Assembly: GCF_010093595.1 (NCBI RefSeq)
Contig: NW_022985453.1
Coordinates: 246,479 to 310,478, forward strand
Length of the DNA: 64,000 bases
From: Mytilinidion resinicola
Lineage: Eukaryota; Ascomycota; Dothideomycetes; Mytilinidiales; Mytilinidiaceae
Reading direction: 5' to 3'
Each line of letters begins with the position of its first letter. Within the stretch, counting starts at the first letter, position 1. The notes below the pieces were generated by a model. The model did no database searches, had not been told where the DNA came from, and worked only from the letters and a program-made list of their open reading frames with translations. This document shows positions 1 through 64,000 of this stretch, one piece after another. A program made the position numbers and the translations under genes.

Positions 1-215
1 ACCTCTTCTTGTACAGGTGTAAGACGGCGATTTTTGGAGATAGCACCGCGTTGTGGAGGAATACCACGGGCGCGACGCGTAACCGTCTTTCTGGGCACAT
101 CGTATAGTTTCTCAACGCCTCGGAAGGATGTAATTTGGCCGGTCTTGTAGGCTTGAACGCCTAGAATAACTCTGCCTTCTTGAAAGATGGCTTCTTGTTG
201 TTGTGGTGCTGCCAT
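1..215 (-). CDS. Pogo/Fot1-like transposase, N-terminal part (cut by window edge)
   Basis: The first 71 codons read from an ATG at 215 down to the window edge without a stop. The N-terminus starts MAAPQQQEAIFQEGRV and contains a helix-turn-helix of the Psq type: an alternating basic/helical stretch with GVEKLYDVPRKTVTRRARG, followed by QRGAISKNRRLTPVQEE, which leads into a CENP-B-type DNA-binding segment in this family. Known of the family: these domains bind the transposon ends, and a downstream DDE domain (outside the window) catalyses cut-and-paste transposition in the nucleus. The start is chosen because it is the first ATG, lies just inside the element end and gives the usual N-terminus. 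The catalytic part cannot be seen, so it is unknown whether the copy is intact. Confidence 0.8.
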   Translation of the reverse strand, partial: MAAPQQQEAIFQEGRVILGVQAYKTGQITSFRGVEKLYDVPRKTVTRRARGIPPQRGAISKNRRLTPVQEE

Positions 216-297
216 TGGGGTGGTTGTTGGACGACGCGTCGCGTGTTGAGTTGGGTGGGCCACTAGCTTGTGCGGGCCACTAACTTGTGGATTACGT
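1..297 (-). mobile_element. End of a pogo/Fot1-like DNA transposon
   Basis: Reading outward from the transposase start, the non-coding end carries two 16-bp direct repeats (257-272 and 274-289, GGGCCACTARCTTGTG) that differ at one base. The element then ends next to a TA dinucleotide at 298-299, the target expected for Tc1/mariner/pogo elements. Sub-terminal direct repeats of this kind are typical transposase-binding sites. The other end is outside the window, so the terminal inverted repeat and the TA duplication cannot be confirmed. Confidence 0.6.
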
Positions 298-818
298 TAC
301 AGCAAGCAGTGATGCAATAAGCAACACGACTCAAACAGCCGCTCTTATCCAACGCCAGCGAGTCGCGTCCCTACTAGCGTCGGGATTAGCCAAGCATCTC
401 CATCGTCCATGACCGCGAACGTGGAAGCCTCGGATCTCTCAGTTCCCCATTCTTTGAGCTCCACCTTTCTGATCTGTTCCCCACAGGCAGAGCACTCCGC
501 AATAATCCCTGATGTGGGCCCCGGGTATCGTTTTGCTGCGCTTAAATTATCGGCACATTTTTGCTGCTATTCATCATGTTTTTCGGACGCGTTTTCCGGC
601 GCTGGTATAAGCTGGACCTTTCTGCGCCGTTAAGGGAAGGTTTCTTTGGTTCCTAAGACTACTAGTTACTATTAAGAATACTTACCACTCATGGCGGAGT
701 TTGTATATCGAGAATTTATACTATAAGCTGATATCGTGTTTTCACTTACCTGAAAAACATCTTCACATCCTGAATCATTTCCACATGTGAATTTTGCAAG
801 TCTCACTTGTCATCCACC
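298..818. other. Intergenic spacer upstream of the MFS gene
   Basis: No convincing coding region. A short open frame at 409-633 has no recognisable features. The last 100 bases, with pyrimidine-rich CACTT/CATCC stretches and a CACCATGG start context, are the likely 5' leader of the transporter gene. Confidence 0.5.
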
Positions 819-2851
819 ATGGAGCCAGGCACCAAATCACCGCCTGTCGAGCTTGAGAACGTCGACAAAACTCATAAACATCAAAAAGATGGGGATCTCC
901 ACCATGACATTATCGATCCTAGGGCTATTGGAGGAGATTTGGCGAGTATGCCAAAAGGGTATTACTGGAGCCCTGGATTCATCGGAACCTTCGCCATGAG
1001 TCTAATATCCAACCACTTTCTCCCGTTACTCTCTCGCATGTTTATTAGCTGATTTCGTCTCTAGGCCACATGTCTCGCCCAAGTCTCTGGGTATCTAGGC
1101 TGGACCTTACCTGCGAACACGATCAGTCTTGTTAATGCAGCCCTTGGCCCTTCACCGAACTTCGTCTGGCTTGCTGTTTCTTGGACTGCTGGTTTCTCAG
1201 TCGGATTCACGCTTGTTGGAAGATTGAGCGATATCTTTGGGAGGAGGTGGTTTTATATTGCGTGTTCGATGCTGGCGCTGATTGCTAATATCATTGGGGC
1301 GGCGGCGCAGAGTGTGGACATGTTAATTGTGAGTCTCATTTCCTTTCTACCCTCTCATTGGTTTCCGGAAAATTCCCAAGGATGGGCCATGATGCGTGGA
1401 TATCAACCACAAACCCTAAGCAACAAGACGTCCAAAGCTAACCTCCACAACCAGGCCACCAACACCCTTAACGGTCTTGCATCAGCCGGCCAACTCTCCT
1501 TCTTTATCGTCATCGCCGAGCTAGTCCCCAACAGCCGTCGCGGCCCCTTCAACGCCATCATCCTCGCAACTTCCACCCCCTTCGCCGTTTTTGGCCCCCC
1601 AATCGCCCGAGCCTTCTTCACAAACACAGCTCTCCAATGGCGCTGGTCCTACATCCTCGGCGTCATCGTCAACACCCTCGCCGTGGTGCTGTACTTCTTC
1701 TTCTACCACCCACCCACCTACGTGCGTATCCACTTTCCCAAACGCCTCATCCTGGCCACTAACAACCATCCCAGGAAATGCTCCACGTGGGCGGCAAAGG
1801 AAAGCCCCGCCAACTCGCCACCCTCGACTGGCTCGGCATCGCCCTCTTTGTCTCTGGCCTGACGGTCTTCCTGATCGGCCTCAACTGGGGCGGCTCCTCC
1901 TACCCCTGGAAATCAGCACACACGCTCGGCGCCCTCCTCTCCGGCTTCGCCACCCTTGTGATCTTCTGCATCTGGGAAGCATACTGCGGACTCGAGTACC
2001 CCTTGATCCCTATGAGCTTGTTCAAATCCCTGAAATACGACGTTCTTACTATATGTGCTAGTGTGGGCTGCATGGTATACTACTCTATGACCGTCATCTG
2101 GCCCACCATGGCAGGCGTCCTCTACAGCGCCGACGTCAAAGAGGTCGGCTGGCTGTCCTGCGCTGTCGGCGGCGGCCTCCTCCTCGGCCAGATCCTCGGC
2201 GGCTTCTGCCACCGCTTCTTACCTAAGATCAAGTACCAAATGATCGTCGTCTCCGCGTTCATAGCCGCGTTCGTCGCCGCGCTGGCGAGCAGCACGCAGC
2301 GCACCCGCTCGCAGACGGTTGCGTTCATGGTGCTCGGCGCGACGGCGGCAGGCTATGTGGAGAGCGTGACGCTGTCGAGCTATGCGTATTTCTTCGCAGC
2401 GGACGACATCGGCCTCGTCTCTGGGGCGGCGGGCGCGATTCGGATTGCCTGTGGGGCGGTGGCGACGAGTATGTATTCCAGCATTCTTTCCTCGAAGCTG
2501 AGCACGTATCTGCCGGAGTATGTCACGCCAGCCGCAACAGCTGCGGGGCTTCCGGCGGCGAGTTTGCCGGCGCTATTTGAGGGGACTACGGCGGGCTCGT
2601 TTGCGGGAGTGCCGGGGATTACGGAGGGGATTGAGGTGGTGGTGGGGGAGGCGGTTAAGCATGCGTACTCGGAGAGTTTTAGGATTGTGTTTCTTTGTAC
2701 GCTGCCGTTTGGGGCTATTAGTCTCGTTGCGGCGTTTTTCTGTCCGAATGTGGATGAGTTTTTAGTTAGTGATGTGGCAAGGAAGTTGCATAGGGGCGGA
2801 GTGAAGACGGGCGTGGAGGGAAAGACGGATGATGGGGAGGATGCGGTGTAG
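819..2851 (+). CDS. TRI12-type major facilitator efflux pump
   Basis: Multi-span plasma-membrane transporter of the fungal TRI12 (trichothecene-efflux-pump-like) subfamily of MFS proteins, expected to have about 14 membrane spans; the substrate is unknown and need not be a toxin. Best model: exons 819-995, 1065-1328, 1455-1721 and 1775-2851, all joined in phase 0, giving 594 aa. The ATG sits in CACCATGG. Signatures: VGRLSDIFGRRWF (the MFS loop 2-3 motif), NGLASAGQLSFFIVIAELVP and FRIVFLCTLPFGAISLVAAFFCP near the end. Introns 2 (126 nt, GTGAGT...CAG) and 3 (53 nt, GTGCGT...CAG) are canonical. Intron 1 should begin at 996, but the donor reads ATGAGT instead of GTGAGT. Without removal of that intron, translation stops at 1052, so the gene may be non-functional or use an unseen site. 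The tail is soluble and charged (KTGVEGKTDDGEDAV). Confidence 0.8.
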
Positions 2852-4107
2852 AGGATGATGAATTCATGGCTGAGGAGCGCGAGAGCTGTGTAGCAATGGG
2901 ATAAGAAGAAAAGGGGGGAGAAAAGGGGATGGAGGCTCCGTGAATATTAAGATAGAACTCGTTGAATAGCCGAGAAATTCTTTAATTTCAAGAGAGAAAT
3001 GGATGCAGGCTATGTAGAGGCCTAGAACGCGAGATGGAGTAAGTGGGCGAATCGAGCTCGCGGCATTCTGGTAGAAGAAATTATAGTTTTGAGACTTACA
3101 GAATAGGGTGTGTAGAAGACGTCTAAACGGTACGTCCAATGATGTCTTGAAAGCAACAGAACCATCTTTCAGAAGAAGATTGCACCCTCAGCACGTGATC
3201 TAACTATCTCCCGCAGCGTGGCGTGGGGCGTTCTACCTAGCTTACCTAGTTCTCCTGCCAAGTCTCGTCCACTTCATCTCAGCTTCTCCACAACACGGTC
3301 CCATCTCTACTCTCACCTCGCAACCTGAGCTCTGTCATATCCAAAAGACTGCTCATATAGCTTAGCTATCAGTTACCGACTAGGCGAATGGAATAAGATG
3401 AGGCGGGAGGCAACCTTGTCGGCTCGTTAGAAATGCGTCCCAATCCCGAGGTCGGGCCTATGTAGATGCATCATCACAACCGAACCTTGCCATCTACACA
3501 AGGCGCCTCTCAGAAGATCATAGCTCCTTGGCGAGGGTACTTAAATGCTTGGCTGGAAGCTCACGACGCGCGCGAATTCCAGAATGAAGAGAAGGGGTCC
3601 AGACACTAGCCTTTACCATGTCGATCTCGCGCCTCGCTTTGCGCCACATATACTCGGCGGGACGAGGCCATGCCCGTGCAGAGTGCACTATCAGATCTAT
3701 TCATGGCGGTGGACGCCTCGTCCCGTCTGTCTAGCTGACATGCAGGGTCTGTACGCATCTAAAACCACTTTGGTATTTCCACGCGATCTTCAGCGGCAAC
3801 GCCGAGTATCTTCCTCAGCCCAGCCACGATTGTGGCAGTCCGTGTCTCCCGATTCAGTCTAGACCTGCAGTTCTAGAACCAACTGTAAATGGAAATAGAC
3901 CTTTTCGTCACACTAAATGAATCCCTAAGCCGTCGTTATCTCACTGATTCGGTGGGCAGTCCATGACCAGAGTCAAGTAATGCTTGGCTGTTAACACCAT
4001 GATATATACAAATAAAAGCTGTGCCAGAATGCTCAGTACGCCTTCTATCGCTCGGTCTTCATCAGTTCTCTACACTCTTTTCCGATATATTTGTTAGTTT
4101 CGACGCT
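2852..4107. other. Intergenic spacer (MFS 3' flank to WSC gene)
   Basis: About 1.25 kb without a supported gene. Short open frames at 2864-3139 (minus) and 3545-3862 (plus) have no motifs and look like chance. One CACGTG lies near 3194. The final 80 bases are pyrimidine-rich leader of the WSC gene. Confidence 0.5.
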
Positions 4108-6497
4108 ATGGCGCGAACACCATACACCACAGTCGTTTCCTCTTTTGTGACTATTCTTTAACGCTTGTGAGTTCGACTCAAACTACAGCCATGAATTCAC
4201 AAACTTACGGCTTATAGATTCATGGGACCGATGCCGGACCAGTAAAACGCGATCTCGCCGTCCCAGTAGTTCCGGGATGGGTGTCTCAAGGCTGCTGGAT
4301 TGATAGTGTCGGATCCCGAACACTCCAAGGCGCCTATAACGCCGGCGGTACCACCTCTGCCCAGTCTTGCCTCGCCTTCTGCGAAAGTGGAGGCTATGCC
4401 TATGCCGGGATGGAGTACGGAACAGAGTGCTTCTGCTCAAACGCAGTCCTTGCCGGCACGTCTGTTCAAGACCCCGCTGACTGCAACATGGCTTGTTCTG
4501 GCGACACTTCTCAAGCCTGCGGTGGGATGAATCGATTGAGCTTGTACAAGTCCACCTCAACTTCGGGCCCAAAGGTTGCCCCTGGATCCTCTGGATATGG
4601 ATATCTTGGCTGTTATACTGACTCCGTCGGTGCCCGAACGCTTACTGTTGGAATGCCTACCGAAGGCGGCGGCGATTCTCTCACAGTGGAGGTATGCTTG
4701 GCAGCATGTGCGGCTGCTAAATTCCCGTATGCAGGCGTGGAGTATTCTGGACAATGCTGTGAGTGGACAAAATGGCTCAAACAAGTGGATCACAGCTAAT
4801 GATGGCGTCTCATAGATTGTGGGAGCCAGCTTTCCAATGGCGGACATGCAGCTGACGACGGAGAGGCTCAATGCAACATGCGATGCAATGGTGACAAGAC
4901 AGAATTCTGCGGAGGTCCGGACAGACTCAACCTATACATCGCATCAACTTCCTCCTCTACCACCACAACTTCTGCAACGCTATCAGCGGTGCTATTGCCT
5001 ATTGGATGGACTGCTAGAGGTTGCTATTTGGACGACCCCGCCGCACGTACCCTACAAACATTCATGTCAGTTCCCGGAGGTCCAGATGCAATGACCGTTG
5101 AGGCTTGTGTTGCAGGGTGTGCATCGAATGGCTTCACAGTAGCTGGGCTTGAGTATGGGCAGGAGTGTTGGTGCGATACCAAATACGAGACCTTGGCGCA
5201 ACCGCTGTCTAATCCGGAGACGAATTGCTTCATGCCCTGCAAGGGTAATTCTGCCGAGACCTGTGGAGGACCAGATCGTATGAATGTCTATGCCATTGGT
5301 GATCCCCAAGGTTCATCTTCAACAACGATCTCCTCTCAAACGGCCTCGTCTACTTCCTCTGATACGATATCCACCACTCTCATGTCATCAGCCTCATCCG
5401 CAGTCACGGATTCAAGCTCATCATCGAGCTCCACTGTCTCTACTACCAGCTCCACGCCATCACCATCGTCTTCCGAATGTACAGCACCGCAATATACAGG
5501 AGCGCCGAACCTGTTGCTCAATCCAGGTTTCGAGGATTCTTCAGATGGATCACCTTGGGTGTTTACTGACGGAAGTACACCCGACATAGCAACGTCCTCC
5601 TTTTCTGTCATATCAAAGCCGGACGCTGCACACGGGTGCAAAGTTGGTCAGCTAAACATGACGAAGTCAGGCACTGGCAGTGGCACCGCATATATCAACC
5701 AACAAATCCCTATCATATCCGGTACTACCTACGACATTAGCTTCTCCTGGCGACTCGCCAACTTCTCCATGGTTGGCACCGCCGGCTCATGCCAAATAGC
5801 CTATGGTGACACCTATGTCGCTATCCAATACGTCCTCCCCGGCACCACCCCAAGCACAACCTGGCAAACCGCCACAATCTCCGCTGAGACTACTTTCTAC
5901 TCCAACACCGTCTCTCTCGTGCGTCTGCAATGCACCATCGTCGGCAGCATTTCCATCGAGCTTGATGACTTGATCTACACCCCCTCTGCCCACCAAAACG
6001 TCCTCCAGAACGCCGGCTTCGACAACTCAGCTACAGACATCTCGCCTTGGTACGCGCCTACGAATCCGCCAAGCGGTGCCTCTGTATCCGTCTCCACGCA
6101 GCACTTCCAAGGCACGGGCAGCGGCCTCCTCATCAACAGCGGCACTGGGACAACCTACCTCATGCAGTCCATCAGCGGGCTCGACACGACCAAGAAATAC
6201 TCCTACAACGTGCGACTGGTGCGGGTGAACGACCCGGGCGCCAACGTCGCAGGCGCGAGTTGCACTCACACCCTCAGTATACTGTGGAGCGGCGCGACGA
6301 CCGCAGTGAACTACCTGAACCTCAATTCTGGTTCTTCCGTAATGACCACGTTCCCGGCTTCGCAGGGGTATTTGAATGGTGGGTCGAGTATCCCGGCGAG
6401 TAGTGGGGTGCTGTACTTTTCGTTGAGGTGTAGTGGAGGGACGGGGGGGAATAGGTACTTGTGGGTTGATAATGTGAATTTCATTTCCACCACCTGA
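4108..6497 (+). CDS. Secreted protein with three WSC domains and two carbohydrate-binding-like modules
   Basis: Exons 4108-4166, 4218-4758 and 4816-6497. Three WSC domains follow each other (about 4283-4545, 4593-4939, 4995-5305); each has the C-rich pattern with AGxEYGxECxC and CxGxxxxxCGGxxRxxxY. WSC domains bind cell-wall or substrate glycans. A Ser/Thr-rich linker (5306-5480), a likely O-mannosylated stalk, follows. Two beta-sandwich modules resembling CBM/galactose-binding domains (about 5488-5990 and 5995-6494) each begin N-LL-N-GF(E/D). The mature part begins near a Lys-Arg (GPVKRD), so Kex2 processing is plausible. Oddity: exon 1 encodes a signal-peptide-like start but is one base short. 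Frame 0 runs into TAA (4159-4161) before the GTGAGT donor at 4167. A T-run just before it is the likely site of the lost base (true frameshift or assembly error). Intron 2 (57 nt, GTGAGT...TAG, phase 1) is clean. Confidence 0.82.
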
Positions 6498-7681
6498 GTA
6501 GATGATTTGAGGGCGGCGAGACTTCCGGCGGTATTTTTGGGTGGTCCTTTCCCGGTGTTTGTAAGAAGGCCATTTGTGATCACGGTTTGTGATCTATTTG
6601 TGGGTTGCTATAGTATATCAGCACTCCTTAGCGTAATGTTTCAACTTCATATCCTTTAACCAACACAGCGAATACCAGTCTATCGAATACCGTCATTTTC
6701 TTCTGCTTATAATACTCTAAAGCCCACCGAACGCACTATAGTTGTCCATCTTCGGTCTTTCTTCAATCTCCTCTATCTCTCCCTCCTCCAAGCCTTCTAT
6801 ACCCTCACCTAGCTTACCCGTCCCGTTCCCCATCATCGCCCTTACTACTCCCCCACAAGCCACGCCGTCACAAAGAAATGTACCACAGCCACCAGCCCCA
6901 CCACTGTCGCAACAGCACACTACTCTATCCAGCTCGTCTTGTTTCGAAGCGAAACTCAACATACCAATCTTGCCACACCCCCATCGAGAAGACCAAGGAC
7001 ACGCTAGACGTCCCGTCCACACTTCCCACCAAAAGGTGGCTTCTGCCAGACAAACTTGGCTTCCTAACCCTACAGAACCAGATCATCCGCTGCCTCTACG
7101 TCTGGACACGCATACATAACACCTGCATTAACCTTAGCACTCTACACTTTGTCTATAACAGCACTTGGCTTAGTTGCAAGTTGCGGGAGTTTATGGCCTG
7201 CCTATCTGCCCAGCGCGTCGACACTGAGGCTAACAAGACCATGGCCGCGGAGCCAGCCGGGCTTTCCGATTGCTGAAGAGGTGACTGCGTGGGTTTGCAT
7301 CCGGGATAAAGCGTGGTCGAGTTGGGATGGCTGTTGTGGTTGACCGTGGTGTTTGGAGGGTGGAGGGTTTATTGGTTGGAGATGTAAAGTAGTGGCTCCA
7401 TCCCCCCGGCCCGCAGACGTCTATGCGATGCTGTCGCGGCGTCCGCGGTATCACGCGCGCGAATTGTAGCACTTCGCTATCGGCGACGAAGCGGGCAGAG
7501 ATGAGGTTGTTGCGTAATCTGGCCCATCATGCGCTTCTGTAGGGTGCTGTTGAGCGCGAACATGAGCTGCAAGAGCGAGCATTGCCGAGGGGAGTGGAGA
7601 GCTAGAAGGAAAACGAGGCCGTGGGCTAGGAGGGTCAGTTGGTGGCGGCGGCGGAGAGGGCGGCGTGGGACATGGTTTGGT
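6498..7681. other. Spacer with a possible decayed membrane-protein fragment
   Basis: 1.2 kb with no gene I can support. Around 7115-7343 one plus frame reads a hydrophobic stretch (ALTLALYTLSITALGLVASC) followed by a 40-residue polar tail. This could be the last exon of a lost membrane protein, but no start or splice structure fits. Confidence 0.3.
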
Positions 7682-8250
7682 TCAACTAGCGATCTGAATT
7701 AATCTAGATGTTATATCGTCTGGCTGAATAGCTTCGAATTTGGAGTCAAGACTAAACGGAAGTGTACTTTGTGTGAAGGAGTTGAAAATGATCCACATAT
7801 ACGGAACGAAGAATCCAAATGCGGAATACAAGCACATGGCAAATGACTCCTCGTTGAGAGACGCATCCTCCGATCTCTCATATGAGCTGACACATGGGTC
7901 TCGACTTCTGTGGAGGGCCTTCCACGACATGAGCATAATGGCGCCGCGTGTGCACACTGCCCGATGTGCAGTAAAATGCCAACGCATAGGCCCCGATGAA
8001 TGTGAGGAGTATAGCGGAGAGTTCGTAAACCCTACGTGGGACCGCTTCAATGCATTCGGCTTCCGGTATCTTACTGTAATCGGGTGTCCAGATCGTAGTT
8101 GCTACTGCCTAGTAGCCGGGAGTATGCGGCGTCGATGGGGATTATGGGTAGGAATACTGCAAAAGTTATAGGAGCGTGGATAATCCAAGTCTATAAGCAT
8201 GCCGGGGAGATTTTCTAAGTCTTCGATTTCATTTATAGAGTCTGTAGCGC
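7682..8250 (-). pseudogene. Multi-span membrane protein of unknown function, copy 1 (probably decayed)
   Basis: On the minus strand three hydrophobic segments appear in order: VFLPIIPIDAAYSRLL (about 8160-8100), YELSAILLTFIGAYALAFYC (8035-7975) and ESFAMCLYSAFGFFVPYMW (7855-7795). A canonical intron (GTAAGA at about 8078 to a CACGTAG acceptor near 8039) joins the first two in frame. Between the second and third segments no splice pair restores the frame; a TGA intervenes. The third segment resembles the segment VSLFCGIGFLVPYMR of the plus-strand gene at 16.5-17.3 kb, so the two are likely paralogues. No known family is recognised. A possible upstream exon lies within 8233-8625. Either the intron structure is missed or the gene is a relic. 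Confidence 0.35.
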
Positions 8251-8663
8251 TTTCTCAGGATTCAGAAGTCCCTTTTTGGGGTCGGCAATGCGCGTCTCGG
8301 CTTTCATGGCGACGTTCTGTTCGAACAGGTATTCATGGCGAACATTAAAGTTTCTCATCCATGAGAGAAAGAAACAACTCCAAGATGGAAGAGCTACCAA
8401 AGTGGGCTTGGCTTCTCGCATCTGCGGTACATATTGACTGTCCACGTAGGGAGGTTGTAGGTAGACAAAGCTACGGGCGACCCAGTGCACCTTAGACACT
8501 TCTGGCGCGCCGTATGAGGAGCAGACCTCGGAAACAGTCCGCCGACTGCCATACTCTCTCCATGCCATTGCACTCCTACTCCACACAAGTTGTATCAGAC
8601 ATCCCTTCATATTAATAGCCTTCACGTTAACAGGTCAGACCTCTTTCTTGGTACGCGTTCTCA

Positions 8664-9563
8664 ATGGCAGCCTTCCTGGAGCTTCCCCGTGAGCTGCGAG
8701 ACATGATTTATTATGCCGCCCTTACCAACGAAGTCCCGCGGCCGTCCGTCTCCGATGACCGGCTGCAGATGTGGAACGTCCACGAAGTCACCACGCACTC
8801 TGGAGATAGCCAGGCAGGGGAAATTGGTAATTCATACACGCTCGAAGGAGTACCAGACACCTGCTCGACTTTCCTCCGATGCAACCACCAAATGCGCGAA
8901 GAGATGGAACACGTGATCACGAGAGCAAAGGCGCGGCGAGAGATGCCACTCAAGCTGGATTGTCTCGTCGAGGACGAGCGGAATATCTACGTAACGTGGG
9001 TCTCATTCCCCTTGGTGAGAACACACGTCGAGCGCCCACGATTCTGGAAACCGTCCACGTACACACATCTTCATCACCTCCAGGTCGACGTACGATTGAC
9101 GGGAAACCGGAAGCGCAAATGGGCCTCCCCATGGATCGTCGGGAAGCCGCCAGGACGCATCGCATGGGGAATTTGTGCAGCGTTGAAACGCATCATTGAG
9201 TATGGACCGGACTTCTCCTCTGACAAAAAGTCGCCGAGGACGTTTATGGTGGACGAGTTGGTGCTCAATGTCGTCACGCCACTAGAGGCCCCCGAGCATG
9301 GCTTCCTTCCAGAGGACATGGATGCTTCACAGATCGAGGATGGTCTTGTGCACCCCAAAACAGTGCTCCGCGAACTCAACGCGGTGTGGAACTACATCTG
9401 GGCGCCTAGACACGAAGTAGCGGCAGCACACTGGCTCCTGATCGAACGCATCGGGAGGGTAAGAGTCTGCATGGACGGTGAGACGTGGAGAACGAGAGAA
9501 CTACAACTTGAGCTCAAGCGAGGCCAGGACGAGAGGAGGCGGATTGCTCTGCGAGGAAGGTGA
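8664..9563 (+). CDS. F-box-like / 2EXR-type hypothetical protein
   Basis: Single-exon gene of 299 aa starting at the first ATG after a pyrimidine-rich leader. The N-terminus, FLELPRELRDMIYYAAL (residues 4-20), is the short F-box-like helix found in a very large family of fungal proteins of unknown function, often annotated 2EXR or F-box-like. The rest is a soluble alpha/beta protein without catalytic motifs. The C-terminus is basic and charged (ELKRGQDERRRIALRGR). If it is a true F-box, it would recruit targets to an SCF ubiquitin ligase; that is inference. There is no sign of disruption. Confidence 0.75.
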   Translation: MAAFLELPRELRDMIYYAALTNEVPRPSVSDDRLQMWNVHEVTTHSGDSQAGEIGNSYTLEGVPDTCSTFLRCNHQMREEMEHVITRAKARREMPLKLDCLVEDERNIYVTWVSFPLVRTHVERPRFWKPSTYTHLHHLQVDVRLTGNRKRKWASPWIVGKPPGRIAWGICAALKRIIEYGPDFSSDKKSPRTFMVDELVLNVVTPLEAPEHGFLPEDMDASQIEDGLVHPKTVLRELNAVWNYIWAPRHEVAAAHWLLIERIGRVRVCMDGETWRTRELQLELKRGQDERRRIALRGR

Positions 9564-10400
9564 GGATACTCTGAACGGCACAACTCGACTTCGCGATGGG
9601 GATGCCGTTGTCACAGCGCTGGGTGCCGGACGCCGTGTGGGCCAGGCCCCTGCATACGGCCTAATCCGGGGTTTGATGACAGGTCGTGTCCAAAAGTGTC
9701 ACTGCCTCCATCGGGATAGCGTGTGCTTACCGGCCTTCACGTTGGGTAACAGCAATTCGTGCTCTCCGATGGACACTGGATACTGCAGTTGCACTATAGT
9801 ACATGCAAGTAGGCGCATATATAGACATCCAATGGTCACATGCATAAGCCCGCCCCAAACGTCTTCTGCAACAGCCGCTCCTTCCGGCAAATGTGCATCT
9901 CACATGCGTGGCCAAGGGGCCGTTTTGGCGCCCGGGGGCAATTGCGGGCCGCACCATTAGCGATGCCAAGGCTCCCGGAGCGCGATGTTTTGAAACGGAA
10001 ACCCGCGACACGCCCCTTGCACCTCTGCCCCTTCACCACCCACCAGCTCGTGCCATTGGGTGACGATTCAGGGGGAGACGCCCCCAAGGCGTACAGAGGC
10101 TCACATGTGGATCCCTGCCGCGTTTCTCTGACAGGCATGCTGATGGCCACAGTCGTGACACGCACCCTTTGATCCACCATCAGAGAGTGCCTGGGGCCGA
10201 AAATCCTTCCTTCATAAGGCCATCCCACCGCGCTCCAATGGTTCTGGACTGTCCTGCTTGCCGCCCTCACTCTTTTCATTTTCCTTGAAATACTAACCCG
10301 GCTGCTCTCTCATAAGTTGTACTACTCCTTCGTTTTCACACTCAGCTGCTGGGCAGTTTACTTTTTAAAAACTCATCCCTCAGCTTTCTAATTCCCCAGA
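9564..10400. other. Intergenic spacer and 5' leader of the bestrophin-like gene
   Basis: No supported gene. Open frames on both strands between 9.5 and 10.3 kb are GC-rich chance frames. A long pyrimidine-rich tract (10255-10400) directly precedes the bestrophin start, as is common in filamentous fungal promoters. Confidence 0.5.
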
Positions 10401-12017
10401 ATGGTCGACAAGACTCTTAGACCCAAGCAGGTTGAAATTCAAGATGGCAGAGCCAGCACGAATAGTGCTAATCGAGGACCGCGCTCTCCAGTAACATGGC
10501 AGCAGCCACTGCGGATGCGGACGCGGAAGCAAACTGGTGGGAGCGTGGACATCGACGACTACTTCGTGAGCATCCTGGCTTCTATAAGGTCAATTGGAAC
10601 GTAGGAGTAGTATAACTAACGCAGTACTAGGTTGGACCCCGCGACATAAACAAACATAGCAAATGGCCCTTCTTCATGCGAATGCATGGTTCCGTCCTCC
10701 CAAAAATGCTGCTCCCGGTCTTCATCGTCACCTTGTGGTCTACACTTATCACCTGCCTCTCCAAATTCGTCTATCCGCTCAAGGTATCGAGCCTGCTGCT
10801 CACGGTGCTGGGTTTCGTTGTCGGTATGGCTATCAGCTTCCGGACTTCCACCGCCTACGAACGATACGCTGAGGGCCGAAAGTACTGGGGTCAATTGACG
10901 TTTGTGGGACAAAATCTGGCGCGGACCATTTGGATCCACAGCAAGGAGCGTGAGGGTGATCTGGGCAAGGAGGATTTGCTCGCCAAGCTGTGAGTATACT
11001 CCTGGAACATAGACTTGGAATCCTGGAAATCCGAAGACTAATGAAGAATATAGTACTGGTCTAAATCTGATCAATGCCTTTGCCAACGCCATGAAGCACA
11101 AGCTCCGCTACGAGCCCGGCATCCAGTACGATGACATGCACGGCCTCGTCGCATACCTCGACACCTTCGCCAAAGTCGCAGAACCCCACATCGCGAAGCC
11201 AGGCAAGAAGTCCCCCTGGAAGAGCGTCGGCGAGTACCTCGGCGTGTCGTTCGCAGAATCCAATCCTCGAAAACTCATCAAGAAGAGCAAAAAGCCGCTC
11301 GGCAACCTCCCCGTCGAAATCATCACCTACCTCTCCTCCTACGTCGATGGCCTCATCGCAAACGGCAATCTCTCCGTCCCGATCTACCAAACGCAAGCCG
11401 GTATGCGCCCCCCTAAGCCAATTCGAATTCATTCCCCCACTGACTCCAACGTGCCAGTCAACTCCGTCGTCGCTCTGAACGAAGTCCTCGTCGGCACCGA
11501 ACGCGTCCTGCAAACCCCACTCCCGATCGCCTACTCCATCGCCGTCTCCCAAATCACGTGGGTCTACATCATGGTGCTGCCCTTCCAGCTGTGGGACTCG
11601 CTGCGCTGGGTGACGATCCCGGGCACCGTCTTCGCGGCTTACATCATCCTCGGCATCGCCGCCATCGGCCGCGAGATCGAGAACCCCTTCGGCATGGACG
11701 TCAACGACCTGCCACTGGACGCGTACTGCGAGGAGCTCGCGGCGGATATCGATATCATCACCAGTGCGCCGAAGCCGGATAGTAAAAACTGGATCGCCAA
11801 TGCGGAGAATCTGGTGCTCTTCCCGTTGAGTATTAAGGGGTATGATGAGTGGGTGCAGAGGAGTAAGGGGGAGATTAGGGAGGCGCTGATGACGAAGACG
11901 AGGGCGGATATGGCGGTGCGGAGGAGTATGCAGCAGCCAAGATTGAGCCAGAGTGACACGGAGGGTGATGAGGAGGAGAAGGACAAGAAGCACACGGTGC
12001 CTGAGAGTCACGTCTAG
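10401..12017 (+). CDS. Bestrophin-like anion channel (UPF0187 family)
   Basis: Membrane protein of the bestrophin / RFP-TM family, which forms chloride or bicarbonate-permeable channels; fungal members are poorly characterised. Exons 10401-10565, 10631-10989, 11054-11400 and 11458-12017 give 476 aa with phases 0, 2 and 1, and all three introns have GT...AG ends (GTGAGC, GTGAGT, GTATGC donors). Key segments: two spans around LLPVFIVTLWSTLITCLSKF and SSLLLTVLGFVVGMAISF; then the family hallmark SFRTSTAYERYAEGRKYWG; a C-terminal span pair (ITWVYIMVLPFQLWDSL, WVTIPGTVFAAYIILG); then GREIENPFGMDVNDLPLD, the highly conserved end of the channel domain. The tail is acidic and lysine-rich (DTEGDEEEKDKKH). 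It is convergent with ura5, with 344 bases between stops. Confidence 0.88.
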
Positions 12018-12361
12018 CCCGCGACGAATTGGCCGACGGGGCGCCTCAGGACGGGAAAATTGACTAGGGACGTTGTAAGATTTGGTGAGCGTTGTTTTTT
12101 GATTTCCTCTTGCATGGTTGCGGGAGCGTGGAAGGTGTCTGAGCAATCAGCGCAGGGATTCCTACAAAAATGGTAGTGCTTGCTAGCGAAAATAGGCCCG
12201 GAATAAAAGCCTCTGTTTGGTATACAATTCCATCGCCGCAGCCTGGTCGAGTTCCAAATACCGATATACAATATATGTATCTTACCCATATCCCTTTTAG
12301 TGCATCTAAACTCCAAATTTGCGCCATGCCATCACAAACACCCACGCACCCACCCCACTTC
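12018..12361. other. Convergent 3' spacer between the bestrophin-like gene and ura5
   Basis: 344 bases between two stop codons of convergent genes; AT-rich, with 3'-UTR-like sequence and no separate gene. Confidence 0.6.
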
Positions 12362-13127
12362 TCAATCCCTCGCCTGATACCTCTCCCGATACTCTTGCAA
12401 CCGCCTCAAATCCTCCTCGCCCCCCAGCCCCCTCAGAAACTCCACCACATCGTCCAAACTTAGAATACTCAACACCGACACGCCATCTGTACAACATTAG
12501 CCCCCATCCCCCACAACCAAAAAACCAAAAAAGTCACTCACACTGCCTCCGCACCTCCCCAATCGCACTCCCCTCTCCATCCCCCACCCTCTCCATCCGA
12601 TCAAACGCCACCACGATCCCCACCAACTCCCCGCCCTGCACCTTGATTATCTCAATCGCCTCCCGTATCGCCGTCCCCGCCGTGATCACATCATCAATAA
12701 TCACAACTCGCTTCCCGGCCAGCGGCGCACCGACGATGTTGCCCCCCTCGCCGTGGTCTTTCGCTTCTTTGCGGTTGAACGAGTAACTCAGCCCCCCATA
12801 GCGCGTTTCGTCGATGTCGCAGAGCTTCAGCAGGGCGGTCGAGGCGAGCGGGATGCCTTTGTAGGCGGGGCCGAAGAGGATGTCGAAGGCGGGAGCGGCG
12901 CCCGGGGCTTGGGGGGAGAGTTCGGAGTGGTGCAGGGTGTGCGCGAAGGCATTGGAGATGGAGCGCAGCAGGTGCCCCTCGTGGAAGAGGCCGGCGTTGA
13001 AGAAGTAGGGGGATGTGCGGCCGGATTTGAGGGTGAAGGTGCCGAATTTCAGGGCGTTGGCGCTGAGGCAGGATTGGAGGAGGGCGAGTTTGTGCGGGGG
13101 GAGGGAGGAGGGGGGTTGGGTGGACAT
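12362..13127 (-). CDS. ura5: Orotate phosphoribosyltransferase
   Basis: Fifth step of pyrimidine synthesis: joins orotate to PRPP to give orotidine 5'-monophosphate in the cytosol. Two exons on the minus strand, 13127-12542 and 12486-12362, with a 55-nt intron (GTGAGT...ACAG, phase 1), give 236 aa, the usual length for fungal OPRTase. The N-terminal [17 protein letters not shown] binds substrate; [11 protein letters not shown] is the flexible-loop region; [18 protein letters not shown] is the PRPP-binding signature with the paired aspartates. Splicing restores the conserved C-terminal [19 protein letters not shown]. The unspliced frame would end four codons past the splice point, which is why the second exon is easily missed. 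The start is the first ATG and matches family length. Confidence 0.95.
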
Positions 13128-13540
13128 TTGGGGGTGAGGGATAGGGTTGATGGAGGAGTGGTGAGGTGTGATTGGTTTGGGATTTGTGGTGGGTGAGGGT
13201 ATTGGTGTCTGAGAGGTCGATTGATGGAGTTGCGGTCTACGGGTTAAGATTAAAGAGAGTTGGAGTAGAGTAGACGAGGTTGTTGAAGACTGGAGTGAAG
13301 AAGTTGGGATGGGGCTTGGAGGGGTAGTGGGGCAGCGTGAGAAATTTGGCCGTGGGATCGCGCCATGTGCACGATTGGTCGCCCGTACTTAGGGGCTGGA
13401 ACATCTCCACCCCTGAATACGGCAAACTATACTGAGTAAAACGCTTAACTAATTTACAGTATGCCGTACTGACCCTCAATTCAACAAACCATCCAACTCC
13501 CGTCTACATCACGATCATCACTGGTCTACATGTCAATTTA
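13128..13540. other. ura5 promoter region
   Basis: About 410 bases upstream of ura5. No other gene supported. An open frame at 13237-13479 has no features. Confidence 0.5.
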
Positions 13541-13897
13541 TCGAATCTTTAATGAACCTCCGAAATACTCCGAACGGTGTCAAGCTAGCGTACACTGGCA
13601 ATTGGGTACCCACCATTCACGCTGTCAAAGCTGTTCAATCACCGGATTTCTAATGAGGCTTTGGCGTACTCCAGGCAGCGTCATAATATTGTACACTCTC
13701 ATCGACTCTTAAATCACGTTCTTAAGATTCTTACATCTCATCCGAATCTTTGATGAATCTCTGAAGTGCCTCAAGCAGCGTCAAAATAGCGTACACTCTC
13801 ATCGACCCATACCCCACGCTCAAGATTCTTACATTACAACCGAATTTCCAATGAGCTTTGGCGTACTCCAAACAGTGTCAAGCTTGCGTACGCACAC
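13541..13897. repeat. Degenerate tandem repeat, about 100-bp unit, 3.6 copies
   Basis: Four units begin near 13541, 13642, 13744 and 13841. Each starts CGAAT(C/T)TTnnATGA, has a middle GCAGCGTCA-like block and a GCGTACACTCTCATCGA block, and ends TCTTACATnnnAnC. Units are diverged by roughly a quarter. A further single unit lies downstream of the HET gene (about 16170-16225). The core relates to repeats elsewhere in the window. Confidence 0.7.
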
Positions 13898-13908
13898 TTA
13901 TATCTACG

Positions 13909-16059
13909 ATGTCTGTCTTCTCGAGAGTACGATCCTCCTGGCATATCCGCCGTACCGGATTCACAGAGTCAACAGGCGCCACCTCCTCAACCGCGATTTC
14001 CCCTCCACCAGGGAATCTGCTGGCTTCTGCTCAGTCCGATGATGAACTCTGTCTACCCTGTCGGGTAGCTTTGTCGGGATTATGTGCCGGAATCTACCAC
14101 ACCAAGACTTCCCTGGGAAGCCTGTCGGACATCATAAGTCGACGCCGTTGCCCTTTTTGTGACATTCTTCTCGATGTGTTGAATTCATTCGATGAGAAAG
14201 CAACACTGGCCACTCAATGTTATATTCTTGCAGAGTCTGACAGGCATGGAGGGTTTTTCCGCGTACTACTAAGCACCGAAGAAAAAGGGACCATCCGTGT
14301 CCCCCACCCGACAGACAACTCGGGATTCTTTTTTCGCCAAGAACTCTCGACTGAGGCCATAGAGCTCTTGAATGAAGCTCTTCTGCCTTGGGCTGAAGTC
14401 CTTCCATCTACCGGACCTCAGAATTCTGGCCCTGGGCAGACTTCAACTGGGATCCTCAATCACTTTAACACAGATGCCCCCCCGAACGTCATGAGTCCTC
14501 GTCAAAGTCAGATTTCTGTTCCCCTGATTAGGGCCTGGCTAAACGACTGCGAGTCCAACCATCACAACACCTGCTCTCGGAGTGTCCTGGAGGAACGCCA
14601 GGGTCTCCCTGTAAATCTACTCCTGATAGACGTGGAATTCCAAGCCATCGTGGAGGCAAAGTCTTCAATGAGGTACGTCGCTTTAAGCTACGTATGGGGT
14701 CAGATTGATTGCTTCCAAACGACAAAATCTACACTAGAGTCTTTACAAAGCCGGCACGGGTTACTACGACAATCTTCACGTTTACCAGCCGTGATAAAGG
14801 ACGCTTTGGCGTTTGTTGCCGCAATGGGCGAAAGATACCTTTGGGTTGATACGCTGTGTATTGTGCAGGATGATGCTGATCTTAAGCATCGGGACATTCA
14901 TCAAATGGATGTCATATACAGCCACGCTATCTTGACTATAGTTGTTCTATCCGGGAAAGATGCCAACACAAACATACCTGGCATCCGTCCGGGATCTCGC
15001 ACCGAATGGAAGTCAAAGGCTTTCGGCAATCACCAATGCATACCATCACCCTTAAGCCTACAGCGCGCGCTGGAGGTAGCACCTTTGGAGCAGCGTGCGT
15101 GGACTATGCAGGAACGAATGCTTTCTCCGCGTTGCGTATATTTCACGAATCAACAGGTCTACTTCCAGTGCCTGAACAGCGTCAAATCAGAGATCCCAAG
15201 TGCAGAAGACCAGGAGACTCTCCGTACCGCATCCCTCATCTCAAATCCCTTGGTTTTGGCACGTCTGCATCAATATGACGAAAGCTGGGGCTGGAAGTTC
15301 GACATCTACAGGGACCTTGTTCAGATATATTCTCGGCGCCAACTATCTTATTCCTCAGATATCTTGAATGCCTTTTATGGAATTATCAAAGCCTTGCAAA
15401 AATGCGGTTCCGGGAATTTCATTAGCGGCATACCAAGAAGGGCATTAGATGTGGCCCTCTTATGGGTCCCAGCAGCGCCGCTAGCGAGGCGGTCTCTGAA
15501 TGGGCGTCACCTGCCTAGTTGGAGCTGGGCAGCGTGGATCGGAGCGGTTGAATGGCCCTCTAATATCCCTAGAAGTGTGGCTGTGCACTGTGTAACGACA
15601 AGGTGCACCTTGCCCTTCCCTCAACTGCCGATGGAATCTGACGACATTCTTCGCATCCGAGCGCGAAAAACTAAGGACTTTGACATCCGCCATTCCAATC
15701 TGGTACCCTCGCGGTTCGCAATTTATACTAAGAAAGGCCTACGCTGTGGTTTCGTATGTGGAAAAGATCCTCACGTTTTCGACCATCAAAATACGACAGA
15801 ACTCGAATACGTGCGGCTTTCGTCTCTCTTACTGGACGACAACCAGTTGCACGTTGAGTATAACTCCATGTTCGATACCGCGCAGTACGAAATCACACCG
15901 CGTTGCCTCTTCAATGTCATGATTGTCCGCTGGGTGGACGAGGGACACAAGAATGCGGAAAGAGTAGCAATCTGCCAGATTCACAAAGATGCTTGGAAAG
16001 AATTTATTCGGGACGAAATGGGAAATGAGCGATCTTATGATTGGATCAATCTTGTCTAA
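13909..16059 (+). CDS. HET-domain (heterokaryon incompatibility) protein
   Basis: Intracellular protein of the fungal HET family, which mediates allorecognition and programmed cell death on hyphal fusion in known cases. Single exon, 716 aa from the ATG at 13909; the frame is open upstream but has no earlier ATG in frame. HET-domain blocks: YVALSYVWG (residue about 255), LWVDTLCIVQDD (about 311), MDVIYSHAILTIVVLSG, and AWTMQERMLSPRCVYFT (about 397). The C-terminal half has PSWSWAAWIG (about 537), common in HET proteins. An N-terminal cysteine cluster (CLPCRVAL, CPFCDILLDVL) is typical of the long class. No death-effector domain (such as Patatin or NACHT) is attached. The gene is flanked on both sides by the same 100-bp repeat, placing it in a dynamic region. 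Confidence 0.92.
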   Translation: MSVFSRVRSSWHIRRTGFTESTGATSSTAISPPPGNLLASAQSDDELCLPCRVALSGLCAGIYHTKTSLGSLSDIISRRRCPFCDILLDVLNSFDEKATLATQCYILAESDRHGGFFRVLLSTEEKGTIRVPHPTDNSGFFFRQELSTEAIELLNEALLPWAEVLPSTGPQNSGPGQTSTGILNHFNTDAPPNVMSPRQSQISVPLIRAWLNDCESNHHNTCSRSVLEERQGLPVNLLLIDVEFQAIVEAKSSMRYVALSYVWGQIDCFQTTKSTLESLQSRHGLLRQSSRLPAVIKDALAFVAAMGERYLWVDTLCIVQDDADLKHRDIHQMDVIYSHAILTIVVLSGKDANTNIPGIRPGSRTEWKSKAFGNHQCIPSPLSLQRALEVAPLEQRAWTMQERMLSPRCVYFTNQQVYFQCLNSVKSEIPSAEDQETLRTASLISNPLVLARLHQYDESWGWKFDIYRDLVQIYSRRQLSYSSDILNAFYGIIKALQKCGSGNFISGIPRRALDVALLWVPAAPLARRSLNGRHLPSWSWAAWIGAVEWPSNIPRSVAVHCVTTRCTLPFPQLPMESDDILRIRARKTKDFDIRHSNLVPSRFAIYTKKGLRCGFVCGKDPHVFDHQNTTELEYVRLSSLLLDDNQLHVEYNSMFDTAQYEITPRCLFNVMIVRWVDEGHKNAERVAICQIHKDAWKEFIRDEMGNERSYDWINLV

Positions 16060-16540
16060 GATCCCCTAACCCGGATCCAGACTTGGCTCGGAAGTCTGCA
16101 CTGGTGATCGCGCTGTCTGAAGTGGCTTGAAGAGTGATCAGGGTAGTCAAAGCAACACATCTACGCCGTATCTCGATTTTCGAAAATTTGATGAAGCGCC
16201 CCAAACACTGGCAAAGAAGTGTGCACATACCAGTCATCAGACCCTGCACAGGTTGAAGGTTCGGATATGTCAGGCTAAATAGTGATGCAGGAGAGCGATA
16301 CTGATTACTATTCGCTACCATGAAATTTAGCCACGTCACACCAGTTTAATTTATGCCATGTTGCTTTAATGAAGTCGAAGCATGCTTTTTATCGATAGCC
16401 TTTCTACCTAATGTTACTAGACCTTCCTACCAGACTCTTCTAAGTTCGGTACCTAGCCTCGACTGCTCTCCACCCACGACAGCCATGTAGTACGAAAAAT
16501 ACTCCGCAGACCTAGAGAAGGAAGGGCCTTCAAGATCCCG
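16060..16540. other. Spacer downstream of the HET gene, with one repeat unit
   Basis: No gene. Positions about 16170-16225 (GATGAAGCGCCCCAAACAC and neighbours) match the 100-bp repeat that lies upstream of the HET gene. Confidence 0.5.
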
Positions 16541-17277
16541 AGGACGTGGACACTGAACGTTTGTGGCTAGAGTGTGGCGAAGCGCTCCTCGCAATACCTG
16601 TCTACATCCCGATCATTTTCTACGACGAATTTTTCCAACCGATACGAGGCTCGGAAAGATTTCTTTTCCTCGAGATCCGCTTCCGTGATTCTGGTATCTT
16701 GAAGAACCTTATGAAGACTTGGTGCTAGTTATTTCATTTATAGTCTCCGATCATCGTTTACTTCCTGGCTCACATCAAGGTGTGCCGCACCATTTGCGAG
16801 TATGTCGTGGTTTTCCTAGCGCTATGGACGATACTGCCCCTAAGCCGATTCGTCTGTGCGGGAGCCTATGCAGGGGTAGAGGATGACTACTACAAGGAAG
16901 AGCTCCTGGCCGTATCTTTATTCTGCGGCATCGGGTTCCTGGTGCCTTACATGCGGATTTTTCTCTACACCTTCCGCTGCACTATTCATGCCGAAAAAGG
17001 GAACTCAGAGGTATGTACTCAGCCCGCTATCATTTACTTAACCTTCATCGCCATACGAGCTCCGCGCTTACTTCTCGTAGGGTGTCGGAATCTGGTTTTT
17101 GAGAGTTTGTTTCCAGGCTTGCGCACCCACCGTGACGCTGCTCGGTTTCGTTGTTTGCCTCGGAAGAACGCCGAACTTGCCGCTCTGGCTCCGTAGCTTC
17201 GTTATTCTTCTCGATGTAATATTGTTCATTTCGGCTCTGTGGGTGCATGCCTCTCAATCTTGGAAAGGGTAGGAATG
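16541..17277 (+). CDS. Multi-span membrane protein of unknown function, copy 2
   Basis: Hydrophobic segments in order: LAIPVYIPIIFYDEFF (about 16590-16640), ICEYVVVFLALWTILPL (16795-16845), LLAVSLFCGIGFLVPYMR (16905-16955), then after a clear intron (17012 GTATGT to 17082 CGTAG) VTLLGFVVCLG and FVILLDVILFISALWVHA. A first intron between 16.68 and 16.74 kb is needed (ATTTATAG acceptor before PIIVYFLAHIKV), but no donor in the right phase is obvious. The 3' end is also unclear: TAG follows SQSWKG, yet the next frame continues as a 40-residue polar tail (RNANPGSSPESS...) to TGA at about 17393. Related to the minus-strand fragment at 7.7-8.2 kb. No known family recognised; five or more spans suggest an integral membrane protein. 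Confidence 0.5.
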
Positions 17278-17393
17278 CTAATCCAGGTTCTAGTCCTGAG
17301 TCCAGCCCCGGAAAGCGCCCGCACAAACTGAGGGAGGCGCTGTACGACGAGTTGAGGAGTTTTTTTTGGATGGATGGAGGAGGGTCGCGGTGA

Positions 17394-17883
17394 GATAAGG
17401 CTTGAGAAGTATGACTGATGAAATACTCAGCTTTGTCACCAATTTACGCAACTGTCCTTGCTGCTATTTGGGTTGATTCGAGGAAGGTTTAACAATCTGC
17501 AGGAACTATCCCTTGTGAGTGTTGTACTGTATATCTAGGTATAGTCGTCTAAGAACGAGCTCGAAGAATGCCTGGGATCATCGACTTTTATCTCACTCAG
17601 ATTCTGAAACCCTAGCAATAGGGCATCTAAACAGCAGCAAGATAGTACACATAGCTCCGGGAATCCCTATTACAAAGGCTCTACCTCTCAATACCTTCAC
17701 AACCCTACCAACCCCTCCCAAGCCACTCCTTACCGTCCAGTACAGTAATCATCACGTGACCACTGATTACTCCAACCATCCATCTTCACCGAGGTCAAAC
17801 TCCCTAACAAGCATGCGCTAGCAACCAAATCCTGACAAAGCTTGAATTTACAAATTCAGAAAGAGCCACCAAGTCGTTCAAAG
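17394..17883. other. Spacer upstream of the LINE insertion
   Basis: No supported gene. One CACGTG at about 17754. The last 60 bases, read on the minus strand, continue in frame with an open frame on the far side of the LINE (see findings). Confidence 0.4.
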
Positions 17884-17899
17884 TATCCTGCGACCTACC
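17884..17899. repeat. LINE target-site duplication, 5' copy
   Basis: TATCCTGCGACCTACC, identical over all 16 bases to 20436-20451. Confidence 0.88.
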
Positions 17900-19812
17900 T
17901 AAAGCAGTGCGGACAGCAGCTCGCACCCACGCTGGCGCGACTGTTCAGCAGCTGCATCAGGATGGGCCATCACCCGAAGGCGTTCAAGGAATCGATTACC
18001 GTCGTCCTCAGAAAGCCCCAGAAGCCATCCTACTCCGTGGCCAAAGCATACAGACCAATCGCGCTGCTCGACACCATTGGAAAGCTCTTGGAGCGCATCG
18101 TGGCTAAAAGGCTATCGGAGGTGGCCGAGAGGGAAGGCATGCTACCAGACAGCCAGATGGGAGCCCGACCGGGCCGATCCACGCAGACAGCTCTAGAACT
18201 CCTTACAGAACAGGTTAGGACAATCTGGAAGAACGACTCTAAGAGAGTGGCCTCAATGCTCAGCTTGGACATCTCAGGGGCCTTCGACAGGGTCTCGCAC
18301 GAGAGGCTGCTGCATAACATGCGGCTAAAAGGGGTACCGGAGTGGATTGCCACGTTCACGAAGTCGTTCCTCAGGGACAGGACCACGAAGCTGTCGTTCG
18401 GGGGCTTCCTCTCTGAATTCAGGGGCGTCAAATCGGGTATACCACAGGGCTCCGCCCTGTCACCAATCCTATTCCTCTTCTTTGCCAGCACGCTCCTCCC
18501 GCTGCTGAGCCAGGGTAACAATACCACGTCGGCGTTCGGGTTCGTTGACGACACGAACATACTCACGTACAGCCAGAGCACGGAAGAAAACTGCAAGGCC
18601 CTTGAGCAGGCGCACAAGGTATGCATGGAATGGGCAGGGAAGCACGGGGTGATTTTCGCCCCGGAAAAGTACCACCTAATCCACTTTACTCGGTGCAGGA
18701 AGTTCAACCTACAAGCAACGGTTAACATCGAAAAGTTCACGGAGGGGCCTGTAAAAGAGCTGCGGGTCCTCGGTGTGCAGGTAGACTCCAGACTTAAATG
18801 GGCACCACATATTAAAACTACAAAAGCCAAAGCAGTCAATCAAATGGCGGCTCTTACGAGGCTCACGGCCTCCACATGGGGAGCCTCCTTTCAGAAGGCC
18901 AAAACGATATACTCAGCGGTAGTGCGGCCGGCCCTAACGTACGGCTGTAACGCATGGTACCCGGGGCCAGAGGGGCCCCATATGGAGAAGCTGTCAAAGA
19001 AGCAACACCAGGCCCTAGCTACGTCGCAGAACACGTGCTTGCGATACATAGCCGGAGGGTACAGATCAACCAACATTCCGGTCCTAGAGCACGAAACCAG
19101 CACGCCGCCGATAAAGTTGAAGCTGGAAGAGCTCACGGTGGCCTATGCGAACAGGACGAGGGCGGGGCCAGTGAGGAAGCTCATCAACAGCGAATGCAGC
19201 AAGATCAGGAGCCACATCCTCGACACCAAAAGGCGCACGTCGGCGAAGGCAAAAGCCGGCCCCACGAGACGCGACATTCTACACCGCCATGCTATGAAAC
19301 ACGCAGGCCCTGAACAAGTTGACCCGGAGCGGTCGGCAAAGGCGATAGAAAAAGAGCGCCAAGCCCTGATCTAGAAGGCATACGAAGAGAAGTGGGAAAA
19401 GCAGTGGGAGGCCTACAGGAGGTCGAGGCCGGCCCTAACGCCGGCCCTGGATACCCCGTGGAACAAGAAGCTATACAAGAGACACCACGGGCTGAGCAAG
19501 GTAGAGAGCACGATCGCAACCCTCCTCAGGACGGAGCATATAGGCCTTAATGCCTACCTTAAACGAATGCGGGTGCCGGGCCACCATACGGCGGCCTGCC
19601 CGTGCGGCCACCAGGAGCAGACAGGAAGACACGTGGTAACCCAATGCCCCCTATACAAGGAAGGGAGGGGACGGATGTATATTCGGGCGGGCACAGCCGC
19701 GTACGGCGAGCTACTCTCTACCACAAAAGGACTCCAATCAGTAGCAGGCTGGTTTCTAGCCACAGATCTCCTCCCATACCTCTCATCGGCAAGAGAGATA
19801 GCAAGAGCTTAA
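17900..19812 (+). pseudogene. LINE ORF2 fragment: reverse transcriptase and C-terminal zinc knuckle, one in-frame stop
   Basis: Open from the truncation point to TAG at 19372-19374, then open in the same frame to the natural stop at 19810-19812. RT blocks are intact: LPDSQMGARPGRST, LSLDISGAFDRVSHERL (metal-binding Asp), SGIPQGSALSPILF, FGFVDDTNIL (catalytic DD), and the thumb region VLGVQVDSRLKWAPHI. The C-terminus has WNKKLYKRHHGLSKVESTIAT and a cysteine-histidine knuckle (C-x-C-x8-H-x4-C: CPCGH...RHVVTQCP), as in Tad/CgT1-type fungal LINEs. No RNase H domain is seen. The single TAG is compatible with a C-to-T change of CAG. It cannot be autonomous because the endonuclease is missing. Confidence 0.88.
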
Positions 19813-20317
19813 CACGGCCGACATAGCCAACCCGTTCGATGCAACCAGCAACCAGGCTATTACGTGTGACCCCCACGTGACAAATAGAGCCCAAACGAAC
19901 TACATTCAACTATAGCAGCTAGATTGGCCACTATAGTTGAATATAGCGACACCCTCTCCACTAAAGCGTCATTCCCTACCAAAGCAACCCTCTCCAGCGG
20001 AACCCACACACTATAACCCATCGGGGCCTAGCCACCTCCTCTCCCACCCACCTCCTAACATACTAACCTTCTAGAACAGCCTTGATGGGCGACACGTCGC
20101 CGCCTGTGCAATAACCTCTTGGACGACAAACCGCGCCCGCGGCGCCCCGGACCCGACCCCGAGCAACCCGGATCGACTCCGCTAAAGGACCACGAAGTGA
20201 GCAATCAGATGGCAGTGTTTGTAGCGTCCAGGCGACGTCTACTCTGAGCAGCGGACCCACACCCAGTAGAGGCGCTTTGCGCCGCCTACGTCAAAGGAGA
20301 CGCGGGGTTTTCACCTG

Positions 20318-20339
20318 GCTTCGCGAGCTATCGCGAAGC
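20318..20339 (+). other. Perfect 9-bp hairpin in the LINE 3' UTR
   Basis: GCTTCGCGA, loop GCTA, TCGCGAAGC. It lies about 95 bases before the (TTA)n tail. In some LINEs a 3' stem-loop is recognised by the RT for priming; that role here is inference. Confidence 0.6.
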
Positions 20340-20435
20340 ACAGTTTTCCCTTGTACAATAGCCTAAATAGATGCCGCTGCATGGACCCGTAAGGGAGCTA
20401 TAACAGCGTAAAGAATATATTATTATTATTATTAT

Positions 20436-20451
20436 TATCCTGCGACCTACC
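20436..20451. repeat. LINE target-site duplication, 3' copy
   Basis: TATCCTGCGACCTACC, directly after the (TTA)n tail; matches 17884-17899 without a mismatch. Confidence 0.88.
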
Positions 20452-20922
20452 ACGCGTTAAGTTTAACTGGTGGTAAGGCTCGCCAAGCCCGCGATTCCTC
20501 CGCTTCATGATCACAATATCACGAAAATGGCCGGCCGCTAGGACTCTCGGTTCGTCCGCTCTTAGGAGTATGGGCCAATCACAACTATCCAACCGCAACT
20601 GTTTCGTCCCGGCATTCCAAAGGTGCTTCAGGAACAGCAACGCCCGTCGTGAGCATCGCTGGAAGGAGGATGGATCAAACACGATTTACCAGAGCGTACG
20701 GACGGTTTGAATGCCGAACAGGGGACGAAAGACGGTGGAGTGGGTAAATTAGGGGAGCTCATATATCCAGCTGAACGGTCTTTACGTTGGATATAAAAGC
20801 AAGATCCTTTTCCTTTCAAGTACCCCATTCGATCGTTCGAAAGTGTCTATTCTAGCTCAGTGCATCAAGTCCATACCCCTTGCTAGGTCTCAACTCCCAC
20901 CTCTCAGCCACCCACCCCAGCT
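20452..20922. other. Spacer between the LINE and the SDR gene
   Basis: Holds an open minus-strand frame (20682 down into the LINE boundary) that may be an old coding remnant, and the 5' leader of the SDR gene (pyrimidine-rich from 20850). Confidence 0.4.
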
Positions 20923-21894
20923 ATGCCTACCACCTACACCACCGCCATCCTCATAACCGGCGGCACCTCCGGCCTGGGCTGGCACACCGCCCTCAACCTC
21001 GCCCACACCTCCCCGCCAACCACCCTCCTCATCCTCGCCTCCCGCAGCGCCCCGGCGGCCCCCCTCCCCTCCCCGCACACCAAATACCTCGCCCTCGACC
21101 TCTCCTCCGCCGCCGGCGTCCAGGCCTTCGTCAAAACCTGGTCCACATGCTCCTACCCTTCGATCTCCGCCCTGATCCTCAACGCGGGCCTGCAGTTCCT
21201 CGGGCCGCCCTCCTTCTCCCCGGACGGCTACGAGAACACCTTCGCCATCAACCACCTCGGCAACGCCCATCTCTACTACCGGCTGCTGGCGGGCGGCTTC
21301 CTGGCGCCCACGGCGCGCATCATCCTCGTCGGCAGCCAGACGCACTCGCCCGCCGCCAAGACCGGGCTGCCGGACGCCTACTACGCCACCGCGGAAGCAC
21401 TCGCGCACCCAGGCCCGGAGAAGAAAGAGGTCGCGCAGACGGGCAACGGCCGCCAGCGCTACGGCACCTCGAAGCTGTGTAACCTTTTGTGGGCGTACGC
21501 TTTAAAGAGGAGGCTGGGCAAAGCCCCCGAGGGCCAGCGCAAGAGCGTGCTGGTGTTCAACCCGGGGCTGATGCCCGGGACGGGGCTGGCGCGCGCGGCG
21601 CCGGCGTGGCAGGTGTGGATCTGGAAGAGGGTGTTGCCGAGACTTGTGCCGTTGCTAAGGGTGGTGGTGAGTAAGGATGTTCATACGCAGGAGGAGTCTG
21701 GGCGGAATTTGGCGGGGTTGGTGGGGAAGGTGGTGGGGGAGGGAGAAGGGCTGTATTTCGAGAATAATGGGGTGGGGCTTGAGACTTCGAAGGATAGCTT
21801 GGTGGAAGCGAAGCAGGAGGATTTGTGGACGTGGACGGTAAAGGCGGTTGCGAAGGATGAGGGGGAGAGGGAGGTGTTTGAGAGGGGGTGGTAG
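20923..21894 (+). CDS. Short-chain dehydrogenase/reductase
   Basis: NAD(P)-dependent oxidoreductase of the classical/extended SDR type, 323 aa, single exon. Rossmann motif TGGTSGLG (residues 13-20), NAG (LILNAGLQF, about 89), active-site Ser in ILVGSQTHSP and catalytic YGTSK (Tyr-x3-Lys). A C-terminal hydrophobic helix region (VWIWKRVLPRLVPLLRVVV) resembles retinol-dehydrogenase/light-dependent-protochlorophyllide-like fungal SDRs that associate with membranes. The substrate cannot be inferred. The start is the first ATG after a CCCACCCCAGCT leader. Confidence 0.9.
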   Translation: MPTTYTTAILITGGTSGLGWHTALNLAHTSPPTTLLILASRSAPAAPLPSPHTKYLALDLSSAAGVQAFVKTWSTCSYPSISALILNAGLQFLGPPSFSPDGYENTFAINHLGNAHLYYRLLAGGFLAPTARIILVGSQTHSPAAKTGLPDAYYATAEALAHPGPEKKEVAQTGNGRQRYGTSKLCNLLWAYALKRRLGKAPEGQRKSVLVFNPGLMPGTGLARAAPAWQVWIWKRVLPRLVPLLRVVVSKDVHTQEESGRNLAGLVGKVVGEGEGLYFENNGVGLETSKDSLVEAKQEDLWTWTVKAVAKDEGEREVFERGW

Positions 21895-22301
21895 GGGCGG
21901 GAGGGGTAGGGAGATAATTAATTGAGTTGTTTGTGGGAGATGTCGTTGTTTGGAGTGTTTTGATAGGGGTTCGGAATCCAGATAAGAAAGATGTGGATTA
22001 TCTTGAATATTCTATGAGCTTGTTGGGCGTCCTCAGACGGCTGTTCCTGGGAGAGTAATATGGGCAGTAGGGTGGGAGGCGATTTATGGATCTCTGAGCC
22101 TCGCATGATAGCCTCGAATGAACTAGAGAGTTTTGTTGTAGAGTATTATTGGGATGTAGATAGATATTGCGAGTATTGCTTCACCAAAAACTGGCCACGG
22201 GGTTCGAGCAACCAGTGTCCATGTCTTTGGGGTCTATAAACCCTCTAGATCTGCAGAATCTTTCTCGGGGTACATGGCTGTTGTATGCATGCCACAAGGT
22301 A
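21895..22301. other. Convergent 3' spacer (SDR / arrestin-like)
   Basis: About 400 bases; 3'-UTR-like, no gene. Confidence 0.55.
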
Positions 22302-23651
22302 TCACGTTAACGCCGATACCCCGTTCAAAACAATATTTACAGTCCTGAGAGCAGTGTTAGTTACCACAATATGCCCCTCCCAGTCCCTTCCTACTCTTCC
22401 CTCGGCCCATCCTTCTACCACATCCTGCTTCTCTCGATCTGCTTCACTGGTATCTAGTACCTCGCATGCCTGCCCCTCACCCTTACCCGTCTTGACGACA
22501 ACAACCTGCCCCGCACAATCGAGCTTCAGTTCCCAGCAGAGCTCGTACGAGACGGCGATGTTGTAGGTCTTGAAGGATGAGAATAAAGGGCGCTGCTTGA
22601 ACAGCTCTCCAGGCGCGCGTGCACAGAGAGTACGGTGTACGTGTATGTCAAGGAAGTTGGTTAGGTTGAGAGGGGTGTGCGTGGGGATCATGTGGTCCAT
22701 CCTTTTGGACGTAAGCTCGTATTCGAGCACTTTGTGGGTTTCGCCGAAGATCGAGGGCGCGCGGACGCGGGTTGTTGACTGGAGGAAGAGGCGGAGATTT
22801 GTTAGGCGGATTTCTAGGGGTCCACTAGTGGACGTAGGGGGTGGTGTTGGTTCAACAGAGACTGCGAAAGGGAGGGGATTCGGATGGTCCAGTTGGATAA
22901 TCGTTGGGTGAGTTATGTGGAAGTTGAGAGCGTGTTGGGTTCGCTTCGAGGGCTGCAAGACGCGCTCGAGAGTAGTTCGGGTGGGTGGAGGGTTGTCGGC
23001 ATGTGATGGATGAAGCTTGATACTCCTGACAATGCAATTCTGCTCGGTCGGCCGCGTTTTGAAGTCTTCAGCAGGCTCGTCCGTAGACCTCGCTCTCAGG
23101 AACAGAACCTTTGTACACACCATAGATGCCTTGGGTTTCCCTTTCTCAAAGACCACAACGCGGAGGTAGTACTCAATATACCCCTCCGCTTTGACGAATC
23201 CCAGCTTTCTTTCAAAAGTCGTGTTGAAAGTCGTTGGCAGAGCGTGCTGCGTTATACCACCTTCCGTAGCCAGGTAAGCTGGAGTTGTTGATAACACAGC
23301 CAACTCATCTCCGCACTCTTGCCCTGAAGCTGGGTGATTTGGAATCTGGATCGCGAATCTCCACGCGTGCTCTCCAGACCCGCAGTCTACCTGCCCGATG
23401 TGTAGGGTTTGTTGGATATTGAAGAGTACACGACGACTGCGGTATATTGCGCATCGTGTGCCATTGCTCTTTGTTATCTTGGTTTTGGCGCGGCCGTACA
23501 GTTGGAGGCGAACGGAATGGAAGAATGTGACTTTTGTGAGATCAAGAACGACGAAGCCGGTTAGTGTGTCACCCGCCATGAAGTATGAGCGGTCTGGCCT
23601 GTCAATCTCGACTGTGAGGCCTGGTGCGCTTCTCTGTGCTGTACGAGGCAT
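22302..23651 (-). CDS. Arrestin-like (alpha-arrestin/ART family) protein
   Basis: Soluble adaptor with an arrestin N-terminal fold, 449 aa from the ATG at 23651 (MPRTAQRSAPGL); an in-frame start 13 codons upstream, at 23690, is possible. Residues 12-150 carry the arrestin_N pattern: VEIDRPDRSYFMAGDTLTG, LDLTKVTFFHSVRLQLYGRA, FAIQIPNHP, EGYIEYYLRVVV. The second half (VRSIKLHP..., LEIRLTNLRLFLQSTTRVRA, YNIAVSYELCWELKLDCAGQ) matches an arrestin_C-like beta-sandwich. Fungal alpha-arrestins guide Rsp5-type ubiquitin ligases to membrane transporters, but no PPxY motif is visible here, so partner binding is uncertain. The C-terminus is rich in charged residues (EADREKQDVVEGWAEG). Confidence 0.82.
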   Translation of the reverse strand: MPRTAQRSAPGLTVEIDRPDRSYFMAGDTLTGFVVLDLTKVTFFHSVRLQLYGRAKTKITKSNGTRCAIYRSRRVLFNIQQTLHIGQVDCGSGEHAWRFAIQIPNHPASGQECGDELAVLSTTPAYLATEGGITQHALPTTFNTTFERKLGFVKAEGYIEYYLRVVVFEKGKPKASMVCTKVLFLRARSTDEPAEDFKTRPTEQNCIVRSIKLHPSHADNPPPTRTTLERVLQPSKRTQHALNFHITHPTIIQLDHPNPLPFAVSVEPTPPPTSTSGPLEIRLTNLRLFLQSTTRVRAPSIFGETHKVLEYELTSKRMDHMIPTHTPLNLTNFLDIHVHRTLCARAPGELFKQRPLFSSFKTYNIAVSYELCWELKLDCAGQVVVVKTGKGEGQACEVLDTSEADREKQDVVEGWAEGRVGRDWEGHIVVTNTALRTVNIVLNGVSALT

Positions 23652-23690
23652 GGCTATGAGCTGAAGTGGGCGTTGTCTGACTGCCTTCAA

Positions 23691-24814
23691 AGAGGAATTG
23701 CTGAAGGAAAAATGAAGTGTTACTGGGATAGATTATGAGGCGACTAAACCTTTTTCTCGCGGTGTAAATGTAAAGCCTTTCACAAGACCGATGGTAGCAA
23801 GATGAAATTGCTATGAAGGGCTAGCAGTCGCTTTAAGCACTGCCAAACGATATCACTGCCCTGTCGTATTACGAACTATACCGCCGTGCCGCAATCGATC
23901 TCCCGCCCTAGCAGCGTATTCTTGGCGTTGTTGCGGCGCAGCGACAGATCTCGAGCCCTGCTTGGTCCGGTTGACCCGCTGAAACCGGGATTGTATGGAC
24001 CTCTGCTGTGCCGCAATTGTCTGCAACACCAGGAGTACAGCTGTGTGGATCCTTTTCAGGCATCGATATCGAAGGAGGAGGTGGAGGAGGTGATCGGAAG
24101 GCAGGATTGGCATCGCCTCTACGGCCCAGCATCGTGGTCTAGGGGTCCCTGGGATGTGTCGGTTCCGTGGAAGTTAGTGACGGCCGTCAGCCCATGGTTG
24201 AGAGCGCTTTTGACAGCTTCAAGCATGTCAAAAGCTGTCAGTGGTGTCTTGCATGCTGGAACGGGGTCGAACTGTGGTTGAGGGAAGCTTGAGGCGCCGG
24301 GAGCCAGCGGGAATGGAAGGCCAGCGGGGAAAGTGGAGTGGCACTGGCAACTAAACCTCCACGGCCTTTCTCCTGTTGCATCACCATCAGCCATCCATTG
24401 TGGCTAAAGCAACATGCCAGCACGCTTTTCTTGTAATATTAATATGTACCTGATCCTAAACGAGCCATCCTGACAACCCTGCAGCTTGGCAATGGCCTGC
24501 AGTCGACAACAGGAGAAGCACGGAGGCGGCCTCTAGCGCTCAAGCTTCACACCTCTCCCACGTTGTACAACACCTCCCCACCATCCCCAGCAATGATTGT
24601 AAAGTGAAGGCTGCTGTTTCTCCTGCGCGCTCGACGCTCGCTCGTTCGCTTTTTCTCTTCCTCCGTCCTTCCACCTCCCTGCTTCGTCCATCAGCAACAC
24701 TCCTTCACGCTGATGCTGATGCGTGCGACCTCTTCACGACATCTGTTCTACCTGTCTTTTCTGGCCTTGTAGTTCCTCAACACTTTAGCTTTACGATCCT
24801 TACAGGCATCAGTT
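23691..24814. other. Spacer and GH47 gene promoter/leader
   Basis: No supported gene in 1.1 kb. Open frames at 23853-24281 on both strands overlap one another and carry no motif. The last 250 bases are C/T-rich leader. Confidence 0.5.
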
Positions 24815-26656
24815 ATGGCGCTGTTTTTAGGTCCCCGCTCTCCGATGCGTCGCCGCCGCGCGAAGCTTTACGCCCTCATCGCCATCGCGTTCCTCCTCTT
24901 CATCGTCTTTCTCCATGGCCGGACTGAGATGACTGTCGGTGCCAGTCATGGGCCCAGTGATGAGCAACTGGAGGTGTACATGAATAGATACACCAATCGC
25001 AAGAAGTACGACTTGAAGCCGCGCTTCAACTGGCTCGACGCTCCCATCAAATACGAATCCGCGAACACCATTCCCCTCCCGACTGCGAACCCGTCTAAAC
25101 TCCCTCGCGTCCAATTCGACTTCCCTCCCGAGACGGTCAAGGAAGCCCATATTCGGGAAGGGCGTCGCAAAGCTGTTGTAGACACTTTCCAGAAGAGCTG
25201 GAGGAGCTATCGCGAATCGGCTTGGATGAAGGACGAGTACAAACCTATCTCGAATGAAGGCAAAGACAACTGGGGCGGATGGGCTGCTACGCTCATTGAT
25301 ACGCTGGACACACTGTGGATAATGGGCCTAGAAGACGAGTTTCGAGAGGCAGTGGACGCCGTCGCGAAGATCGACTTCGGAAATTGTACAGAGGTCAACA
25401 TCAGTGTTTTTGAGACAACTATCCGCTATCTTGGAGGCTTGATTGGTGCCTACGACCTCAGCGGTGAAGACGTCCTGCTCCAGCAAGCCATCCAAGTCGG
25501 CGAAATGCTCCTGCGAGCCTTCGACACACCAAACGGAATGCCCGTCGACCGCCTCGACATCGCAAAAGCCAAAGTAGGAGCCGGCTTCATGCCAGACGGC
25601 CACATCTGTATCGCTGGAGTTGGCTCAATGACCATGGAATTTGTCCGCCTTGCCCAGATCACAGGCAACTCAAAGTACTACCACGCAGTTGCCTGGATCA
25701 CCATCATCCTCGACCACAACCAGGCCTACTCACTCATTCCCGGCCTCTTGCCCACGTGGATGGACGCCCGCCACCTCAGCTTCAACGGTTCGCGCTCGAC
25801 CACCTTCGGCATCGGCGCCATGGCCGACTCCACCTTCGAGTACTTCGCGAAGACGCACGCGCTGCTCGGCGGCCTCGAGCCCGCCTACGAGAAGCTCTAC
25901 CGTGAGTCCATGGACCAGATCGACAAACACCTCCTCTTCCGCCCCATGCTCCCCGGCGACCCCGACATCCTCTTCGCCGGCGACCTTCGCATGCCCTCGT
26001 ATAACGACCCCGCCGAAACCATCCTGAACCCAAACATGCAGCACCTGACCTGCTTCGCCGGCGGCATGTACGCGCTCGGCGGCAAGCTCTTCAACAGCGC
26101 CCGCGACGTCGCCCTCGGCGCCAAGCTCACGGACGGCTGCGTGCACGCCTACGCCGCCACGCCCTCGGGCATCATGCCCGAGATTTTCGAAAGCGTTCCC
26201 TGCGCGTCGCGCGCGTCGTGCGCGTTTAACGAGTCCGTGTGGGGCGCGGCGGTGGTCAGGCACTACGGGGCGCAGTACGCGTTCGACGCGGAGAAGGCGG
26301 CCGCGGAGCAGCGCTTGCCGCGGGGTTTTACGGCCATCAGGGACTATACGTATAAGTTGCGCCCGGAGGCGATCGAGAGCGTGTTTGTGCTGTACCGCGT
26401 TATGGGCGACAAGAAGTACCGGGAGGCGGCGTGGGAGATGTTTGAGGCGGTTGGGGGCGCGACGGCGACGCAGTTTGGAAATGCGGCCGTGGAGGATGTG
26501 ACGGTGAGGGGGGGCGAGCTGGTGGATAGTATGGAGACCTTTTGGCTCGCGGAGACGCTGAAGTACTTTTACTTGGTGTTTTCACCGGATGACTTGTTGA
26601 GTTTGGATAAGTGGGTGTTTAATACCGAGGCGCATCCGTTTAGGAGGCCGACGTAG
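24815..26656 (+). CDS. Class I alpha-1,2-mannosidase (GH47)
   Basis: N-glycan trimming enzyme of the ER or Golgi lumen, 613 aa, single exon. Type II membrane topology: a short basic cytosolic tail (MRRRRAK), then a span KLYALIAIAFLLFIVFL (about residues 16-33). Family motifs: NWGGWAATLIDTLDTLWIMG; VFETTIRYLGGLIGAYDLSG; STTFGIGAMADSTFEYFAK; FAGGMYALGG; LRPEAIESVFVLYRVMGD (catalytic-site Glu region); SMETFWLAETLKYFYLVF; and the terminal NTEAHPF, whose Thr binds the catalytic calcium in GH47. The length and anchor fit Golgi/ER mannosidase I rather than the secreted class. The upstream region contains no in-frame alternative start. Confidence 0.94.
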   Translation: MALFLGPRSPMRRRRAKLYALIAIAFLLFIVFLHGRTEMTVGASHGPSDEQLEVYMNRYTNRKKYDLKPRFNWLDAPIKYESANTIPLPTANPSKLPRVQFDFPPETVKEAHIREGRRKAVVDTFQKSWRSYRESAWMKDEYKPISNEGKDNWGGWAATLIDTLDTLWIMGLEDEFREAVDAVAKIDFGNCTEVNISVFETTIRYLGGLIGAYDLSGEDVLLQQAIQVGEMLLRAFDTPNGMPVDRLDIAKAKVGAGFMPDGHICIAGVGSMTMEFVRLAQITGNSKYYHAVAWITIILDHNQAYSLIPGLLPTWMDARHLSFNGSRSTTFGIGAMADSTFEYFAKTHALLGGLEPAYEKLYRESMDQIDKHLLFRPMLPGDPDILFAGDLRMPSYNDPAETILNPNMQHLTCFAGGMYALGGKLFNSARDVALGAKLTDGCVHAYAATPSGIMPEIFESVPCASRASCAFNESVWGAAVVRHYGAQYAFDAEKAAAEQRLPRGFTAIRDYTYKLRPEAIESVFVLYRVMGDKKYREAAWEMFEAVGGATATQFGNAAVEDVTVRGGELVDSMETFWLAETLKYFYLVFSPDDLLSLDKWVFNTEAHPFRRPT

Positions 26657-26814
26657 GGGGGAGGCGGTGGGGTGTTTTTTGGAGTTTTTGGGACGGATGT
26701 GGGACCCTTTTGGGGTAGGCAGAGGAGAGGCCTCTTTGTACACGTAGTGGGCCATATAGCCTGAAATGGAATGATATCATGAACTGAACGTGTTTTGTAT
26801 GGGTTTTGGGAGTG

Positions 26815-27135
26815 TTGGTGAGCACGTGAGACGCCCCTGGGCTATTCAGGGACGCTAGGAGAGCGATGTAAAGGTTTGGAGGGTGTAAAGTAGGTCTATG
26901 ATTGTTATATAGGGGGGTTTACGATTCAGATGACCTTTCTTTAGGCTTTGGGATATGGGTAAGCACGTGAGCCACCTCGTGCCGGTGCGAGGCTGGTAGG
27001 GAGAGGATGTAAAGGGTTGAAGGTTTGATTTGGGGGGGTTGGTCGCTACGTGGTAGGAGGTGTGAATTAAGCGGCTAGGTTAGTAGTACTGGGGGTTATG
27101 ATCAACTACGTGAGACACCCCTAGAGAGGTGATGG
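26815..27135. repeat. Degenerate repeat, three units with a CACGTGAG core
   Basis: Units at about 26820-26905, 26955-27035 and 27100-27135 share GAGCACGTGAG(A/C)C(A/G)CC and a GATGTAAAGG-TTGGAGGGTG-like half. The third has ACGTGAGACACCCCT. Spacing is about 140 bases. The core matches repeats at 48-49 kb and 51.2 kb. Confidence 0.55.
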
Positions 27136-27400
27136 AGGGGAGGTAATTGTGCTCCTTGATACACGGATTCTCGTAGTTTGTGTCTGAGTAGGCAAATAAT
27201 AGGAAATCGCGCGTTGATATAGGGATGCTGTTGGTGTCAGCGGATCTTGCTTCTGGAAGGAGCCTTACGTAGAGGTGGTATTCGAAGATGTTGGGATCCG
27301 TGTGCTGTGCAACCGGGCTGGGGGTTGAGTTTGTACGGCGATGAGGTCTAAAGCCTAATACATGAAAGCGGAATCTTGAGGTTTTGCGGGTAGTTGCCAT
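27080..27400 (-). CDS. Small hypothetical protein (106 aa), possible relic
   Basis: Open frame from ATG at 27400 to a stop at 27080, composition like a real protein (FRFHVLGFRPHRRTNSTPSP, YHLYVRLLPEARSADTN), but no family recognised. A decayed second copy of its first 60-80 bases and leader lies at about 27610-27695: the CTTTCATG-TTAGG-TTTAG block and the GATGAAGAGCACGAATGACCT leader recur. This suggests a local duplication with loss of the frame in the second copy. The 3' end overlaps a dispersed repeat unit, which argues against strong constraint. Confidence 0.3.
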   Translation of the reverse strand: MATTRKTSRFRFHVLGFRPHRRTNSTPSPVAQHTDPNIFEYHLYVRLLPEARSADTNSIPISTRDFLLFAYSDTNYENPCIKEHNYLPSITSLGVSHVVDHNPQYY

Positions 27401-29416
27401 AGCTGAAGAGCACCGATGATCTAGAATAGAGCAATGTGAAGAAAAACCTTGATTAGCACAATGATCTTGTTAGTTACAACGTGATGCAGCTACGAAAAGT
27501 AGCATTGAACCGCACTGTCCGGAACCCTTCTGGAATTGGACAAGAACGGGAAAAGCTGGGGTTCGTACCTTTGTATGATCTTTTGTAGAACAGGACTTCG
27601 GGTTAGTTCTGTACGATGGGGCTAAAACCTAACGCATGAAAGTAGCGTCGTGTGTGTTTTCGTATTGATGAAGAGCACGAATGACCTCGGGATCCGAAGG
27701 CAGAGGTTCGTGATCTGCCCACCTGGACTACTCGGGGAAGGTGTCTGTTTCCCATGCCTCCTACCTGCATGCTCGTAGAAGGCGAGAGAGTTTCGAAACT
27801 AACCTCCGCTGATCACGCCAACACCTTCCTCCCTGAAAAAACCTTCAAGACATATGTGTTTCATGGCCCGCCCGGCGAGATGCACCCCTTCACAGCATTC
27901 TCACGATGGGCCAGCTGATTCGCCAGCTCCCCACAGATGACCTACTACATCGGGCCACTTAGCCGACGCGAGACGCCGGGTCGTTTTCCATGAAACACCA
28001 CACCACCCAATCGTCGCGCCAGCGAGCACACCATCGCGGCGAGAGCGGCCGAGGCGATCCGGCGCGACGCCGACGCAGGTACGGTGTGGTGCCGCGGAGG
28101 CGAGATGCAGGAGACAGGCGGCCGCGCATAGATTGAAGTGGTGCTTTTTTGAGTTGGTGGTGGATGGGGTCGGGAAACACTGAGGGCGGCTTTGTGACGG
28201 CCAGACGGGCACGGGTATAGTGGGTTTACGAGCTCTCGGGGAGGACGAGGCGGGGCACGGTCTTCGTCAAGGCTTTTGCAGTGCTGGAGCGGCCGGAGAG
28301 CTGTGGCGGTGTGGCTGTGGTGGTGTTTTTGGCACCCGCGAAGCTGACGATGCGGAATGCTCTAGGCTGGTCTTGTCTCAGCTGGCATGGAAGCCCAGCG
28401 TCCCTTGATCAGACAGATGCGACTGGCCACATTCCTGCGCAGTGGCATCATGGCATACGACCGGGTGTTTCCAGCTCCAGGCCCTCTCCTTGGCCGCACG
28501 ACTCTGCTTCTCCACCGCGGCGCGAGCAGCCCGAGCACCTGCAGCAAGAGGTGCCGAAGCGCTCAGACCGGCGGGTCCTGCGAGCGAAGGTTTAAGCATC
28601 ACATTTAAAGTTGGGCAAAGCAGCGTGTGCAAGGAGCGAGGGAGCAACAAGCCGTGGCCGAATCACGGCGCCCATCCCTCGCTGCGTGTGAAAGCATCTC
28701 CGGGCCGCGCGAGGTGGCATCCAACCGCAGCGTCGGCCCAGCATCTCGCTCCTCTCATCGCTGCGATGACCCTCCAACGGGCCTAGCTGTGGCGCTCGCG
28801 CAGAACGTGGGGTCGCGTCTCCCGGCTTCTGGTACCTGGCGCCCCCTCCGCCTCCTGTCAGCGACGAGCAGGTGTGTTTCGAGTCGCTGCAACCCTGAAT
28901 CTCCGAAGCACGCGCTCCTCCATGATCAGTGTATGGTGTCGCTATACTGCGCGGGCCGGCGGCGGCGTGCCTCGCAGAGCACACAGGCTGCCAATTGCAA
29001 CCTCGCAGCACCAACCTGAGTCGATCATCCGCGAGATCCATGCGCCAACTTCTCCCCCTCAGCCCCTCCCTGTACCTGTCTCCCAGCGCCATCCCGCCCT
29101 GCCCGTCGTCTGAATGGTTACCTCGACGGTCGAGGCGCATGACGGGCAGGTAGCTAACGGTAGCCAGGCCAGGCACACGAGCCCCGTCCGTCAAGTCAGG
29201 GGTGATCACAGCCGGAAACAGTAGGCCAACGCCGTCCTCCAAACAGCCATAGAGCTGCCTTTCAGCCGAAAGATGTATAAGAGCCTCGCCGCACCCCCTT
29301 GAGATGGCTTCTTCACTCTGGTAAGCAAGTCGCATTCAGTCACTCATTCCTTCGTTCGCTCCGCTTCGGCACCGTCACTCTTTTTGATACCCCTTGAGCA
29401 TTTGATCTAAGCCATC
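27401..29416. other. 2-kb spacer upstream of the LysM gene
   Basis: No convincing gene. Several GC-rich open frames (for example minus 28592-29335, 247 codons; minus 27901-28212) overlap each other on both strands and show no motif or homologous pattern. 27610-27695 is a decayed duplicate of the start of the 27.1-27.4 kb frame. 29300-29416 is a typical pyrimidine-rich leader. Confidence 0.4.
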
Positions 29417-30645
29417 ATGCTCGTCCTATCCTTTATCTTGGCTGCTGGCAGCCTGTCCACTCTTGTTTCCGGGGCTCCGCTCCCCAAGTTTGCTCTCCAG
29501 GTTCGGAATGCGATTGATACTGTTGCGACTGCTGCACACCATCTTGTCGAAAAGCGAAGCGGCGATGTCTACCATGTCTACGGAGGCACTGGTGAAGTCT
29601 CCAACGGGTGGCCGGCACAGAGTGCTTGGGTCGCCGACTTCGAAACAATGTACGTTTATATCATCCAGGACTACTCTACTATATCCCTCCCGCATACCCT
29701 ACTCGTCCATTCGTCCGTCCATATACTAATATGCCATCTAGGTTCGCCGCCCAAAACCCCATCATGTCCTCCTCCTGCACCCAATGGGGCGTCGCCAACA
29801 CCTCCCCCACCGAAATCACCGCCATCCACGACGGCCTCAAGACCGTGTCCGGCGAAACCGGCATCGACGCCCGCTACCTCCTCGCCATCCTGATGCAAGA
29901 ATCTAACGGCTGCGTCCGCGTCCCCACCACCAACTGGGGCGTCCGCAACCCCGGCCTCATGCAAGACCACGACGGCGCCGCGACCTGCAATGAAAACGGC
30001 GTGCAGAACCCGTGCCCCGCCAGCACCATCACCCAGATGATCCGCGACGGCGCGGCGGGCACCACTGCGGGCGACGGGCTGAAGCAAACCATCGCGGCCA
30101 GCGGCGCGAGCGACGTGTCGAAGTACTACAAAGGCGCGCGCATCTACAACTCGGGCTCCATCGACAGCTCCGGCAACCTCGGCGCGGGCGTCGCGACGCA
30201 CTGCTACGTCTCGGACGTCGCGAACCGCTTGACCGGGTGGGTGTCTGCGCCGCACGGCTGCGTCGAGTCGACCATCGGCAGCATCACGGGCCAAGCTGTT
30301 AGCGGGGGGAATGATAACACTACGCCCACTACCCCTACGACGCCGACGACGCCGAAGGTTACCCCCGCTGCTACGCCTAAGGTGACGGCGACGCCTCAAC
30401 CTACGACCCCGAAGCCGACGACGCCGACGACTAAGCAGGTTGGCGATAAGTCTCCTGGCGCGCAGAAGGCACCTGGCGCGAGCGCGAGCTGCAAGGGGTG
30501 GTACACGGTCTCGAACGGGAATGTGTGCACGACGCTGGAATCGAAGTTCGGGGTTAGCATGGCGAATCTGCAGGCTTGGAACACCGGCTTGAAGTCTGAC
30601 TGCTCGAACTTGTGGCTCGGGTATAGCTACTGTGTTTCTGCGTAG
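29417..30645 (+). CDS. Secreted lysozyme-like protein with C-terminal LysM domain
   Basis: Exons 29417-29649 and 29742-30645 (92-nt intron, GTACGT...CTAG, phase 2) give 378 aa. Residues 1-20 are a signal peptide (MLVLSFILAAGSLSTLVSGA); a dibasic site (HLVEKRSG) follows near residue 45, suggesting propeptide cleavage. The middle domain resembles SLT/GH23-like lytic transglycosylases: ARYLLAILMQESNGCVRVP with the candidate catalytic Glu in QES, then NPGLMQDHDG and an even set of cysteines. A Thr/Pro-rich linker (about residues 285-320, TPTTPTTPTTPK) leads to one LysM domain (CKGWYTVSNGNVCTTLESKF...NPLW-like end CSNLWLGYSYC), which binds chitin or peptidoglycan sugars. A likely role is action on bacterial cell walls or shielding of chitin; no activity can be proven from sequence. 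Confidence 0.85.
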
Positions 30646-31952
30646 GTGGAAGGGGACGGAAGGGGTGGTAGAGGAGGCGTGGAAGAATCTTTAAGGAGGA
30701 TTGTGGAGAGGATTTCTTGTATATACTATACCATTAACTGCATTGAGGTTGCTCTGCATTCCCAAAAAAAGAAGACATCTCGCTCATCTACAATCTCCTG
30801 CCGCGAAAAGCTGGTGCTACGTGAACTGTGACTAGGAACGTTGGGGGTTTGATAGCGCTGTCAGCTGCGATCTTGTGTTTTCGGGCACCAATCTAGTACA
30901 ACGCGCTTTATCTAAGACCGTATGCTTCATGTAATCCGTGCGACTATGGGGCCTAACCCCTCAGCGTCCTGTCCGTGTTGTGTAGGTGGACGGCACGTGA
31001 CTACTCCGTGCTTTTACGGGTCACTGATATGCATTTTCTAGATACAATCAACGTCCCGAGGATAGTCTCAACCCTCTTTCAAAGATTATTGAGATTGAGT
31101 TCAGCGTATTCAAATGTGAGGTTCATGGATGGTGGCTGTGGTTAGGGGATAAGTGAGTGCACGTGATTTTGCAAGCGACACCTTTTTCACTGACCTACCG
31201 TCTTGGCCAACTTCACTTATGGGACATAGTTATCTATTGAACGTATAGTTCTGTGCTTGTAGAATCCCACTTTATCGTACTACCATCTGTGGTCGACGGG
31301 ATGGCTGTGATTTCTAATAAATCTTGGTCTGTGCGCGATCACAATCCATTGCTCTTCATCCTTCGCTCTTTAGCCTTCATCCTCCATCCATCTTTATCTC
31401 AACGGCGTCCCTTTGAGCGCGGTAAAGCGCTATATAGTGATTCGCGTGCTTCGTGAACGTCTCTGGGTCAAGACGGCTTAGAAAGCGGCAAAGTCATCAA
31501 CCAGTTTCGCCTTTTTGCTACAGGGTAGTTGCCTTCGCTCTCTGTTCATCTCAATGGTATCCAATTCGTTGTTTTTTCATCGAGTGTGCAAGTCCAATCG
31601 CTGTGCCCATACCCAAGGTATGCCCTAGGTTGCTGTCACTCCGCGCCAGGCTCTATTGCACGACGTCTTTCCTCCAACATCTGCCCTGTTATTCAATCCA
31701 GCTCTGAAGGAGGTATTTAGGGTATGTACTAGCAAGACTCACGATGTAATTGAGACGAACAAATCGGGTGATTATGTTGCACAAAAGATGTCTATTGGGT
31801 CTACAAAGTCAATCTAAAATTTCGTATCGTCATCAAGAACATTCTACTCTGCTCCATTTCTCCGCGATCTTACTACTATCAAGCACGCTTTGCCCAGCTC
31901 TCTACCAACCGTTCGTTAGCCCATAGCTCGATCTTCGGACCAATCACTCCGA
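30646..31952. other. Spacer between the LysM gene and APH-1 (convergent)
   Basis: 1.3 kb, no supported gene or tRNA. Two CACGTG sites (about 30993 and 31159). The final part (31956-32042) is an in-frame extension of APH-1 beyond its stop (see findings). Confidence 0.45.
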
Positions 31953-32042
31953 CTACTGTTCTTCTGGCGCCTCCTGGATTCCTTCCCGCGAGTTCGACGG
32001 ACTTGGGGATGCGTCTCCGTAATCTTCGGGCAACTCGTCGTC

Positions 32043-35000
32043 TCACATCTCATCCATTCCGTTCTCAGATCCGTTCCTGGCGCCTACAAGACCGCTCTCA
32101 ATGTCAGGATCTACCAAATCAATGTCGGCCCTACGCGTGGTATTGTTGATTCCTCCATCCAAATCTTCGTTCGTCGCCTCATCCTCGTCTGTCGCCTGAT
32201 ACACCGTATCTTCGTCCAATCCCTTGTGTAACTGGAATATCTTTTCCAGAAACTTCTTCCCTAGTGCTTTGAATTCTTCGCTTCCTCCTCCACACATTTC
32301 CACAAGACCATTTTCGCAGCCGTTCATCCAATCGTCGTCCACGTTGATTCCCTTTCGATCGTGTAGCGCGGTAAGGAGGTTCGGAGCGCCCTTGAAAAGT
32401 ATCGCCAGCAAGAATGTTGTGTTGTGTTCCTGCAACATATGCGGGGCAAATTTGACTAGACGGTTGCAGTATTTCCTGTAATTATTGAAGACAATGTCTT
32501 CGTCTAGCAAGTTGTCCGCCACTTTTTCAGCTGAGGCATTACTCTTCCCCCGGAGCGGGTGGTCCCAAAGCTGCTGTGCAACTTCGCTGCATGTGACAAC
32601 GTTCTTCTCGCTATACACGAGCGAGGAATCACTGGATTGAAACCTGGGCTTGTAGACAAGCGCTATCTCGTGGAAAGGTATGACATGACCCGCCCAATCC
32701 ACAGCATGTTTCTCATTGCGCTTGATCTTCTTGTAGGCGGACGAAATTGCTCTCTGGGCTGCCAGCCAGGGTGAATTCCCTGACTGGTGTAGCTCGTGTT
32801 CCTTGACGTTATCTTGTGTAGTCTTGTCGCTCGCGAAAACATATGAGTCGTAAGTCAACTGTGGTCTCCATACTTCGTCGTGTATGCATCGCTTAAGAAT
32901 CCTCCTGAGGATTCCGTCGTCCGGATTGGCCACGAACCTAGGCTCGTTGACAGGTGGAGGTCGATCGGAAGTGCGGTCGCCTTTTCCTTTGGCCCCCTTG
33001 TGGGCGACAGCTGTCTGGTGAGTTGTCTTTGCTCCACCAGACTTCCCTCGTAGATTCGCCGTTGCTGGACCTCCCTCGTTAGTCCCTTCGTCATCAGAGG
33101 GCTCTTCACGACGTTGACTCTTCGAAGCTGGAGCGCAGCTGCCGTGTGCATTGGATTTGGGCTTCTGATCCTGCTTCTGTTCCCTTAACTCAGCGATATG
33201 CTCATCTCTGGGGATGTCTCTCATATTTTCGACTACATCTGCATGACCTACCTTTGTTTTCGACAGCGTGGACACAGCTTTGCCGACAGTTGCGTTCGGC
33301 CCTCTACTGGCATCGATTCGAGCGGACCCCTCGTGTAGCCTACCTCCGCCTCCTTTGGGATGACCTCCGCGCGTTGGACCGAGGTCACTACCACGACGTA
33401 TTCTAGGCTTGGCCTGGCCATCGTTCTTCTTTTGCTTCTTCGGCGGAGAATCTTCGCTTTCGGGGTCTTCTTCATCATCCTCAGCACGGCCGCGCTTAGA
33501 AGAGGTATGATTAATGGCCTTCCACCCTTGTTGAGGCATTTCTTCGCGGACCCTCTCCTTCTGATTTCTCGTGCCCTTTGCTGCGTTCGCGACGAGTCGG
33601 GCCTCTTCAGCATCAGGCATGACTTCGTTTCCATCAGTACCATCAGCATCCGTTTCTTCGCTGCGGCCTTGACTTCGTGGGTTCGGCGCACGTCTCCCAG
33701 TTCCCGTTGACTTGTTTCCGGGTCGAGTATTGGAATTCGGCTTCCTGGCCATGTTGCTCTGCTTCCCTTGAGCGGTAGCTCCACGGCCTGCCTTTTTCTT
33801 AGGCTGCTGATTCGGCTCTTTCCCGCGGCCAGGATTTTGATCGTCCTCGTCTTCTTCATCACTGTCAGATTCGTAGTTATCCCCCCCAGGATCATTACCC
33901 GCCTCAGCTTGCTTCCTCGCCTCCTTCAACTGGTCAACGAAATTCTGCGCAAGCTCTCGATGACTTTCGAGTGACGACGGAGCATACTTCCCCCCCGCCT
34001 CAATCTTTTTGATCTTCCTTAACGTCTTTCTCATATCCTTATCCATCCTGACACCGTTTTCGTCCCAATCGTACGTATCGCTCTTATTGAACCACACTTC
34101 ACCGTGTTCAGGATGATTGTATTTGGCGTGGGTTTCTCTCTTGTTGTTCCACTTCTTAAGAGCGCTGCTATCCTTGACATCCCTTGGGAGACCCCAGCTG
34201 TCGTTCCAGCGGATCAGATATTGGGTCTGATATATTGGATTACCGTTTTGGTATGTGCCGACTCTGACGGTACGCCTTGCGCGGATGTCGACAGCGTCAT
34301 ATTGGTCGGCTTTTGTGAGGTTGGGTCGGTGGTTCAAGAAATTTCGCAGCTCGGATGGGACGTCGTCGCTGAAGTGGGTCGGGAGAGATGGACGTGCGGT
34401 TGCGCGTGCGGCTGCAGGTGCGGCGGCGGCGTCCTCTTCTTCCTCTTCCTCCTCCACCTCCGCATTTTCATCGTCGTCGTCAGCGGGGACGGCGAGGTTT
34501 CTGCGTGTATTTCTCGTTGTGGCTTTTGCTTTGGATCTGGTGATTTTCCCCTTGCCCTTATTAGCCGCTTTTGTCGTCTTGCTGCCCGCTCCTCCTTCGT
34601 CAATCAATTCTTCTTCTCCGTCGCCCCGATTCGCCCTTCTCTCGTCGTTGTTTCGGTGGATTCTGTCAAATCGTTGCACGACCTTGCGGCGGTCATGAGT
34701 GGCCTTGCGGCGGTTATCAGCAGCCATATCGCCACCATCGCTACCTTCGAGCATATCACCAACGCCCTGCTCCACCTCGTGGGGTTCATCAGCCTCATCA
34801 CCACCGTCGACTTCTCCCCCGTCCTCAGCCTCGTCTTCCGTGCGTCCACCCCGAGCTGCCGGCTGCTCGATAGCCGCTCGGCCACGAGTGTGAAGCGTCG
34901 CAATCCCCTTCTTCGTCTTCGCGCTCGACTTGTGGGCTGCTTTGCCCGCATGGGCAGCGTCGTTTCCGGCGCCCTCGTTGTCGGATTCAACTTCCGACTG

Positions 35001-35438
35001 ATCGTCGTCTGGCACACGAGCCGGGGTGTGCGGGCTCCGGTTCCTAGCTGCACGGGTCGTCGTTATCGCCCCTTTCCTCGTGCTCGCAGCCTTGGATTTT
35101 TCAACTGCTTGAGCAGGAATCTCATCATCGTCAGATCCGCTTCCCGCCGACTCGTCGTCTGAGGCGACAGGCGGTTCGATGACTCTACCCTTCTTTGCTG
35201 TACGAGTGGTTGCAGTTCCCTTTCTCATGCTCGTCGCTTTGGCTTTGCCCGCGGTTAGTGTTTTCCTAGGAACCGGAGTTTCAGAGTCGGAAGGCGCAGC
35301 GGCCGGTCGGCTTGTTGGGCGACGACGGAGTAAATCCTTTGGCCTGTGGGGCCGTTGCGAGGATCGCCGTTGACGTGCCATGGCACTATCAGTCCGCTGT
35401 CGGATGATAGAAGGTTGACAGGTGTGGTGGGTGTTCAT
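32043..35438 (-). CDS. APH-1: large nuclear-like protein of an unrecognised family, chromodomain-like plus APHML domain
   Basis: Single exon of 1131 aa starting at ATG 35438 (a second in-frame ATG at 35381, MARQRRSS, is possible). Residues 1-340 are disordered and basic/acidic, with repeated TRKG-TTTRAA-like Lys/Arg stretches, suggesting a nuclear protein. About residues 385-440 form a chromodomain-like segment (TQYLIRWNDSWG followed by LKKW). A long K/E/D-rich disordered stretch with PRK-like basic clusters follows. The C-terminal conserved part has RILKRCIHDEVWRPQ (about 843), FHEIALVYKPR (about 925), WDHPLRGK and FAPHMLQEHNTTFLLAILF (about 998). These boxes recur in order in APH-2 and APH-3 and partly in APH-4. 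The TGA stop is followed in frame by 29 acidic/polar codons to TAG at 31953-31955. No known function; chromatin or DNA association is inference. Confidence 0.75.
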   Translation of the reverse strand: MNTHHTCQPSIIRQRTDSAMARQRRSSQRPHRPKDLLRRRPTSRPAAAPSDSETPVPRKTLTAGKAKATSMRKGTATTRTAKKGRVIEPPVASDDESAGSGSDDDEIPAQAVEKSKAASTRKGAITTTRAARNRSPHTPARVPDDDQSEVESDNEGAGNDAAHAGKAAHKSSAKTKKGIATLHTRGRAAIEQPAARGGRTEDEAEDGGEVDGGDEADEPHEVEQGVGDMLEGSDGGDMAADNRRKATHDRRKVVQRFDRIHRNNDERRANRGDGEEELIDEGGAGSKTTKAANKGKGKITRSKAKATTRNTRRNLAVPADDDDENAEVEEEEEEEDAAAAPAAARATARPSLPTHFSDDVPSELRNFLNHRPNLTKADQYDAVDIRARRTVRVGTYQNGNPIYQTQYLIRWNDSWGLPRDVKDSSALKKWNNKRETHAKYNHPEHGEVWFNKSDTYDWDENGVRMDKDMRKTLRKIKKIEAGGKYAPSSLESHRELAQNFVDQLKEARKQAEAGNDPGGDNYESDSDEEDEDDQNPGRGKEPNQQPKKKAGRGATAQGKQSNMARKPNSNTRPGNKSTGTGRRAPNPRSQGRSEETDADGTDGNEVMPDAEEARLVANAAKGTRNQKERVREEMPQQGWKAINHTSSKRGRAEDDEEDPESEDSPPKKQKKNDGQAKPRIRRGSDLGPTRGGHPKGGGGRLHEGSARIDASRGPNATVGKAVSTLSKTKVGHADVVENMRDIPRDEHIAELREQKQDQKPKSNAHGSCAPASKSQRREEPSDDEGTNEGGPATANLRGKSGGAKTTHQTAVAHKGAKGKGDRTSDRPPPVNEPRFVANPDDGILRRILKRCIHDEVWRPQLTYDSYVFASDKTTQDNVKEHELHQSGNSPWLAAQRAISSAYKKIKRNEKHAVDWAGHVIPFHEIALVYKPRFQSSDSSLVYSEKNVVTCSEVAQQLWDHPLRGKSNASAEKVADNLLDEDIVFNNYRKYCNRLVKFAPHMLQEHNTTFLLAILFKGAPNLLTALHDRKGINVDDDWMNGCENGLVEMCGGGSEEFKALGKKFLEKIFQLHKGLDEDTVYQATDEDEATNEDLDGGINNTTRRADIDLVDPDIESGLVGARNGSENGMDEM

Positions 35439-36429
35439 CTTTTTGGGGACAGTAGCTGGGGGGAGGAAGGTTTGTGGAGAGTAGGATGGGGAGCGAGGAG
35501 AGGGCGGTTTTTATGCGAAGGGGTTTGGGGGTTTTGTGGTCGTGGGCTTTGTGGGTTTTTTTCGTGAGGGTTCTAGGGCGGTTGGAGAATGGGCTGGTTA
35601 GTTTACGGCAGGGCGAGTTTGAAAGAGGTGGGGTCTTAGGTGTTCTGGATGGAGCTATTGGGGTTTCTTTGGATGGTGTTGCGGATCTTAATACTGGACG
35701 CTGGACTTACCGGCCACGGTCTATGATACTTACTACGCCTTTTACAGCGTATTCCTAGCTACTCTGGGCATCCTATCATCACCAGAGTCCAGTATCGAGA
35801 CAGAATTGCATCTATCGGGGTCAAAATATTCGTTTTCCCTTCTTCTCAACCCTCTGGATCTGCGTGGTCACTAATAACCGAAACACTCAGTGACAAAGCA
35901 GGCAGAGAACCATCCACGGACTTCTCTTCTACAAACATCTCGGTGGCAGTTCTAGTAGCAAGCGCTTCCTCGCTGTGATGTCGAACGACTTGGAAGATCT
36001 CGGTGATCCCTACTGGACAACAAAGAGAAAGAGCAGCTATTGTCTCACCATGCGGAAGAACGCAGAAGTAAGCAGGTTCTATTGCCATTCGAAATCTTCG
36101 TTCCTATTCCATATCGCGGGCCTGCGTTCACTTACAGTAGCACAACGAATCACTTCCATCTCGAGCATCGAGGTCCTCTCATTCGTTCATTCATTCAAAC
36201 ACGCCTAGGCTACGACGCATGCACGCCAAAATCCCCAAACACGCCTCCACAAAGCCAAACATAATCTATTCGCGTTCAAACTCCCCTCCCTCCCTCCCTC
36301 CCCATCCTATCTCGCGAACGAGTTGCAGATCTGTCCCATTTCCAAGCTCCTAATTCCAGAACCCCACAGCTGGCGATCCGATATCGTCCGCTCCAAACCC
36401 CCCCATCTCCCAGTCCCGCAAACTCGGGT
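35439..36429. other. APH-1 promoter and spacer
   Basis: No supported gene. G-rich, T-run-containing sequence directly upstream of APH-1, then AT-mixed spacer with short chance frames. Confidence 0.45.
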
Positions 36430-36663
36430 CTAGTGTTTGCTATCCCCCAGATAGCGATCCTGTTGTGCCGGCTCTTGGTATCGTGGAGCCTCCTGGGAGC
36501 GTGGAGACTCCTGGTAGCGTGGAGCCTCTTGATATCGTGGTGGATTAGGTTCTTCGTAGCGTGCTGGTGCGGGTGTAGGAGGAGGCGGCCTGGCGTCTCT
36601 GGCCTTCTTCTTGCCCAGGGCGTAGGCGCCGAGGGCGACGAGGCCGAGTTTGATGTAGGCCAT
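36430..36663 (-). CDS. Small protein with N-terminal hydrophobic helix and RYQE repeats
   Basis: 77 aa from ATG 36663; an in-frame extension upstream to 36768 exists but reads as 5' UTR. Residues 3-15 (IKLGLVALGAYALG) form a short glycine-containing membrane helix followed by KKKARDAR. Then a proline-rich tail with imperfect repeats PRYQEAPRYQESPRSQEAPRYQEP. The pattern resembles small tail-anchored or peripheral fungal proteins of unknown role. The repeat explains the self-similar DNA at 36470-36545. No family assigned. Confidence 0.5.
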   Translation of the reverse strand: MAYIKLGLVALGAYALGKKKARDARPPPPTPAPARYEEPNPPRYQEAPRYQESPRSQEAPRYQEPAQQDRYLGDSKH

Positions 36664-37868
36664 TGTTCGATAAGAAGCTGGTAGGAGATGAGTTGTAGGA
36701 GGGGGGTTGGAGGAAGATGGCTTGCTAAAGAGAGAGTAAGACGGGGTTCGATGGAGTGGACTGAACACTCTGGGCTTGAGGTTTGAGACAAAATGGATGA
36801 TGAGGCGTGTGAAACGAGGTGGTTGGCTTGGAGTTGTGTTGAGCTGGTTGTTGATGAGTGTCAGTGTAGAACGGAGGGAGTTGTGGTTTTATATTGAGAA
36901 TGGGTGTCGAGAGATGCTTTTGATGCGCTCAGGGACGCGCTCAGGCGCGGGGCTGTGAGCGCTGGGCCTCGTGGTTGAGAGCCACTGTGACGGGGTTCTG
37001 TACGGCGAAAGGGTTTCGGCGTCGTCAGTGGTAGACGCGTGAAAAGAGGGCGCCGTATACACGAGATCGTGATTGGATCACCGACGGTCTGCGGTGGTTG
37101 TGGCAGTGCCGTAGGGCTGGGGCGGGGACGCGCGGGCGCTGAGCCCTCGCTTGACGGCCAATCAGGAGGGGTGGTGAACGACGTGACGATCTCGGGACGG
37201 GAGAAGTAGAGCTTGCGAGGATTGAGATAGGTAGGGCTTGCGAGTAATGATCGCTTGGATTTGTCTGCAGGATGCTACGACGACCGCATCTAGGATATAC
37301 GACATAGAAAAGAGCCGTCAACTCGCTGTTCAGCTTTCTGAATTCCTCCTGAAATTGTCCGTAGTAGTGCAGATGCCCTCTCTAAATTGAAGCAGTTTTA
37401 TTGGCTCTTCGTGTATCGATGCAAGTGGGTGGTCCATTATGATGCGACCTCGGGTTTGGATCTTGTGACCTCCATGGTTTGGCTGGAGTAGAGGAATCAG
37501 TCGTAATGGAGATCGTAACTGCTCCCTTCCGGTTAATGGTCTTCCAGGCACTCACTGCGGTCACAGTACAAGATCCATTGTTCTCCTTCTCCGAGTGTTC
37601 CGTAACTGGGTCATTTGTTAAGGTCGGGTTGTCCGGGCTGGTGACATGAATATCTCGAGATGATGAGATTGTATTGTCTCCGGCGACGAAGCTGGAGGGT
37701 GGCGAGGACCACGGCGTCGGCCTGGTTGGCTTGCTTGCTGTAGGGAATCCATATTTCTCATTCTCGAGGTATTTAGAAGATGGAACAGCTGGTCAGGCTG
37801 GGTGGATGCAATCGACGAGACGGCATAGTTTTCGGCGGCACGACGTACGGGTAGTCAAGATGCCGGCA
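36664..37868. other. Spacer
   Basis: 1.2 kb. Contains the leader of the small RYQE protein. No other gene seen. Confidence 0.4.
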
Positions 37869-38850
37869 TCAATCACAGACCATGATCTCCGCGGCTTTGA
37901 GGCTTTTGAACCTCTCCAGCTCTGCAAGCTTCTCCTCGTCCTCGGTCGCCTGGCGTGGATGGGTCTGGAGTAAGTCGTAACCTTTCAGCTATTGTAGACA
38001 CCTTCAGGCTTCCACCACCTGCTCCGCTGCGAATTATTTTCTTACCAGTCGGCAGGCTGCATCAATCAGTGTACTGCTCACTGCAGTGTAGGCTGTGTAC
38101 AATCGATCGGTTTCCTTTTCAACTTCCCTCCATGTTGTATGCTCTAACTTGGAATTCGGTACTGGGAAACTCCGAACGCTCCCTCGGGCGACAAGGAGGT
38201 CCGAAGACCGCCGCGAAGGTAAACGAACGGTGTCGGTACGGGTGGGGTTTGTTGAGGCGTCCAAAATCTCGTCGTCGTTCAAAGTGAAGGAAGAGCTGGC
38301 TCCTCTGATACCGGACGGCATGTGTGGTTTTGGCTCTGAGACCAAGGGTAGCTAAGATGGATCGTCACCGTCGAAGCTTTGGAATGGGTTGGTAGCTGGG
38401 AGTTTCCACGCTGTTTGTGTCTCTTTCGGCTTTGCTGGACTGTTTGTTACTCGTTCATATAGTCTCGGGAATCTTCGAGTTTTCTATGTTTCAGTGAGAG
38501 TAATATTGTAGATTTTATAAAGGAACTTACAAGCTGTATCAACCGCGTCTAGTCTCTACTGCTGAGGCGGGAAAACAAGCGGGCTTCGTCTTCGAAGCTC
38601 GCGAGGAGGCCGCGCATGGTCGCGGACTGTACGATGTTGTAAGATGTGCTACCTAGACCGGCAAAAAGGGCGTTGCTAGGATCGCTCAGCGGAGTGATCT
38701 TCTCGAGGTGCGTAGTTTTCAGATCCACCGGAGGTGATGGAGAAGGATAAGTAGACGTTTTGATGTGGCATAGGCTTCACGAGCTAAGCCAAACCGCCGG
38801 ACTATGTGGAGGATTTCGTGAGAACGAAGACGCGACACACTCCTTCCATA
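37869..38850 (-). pseudogene. Unidentified gene, decayed (one frameshift, two in-frame stops)
   Basis: A coding-like minus-strand path is readable. It starts near 38850 with RLRSHEILHIVRRFGLAREA, shifts frame at an AAAA run, then continues PPVDLKTTHLEKITPLSDPS, SNALFAGLGSTSYNIVQSAT and LLASFEDEARLFSRLSSRD to a TAG. A canonical 48-nt intron (GTAAGT...ACATAG) follows, then PRLYERVTNSPAKPKETQ and NPFQSFDGDDPS, a second TAG, and PSGIRGASSSFTLNDDEIL. The path ends with a second intron (GTAAGA...CTCCAG) and THPRQATEDEEKLAELERF up to TGA at 37869-37871. Preserved splice sites and charged helical C-terminus (LAELERFKSLKAAEI) show a former protein gene. I do not recognise the family. No start codon could be fixed. 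Confidence 0.55.
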
Positions 38851-38912
38851 AGACAAGGCAGCAATTCAGTAATTTGTAAGTCTTGTAGTGGAGCGTAAAC
38901 AGAGAGTTGTGT

Positions 38913-38922
38913 AAAAAAAAAA
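38913..38922 (-). terminator. Pol III T-run downstream of the U6 B box
   Basis: Ten consecutive T on the minus strand directly after the B-box block. A shorter T7 run at 38975-38981 is the U6 3' end itself. Confidence 0.55.
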
Positions 38923-38936
38923 GGTTAGGACCTCCA

Positions 38937-38947
38937 GGGCTCGAACT
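38937..38947 (-). promoter_or_regulatory. Downstream B box of the U6 gene
   Basis: AGTTCGAGCCC on the minus strand matches the B-box consensus GGTTCGANTCC at most positions and lies about 30 bases 3' of the U6 terminator. A downstream B box bound by TFIIIC is established for yeast SNR6; its presence here is inferred from the match and position. It is not a tRNA: no A box or anticodon arm precedes it. Confidence 0.6.
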
Positions 38948-38976
38948 CCTTCCCCTCACGTCGCAACAAAACACAA

Positions 38977-39079
38977 AAAAATTTTTGAAGCTACTCTTTG
39001 ATAGAGCGTGTCATCCTTAGTGCAGGGGCCAGGCTAATCTTCTCTGTATCGCTTCAAATTGACCAAATGCCCGAAGGCG
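38977..39079 (-). ncRNA. U6: U6 spliceosomal snRNA
   Basis: Catalytic snRNA of the spliceosome, transcribed by RNA polymerase III. In 5'-3' order on the minus strand: a short 5' stem-loop GCCTTCGGGC; ATTTGGTCAATTTGAAGCG; the ACAGAGA box within GATACAGAGAAGATTAGC (39033-39050 region), which pairs with the 5' splice site and U2; the intact AGC triad; TGGCCCCTGCACTAAGGATG, the U4-pairing and internal stem-loop region; ACACGCTC...; and a 3' T run. Length about 103 nt, normal for fungi. The base after the AGC triad is C (AGCCTGG), where many fungal and animal U6 genes have A (AGCATGG); the triad itself is unchanged. Exact ends are estimated from the TATA spacing and T-run. Confidence 0.95.
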
Positions 39080-39100
39080 AAGTGCGTTGAATTTCTTGGA

Positions 39101-39108
39101 AATATATA
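39101..39108 (-). promoter_or_regulatory. U6 TATA box
   Basis: TATATATT on the minus strand, 22-29 bases upstream of the estimated U6 5' end, the expected position for Pol III type 3-like U6 promoters. Confidence 0.7.
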
Positions 39109-39754
39109 CGCTTAGACGTGGGCGGGTCAGTGCGCAGTTGTCACAACAATGGGACTACAGGCCGCGAGAACTTCGGCAAGAAGCACGCCGCCGTGGCTGG
39201 GTGTCTACTGTGCTTGGCCTTCGCGTCGTGTTCGGAGTTCTCAAGCCCATATGGCTGCCCCAAGCACGCCCACACTGACGGCAGGACACAGTTCCTAAGT
39301 TTAAATGGAGAAATTTTGACTTTTGGAGCCTTCACTAGCTCATGATGATTAACGTGCTCTGAATTTCAAAGTGACGCTCAGACTGAAGTGATTGTCCAAG
39401 TTTTAAGGCAACTCACCATGGTCGGACGACGTGAATGTGCCGCCATCGAGCACTCCCACCTCAATTCACTGGACCTAGTGTCAATTCAAGGCATAAGAAC
39501 CTTCCTCTTTCTTGCACTTCCTCAACCGCTTTCATCCACCACATCCCCCAAAGACCTACCAACTCCCCAACCGTCGTCGTCGACGCCCTGGAACACTCAT
39601 ATCCTAATTCACCAGGACCAACTTCTCCTTGGGGTACAAAACCTCCCCAGCCTTCGTACGTCGACTACGCTTCCTTCTAAAACCCCCACGAAACACCCCA
39701 CACCACGCACTTCTCACTAAATCACACTCGACAATCCACAACAAGTCCACAACC
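39109..39754. other. Spacer and ZnF-1 leader
   Basis: No supported gene. 39480-39754 is C/T- and A-rich leader upstream of the zinc-finger gene; an in-frame open stretch from 39629 lacks an ATG. Confidence 0.45.
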
Positions 39755-40900
39755 ATGAGTTACTCCCAAGACTACCTCCGGTATGGACTGTGCACCACGG
39801 ACGAAGACCACCGTCTCCACGGAAAGAGGTGGTGCTCCCGGCCAGCCAGAGACCGCGCAGTGATAGATGCCCGTGTCCAGGCTCACGAGAAGCAATCGAG
39901 CAAAGCTGTACCGGCCTCGTACCTGTCTGCGGCCGCTGAGAACCGGAACATCGTCATTGTCAACTCGTTCACCGTCACGGGCTTGGATAACGGCCAGAAG
40001 GACGCTATTGCCCAGGAATACAACACTGAGGAGGACGCGAACATGCTTTACGACCCCACCCCAGCTCTCCGACATACTGCAGAGCTCGAGGCCGCCGAAG
40101 CCCTCTTGTTACTTCGATACCCACCTGGACAACGAGGGGTCCCGCTCAACAAACTCCGTGAGTTCGTTATGGGAGATTCCTCGTGCCAGCAACTGACGCC
40201 CTCTACACCATTTCCAGTCTTCCAGCACCCCGGAGGCGTTCCTTTGAACATATTGGGCTCACCATTCCAACCTCCAATGGGTCACAACAGCCCAGTCTCC
40301 CCTTTCCAATTTCCAGTGGGTAACAACAACGCACAAGTTCTCCCTCGTCCTCGCCCTCGCCTTAGCCATGTCCCAACAGGCTACGAAGGACCCACGTTCC
40401 AGCAGTTCATGTCTACTACCCGTGATGCTCAACCGCCGGCAGCGCCTGGTAGAGTCTCGCCATCCCACCGCATGCCCGCCTATGAAGGCCCAACCTACCC
40501 ACCACCTGTGCCCTTACCTCAGCTCGCGCTCATCACTCGGCAACCCCTTACTCTTATCAATCCGCTTACAGCGGTGCCTGCTCCTAACATTCCACCTCCG
40601 CCTGCCCCCGTGTCAACACACGCCCGTCCCTCCACCGCCACCACGCCCACCGCCCCGCTGCTGCCGCACGCCTGCCCCTCCTGCGGTAAGGCCTACGCAG
40701 AGCGGAAGAGCTTGTCCTACCACATGCACCGGGCGAAGAGCCGGTGCACGGATCCGCCGGGTTTGAGCGAGCGGGTGAAGGAAGAGCGGTTCAAGCCGTT
40801 CAAGTGTGAGGGGTGTGTGGAGCGGTATCAGCATGAGTCGCAGTTGAGGAAGCATCGGGAGGTGACGGGGTGCGGTAGAGGGAATGCGGTGGAGGGATAG
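39755..40900 (+). CDS. ZnF-1: zinc-finger protein with one RCTDPP module
   Basis: 381 aa from ATG 39755 (MSYSQDYLRYGL), the first in-frame ATG. Residues 1-115 are mixed and probably folded (GLCTTDEDHRLHGKRWCSRP). The centre is proline-rich and disordered (about 150-310). The C-terminus holds two zinc fingers: finger A CPSCGKAYAERKSLSYHMH...C, the spacer RCTDPPGLSERVKEER, and finger B CEGCVERYQHESQLRKH...C. Both fit C-x2-C-x12-H with a last ligand Cys (C2HC variant). The same A-RCTDPP-B arrangement occurs twice in ZnF-2 at 50.0-51.0 kb, so these are paralogues. A DNA-binding role is likely from the fingers but unproven. It lies 2.8 kb upstream of APH-2 on the same strand. Confidence 0.8.
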   Translation: MSYSQDYLRYGLCTTDEDHRLHGKRWCSRPARDRAVIDARVQAHEKQSSKAVPASYLSAAAENRNIVIVNSFTVTGLDNGQKDAIAQEYNTEEDANMLYDPTPALRHTAELEAAEALLLLRYPPGQRGVPLNKLREFVMGDSSCQQLTPSTPFPVFQHPGGVPLNILGSPFQPPMGHNSPVSPFQFPVGNNNAQVLPRPRPRLSHVPTGYEGPTFQQFMSTTRDAQPPAAPGRVSPSHRMPAYEGPTYPPPVPLPQLALITRQPLTLINPLTAVPAPNIPPPPAPVSTHARPSTATTPTAPLLPHACPSCGKAYAERKSLSYHMHRAKSRCTDPPGLSERVKEERFKPFKCEGCVERYQHESQLRKHREVTGCGRGNAVEG

Positions 40901-41710
40901 GGGATAGAGGGAGGGGAGAGAGATGCTTTTTACCCGACGAGCTGAAGTGGAGCTGGATATACTGCGCTTTGTCTGAATCATCGGGTTGGTAGGCTATGAT
41001 TGGTCTTGGGGAGAGCTCCAGTGTTGCATGCTCAATGTCGCTGTTTGGAGGAGCTTAGCTGAAAAGGAGCTGGCTGGTCAAGACATCGCTCTATCTGAAA
41101 GGTGGTGAGCTTACAGCATATCCTGAGGTTCGAAATCCTCTTGGGGCTACCCTAGGTGAGGGTGCATAGACTGTTAGTAAAGGTTGCAGAGTTGAATGTG
41201 GTTGATGGCTGAGAACTTAGACGAGCTTGAAATAGAAACTAAATTTGGAAGAGTGCGGATAATGATACGACTGTGGATAATGATACCATCATTTGACACT
41301 TGGAGACGTACTACGATTTCGATTGACCCAACTAGAAGGAATTAATCTTACAAAGGTAATAGCAAGCGTACTTCACACCATCCTTCTCACTTTGACCATA
41401 GCTCTCAGCATGCTTTGAAACGAAGTAGAACTTAGCCTCTTCTCCTGACTGAACCAGTTTACGTCACGAAAAGCACACAGTCCTCCCACCTTCCACTCAT
41501 CCCCCACCGTCCGCACACCTCTCAGCATGCCTCTTTAACCTATCCTGCCAATCCCTCCCACAATTACTACAAGTGTACCGCTTATATCGCCCTCTCGCTC
41601 CTTCCTTCCAAGCCCCTCAGGGTCCATACACCGTGTCCGCAGATATAGGCTGTGATACCCATAGCTGCTGTCACCACCTAGCTTCTGTAGTGTCACCTTC
41701 AGGCGAGCGA
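40901..41710. other. Spacer
   Basis: 0.8 kb, no gene. The 41.53-41.71 kb end may include further decayed 3' sequence of the neighbouring kinase relic. Confidence 0.4.
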
Positions 41711-42620
41711 CTATAGTAGATACCAGTCTTCCAGGGTGCCGTTCCTCTTCACGAAGCAACCCAAGCTTTTTACTTCGACACCTCCTCTCTGTTGATGCTC
41801 CTTCATCTTGATCTCTAGATGGCGCAATAGTAACGGCCATGTCGTGCATTCAAGAAAGTTCGAGAATGCTAAGATCTTTCCGGGGCTTGTCGTCCATACT
41901 ACAATATGAACCAATACTGTGGCCATTGGAGCTCCGGATGGGAACACCAGCATAACATCGCACATGCCGTTTATTGACGACATAAGATTTGTTCTTGAAG
42001 CGGTCATCCAAAGTCAAGTCATTTACGGTGAAAGATGTGACGTCGATGTTGCCGGATTCTGTAGCCTCTTGCATCATTGGCATCTTGACAGTATAATCGC
42101 AGAGCCCATTGCCCTTAGTGAATACAGCTCGACCCCGCTGTAGGTTACCTTGGGGGTCTAGGGCTGTGCCGGTCTGCAGTGACAAAGTTCGGGTGGCTTC
42201 CAATCGCGTATGCTTCGCGTCAGAGGTGGGCTGGCTGAGGCCATTGGCAAACGCCCCATACTGAGCAATGAACTTTTGTGGTCTGTCGAATCGGCTGAAT
42301 GGAGTACGCCGGAGACGAGTCGGAGCGGAGATGCGTGGTTGAGGTAGCGGACGCTGGGGGAGCTGTTGGTCGGACGATGGTGTCCATGCAGAGCTTCGCT
42401 GGTGTCCACTATGGACAGAATCAGTGGTTCTGATAGTGGCGCAGTAGTTCCGATATCTCTTCGCCGTCGTCGGAGCTCTCGGAGCGTGCGGAAATGATGT
42501 TAGGTGGTGTGGGTAGTTACGGTCTCTGGGTAGAAAGTTCTGACTCGTCCGGCGGTTAAGGCGGTGATGTCCCATCTGCCAGCGGCGATCAGAGAAGGAC
42601 GGTCTGGTAGAGTAGCTCAA
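41711..42620 (-). pseudogene. Hybrid histidine kinase relic: N-terminal region and GAF domain only
   Basis: Reading from about 42620 on the minus strand: an arginine/serine-rich start, then FAQYGAF-like sequence (IAQYGAFANGLSQPT), EATRTLSLQ, and a GAF-domain core: VNDLTLDDRFKNKSYV, VRCYAGVPIRSSNGHSIGSY and CSMDDKPRKDLSILEL. This matches the sensory N-terminus of fungal hybrid histidine kinases (phytochrome-like two-component sensors). Near 41866 the frame shifts by one and continues as NFLECTTWPLLLRHLEIKM to VKRNGTLEDWYLL and a stop at about 41714. The family normally continues with HisKA, HATPase and receiver domains; none are present downstream. So this is a truncated, frameshifted remnant, not a working kinase. 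Confidence 0.7.
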
Positions 42621-43728
42621 TTGTGGACCTGCTTTGTGTCACTTTAGTCGACTGTCGGAGGAGACAGCAATATGCGGTTGTTGGTCGGGGACGGGCGTTC
42701 GCGCAGTAGAGGCTGAACAGGCAGGCAATTTGGGGTCAGATATCTCTGTTTGCAAAGGTAGGGTGTGCGGAAGCTGGTATAGAGGTTGAGATAAAGCTGA
42801 GAGTGTCGGAACGAGGTATTACGAACGTTCGAACAAGTGTGATCTAGCAGATATGCAGAGAGTACGGGAAAGTAGATTTAAGTCGGGGCATTGTTGCACA
42901 GCCCGAGGAATGTGATTATGGAGGTATAGATAGGAGATTGAGGCTCCACGGAGACGCGGAGGAGTGGGTGACTGGGGAAAGCGATTCGTGCACTGACGGA
43001 GACGGAGATGACGCTGTCTTTTGAAGGTCAATGACTCTGTGCCAGACCCAATAGCGGAGTAGTCTTACTCGGCACCATGCCAGCCTTTATCTTGCGTATG
43101 GTGAAGGGCTCAGATTCGACTTTCGTCTTGCTTCTGTACATGTAGTGTGATTTTGAAATCGACAATAATGGGAATGTGTTTCCGAACGAGGTCTGTGGTC
43201 GACATGCCGGCAGATCACTCCGCTGCCGCCAGTCGAAGTCAGAGTCTCAGCACTTAAATTTAGCCGCTCAAGGTCTTTCCTGCACATGAGTCCTTGGATA
43301 GTATATCACGGAGCTCCGCATCGGCAGAGGAAGAGTCACCTTTCCAAGTACAGGTGTCAGAATACCGACGAGTTGTGTCATAATTCCGAGGGTCCAAATC
43401 GCAATCACGGAGTCACAGTGATGTCAAAACAAACGGGGTTTCCCGCATGTATTCGCAGAAGCAAACTTGGAAGAGTTTCGCCGAAATTTCCAGAGCAGCG
43501 GTCTTGTAGACAATCTCAATAACAAGCAGCACATCCATGGAAGAACTTGGAATTCTCACGAGAAAGCAGCAAACAACCCTAAACTGGCTGATTAAAAGGC
43601 ACGCCGCTATCTCCATTGCTCGGAGCACCGCATTCCTCTCCATCACCACCTTTCATCTTTCCCACTCGCAAAACGAGTTTGTAGACAGTCATATCGCACG
43701 CCAACCTTGAGTTCCTCCATTCGCCAAC
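42621..43728. other. APH-2 promoter and spacer
   Basis: 1.1 kb with no gene. Contains the APH-2 leader (CATCACC, CTTTCATCTTTCCC stretches). Confidence 0.45.
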
Positions 43729-45048
43729 ATGGGACCTAAGCGAGTAAAAGACAAGACGCCGGCCAGAAAAGGAGTCGCAAGGAAAGTCAGCACGCGATCG
43801 GCTGATGAGAGCTCGCGATCCAATGCCACGCCAGCCGCAGAACGCCTAAAACCACTTGCACAGCAGATCGAAGAATCCGACATCCCAAAGAAGTTCAAGG
43901 AAAGCCTCAAAATGACCGCTGCAGAAAGAGACCCCAAAATGTTCCCGATCGTGGACATTATCTTACAGCAGACATACCCCGGTTTCTCAGACAGAAAATC
44001 AGATTACTTGGTTGAATGGGAAGTAGCCTGGGCATCCGAAGACAGGGTGAAGAAGAGTGTTCTCAAATACTGGAAGGACCTCAAGACTGATAAAGACGAG
44101 TTTGGCCAGCCGCGTGTCGATACGAGTATCGAGAACGTTATTATCAACAAGGACTACCTTCTCCCGATATCAGTGGGAGGCATCACGTTGCAAGAAGCTA
44201 CGAAAACGGCGCTGCTGGAGATAAGAGAGGTTGAGCCTGAAGGAACGTACTCTTTCAAGCTACTTCGACAGCATTTGCGAACTATCACCACCCTTCAGGA
44301 GCAATATCGCTCGATGCTAATGGAGCACGGCCAATTAACAGATCACGAAACTCCTCGTCTTGAAGAGCTTCTGAGGTGTATCGTCACGACCTGCACGGAG
44401 AGGAGAGTATGGAATCCAGACCGCGTACAAGGACTCTATACTCTCTCTTTGCCCGATGGGGACGACAATCTCAGAGAGACTGTAGAATTTCTGGATGTCG
44501 AAAATGCGGCCCTTGAAGCTTGGAGTATTCTTGAAGGGAAGTTTCAAGAGGAACCTGAAGGTAGTGTAGAGACCTTTCTCAAAGACTACGAAGATCTACG
44601 AGTTACATATCTTCCAGACCCCACCATGGGAACTAAACCTAAGCGCGCAGCCTTGTGTTTCATAGACCTGGTTGACACGATGTGGAACAATCCGCTCCTC
44701 CGGATAATGGAAGCGGCACCAAAGCCGGGACATGACAACACACTACTTGAGGTCAAGTTTGCAAAGAGCTTGAAGGTTCTTGTGCCGGACATTGTGAATT
44801 ACGCACCGCACATGCTGCATGAGAACAACGAGACACTATTGCTTGCCCGGCTTTTCTATTCAAGAGATGAGCTCGAGCAGCTCCTCCGAGAGAGACATAT
44901 TCATGTGAGAGATGACTGGCTATACGAATGCGAGGGAAAGCTTCTGCTCAGCCTGCAAGATGAACATGACAGTCGGAGTCTAGAGGAATTGAGGAAGACC
45001 TTTGATGAATTGCACGAGCACATGCAGAGACTTCTGAAAAAGGAGTAA
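43729..45048 (+). CDS. APH-2: compact member of the APH family
   Basis: 439 aa from ATG 43729 (context CAACATGG), single exon. A basic N-terminus (GPKRVKDKTPARKGVARKV) suggests nuclear location. Residues 74-117: chromodomain-like (VDIILQQTY...SDYLVEWEVAWA...LKYW). Residues 165-195: VEPEGTYSFKLLRQHLRTIT, also found in APH-3. Then ERRVWNPD (224-231), YEDLRVTYLPD (287-297), WNNPLLRI (319-326), YAPHMLHENNETLLLARLF (358-376) and a helical coiled C-terminus (ELRKTFDELHEHMQRLLKKE). The TAA stop (45046-45048) is followed by 40 open in-frame codons that are strongly acidic (EVEDLEEEVPEEEAPVESEA) and end with RRSNRGNGNPKKA, so the stop probably shortened an older tail. No known function. Confidence 0.8.
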   Translation: MGPKRVKDKTPARKGVARKVSTRSADESSRSNATPAAERLKPLAQQIEESDIPKKFKESLKMTAAERDPKMFPIVDIILQQTYPGFSDRKSDYLVEWEVAWASEDRVKKSVLKYWKDLKTDKDEFGQPRVDTSIENVIINKDYLLPISVGGITLQEATKTALLEIREVEPEGTYSFKLLRQHLRTITTLQEQYRSMLMEHGQLTDHETPRLEELLRCIVTTCTERRVWNPDRVQGLYTLSLPDGDDNLRETVEFLDVENAALEAWSILEGKFQEEPEGSVETFLKDYEDLRVTYLPDPTMGTKPKRAALCFIDLVDTMWNNPLLRIMEAAPKPGHDNTLLEVKFAKSLKVLVPDIVNYAPHMLHENNETLLLARLFYSRDELEQLLRERHIHVRDDWLYECEGKLLLSLQDEHDSRSLEELRKTFDELHEHMQRLLKKE

Positions 45049-45799
45049 GCATCTGAGGTGGAGGATCTCGAGGAGGAGGTGCCCGAGGAGGAGGCGCCTG
45101 TAGAGAGCGAAGCGCCCGAAGTAGGGGTTAGACGGTCAAACAGAGGGAATGGTAACCCAAAGAAAGCTTGATCAATATGACTCTACGCTGTTTTGGGGTT
45201 TCCAGGCCGAACTATCAATGATGTGAGGGAGGTGCGCTTCATTTCGACCACAAGCTCTTACAACTCGTGCATGATGTAGGACCCTCAACCTGTAAATAGA
45301 ATGACTAATCAACATTCATTGAAAAGAAGTCCACGTACTCCTCATGACTCGAGTGACAGCTGGTGACCTTGTCTCTTTCTCCACTGAAAAAATGCGGAGC
45401 TTTCCACGCTACACGTGACGCAACTCTGAGTGTAAATGAATAATAGAATTTGACATGCGCCACTTGCCATCATGTAGCCCTAAATACAAAAATCGAAATA
45501 TACATACCCATTCGTGTCATCTCCGCTAGGATATAGCTTGAGTACGCGGAATTGACATCAAACATAGAAGTCTCATGAGGGTTAGTTACTTGTGAAATAA
45601 CTGGAACATTGCGAATGAGCTTCTACAACGTTCTAAGGGGTCGTTTTCGTGGGTTGGAGAGAGGTCCAGAAGACTCATCGAAGCCAATTACAGCAAACGC
45701 TTCGTTCTGTAGGCTACTTAAAACGATCGTCTCCGCCCTTGCTCTTCTGGTATTGCAAACCACTTCATCACGGACTCGTATACTCAGCAGCCCAAAGCC
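45049..45799. other. Spacer between APH-2 and APH-3
   Basis: 45049-45168 is the acidic in-frame extension past the APH-2 stop. The rest is AT-rich spacer. The frame of APH-3 is open back to 45722 but without an ATG. Confidence 0.45.
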
Positions 45800-46930
45800 G
45801 TGCACCATTTCTCTGAACAAGAAATTGTGGAAGCCTTGGGCACCTCAGCAGGAGACGAAATCAATAAGAATAACGAGTATGGCATGGCCAACGTACTAAT
45901 AGAGCGAAAGAAAGCTAAGAAAGCAAAGAAAAACAACAAGCTCGAATACTATGTGGAGTGGAAGAAATGCTGGGTTGAGGAGCTCCAGCTGAAGCCTGAA
46001 GCCAAGAATGATTGGAATCAGCTAAAGCGTCAGGGTGGGGTGGAAAAGAGACATGGAGTAACCATGCATAAGGCGTGTCTACCCCCGCGGGCCGAAGGAG
46101 GAACTTCTCTAGATCCAGAGGAGCGAGAATCGTAAGAAAATGTCAAGAGCATTCATCCTGAAGGAACCTACTCCGAGAGAGCTATGTTGGAGCAGTTCAG
46201 GGCTATTACAACCTTCAGAAACTACTACAAGAGGATCCTTGTGAGCCGATCCAAGAGCCTTCTTGGGAGGATATTTCAGATGTGTCAGGAAGCTAAAGTG
46301 TGGGATCCAAAGCACGCGAAGGGCTGCTACGAATATTACGAGGACGATGGTGAACGGATGCAGCTCGATGAAGGGACGAAGAGCGTTGATCAATTGATAC
46401 AAATGGCTTTGAATTCCCTCTCCGCGAATAGTTCGAGGACTTTGACGTCCATCCTTGAGAAATACGATGAAATCAAAGTCGTCTATCGACCCCCAAATGG
46501 CACTAGTCCAAGTCAGCCAATTCATCTCCGACAATTGATTAATGCGATGGTAGGACATCGACTCAGAGAGACGGCGACATCAGCCGAAGAAACGGCAGAA
46601 AAGTTTCTCGGCAATAACTTTGAGATCATGGAGTGGGAGGAACCGATGAAGAAGATGATACGTCGAGCGCCGCACATGCTACACACAAGCAACGCTACAT
46701 TCCTGATCGTAAGGCTCTTCTACTCATTGGAGTATATTACCAAATGTCTCCAAGAGAGAAATATCAACTGGTATGAGAATGAGCTCAAGGGGCGCGAGCA
46801 GACACTGCTAGCAACCCTGGGGGATGAGAACGACAAGGAAGATCTGGCGGCACTGGTGGAGAGCTTTGAAGTTCTGCGTGAGTTTACGCAGGAAGTTCTG
46901 TCCGAGAAAAGAGTTTTCTACGTCAAATAG
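45800..46930 (+). pseudogene. APH-3: APH family member with an in-frame stop
   Basis: Tandem neighbour of APH-2, same strand, about 0.75 kb apart. One frame reads from about 45800 to 46930, interrupted by TAA at 46133-46135. The chromodomain-like part is clear (ANVLIERKK...KLEYYVEWKKCWV...WNQL). After the stop come IHPEGTYSERAMLEQFRAIT, EAKVWDPK, YDEIKVVYRPP and RAPHMLHTSNATFLIVRLF, then ERNINWYENELKGREQTL and a helical end. The stop falls just before a segment conserved with APH-2, so it is not removed by an intron that keeps the frame, although a donor-like GTAAGA overlaps it. No ATG opens the N-terminal part. A possible shorter product from ATG 46184 would keep the C-terminal half. Confidence 0.65.
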
Positions 46931-47989
46931 TACCGTGGGCCTACGGGCAAGTTTGGCGCATCGAAACAGCTCTGATACCCTATATTAGGGTGTTTTAGAG
47001 CTAGGTGATGCCACGGAACTTAAATGGCTACTGCCGGCACCCCTTCAGTGTTAGCAATGTTAGACTTCGGAATCAAGTAACTTTTTGTTTTGACTTGCTA
47101 TGTGTGACCTTTTGAGACTAGTTGATGAGAAGGTGACGGAAAAGGCAACAGTAAAAGCCCGACTCCACCAGACAAAGACACCGTGTGAGAATTGGTCAGA
47201 TTGCTTGTGTTTTGAGGCATAGTCGTGATTCCGGAAGACTCAGAAGTCATCCGATACGAACCGTTTGTTAGAAAGGGACTTCGACGAGAGGCTGGCTTGA
47301 TTTGGAATATCCACGAAGCTTGGCGCGGAGAGATCCTTTCAAGCTAGCTTATGTAACCAAAGCCGTCGTCTCCGCTCCTTTGCAGTTGTTTGCCTCATAC
47401 CACCTGCTGTGGATGATGAAACCCCTTGTCCAGGCTCGCCACTACATCTGCGGTCATGGCCCGAAGCAAGAACTCCCATCCAAGCGCAAGCAGAAGTCCA
47501 GCTCAAAGCCACCACTTATGACAACCCGAAAACCGGCTGCTAAGAGCATCAACAAAACGCAAAAGAACGACCGAGTGACCTAAACGAATGCACAAAGCCT
47601 CGCAGGGTGCCCCTCCGTAAGTAGACGAGACGATCATCTCAGAAGACTGCAAAGCTGGTTTGAAGATATTCACGAAGCATAGGAATCCTCTGTCACCGGA
47701 ATCAAGGCTATCGTCTTGCAGTAAACCCATCGTAACGGCAACAAGGAGGATTGCGTTGTATGGCATAACGGATGGGTATCTTAGGCGGCAGTCAACAAGA
47801 ACGCTTGGGAGGGATGGAAAGGCACGTGAGAGAAGGCGGGAGACTGGCTCGATCCAAGCATCGAAGGCGTGGCGATCAACAAGGCGGCAAGGCCTATCTT
47901 CCGTCAAGAATGGAGGGGTTATTACATGGCTATAACAGTACAACGGCCAAGGACAAGATTGTTTGACTACACTGGATGATGATGCAAAT
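46931..47989. other. Spacer with a possible relic frame on the minus strand
   Basis: The minus frame 47994-47503 (163 codons, no ATG near its start) reads protein-like sequence (RPCRLVDRHAFDAWIEPVSR, LVAVTMGLLQDDSLDSGDRG), but no family is recognised. Plus-strand 47458-47520 starts MARSKNSHPSAS, faintly like the MARQRRSS start in APH-1, and then stops; it may be a dead APH N-terminus. Both are weak. Confidence 0.3.
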
Positions 47990-49060
47990 TGCACGTGATG
48001 ATATTACAATGACTTCCACGTGCTGACAACCATGGGAGGTGGCCTAGATTGGCATTCAAAAGCGAAAAAAGATGTTCAGCTCTGTAGGGCATAAACTGCA
48101 CTAGGTAGTTTGTTGTTTGTTTTCTAGGCATCTTCCACCGCGGCACGTGGTATAACCATGCATAATATCCTTTGACAGGATATCAAAGATTGGAAAGCCT
48201 AAGTTGAATGGCCGAACTCATGAGAGTTTCTAGCTAGTGAACGCTGCCTGAGGTGCCCTAGCTATGCAGAAAGGTTTGCGATATGATGTTAGAAGCTCCA
48301 GATTGTAAAATCAACGGCATGGAGTAAGAACCGTATTCCAGGATGGAGCCGCTGCGGGAGGTGCTCTAGATGCCCTTGAAGTTAGTGACAGATGGTGAAC
48401 GACTGTAGACTATAAATTGAACAAGCTAGCATCACATTGACTCTCCTGCTAGAAGCCGCTGTCAGACTGCCTTTGGGATTCCCTGCGAAATTTCAAGAGG
48501 AGACGGTGAAAATTAGAGAGGTTACAAAGCTACTATATTTCCAGGTGCCTGTCGGCGTCTGAGGTGGCCTACAAAGGCGTAGATCTGCAGAATAGGATGT
48601 CAAAGATTTGAGTGTGAATTGCACGTGACGGAACAGAAGGGGGTTTCCGGGTGCATACCATTGCAGGAGGTATGTCACGTGCTGGGAAGATTTTAGGTAA
48701 ATATATTAATTCAGAGGGTGAGTATCAGAAGGAACAAATCTACTACTCTTCCAGGTATTTGCCGGCGTTGGAGGTGGCCTACATACGTGTAATACCGTAG
48801 GAAATAGTGTCTAGAATCAGAGGGTGTGGTTTGCACGTGATAGAGCTCCAGGAATATTCTGGGTGCACGCAACCACGGGAGGTGGTCTAGATTGGCGTGA
48901 AGGTGCAGAGTAGGATTTAAGACATTAGATGGTGCACATCAGAATGGGTGCAATTACACTACTTCTTAGGATTTACTAACGTCAGAGGTGCCCTCACGTG
49001 CTCTTAGGTTTCCAGATGGATGTCAAAGCTTGGAGGGTGAATATGAGAAGGGGTGTGAAT
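47990..49060. repeat. Cluster of diverged repeat units with CACGTG and GAGGTGCCC cores
   Basis: About eight units of roughly 90-130 bases. Each has variants of GGGAGGTGG(C/T)CTA or GAGGTGCCCT, GATGTCAAAG-TTTGAGGGTG and GCACGTGA. Seven CACGTG hexamers lie at 47992, 48017, 48144, 48622, 48676, 48834 and 48995, and one more at 47823. No gene is present. The last unit, in reverse orientation, closely matches the unit at 51225-51300. Confidence 0.6.
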
Positions 49061-49349
49061 CCGGCTGCCGGCGTTTGGGGTGACCTACATCATCATTACA
49101 CTCCGCAGCGCCAAGCAGCGAGGACAACACGATCATTCACAGTCAAGCCGAGAATGGCACCTCTCTGGGCATGCAAAGACCTCTTTACACTTCCCACAGG
49201 GTTTGCTTCTTCGAAAAACTCTCGTACCCCCCACCACCATCTACTTTGACTCACACTCTATCTCTTAGCTTGCCAGCTTGACCGGTATAACACTACGTCG
49301 GAAATCTGCGCTCATAATCACACTGCTGCTTGGTTACCACTTTGGAAGC

Positions 49350-49530
49350 TGGACATCACTGTCGGTAGTAGCCCCGTTGCTAGGTAGCCGGTCAGGCAAG
49401 AGTTCAACTAATTTGCAGTGCCGACCTTGGTATCGTGTCGCCAATATCCCGCCGATTGAACGCCGCCCTTGCTCCATCGATACCACTGTGAGGAGTGGCC
49501 CAGCCAGTAGAAAGTCGTTTAGTCGGGAGC
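49350..49530. repeat. Two repeat units directly upstream of ZnF-2
   Basis: Units at about 49350-49420 (GTAGCCCCGTTGCTAGGTAG) and 49471-49530 (CCACTGTGAGGAGTGGCCCA, GCCAGTAGAAAGTCG). Both align with the 160-bp array units at 54.2-56.1 kb; the second ends exactly where the open frame's first ATG (49531) begins. Confidence 0.55.
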
Positions 49531-49887
49531 ATGCTCGTCGAGGCAGACAAGGAAAACCTCATAGCTGAAGATCAAGATGCTGTGGAAGCTGTCGATGACT
49601 TCTTCCGTGCGCCGTTGGAGGGCTTCGAAGATATCGTTGATCTGCCTAGACTTCGAAGGCATACCATCCTGGAGTCCTCTTCCTCCTCTTCCTCCTCCTC
49701 TTCTCTGTCTCCTCCACGATCTCCAACGTCTTCTCACACTCCTTCAAAGCGTCAAGGACCTTTCGATTCGCCAGAGGTGCTTCCAACTTCGAACCGTCAG
49801 ATTCCACCCTTTGATCCGCCAACACAAGCCTCATCGTTGATTCACCAACCTACGGCATCTCTAAGCTCCAGGATTCTCCCGCCGCCC
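49531..49887 (+). other. Possible former N-terminal part of ZnF-2
   Basis: 119 codons from ATG 49531 (MLVEADKENLIAEDQDAVEA), acidic then a polyserine tract and Pro/Ser-rich disorder, ending at TAG 49888-49890. The frame then continues open into ZnF-2 (ATG 50035) without shift. Either an unrecognised intron removes the stop (no good donor is visible) or the stop has cut off the ancestral N-terminus. Confidence 0.4.
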
Positions 49888-50034
49888 TAGGCTACCCACA
49901 CACCCGGTCACTTCCATCTAGGTAACTATGTTCTTCCTACCCATACCCCAAACACCTTTCACCAAGGTCTTGAGACCACTCTTCAGCCTGTTGGTAGGTG
50001 GAACGCTTCTGGACCGCTGTTTCTAACCAAAAAT

Positions 50035-51003
50035 ATGGATGGTATAGCCTATAGATCAGGCCTAGCCACCGACGAGCAGGCTCCTCCCCCTCCCAATCCC
50101 GTAAAGAGCTCACTAACGGCAACAGTTCTGAGGCAAGGCGCAGTAGTAGTGCAACCATCTCGGACCGCCCTCCACGTCCCTACGATACCAGACACAGCGA
50201 CTCCTCGCGCAGGCGCCGCTACTAGCAACAACTCTACGGAGCGACACAAACGGACCTTCACATGCTCGAATTGCGGGAAGGAGTATGGGACTAGGGAACG
50301 GCTGAAATACCATCTCCATGAGGCGAGAAACCGGTGTACAGACCCGCCCGACATGACGGAGAAGGAGAGGGATGAGCGCGACGAGCAATTCATGGTTCAC
50401 AAATGTCCGAATTGTGGGAAGCGGTTTCGTAACACGGCCAACCTCAACATGCATCTGAAGACTTGCGCCAGCGCTTCGAACCCCAGTGCCTACGGGCAGA
50501 CCCCGCTCGCTCCGACCACTACACTTGCGCCTGCTGGGCAACCTCCACGAGTCGGCTACCAGCCCAGGGCGACCGCAAATCTCCACACCACTCCGGAGAG
50601 GAAGAAACACAAGTGCGATAACTGTGGCGTCACCTACACCTCCTGGAGCAGGCTTCACTATCACCTTCACGAAGCTAGGGACAGATGCACGGATCCTCCG
50701 GAGATGACCGCGGAGGAGAAGGACGAGCGAGCGAAGGCGTTCTACAAACACGTTTGTCCGCGGTGTGGGAAGGGCCACCGAAACCAGGCAAATCTCAACT
50801 GGCACCTTACGCATCAAATCTGCGGCGCCGCAGCTGGCAATACTACCTCATCCCTCTTCGCCCAGCCCACACCAGCATCGGCATCAACTTCTTCTGGCAC
50901 GGCGATCCAGACGACATCGAGCTTTGGACAAGCATCGCAAGCGCATCCTTCTGGGTGGATGCCGATCAATGAGGGTGAGGACAATGGGGATGCAGATGAA
51001 TAG
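50035..51003 (+). CDS. ZnF-2: zinc-finger protein with two RCTDPP modules
   Basis: 322 aa from ATG 50035 (MDGIAYRSGL). Two copies of a two-finger module. Module 1: CSNCGKEYGTRERLKYHLHEA..C, RCTDPPDMTEKERDERDEQF, CPNCGKRFRNTANLNMHLKTC. Module 2: CDNCGVTYTSWSRLHYHLHEA..C, RCTDPPEMTAEEKDERAKAF, CPRCGKGHRNQANLNWHLTH..C. All use C-x2-C-x12-H and a terminal Cys, the same variant as ZnF-1. The linkers are Pro/Ala/Thr-rich. The C-terminus is acidic (NEGEDNGDADE). The module duplication inside this gene, and its single copy in ZnF-1, suggest a small expanding family. It is convergent with APH-4 (480 bases apart). Function unknown; sequence-specific DNA binding is inference. Confidence 0.82.
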   Translation: MDGIAYRSGLATDEQAPPPPNPVKSSLTATVLRQGAVVVQPSRTALHVPTIPDTATPRAGAATSNNSTERHKRTFTCSNCGKEYGTRERLKYHLHEARNRCTDPPDMTEKERDERDEQFMVHKCPNCGKRFRNTANLNMHLKTCASASNPSAYGQTPLAPTTTLAPAGQPPRVGYQPRATANLHTTPERKKHKCDNCGVTYTSWSRLHYHLHEARDRCTDPPEMTAEEKDERAKAFYKHVCPRCGKGHRNQANLNWHLTHQICGAAAGNTTSSLFAQPTPASASTSSGTAIQTTSSFGQASQAHPSGWMPINEGEDNGDADE

Positions 51004-51482
51004 AGAAGGTTTGATAGACTTTGGAAAGTATTTTTATAGGTAGTTGGGCTACCTCAAACAGCGCTGTGGGCCCAGAAAATATCACTAACTCAACTATGTC
51101 CAATTTACGCTCTCCGATCATTAACATCTTGCCTTGCAGCTTTTCATCAATCTGGGCCACCCCTAATGCCGGCAAGCACCTAGAAATGTTGTAGATTTAC
51201 ATCCTTTCTGATATCCACTCTCGAATCCTTGACATCCGCCTTGAAATTTTTGAGCACGTGAGGGCACCTCCTACAGCGTCATCACCCCTCCAAAACAGCA
51301 CCACCTTCCAATTTCAACATCCATATCAATCACCTTTGCACTAGTGTTCAAATTAGAAGTATGAAATCGTATCATTGACTGCATGTTTGGCCTCATTGAA
51401 GCTGGAAGGAACCCCTATCTACTATTCCCAGAACTCCTCTCGCTGCATGCTGATATGAAGCCCGTTCTAAACGGGACAACTA
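51004..51482. other. Convergent spacer ZnF-2 / APH-4 with one repeat unit
   Basis: 51225-51310 carries TTGACATCC, GAGCACGTGAGGGCACCTCC and CAGCGTCA, the clearest single copy of the dispersed repeat core. No gene. Confidence 0.55.
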
Positions 51483-52917
51483 CTAACCGGAAGAACCAGG
51501 GGGAGGGGCCACACTTCCGCCAGGAGAAGCACCAGGACCGCCATTGGTACCCGAAGCAGAAGAACCACCAACACCGCCATGTCCAAAGAAGCCACCATAT
51601 CCACCCGCCGCCTGACCCAAAGATCCACCATCAGGGCCCGGAGCCTGCATCACGCTTCCGCCCAAAGATCCGCTTCCGTTGCTTCCACCACCATTTATCC
51701 ACGTCGCCTGGCCACTTCCGGGAGTTGTTGAGGACGAAGCCACCGCCTTGCGGTACTGTCGGGGACGACTTGTCCTGCTCTTAGGGGTCGCCGACACCGC
51801 CTTGATCTTCTTCTGGAGCTCGTTGGCCGCCGAGTCAAAGCCCCATTTGTCCTCTTGGGTCAGCCAGCCTAGCAGATGTTTCATCAGTTCCGACTTCCTG
51901 TGGGACATGGTGGAGCCCTCCACACGGATCCCGCTCTCAGCGAAGCGTGAGCAGATTTCAGCTCGAGGGATGATTAAGAGGACGATGAGGAGCGAAATGT
52001 TGTCATTGTCCAGTAGATGGGGCGCGAAGTCGATGATTGAGCGGCCTTGGTGTTGGATCTCCTGCAGGCGATGGGGGGCCGTTGCGTGGAGGATCTCGAA
52101 GGCGGTGTCCCACGGGCGCGTCATATCTTTGCACATGTGGTTCTCCAACTGCCACGCCACGCTCTCGACCGAAATGGGGTAGATCTGGGTGCGGTCGATG
52201 GCATTTGTGGCGTCCGAGGACACAGTGCCGGGGACGTAAATGACCTCGATGTCGTCAAATGGCGCATCGCGTGCGACTGCTTTGCCCTTACCCTTTGCAG
52301 GGTCGGCGTGCGCCGTGGAGGCCTCCGCGGCAGTGTCGCGCGCGGCCTGCTCTTGAAGAGCCTCTTCGTCGGTTATAGGGCCTACGTTTGCGGCGGCGTC
52401 TAGGTCGGCTTGACGCTTCAGCTCCTCTCGGGCGCCCTTGATGGCATCAACTGGGGCCATGAAGCCAAAAGATTGGGCCAGGGCCTGGGAGCCAGGAGCC
52501 CACTCAAAGCGCGAGAGTTTACGTTCGACGTCTTGTGGTCTGATCCACTTCTGCAGCCAGGGCTGCTCGGCCATAATGTAGCATAAGACCCGTGTAAGGG
52601 CCTTCTGCTGCTTCTCGCCAGGGCTCAGAGGGGCGCCGGCGGGGTAGTAGAGCGACTCGGTGAGGGCATGAGCCTGCTTGATGATGCGGTTGCGGTCATT
52701 GTATGTGGGCTCTCTGCCGTTGGGTAGTTGCTCCAGCAGCGAGGCGAAGGCCTCCAAGAACTTGTCGTCGAACGGCACAGTTGGGTCGACTGCAGGCTGG
52801 GTTAGCGGTGTGACGCGAAACCGATGAATGTTGATGAACGTTGGACTTACCGGAAGACTGCGCGGCTTGCACGGCCTGCGGAGAGGGCGCGAGCGGGCTC
52901 AGGCTGACGTTGTTCAT
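51483..52917 (-). CDS. APH-4: divergent APH family member without the chromodomain-like part
   Basis: Two exons on the minus strand: 52917-52851 (ATG, MNNVSLSPLAPSPQAVQAAQ) and 52789-51483, with a 61-nt intron (GTAAGT...CTGCAG, phase 1); 457 aa. The N-terminal third is helical (FASLLEQLPNGREPTYNDRN, LTRVLCYIMAEQPWLQKWIR). A basic linker (DPAKGKGKAVARD) follows, then FDDIEVIYVPG (about 201-211), which matches the D-I-x-V-x-Y-x-P box of the other APH proteins, and FAPHLLDNDNISLLIVLLI (277-295), the APHML box. The last 110 residues are a Gly/Ser-rich low-complexity tail. This is the only member of the four with a confirmed intron and no in-frame stop problem, so it may be the active one. Its promoter contains a 188-bp tandem repeat. 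Confidence 0.8.
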
Positions 52918-52924
52918 GATGGAT

Positions 52925-53475
52925 GTTGATGAAGGAAGGAAGATGGAGGAAGGAAGGTGGAGGAAGGAAGGTGGAGGAAGAAAGGTGGTTGATGGAGGAA
53001 GAAAGGTGGTCGAAGAGACGAGGTTGTAAGTAGATAAAGTGAGGTAGGCGGTGAGCCGGGCAAGTCAGGTGCTGAAGCTTGTTGATGAAGCTGAAGTTGT
53101 CCAGCTGATGCAGCAGGAAGACTTGATGGAGGAAGAAGCGTAGGAAGAAAGGTCGTTAATGAAGGAAGGTTGGTGGTTGATGAAGGAAGGTTGGTGGTCG
53201 AAGAGACAGGGCTGGAAGTAGATAGAGTGAGGTAGGCGGTGAGCCGGGCAAGTCAGGCGCTGAAGCTTGTTGATGAAGCTGAAGTTGTCGAGCTGATGCA
53301 GCAGGGGGACTTGATGAAGGAAGAAGGGTGGAGGAAGGTAGGTGGTTGATGGAGGAAGAAGAGTGGTTGATGAAGGAAGGTTGGTTGTGGGAGAGACGAG
53401 GTGGAAGGAGGTAAAGTAGATGAAGAAAGGTAGGCGGTGAGCGGGGCAGGTTAGGTGCTGAGGTGGAGTAGTCAG
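52925..53475. repeat. Tandem repeat, about 188-bp period, in the APH-4 promoter
   Basis: GGTAGGCGGTGAGC recurs at 53043, 53231 and 53429 (spacings 188 and 198). Each period contains AGCTTGTTGATGAAGCTGAA, GAGCTGATGCAGCAGG and a purine tract built of GGAAGGTGGA/GGAAGAA sub-repeats. Strong purine/pyrimidine strand asymmetry. About 2.5 copies. Confidence 0.75.
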
Positions 53476-54189
53476 CAACAAGTCGGCGTGGGGGGAGTGA
53501 TTGGGCCGTGTGAATGACCCTGGTATTCACTATTCCGCGTCTCACGTGCTGCGGCGGAAATAATTCCAAGATGATGTACTTACCAAGTAAAAACAGACTG
53601 TGAGGTAGTTAGTAAAAGGTTCATTTATGTAATTTGATGAGAAGAGATGGTGCAGAGGCGAGATGGTGGTGCTGCGGCGAGGAAGGGTGCGTACAAGCTG
53701 TGCACGGGGCTGCCCCCAAACCAACATCCACCCCCGCTGTCTCGCCGGCGACCAGGGCCTGTGGCACGCGATGCTGCTTAATTATACTCGCGAGAGCTCT
53801 CCCGATGGGAAGTTGTGGGCTACGAGTCACTTTAAGGGTTGCGAGCTCGGAGGTGGTGCGGAGAAGTTGAGGAAAGAGCAGAAAATGACATTCACGCTCG
53901 CCTAACTTGGGCCGAGCGCCCAATCGCACCAGCCACATCGCAGCAGTGGCTTTGCGATTGCGGCGAATCAGGACTTGAGACGGAACAGGTCGCTGATTGG
54001 ACGAATGCAACGACGCCTCTGAACCATCAGCAAACAGACTAGGGCACCACAGACAGTGGCAGCACTGCAGCAAAGTGTGTCAAAAAACAATGCAAGTCCA
54101 CCGCACTATTCCGAGGGTTTAGTCTTTCTATTGTTTTACATCAGTCGCGGCCAGGGCCTTAGAGATCGCCACTGCTCGGGCATGACCTT
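53476..54189. other. Spacer
   Basis: Open frames on both strands (53621-54073) overlap; one plus frame (53663-53905) has protein-like composition (GDQGLWHAMLLNYTRES) but no family. I do not call a gene. Confidence 0.35.
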
Positions 54190-56110
54190 TGCTCACTCAA
54201 CACCACTGTAAGGCGTGCTCTAGCTAGCAGGTGCCCGGGTAGTCAAACGGTAGTCCGATTTGCAATGAATTTTCCTTTTATTATATTCGGAGCCTTGAAA
54301 ACCGTATTAACGATGAATTGAGGTACTTAGGCTTCTCTTTTGCCCGCTTGACAACACTGTGAGGAGCACTCTAGTCAGCAGGTGTGCGGGTCGCCAAACG
54401 GTAATTTAATTCCCAATGCATCAACCTTCCATCGCATTCGGACTCCATAAATCCTATGAATAATGAATTGATGTACTTACGGTTCTCTCTTGCCCGCTCG
54501 ACACCGGTGTAAGGAGGGCCCCCGCTGGGAAGTTTATGGCGAGTCAAGAGGTAGTCTGATTTCTAATGCATCCTTCTATTCATCGTATCCGAAGCTTGAA
54601 AACCCTATCATCCATAAATGGGTGTGCTTAAAGTTTTCCTTTGCTGTATCGACGCCACTGTGAGGAGTACCCCAGGGCAGCATGTCCTCGGCCAGTCAAA
54701 CAATAGTCCAATCGCCACTGCCGCAGCCTTTACATCACGTTAAGCTCTGTAATTCGAAGTCTACAGGGGGTGCCTCTATATAACACTCCTTAGACTTCTA
54801 TTTTGCTTGTTCAAGACTACTGTAAAGAGGAGCCCACCTAACCTGTCTCCACTCCGACAAAAGGTGGTCCAATGTCCACTGCCGCAGCTTTGACATTACG
54901 GCAAGCTCCGGAATTCGAATCCTCCAAGTACGCACCCCGATATAACGCTTCTTTAGCCTCCGTCCTGCACCATTGACACCATTGGAAGAGGTGGCCCGGC
55001 TAGAAGGTAGTCGTCGAGCCAAAAGGTAGCTCGACCTCTATTGTCGCAGCCTCGACAACACGTCAAGCTCTGGCATTAGAAGTATGCAGGGGCGCGCCTC
55101 GATGTAACGCTGCTTTAACTTCTGTATTGCTTTCTTGACACCGCTGTGAAAGGTGGCCCAGCTAGTAGGTAGATGTCCAGCCAAAAAGTAGCCTAATTTC
55201 CGCTGCCTCATCTCTGACATCGCATTGAGCTCTAGAATTTCAAGCCTACAGGCGCGGCCCCTGATATAACACGGCTTGAACCTCCCTCTTGCTCCCTTGA
55301 CACCACCGCGAGAGGTGACCCAGCTAGAAAGTAGTCGTCCAGCCAGAAGGTAGCCCAATTCACACTGCCTCATCCTTGACATCGCATTAAGCTCGGGTTT
55401 TCAAGACATCGGACTGAGGTAAACTCAATTCCCCTACTAGGACATTAGTTTGTGTACTAATGCTGCCACTGCTTGAGGTGCCCTAAGGGGGTTTCCAAAC
55501 TTCAAATACGATGCTAAGGTCGATGCAATAAAAGGTAGGTTGCCATTTGACCAGCCGACGACACTAGCGGGGCTACTCTTCACATTGGCGTCGAGCGAAC
55601 AAGATTGAGCCAAAGTAGTGATATGTCTGTGTGCCTATACTTATGACTTAGTGCGTACATAAACACATAGGAAGGCTGCACGAAGAACCACCCCCAGACT
55701 AGTCATTCAGTCGCGCCTGCTTTGGGAAATTCAGCGTATTGGATCAGAATTGTGCCCGCACTGTAAGGAGCGCCTCAGCGATGAGATTGTTATTTGTTAG
55801 AGAGCATTTCTAATTTCCATGACCTCGATTGTTAAATTGTACTCGGGAAGATCCTAGGCATAGGCGTAAGAATATGATGTGTCTTTCTACACTCTTGATC
55901 TCTTTACGCCACCGTAAGAGGTGGCCTAACGGGCAAGCAGAAGGCGGTGCAAAGGGCACTCTGATTCGCATTATGTGGAGTAGAACAGCTTGTTGGAGAG
56001 GATGTAGGGTCGGCCAGGCAGATGTATCGCGACTGGGCGTTAACTTTGCGTGCTCAACACCATTGCAAGGGCAGCCCAGCTATCAGGTAGCTGGTTCACC
56101 AAAAGGAAGT
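54190..56110. repeat. Divergent satellite-like tandem array, 150-165-bp units, about 8-11 copies
   Basis: Units begin near 54190, 54345, 54495, 54650, 54805, 54967, 55130 and 55290, each with GCnC--TTGACACCACTGTGAGGAGTGGCCC-like starts, then AGCTAGnAGGTAG, CCAAAAGGTAGTC(C)AAT, and a TTGACATnnC-TTAAGCTC-like second half. Later units (to about 56110) are more degraded. On the minus strand the better units are about 162 bases (54 codons) and read as repeats of a peptide pattern (LGYLLAGRL-SSW-T...GVK...L---YI). Single related units lie at 49.35, 49.47 and 59.6-59.8 kb. Confidence 0.72.
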
Positions 56111-57477
56111 TTGATATGTAGTCTACTAACCTTTACATTATGCCCGACTAGCTGTGGCGCTGGGCGGTTATAATGACCTCGAAATTGCTGGAATATTGAG
56201 GTAGGAGTGTGTGCATGTTGTGAATGAGCGATCTGTGTGAAAGAATGGAACAGTCGAGTCCGAGTCTTGTCGTAATCGTGCCTGCACTTTGCAAGCGTTG
56301 TAGTCGGCCTAAACCTTAGGGGTGGATCAGCGTGAGAAAACGGACCTCCTGGCTCTATCTCTCCCTCTGCGAGCAGAGGAAAGTTACTAGATGGCACCAT
56401 GTAGAGGCGCAAGAGTTGAGTTCCCCCATCCGTCCACCGCACTATTCCTACCCAAATCATCTATGCCCATTATCATATATCAATTCGATTCGCGGCGTGG
56501 AGAGGAGAGGTATCATGCGTAGGGCTCGGCGGGGTTTCTAGCTGTCCAAGTTGAGCTTCAATTAGGCCAATTAGCATTCAACATTGCAGAAGGCCGTGAT
56601 CAAATTACATATCGTAATTAGCGACCACAGCCGCGGAGCCAGTAGCGGCAGCAAGGCGAGAGCACAGACAGGTGGGCCTGTGAACTGGATGCTTCTGCAG
56701 CAAAGTGGACGGCCAGCAAGGCCCTTCCAGGCCGGGGTGTGACCAGAGGCGCTAAAGCCCAGCTACAGAGTAGAGGACGGCAGCAACTATAGCGATCATG
56801 CAGACAGTGTTCATCGTCTCGATGTCGCAATGACAGCGATGAGATAGCTTTCATAGTGTAAAGATCAATAAGACCAGCTTGCTGCATACACAGTTGACGC
56901 TCGCTCGGAGCAACCTATGCCCGCCACCGCGAAAACTTCAGATCACGACCGAGCAGCTCTATTGCCCATTACAGCAAGTCAAGAATCCATCATAAGAGGT
57001 ACGTCCTCGCCCGTCGCGGCATCGTGAGCATCACCTCCTATCGCCTACTCTCCTCCCGAACCCATCTAACAACCGCGACAACTTCAACACCAGCACAACA
57101 ATTTCAAAAACTCACAGAGAAACTCACGCGTCTCGTCCATTGCATCTTCAAAGCCTTTCTTCAAGCCACCCGAAAGCCTCTTCGAACCCCCTTTCCACCG
57201 CAAGGAGCCGCCCGCCTCGTCCATGAGAGGAGCTGACAGCCGTACAGACCATAAATCACACGTGTTTGACGTACTTTCCAGCTCAGCGTATAGGCAATAT
57301 TCATTCCAAGGCGTGTCTAGCGAGTTGTATGACCTTGGGTTCTACAGAGATTGTCTCTAATACAACATACATGATTGAACAAATGCAACGAGGCCTCTGG
57401 ACCACCGAGAAACAAATTAGGGCACAACGAACCGTGCAGGGCTGCAGCCATTTACCCCAGAACTGCTCTGAGCGCAT
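56111..57477. other. Spacer with no supported gene
   Basis: Mixed sequence with chance frames such as 57024-57236 (plus) and 56618-56887 (minus); no motifs. I see nothing certain here. Confidence 0.4.
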
Positions 57478-58627
57478 GTGCTTTTGTTTCGGACTCTAGA
57501 CATAAACATCAACTTACAAACTGTTGTACTGTATACGAACGCGATTTCAGAGCCCAGCTTTCCCACAACCCTGAAGGATCTACAGGGCTACACGAAACGG
57601 CGCCCTCTTCAAGCAGACGGCGCGCGCAGGACCTTCTGTAACGCCCTTGGCTCGCCAGAAGGCGACATCTAAGCGCGCAGAAACTGCTACAACGTCCTGG
57701 TTGGTCTCGAAGTCGATACCATCGCGCTCAGGACCTTCTACGCCCTCAAGGATCGCCAGGGTGGCGCTGCCGTAACCATTTGCGAATTTCACCCCGAGCC
57801 TGGCGTCTGACTCCCGCAACTTGAAGCCCTCGGTCGTATCGACGATTGAAAACCCGGTCATCGGTGTCAGCGACGGCCATCAAACTCCGGTCAACGAGGT
57901 CATCAAAATCAGCGACGGCAAGCCCGATAGCAACAGCGACAAGGACAGCGAAGAAGGTAACAAAGCGGGGAGGAGGAATTCAGCGAGAAAGACCTGCCGG
58001 ACGCGGACGACCTCCTGAAGGACGAGGCCGCCACTGATGGCGCGGACAAGACCAAAGCCCAGGACATTGCCAGCGTTGACGACGAAGAGACTCAAATCCA
58101 GGACGAAGCTGCATCGTCAGAAGCTGGACCAGCCGTCCTACACATTGAGCCCATCGCCGGCGCCAGGACAGGAAGGGCCCGCGTCAGAAGATTGGCGGAG
58201 TCAAAGGCTCGAGCCGCTTTAGAAGTCAACGCCATGACCCAAGGCGGCAAAGCGGAAATCTTTGCATCCACAGCTAAGGACAAAGAAGATAAGACCAAGA
58301 AGAACCAGGCGAACAATTCGACCGCTGTCGTCACTGGCCTTACCGAGAAAGACACGCCCGGAAAGCTCATCAACCTGATGCTTTCCAACACAAGTAGAGT
58401 TGGTACAAGAGGCAGAACAGCAACAAAACCTTCAGCAGAGTATACAACAGCTCCGTCAGGCGAAGAATAGGCGTCATCGTCGTCAACGAGGCGCTGCAAG
58501 TGCTCGAGCGTACTGGAGGGCGTGTCCGAATTGTCGCGTCATGTTCGTCCGCTTCCATCTTGTGGAATTTTGCAGAGTTATGATTAGGGTAGGGGCTCTG
58601 CCAGTGGAACTCTGCCAGCTCTCCTAG
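57478..58627 (+). pseudogene. Unidentified coding relic with stops and frameshifts
   Basis: A protein-like path can be followed across frames: LKDLQGYTKRRPLQADGARR and RTFCNALGSPEGDI to a TAG at about 57670; then RNCYNVLVGLEVDTIALRTF and KDRQGGAAVTICEFHPEPG; a frame change near 57800; ISDGKPDSNSDKDSEEGNKA; a frame change at a GGGG run (about 57970); then EEEFSEKDLPDADDLLKDEA and an acidic/lysine-rich stretch to KAEIFASTAKDKEDKTKKNQ and a stop at 58470. A glutamine-rich frame (VQEAEQQQNLQQSIQQLRQA) follows from 58400. No family is recognised; it could be a gag-like or host gene remnant. Confidence 0.4.
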
Positions 58628-59529
58628 TGCTTTGCAGTGCCTGAATAGCCTTTAGGACTCACAGCTCCAGTAGTCGTCGTATCTCACATTTGTTTCCTTG
58701 CCGTCTTTGTCGTCGCTGCTTTTGCCGTAGGGTAGCTTCGCCTCGTTAGACGGTTAACGATTCGCTTTATCCTCTATCTTAAAGCCGTGGAATTGCTGTA
58801 CTTCTCATTTACCTTATCTAACAAAAGTTATATAAAATTAGACGCCGTGAAACACCGTTTCGTCTAGCTAGCCTGTTTTTATTACGCCACATTTTTTCCG
58901 CTGCAGAGCTCATATATAACATCGTACTTATTGTGTACGCCCGCATTGTATAGAGGCTCACCTGGTTGATCACATAATCCGAGAGCGGAAGCTGCTCAGC
59001 TTTGCTGAGGCAGAATTTCAGCTTCGCTGCTTTCCGGCCAGCTACGTGTCTTGACATCCGGTACTCGCGTACGAGCTGGTATTCACAGTGGTCCAGGCTA
59101 TCGTTCATCTATTCTCTTGCCGTTGTTATGAGAGGGGCTTCTCAGCCAATCAACCGCTGTCCCCTGTCGTCAGATCGTCACGGTAGTACCTGACAAATTT
59201 AGTCCGATCTAAGACATGCAGAAGGAGTCGAAAGAAATGAAAGCGCAACAGACTCACAACAGGCACAACCTGGTTAACGAGCTTAGCTTACTCAACATGT
59301 TCAGCAGATGAACTACAATTGGAGTTGCAGAACAGTAGACCGGTGAGCCGATCCGGGGATGCTACCACCACCAAGAGGAAGCGGAAGACTCCGCAACCTT
59401 TGTTTATTTCAATGGTACAGACCTAGGAGAAATTTAACCCCACAAAACCCAACTTGAATGTAGCCGACTAGTTAAAAGGGAGTATAGGTTCTACTCCGTG
59501 AAACTTTAAATTACGTTGGAGCACTGATA
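58628..59529. other. Spacer
   Basis: 0.9 kb, AT-richer than the genes; no supported feature. Confidence 0.4.
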
Positions 59530-59790
59530 ACGTCAACCACACTGAAACGCCACTAGCTGAGTGCTACCTTGGAAGCTGTAAAACTATCAGGAATAGCCCC
59601 GTTGCCAGGTAGTCGGCTACTAAAGAGGGAGTTCAATTCTCGCTCTATTGAGCTTAACGTTGATATTCTATGTTCTGAGTTTCAGCACACGGAAATAGCA
59701 GTGCGTGAGGTCGGCGTTGCCCACTAAACACCGACAGGAAGCTCCCAGCTAGCAGGAAGCTAGCTAGTCACGAAGCAACTCAGACTACAC
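59530..59790. repeat. Dispersed copies of the 160-bp array unit
   Basis: About 59590-59645 (AATAGCCCCGTTGCCAGGTA, then GTCGGCTACTAAAGAGGGAG) closely matches 49350-49420. A second weaker unit lies at 59730-59780 (AGCTCCCAGCTAGCAGGAAG). Confidence 0.5.
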
Positions 59791-61960
59791 TGCATGAAAC
59801 TTAGCATCATGTCTAGATTTATGAACCTCCGCCGGAGCAACCCAACCAGTGGTAGGCAAGTATGCACTCAGGTTGAAAATTGATGTGAACTCTGCTTGTA
59901 TTGTTGTGGCCGTACGGGCCGAATATATACTAATAGGAAATGGCCCACCCCCTAGGTCTATCAGCTCAGCTGAATAGAGGCCAGCTGAAAGGAACGAACC
60001 CAGCTGAGAGGACCCTGGTGTAGCTGAACAGAGGACCTCGCCACGCTGTACGTAGGTGACCGTAAACCGTATGAGTTGTTGATCCTAGGTTGTAGCTGTT
60101 ACAACCCGAGCTATGCGCAGACCCATCCTCCTTCACCTCGGCCTCAACACCTGCCTCCGGAGGCAGTCCAACTTGAGCAGCTTTCGACACCACGATCTCG
60201 AAAGTACATAGGACAGCATCCGTACCCTCGAGGGTCGCCTCTTTATCATCTCCCTGTGGAGACTTCCAGGCTGGGAAAGGGAGGCTGCTGGCTATGGCCC
60301 AGGAGGAGCCACGAATATGACATCGTCTTCGAAGAGATTCACCAACTCAGCAGAGTCGTGAATGACAAACACCATAGATACCCACGGCGGGCATGGAAGA
60401 GCCTAAGGCTACACAGCAATAAGTTGGAGAGCACTCCGAGGAGGAAGGCGAGGAGAAGCCACAAGTACGCAACGCGGTAGCGGGCGCAATCTGAATTCCG
60501 TCAACCCAGAAGTGAAGGTGGATGTCGTTTAAGGGACGCCGTATATATAGACACGGCTATTTTCTTTTGACAGCCTACATATTCAGTGAATAAATCCCCG
60601 AATTGATTGAATAGACGAATCTCATGCTGTCAAGTTCCGAACATCCGAACTCGGAACATCGTTAAGGGGACAGTGAATGGGGACGTGTTCTGAGGTAAGC
60701 CCGACCTCTAGGCATATCTGCTTACCTATTAATACCTTACATATTGAGCTAATTTACCCCCAAGGTGACTGAAAAGATGGACCTCATTAGGTAGAGAATA
60801 GAGCGCAGAGTCCAAAAGGCAGTCTCTCCTATTGATCGCCTGTATCATTGGGCAGGTAAAGGGGTCGCCTCCAAATACTCATCATTATATATATGGCCAA
60901 TATTACCAGCCGAGGCGCAGGGCTATACATTCAACCTATGGCACTCCAATTAAGATGCCTTCAACGCGAGTCCGTCATCGCCCTTGCCCTAAGCCGAAGG
61001 ACCAATAGGATCCATCTCTCCAGAGACCGCGGATAACTAATGCCTCTTTGCTCTTTCTTCTGTGTTTCCGTATAAAGGTATTTCAGGATGTCTTGGCCCA
61101 GGAATCAGAAATATATGTGCGGCTGGAAGTAGAAGAGGGCCCCATCCATTCTACTTCAGACCAAGCCGTCCTTTCTGGTGTGAAACGCCTGTATGAACCT
61201 CCAATTTGCCCGTGTGGCCTCAAAATGTATAAGGAGATCGTCGCGTAAATTTGTTGTCTGAACCCCGGGGTTGAGCGGCGAGTAAGGAAGGGGAATACTC
61301 GAGAGGAGCCAAGTCCAATAGCTGTTCTCCGGACATTGCCGGCTATGGTTGGTCGCGTTGCTGTTCCAGATCGATGCTGGTGGTGGAGGCAGTTTCCGAA
61401 TTCTTAGAAACGTCATAATTGATTCAATATTCTTGTGTCGACTGAGTCTGGCAATCCCGTCCAGGTCGGGGCGGCCTAAAGATGTCTCCGCGTTGGCTCT
61501 TCTTCCTCAAAAATTTGGAAAGCGTCCAGACCATACCACGGCGAAGCGTAGAGGCCGATTTCCTTTTCCTAGGCATGTTTGTTTCGTTCTGCGGGCATAG
61601 GTGCAGGAAATCGGGCTCTGTCACCTTTCGTGACGCCTGGAAAACACCAGTATGGTGGTTGTTAAGTACAGGGATATAGACATTTAAAGACGAGCCACAC
61701 TATTAGCATGTCGGTCAGTCAAAGGCAGCTGAGATTACACTATGGTAAGGTAGACCGGTGCTGTATAGCTTGCAGCACATGACGGTGGGAAATATTCCTT
61801 CTCGTGAGCGGCGGCTCTCGCTGCTCATCTATGATCTCTTCTTCTTTTGAAAGCTTGCCTTAAGCACTACAGCGGGCTCCGACTTTTTCTTCTAAACATT
61901 ACAATTGAGGCTCTTTCTCTCCCACTCCTTTCCTCCTTTGTGACGCGTGACTCTCTCCTG
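59791..61960. other. Gene-poor region with weak coding fragments
   Basis: Protein-like but unassigned fragments: plus 60076-60480 (HEYDIVFEEIHQLSRVVNDK), plus 61048-61248 and minus 61156-61624. Two blocks (about 60523-60545 and 60658-60675) share CGTT-AAGGG-AC, followed in the first by a TATATATAG; these could be retroelement debris but no LTR ends were proven. Confidence 0.3.
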
Positions 61961-62020
61961 TGACTATCCCGCCTAGAATTTTGACTTCCCGCCTAGAAAT
62001 TTGACTTCCCGCCTAGAATT
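61961..62020. repeat. Three tandem copies of a 20-bp unit
   Basis: TTGACTTCCCGCCTAGAAWT repeated at 61961, 61981 and 62001; the first copy has TGACTATCCC in place of TTGACTTCCC. Confidence 0.85.
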
Positions 62021-62242
62021 CTGAATTCAAGTAGCGGTTCCCCGAGTAGTGGCAAGAGAATGCGCACAGAGCTATAGCGTGTCCCTGTACCCTCATTCTG
62101 AAGTGCAAGACTTTATTCTTTAAACTCCGGCGAGTCGACCTCAATTCCACCCCTCAATCAACTCGATCAACAACCTCGCCGCAATCAATAGCTTCACCGC
62201 ACCTAATGAAGAATGCCTCTCTCTGACTGCCAGCCACCGGCG

Positions 62243-62491
62243 CACTCGAACACGGCGACGCGACATCACAGGGCCATGCGACAACAATGGACGGATAATA
62301 CAGTTATGATGGGTGGACCAGAACACACTGAGAACACACGCCACGATCATCAAGAGCGGAGGACCAGCACACTCGAACACGGTGACGAGACAACCCTAGG
62401 CCATGTGCCAACAATGAACGGACATAATTGGTATGGTGGGTGGATCATAGGACGCTAGGCACACTCTCGACAATCATCAAGAGCGGAGGAC
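62243..62491. repeat. 127-bp tandem duplication
   Basis: CACTCGAACACGG begins at 62243 and 62370, and TCATCAAGAGCGGAGGAC at 62347 and 62474; both pairs give a period of 127. Copies differ at scattered sites, several as C/T or G/A. Confidence 0.8.
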
Positions 62492-62496
62492 AGGAC

Positions 62497-64000
62497 TTTG
62501 CCTAGTTGCTGAGCGCGTGCTATTTCTAAATGAGTACATCGGTTCAACAGTGGCAGAAGAGCTGTCATAGAGTATGCAGACAAAGGGCCGTCACTCAAAG
62601 CGACATGGAATCTGCCAATGTCGAGGCTGTGAATGGGAGCAGGCACAATTTATGTAAGCCCAGAGGAGCTGAATCTCGCTGTATAGACTAGCCGTTAGTT
62701 TTGCGAGCGTAGTTTGTTTTACTTTGATCTGCACACAAACTGACGGTCACAGGATCTCCCTTCGGATAGGATATGATCGAAATGAAATTGAAGCCTGCGC
62801 CAACAGAAGTTTCCAATAGCCCCGGGACCGCATTAGCCTGTTGGGAGCTCGCAAAGACAGAGACTAGGATCGAAACCGACAGCCGGAACGACCTCAAAAG
62901 ACATGGATCAACTGCAGGTATGCGAACAGCTTTCACAACCTCAGTTCGCACAACCTCAATCTGGACAGCCTCAGTATGTGCACTTCTGACAGGGGGAACA
63001 TCCACGAAGCGTGGACCGCCCTCACATCCAGCTACAACGCCTTCCTCAATACCAAGGCTATGCGCGCAGAGCTGAGCCTTAGCATCGCCAAATTCACAGC
63101 GTTCATTGTTGTCCTCGGTGTAGTCAGGCTGGTTAGGGCCTGTAGCTCCTCCGCCACATCTAGAATCCCTGGGCTTGTCCCCAGCCTACAGCGTAGGCCA
63201 TGCAGGCTCTATGGTGTGTATGCATAGACTCTCTCTAAATGAGGCAGCACATAGTGTCTGACGAGGAGCTAATTCACCGCATTGAAGGTTCCTTGACCCA
63301 CGCCTGCACCTCCCGCGCCGCCAACACACGAGTCCTCCTCAAGTCTGACTAGATGAACGTGGAGATTGGAAGCTGACAGACTGTCTGGGAGGCTCCCTTA
63401 CCGACCCCTGGCGGTCCTGCGGCGCCGCTGTTTGTAGCAACGGCACTGTGGCCGGACCCAGTCTTCGACCGGATCCATTCGAGCAGATTAAATTCACCGA
63501 CAGAGTATCTCTGCATGCCTCACAGTAGAAGCTCTTGGTCAGGAGGTTAGGATGTGAGCTCTGTATAGTGTCAGCTTTTTCAAAGCGCGCCAGGGCATAT
63601 CTACATGGTGCTGAGCCTACTCATAAGGGTATACAATAATTACATATTCTTTGACAGGAGCACTGGGCTCTTTCCCCACGGGGCTAGACACATCCGTATG
63701 GTAGCCAAGGATAGAGACAGGATCGTTGAGGAATAGGCTGACTTGAAGCACAGGGCCTTATCCTCTGAGTACCAGCTTATCGATCTGAGCCTCTACTGGG
63801 CGAAGACATCGGATTTTGCCACCTCCTCATGGTGTTGGCTGGGAACATCCATGTCATAATGGCCAAGACGTCAAAAGGAAGGAATGGGCTATCTTGGGGC
63901 GCCAGGCCTGGTCCTTTGATCGCCAGTTCGGCGACAACGCGATCGACCGCCGCATTAACCACCCGAGCCCAGTCGCCCAGCCAACCTCATCAACTCTTAC
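62497..64000. other. Window end: weak coding fragments, no supported gene
   Basis: Near 62905-63075 one frame reads a glutamine/proline-rich peptide (MDQLQVCEQLSQPQFAQPQS) broken by TGA, and another reads GNIHEAWTALTSSYNAFLNT. The 63.66-63.99 kb sequence has broken protein-like frames (IRMVAKDRDRIVEE, then TAG). A decayed retroelement is possible but unproven. Confidence 0.3.

Follow-up and report, generated by a model that had tools for sequence, protein, structure and literature searches.

A conserved Dothideomycete protein family and three diverged, chromo-like-segment-bearing paralogues beside one of its members in Mytilinidion resinicola

Four related genes lie within 21 kb of the genome of the bark-dwelling fungus Mytilinidion resinicola (Dothideomycetes, Mytilinidiales), and they are not equals. 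One of them, gene D, is of a conserved parent type, while the other three (A, B, and C) are diverged copies that carry an additional chromo-like segment; all four share a core, here the APH core, that is absent from Pfam. We read the island as one conserved gene with three diverged paralogues, whose products may be nuclear adaptors and whose local copies may be tethered to chromatin, a tentative reading with an inferred mechanism to which we assign a probability of roughly one in three.

Organization of the locus

The genome comprises 47.1 Mb in 44 contigs, and the window, meaning the whole stretch of 64,000 nucleotides that was analysed, is C17:246479-310478. Within it, the four genes and their parts are as follows.

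32043-35438, minus strand: gene A, one open frame of 1131 aa
34128..34310, minus strand: chromo-like segment of gene A, residues 377-437
32226..32939, minus strand: APH region of gene A, residues 834-1071
43729-45048, plus strand: gene B, one open frame of 439 aa
43930..44100, plus strand: chromo-like segment of gene B, residues 68-124
44329..45045, plus strand: APH region of gene B
44419..44703, plus strand: part of gene B with an ERH-like low-confidence model, residues 231-325; sequence test negative
~45.8 kb-46930, plus strand: gene C, open frame of 402 aa with one in-frame TAA
45866..46042, plus strand: chromo-like segment of gene C
46202..46927, plus strand: APH region of gene C, inside the open frame 46136-46930 (piece C2)
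51483-52917, minus strand: gene D (BDZ99DRAFT_574146), 457 aa; exon 1 52851-52917, intron 52790-52850, exon 2 51483-52789
51720..52691, minus strand: APH region of gene D as aligned

The positions of the genes and the sequences of three of the shared motifs (boxes 2, 3, and 5), when checked in the sequence, are as a preliminary description of this DNA had given them. Gene A has a charged, low-complexity N-terminus, followed by the chromo-like segment, a low-complexity stretch of about 315 aa, and the APH core. Removal of the single 61-nt intron of gene D (52790-52850) yields the exact sequence of the public protein BDZ99DRAFT_574146. A 188-bp tandem repeat (2.3 copies, 52975-53417) lies directly upstream of this gene.

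Homology of the APH core

The preliminary description held the four genes to be paralogues with common motifs in the same order, and genome searches, profiles, and shuffled controls all bear this out. With B as query against the whole genome, C is found at an E-value of 5e-29 and A at 5e-10. A blastp comparison restricted to five pieces, a search space so small that its E-values flatter, gives for the two directions of each pair 5e-13/4e-13 (A-B), 7e-27/2e-25 (B-C2), and 3e-11/1e-8 (A-C2). Pairs that include D are weaker, at 2e-4/0.026 with A, 3e-4/0.033 with B, and 0.005/3.2 with C2. Used alone against the genome, D reaches A only at an E-value of 0.385, so its link to the other three genes rests on profiles.

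A hidden Markov model of 47 proteins of the D family, with D itself excluded, scores A at 27.3 bits, B at 17.9, and C2 at 11.0. For 20,000 sequences these scores correspond to E-values of 1.9e-6, 0.0013, and 0.17. This places A and B in the family by its core profile; C2 alone falls short, yet none of 2000 shuffled sequences reached its score. The same was true in each of six shuffle sets (A, B, and C2, each shuffled as a whole protein and in 20-residue windows), in which the highest score was 6.3 bits. A profile-profile alignment by hhalign, with A, B, and C on one side and 23 of the 47 D relatives on the other, again with D excluded, returned a probability of 97.5% and an E-value, for that single comparison, of 6e-12. 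Its 117 columns span box 3 through box 5 and into the stretch beyond, and in a wider alignment of the A/B/C and D types boxes 1 and 2 align only with near-zero confidence. On sequence grounds, then, A through D are homologous over a C-terminal core of about 120 to 130 aa (boxes 3 to 5), and homology outside it is plausible.

No described family reaches its cut-off in A through D or in members of the D family (Pfam), nor among PDB sequences, as the preliminary description had supposed. Pfam scans of A through D gave no family above its cut-off, and of the 48 D-family members 47 had no match at an E-value of 0.1, the remaining one having a marginal match at 0.094. The best E-values in PDB sequence searches were 0.26 and 0.01.

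The comparison of predicted folds that had been proposed for the four genes could be carried part of the way. The model of D is confident, with 244 of 457 residues at a pLDDT of at least 90, and consists mostly of helices with two short strands; a structure search with it matched no known fold. The model of B, made without any D sequence, is of low confidence (pLDDT 51.6), although 10-residue blocks reach 63-84 in its more reliable stretch (model residues 311-380). By our reading, the order of elements in that stretch is similar to that in the D model; agreement between the two folds is only suggestive because the B model is of low confidence.

This model also brings in another explanation for A, B, and C, namely that they hide a relative of enhancer of rudimentary homolog (ERH), a dimerizing nuclear fold that binds RNA-silencing partners, behind the chromo-like segment. 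Residues 231-325 of the low-confidence B model superpose on structures of ERH (PF01133, the family of S. pombe Erh1). In contrast, the sequence test showed no similarity to ERH beyond chance, and PF01133 has no match in the genome. One account (PMC10605862) describes ERH as never having gained another domain. We consider an ERH relative unlikely. Very unlikely is the broader proposal that the core of chromatin-tethered A, B, and C is a diverged ERH-type dimerization fold, in a group of fungi said to have lost ERH, and that the three form a fast-evolving set of gene-silencing adaptors around a conserved, class-wide partner, D. A real resemblance would matter for the loss of ERH that has been reported from higher fungi.

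A conserved gene and its scattered pieces

Searches with D found 48 protein clusters, D included, and the 20 that are named all come from Dothideomycetes. As judged from these sequences, D is a member of an unnamed, uncharacterized family that is present across this class and has a strongly constrained core. The BDZ99DRAFT_574146 family includes, for example, BU16DRAFT_175216 of Lophium mytilinum; D belongs to it, and A, B, and C have its APH core. These three are, however, far more diverged, carry the N-terminal chromo-like segment, and have few invariant residues left. Among the residues invariant in the 48 proteins (e.g., the GTVS loop, PHxLDNxN, and GIRxEGST), few are kept in A, B, or C (examples are P, H, L, and N in box 5), and the three are therefore distant paralogues and not orthologues. 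At the C-terminus, 33 of the 48 D-family proteins have an exact motif like EPMDLS or EPMDVD, which resembles a CtBP-type PxDLS ligand.

A protein search of the genome with D gave 11 rows, eight of them at an E-value of 0.0023 or below on contigs C23, C6, and C17, the rest being D itself, A (0.385), and one at 5.35. At the DNA level, the 2.5-kb D locus has eight matches besides itself, one of which is a local inverted repeat. An equally long region around a GH47 gene, taken as control, had one match, and D is thus unusual in having dispersed pieces, in a small comparison with one control only. The scattered pieces (C23:371.7-380.1 kb and 256.3-256.6 kb, C6:579.3 kb, C17:465.5 kb, and C20:315.4 kb) are short, 68-90% identical in DNA, and correspond to parts of exon 2 and of the 3' flank; none of those found spans the intron or exon 1.

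Divergence of genes A, B, and C

Within the genome, B matches only A and C, and A only B and C. A protein database search with B returned only the window's own protein. The same search with the C-terminal region of A returned nothing at an E-value of 1 or below among 948 candidates, not even A, which may therefore be absent from that database. A 17.1-kb stretch that contains A, B, and C has at least 22 DNA matches in the genome, none of those listed inside the three genes. This list lacks the stretch's own self-match and is therefore incomplete, so that the lack of other copies of A, B, and C is carried by the protein searches.

In a tree of the core (51 rows, being the 48 D-family proteins with A, B, and C, and 133 columns), the three genes are set apart from the 48 by a branch with support of 100/98. 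Their end branches are saturated, at 2.7-10 changes per column against a median of 0.058, and the tree program warns that rows this long are placed unsurely. The strong divergence claimed earlier thus holds for A, B, and C. A lineage-specific system, as was also suggested, can fit these three only, since the D family occurs throughout the Dothideomycetes with a constrained core. By sequence, A, B, and C may be either young runaway copies or what is left of an ancient sister lineage; their position adjoining D favours local duplication.

Gene C has a feature that the preliminary description did not mention, an in-frame TAA (46133-46135) that breaks its open frame. At 46132 there is the start of a donor-like GTAAGA, and the next 150 nt contain seven in-frame AG acceptors (46179, 46200, 46218, and later). 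Just past the stop, the sequence resembles the coding sequence of B (IHPEGTYS/VEPEGTYS), so that C would be either a broken copy or a gene with a candidate intron that arose from coding sequence.

No public protein was found for A or B, C is interrupted, and some or all of the three may be decaying. The main rival to our reading takes this further and treats A, B, and C as relics, duplicated long ago from D or from a sister gene since lost and now drifting almost or wholly without function. Decay of such copies is frequent and the region is a dynamic one, and the in-frame stop in C, the short D pieces on C23, C6, C17, and C20, and the missing public records for A and B would all fit. Set against this, the open frames of A and B are intact over 1131 and 439 aa, and the dispersed pieces are like D and not like A, B, or C. 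Identity at codon positions 1/2/3 is 0.45/0.61/0.39 for B-C, 0.47/0.56/0.31 for A-B, and 0.44/0.57/0.31 for A-C. Identity peaks at the second position and is lowest at the third, as under protein-level constraint, although alignments chosen by protein similarity favour this pattern; for D-A (0.30/0.59/0.32) the first is the lowest. We regard relics as possible but doubtful.

The chromo-like segment

The preliminary description noted a chromodomain-like YxVxW segment in three of the genes. A weak chromodomain character is indeed present, in A, B, and C only, and there is no match to the Pfam chromodomain (PF00385). The motif Y-L/Y-V/I-x-W-xxx-W, with another W further on, is common to A (377-437), B (68-124), and C; D does not have the segment. 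A profile of the three segments matched nine PDB sequences at an E-value of 10 or below (three cpSRP43, two CDYL, one Chromo domain-containing protein 1, one PHF19, and two aminopeptidase records), six of the nine being from chromodomain proteins. The best E-value, 0.012, combines two weak stretches (4.2 and 79 alone); among the stretches shown singly, the strongest is one of CDYL, at 0.044. We take the matched stretches of cpSRP43 to be its chromodomains. With a slightly wider profile, four of seven matches come from chromodomain proteins. This concentration is unlikely to be accidental, although the matches rest largely on the YLVxW motif.

Four pieces searched against Pfam for the segment gave no match at an E-value of 10, under filtering that removes the majority of weak matches, and PF00385 has 68 matches in the genome, all of them outside the island. 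A chromodomain has a sheet of three strands and a C-terminal helix; in the B model the segment forms two strands and a helix at low confidence, with a pLDDT of about 38-58 per block. Like chromodomain proteins such as cpSRP43 and CDYL, A, B, and C have Y-L/Y-V/I-x-W, a second W, and then a stretch ending in W; they differ in the spacing of the first two tryptophans, which is only three residues in each of A, B, and C, and in the remainder of the protein, which is unrelated. Because the match is carried by a single strand motif and is sub-threshold, the segment is called chromo-like and not a chromodomain, a weak assignment.

Surroundings of the island

Two C2H2 zinc-finger genes (39752-40900 and 50035-51003, both plus strand) are paralogous to each other, and hence two families are duplicated within the same 21 kb. 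The second finds the first in the genome at an E-value of 3e-16 and otherwise, at 0.01 or below, only two stretches of contig C7 (0.003-0.005). A 77-nt inverted repeat, 79% complementary (48985-49061/51194-51270), flanks the second. A U6 snRNA gene is located at 38979-39078 (minus strand). Of the 22 matches listed for the 17.1-kb stretch, 17 fall at 38.9-39.2 kb, with 76-93% identity to contigs C1, C2, C6, C10, and C23. Further along, 41722-42201 is 89% identical to C6:898771-899255, where an open frame spans 500 aa or more. The window's open frame at 41850-42638 (minus strand) has no Pfam match above cut-off and, as we take it, reads like a piece of a GAF sensor; given this reading and the identity to the C6 site, the region is probably a copied gene fragment.

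Near the island are a HET-domain gene (13855-16059) and a reverse-transcriptase open frame (17836-19374), each of which touches on a further explanation. The first, about 16 kb from A, could mark the island, with its strongly diverged A, B, and C, as a locus of allorecognition (heterokaryon incompatibility) whose recognition genes evolve fast. Fungi of this kind commonly have HET genes, though, a Pfam scan found the HET domain (PF06985) absent from A through D, and D is conserved across the class, unlike a polymorphic recognition gene; this explanation is improbable. Alternatively, the reverse transcriptase and the chromo-like segment may be taken to indicate that A, B, and C were domesticated from a chromodomain-bearing mobile element. 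Against such an origin, which we hold to be highly improbable, A through D have no integrase, transposase, or reverse transcriptase match in Pfam, and own-genome searches with A and B give only each other and C. The suggestion that the genes act on mobile DNA likewise finds no support, as A through D match no Pfam transposon family.

Possible roles and significance

Returning to the preferred reading of one conserved gene with three diverged copies, the mostly helical APH core would be a protein-protein interaction module of nuclear proteins, and D would be a general adaptor. In this lineage, the local copies may have acquired or kept the chromo-like segment and then diverged rapidly. The segment would read modified histone tails and tether the APH module there, and A, B, and C may either recruit the partners of D at chromatin or compete for them. 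Action on chromatin cannot be the shared task of the family, because D, its conserved member, does not have the segment. The pattern K-K/R-x-K/R occurs four times in A, twice in B, once in the first piece of C, and once in D, counts that could be explained by chance and that leave nuclear location unsupported.

An unnamed core that is conserved through a large fungal class and has a confident predicted structure, with no Pfam family and no matching fold, is a clear unknown. The three runaway paralogues beside D constitute a natural experiment on the way in which a new targeting segment can be added to a protein under constraint.
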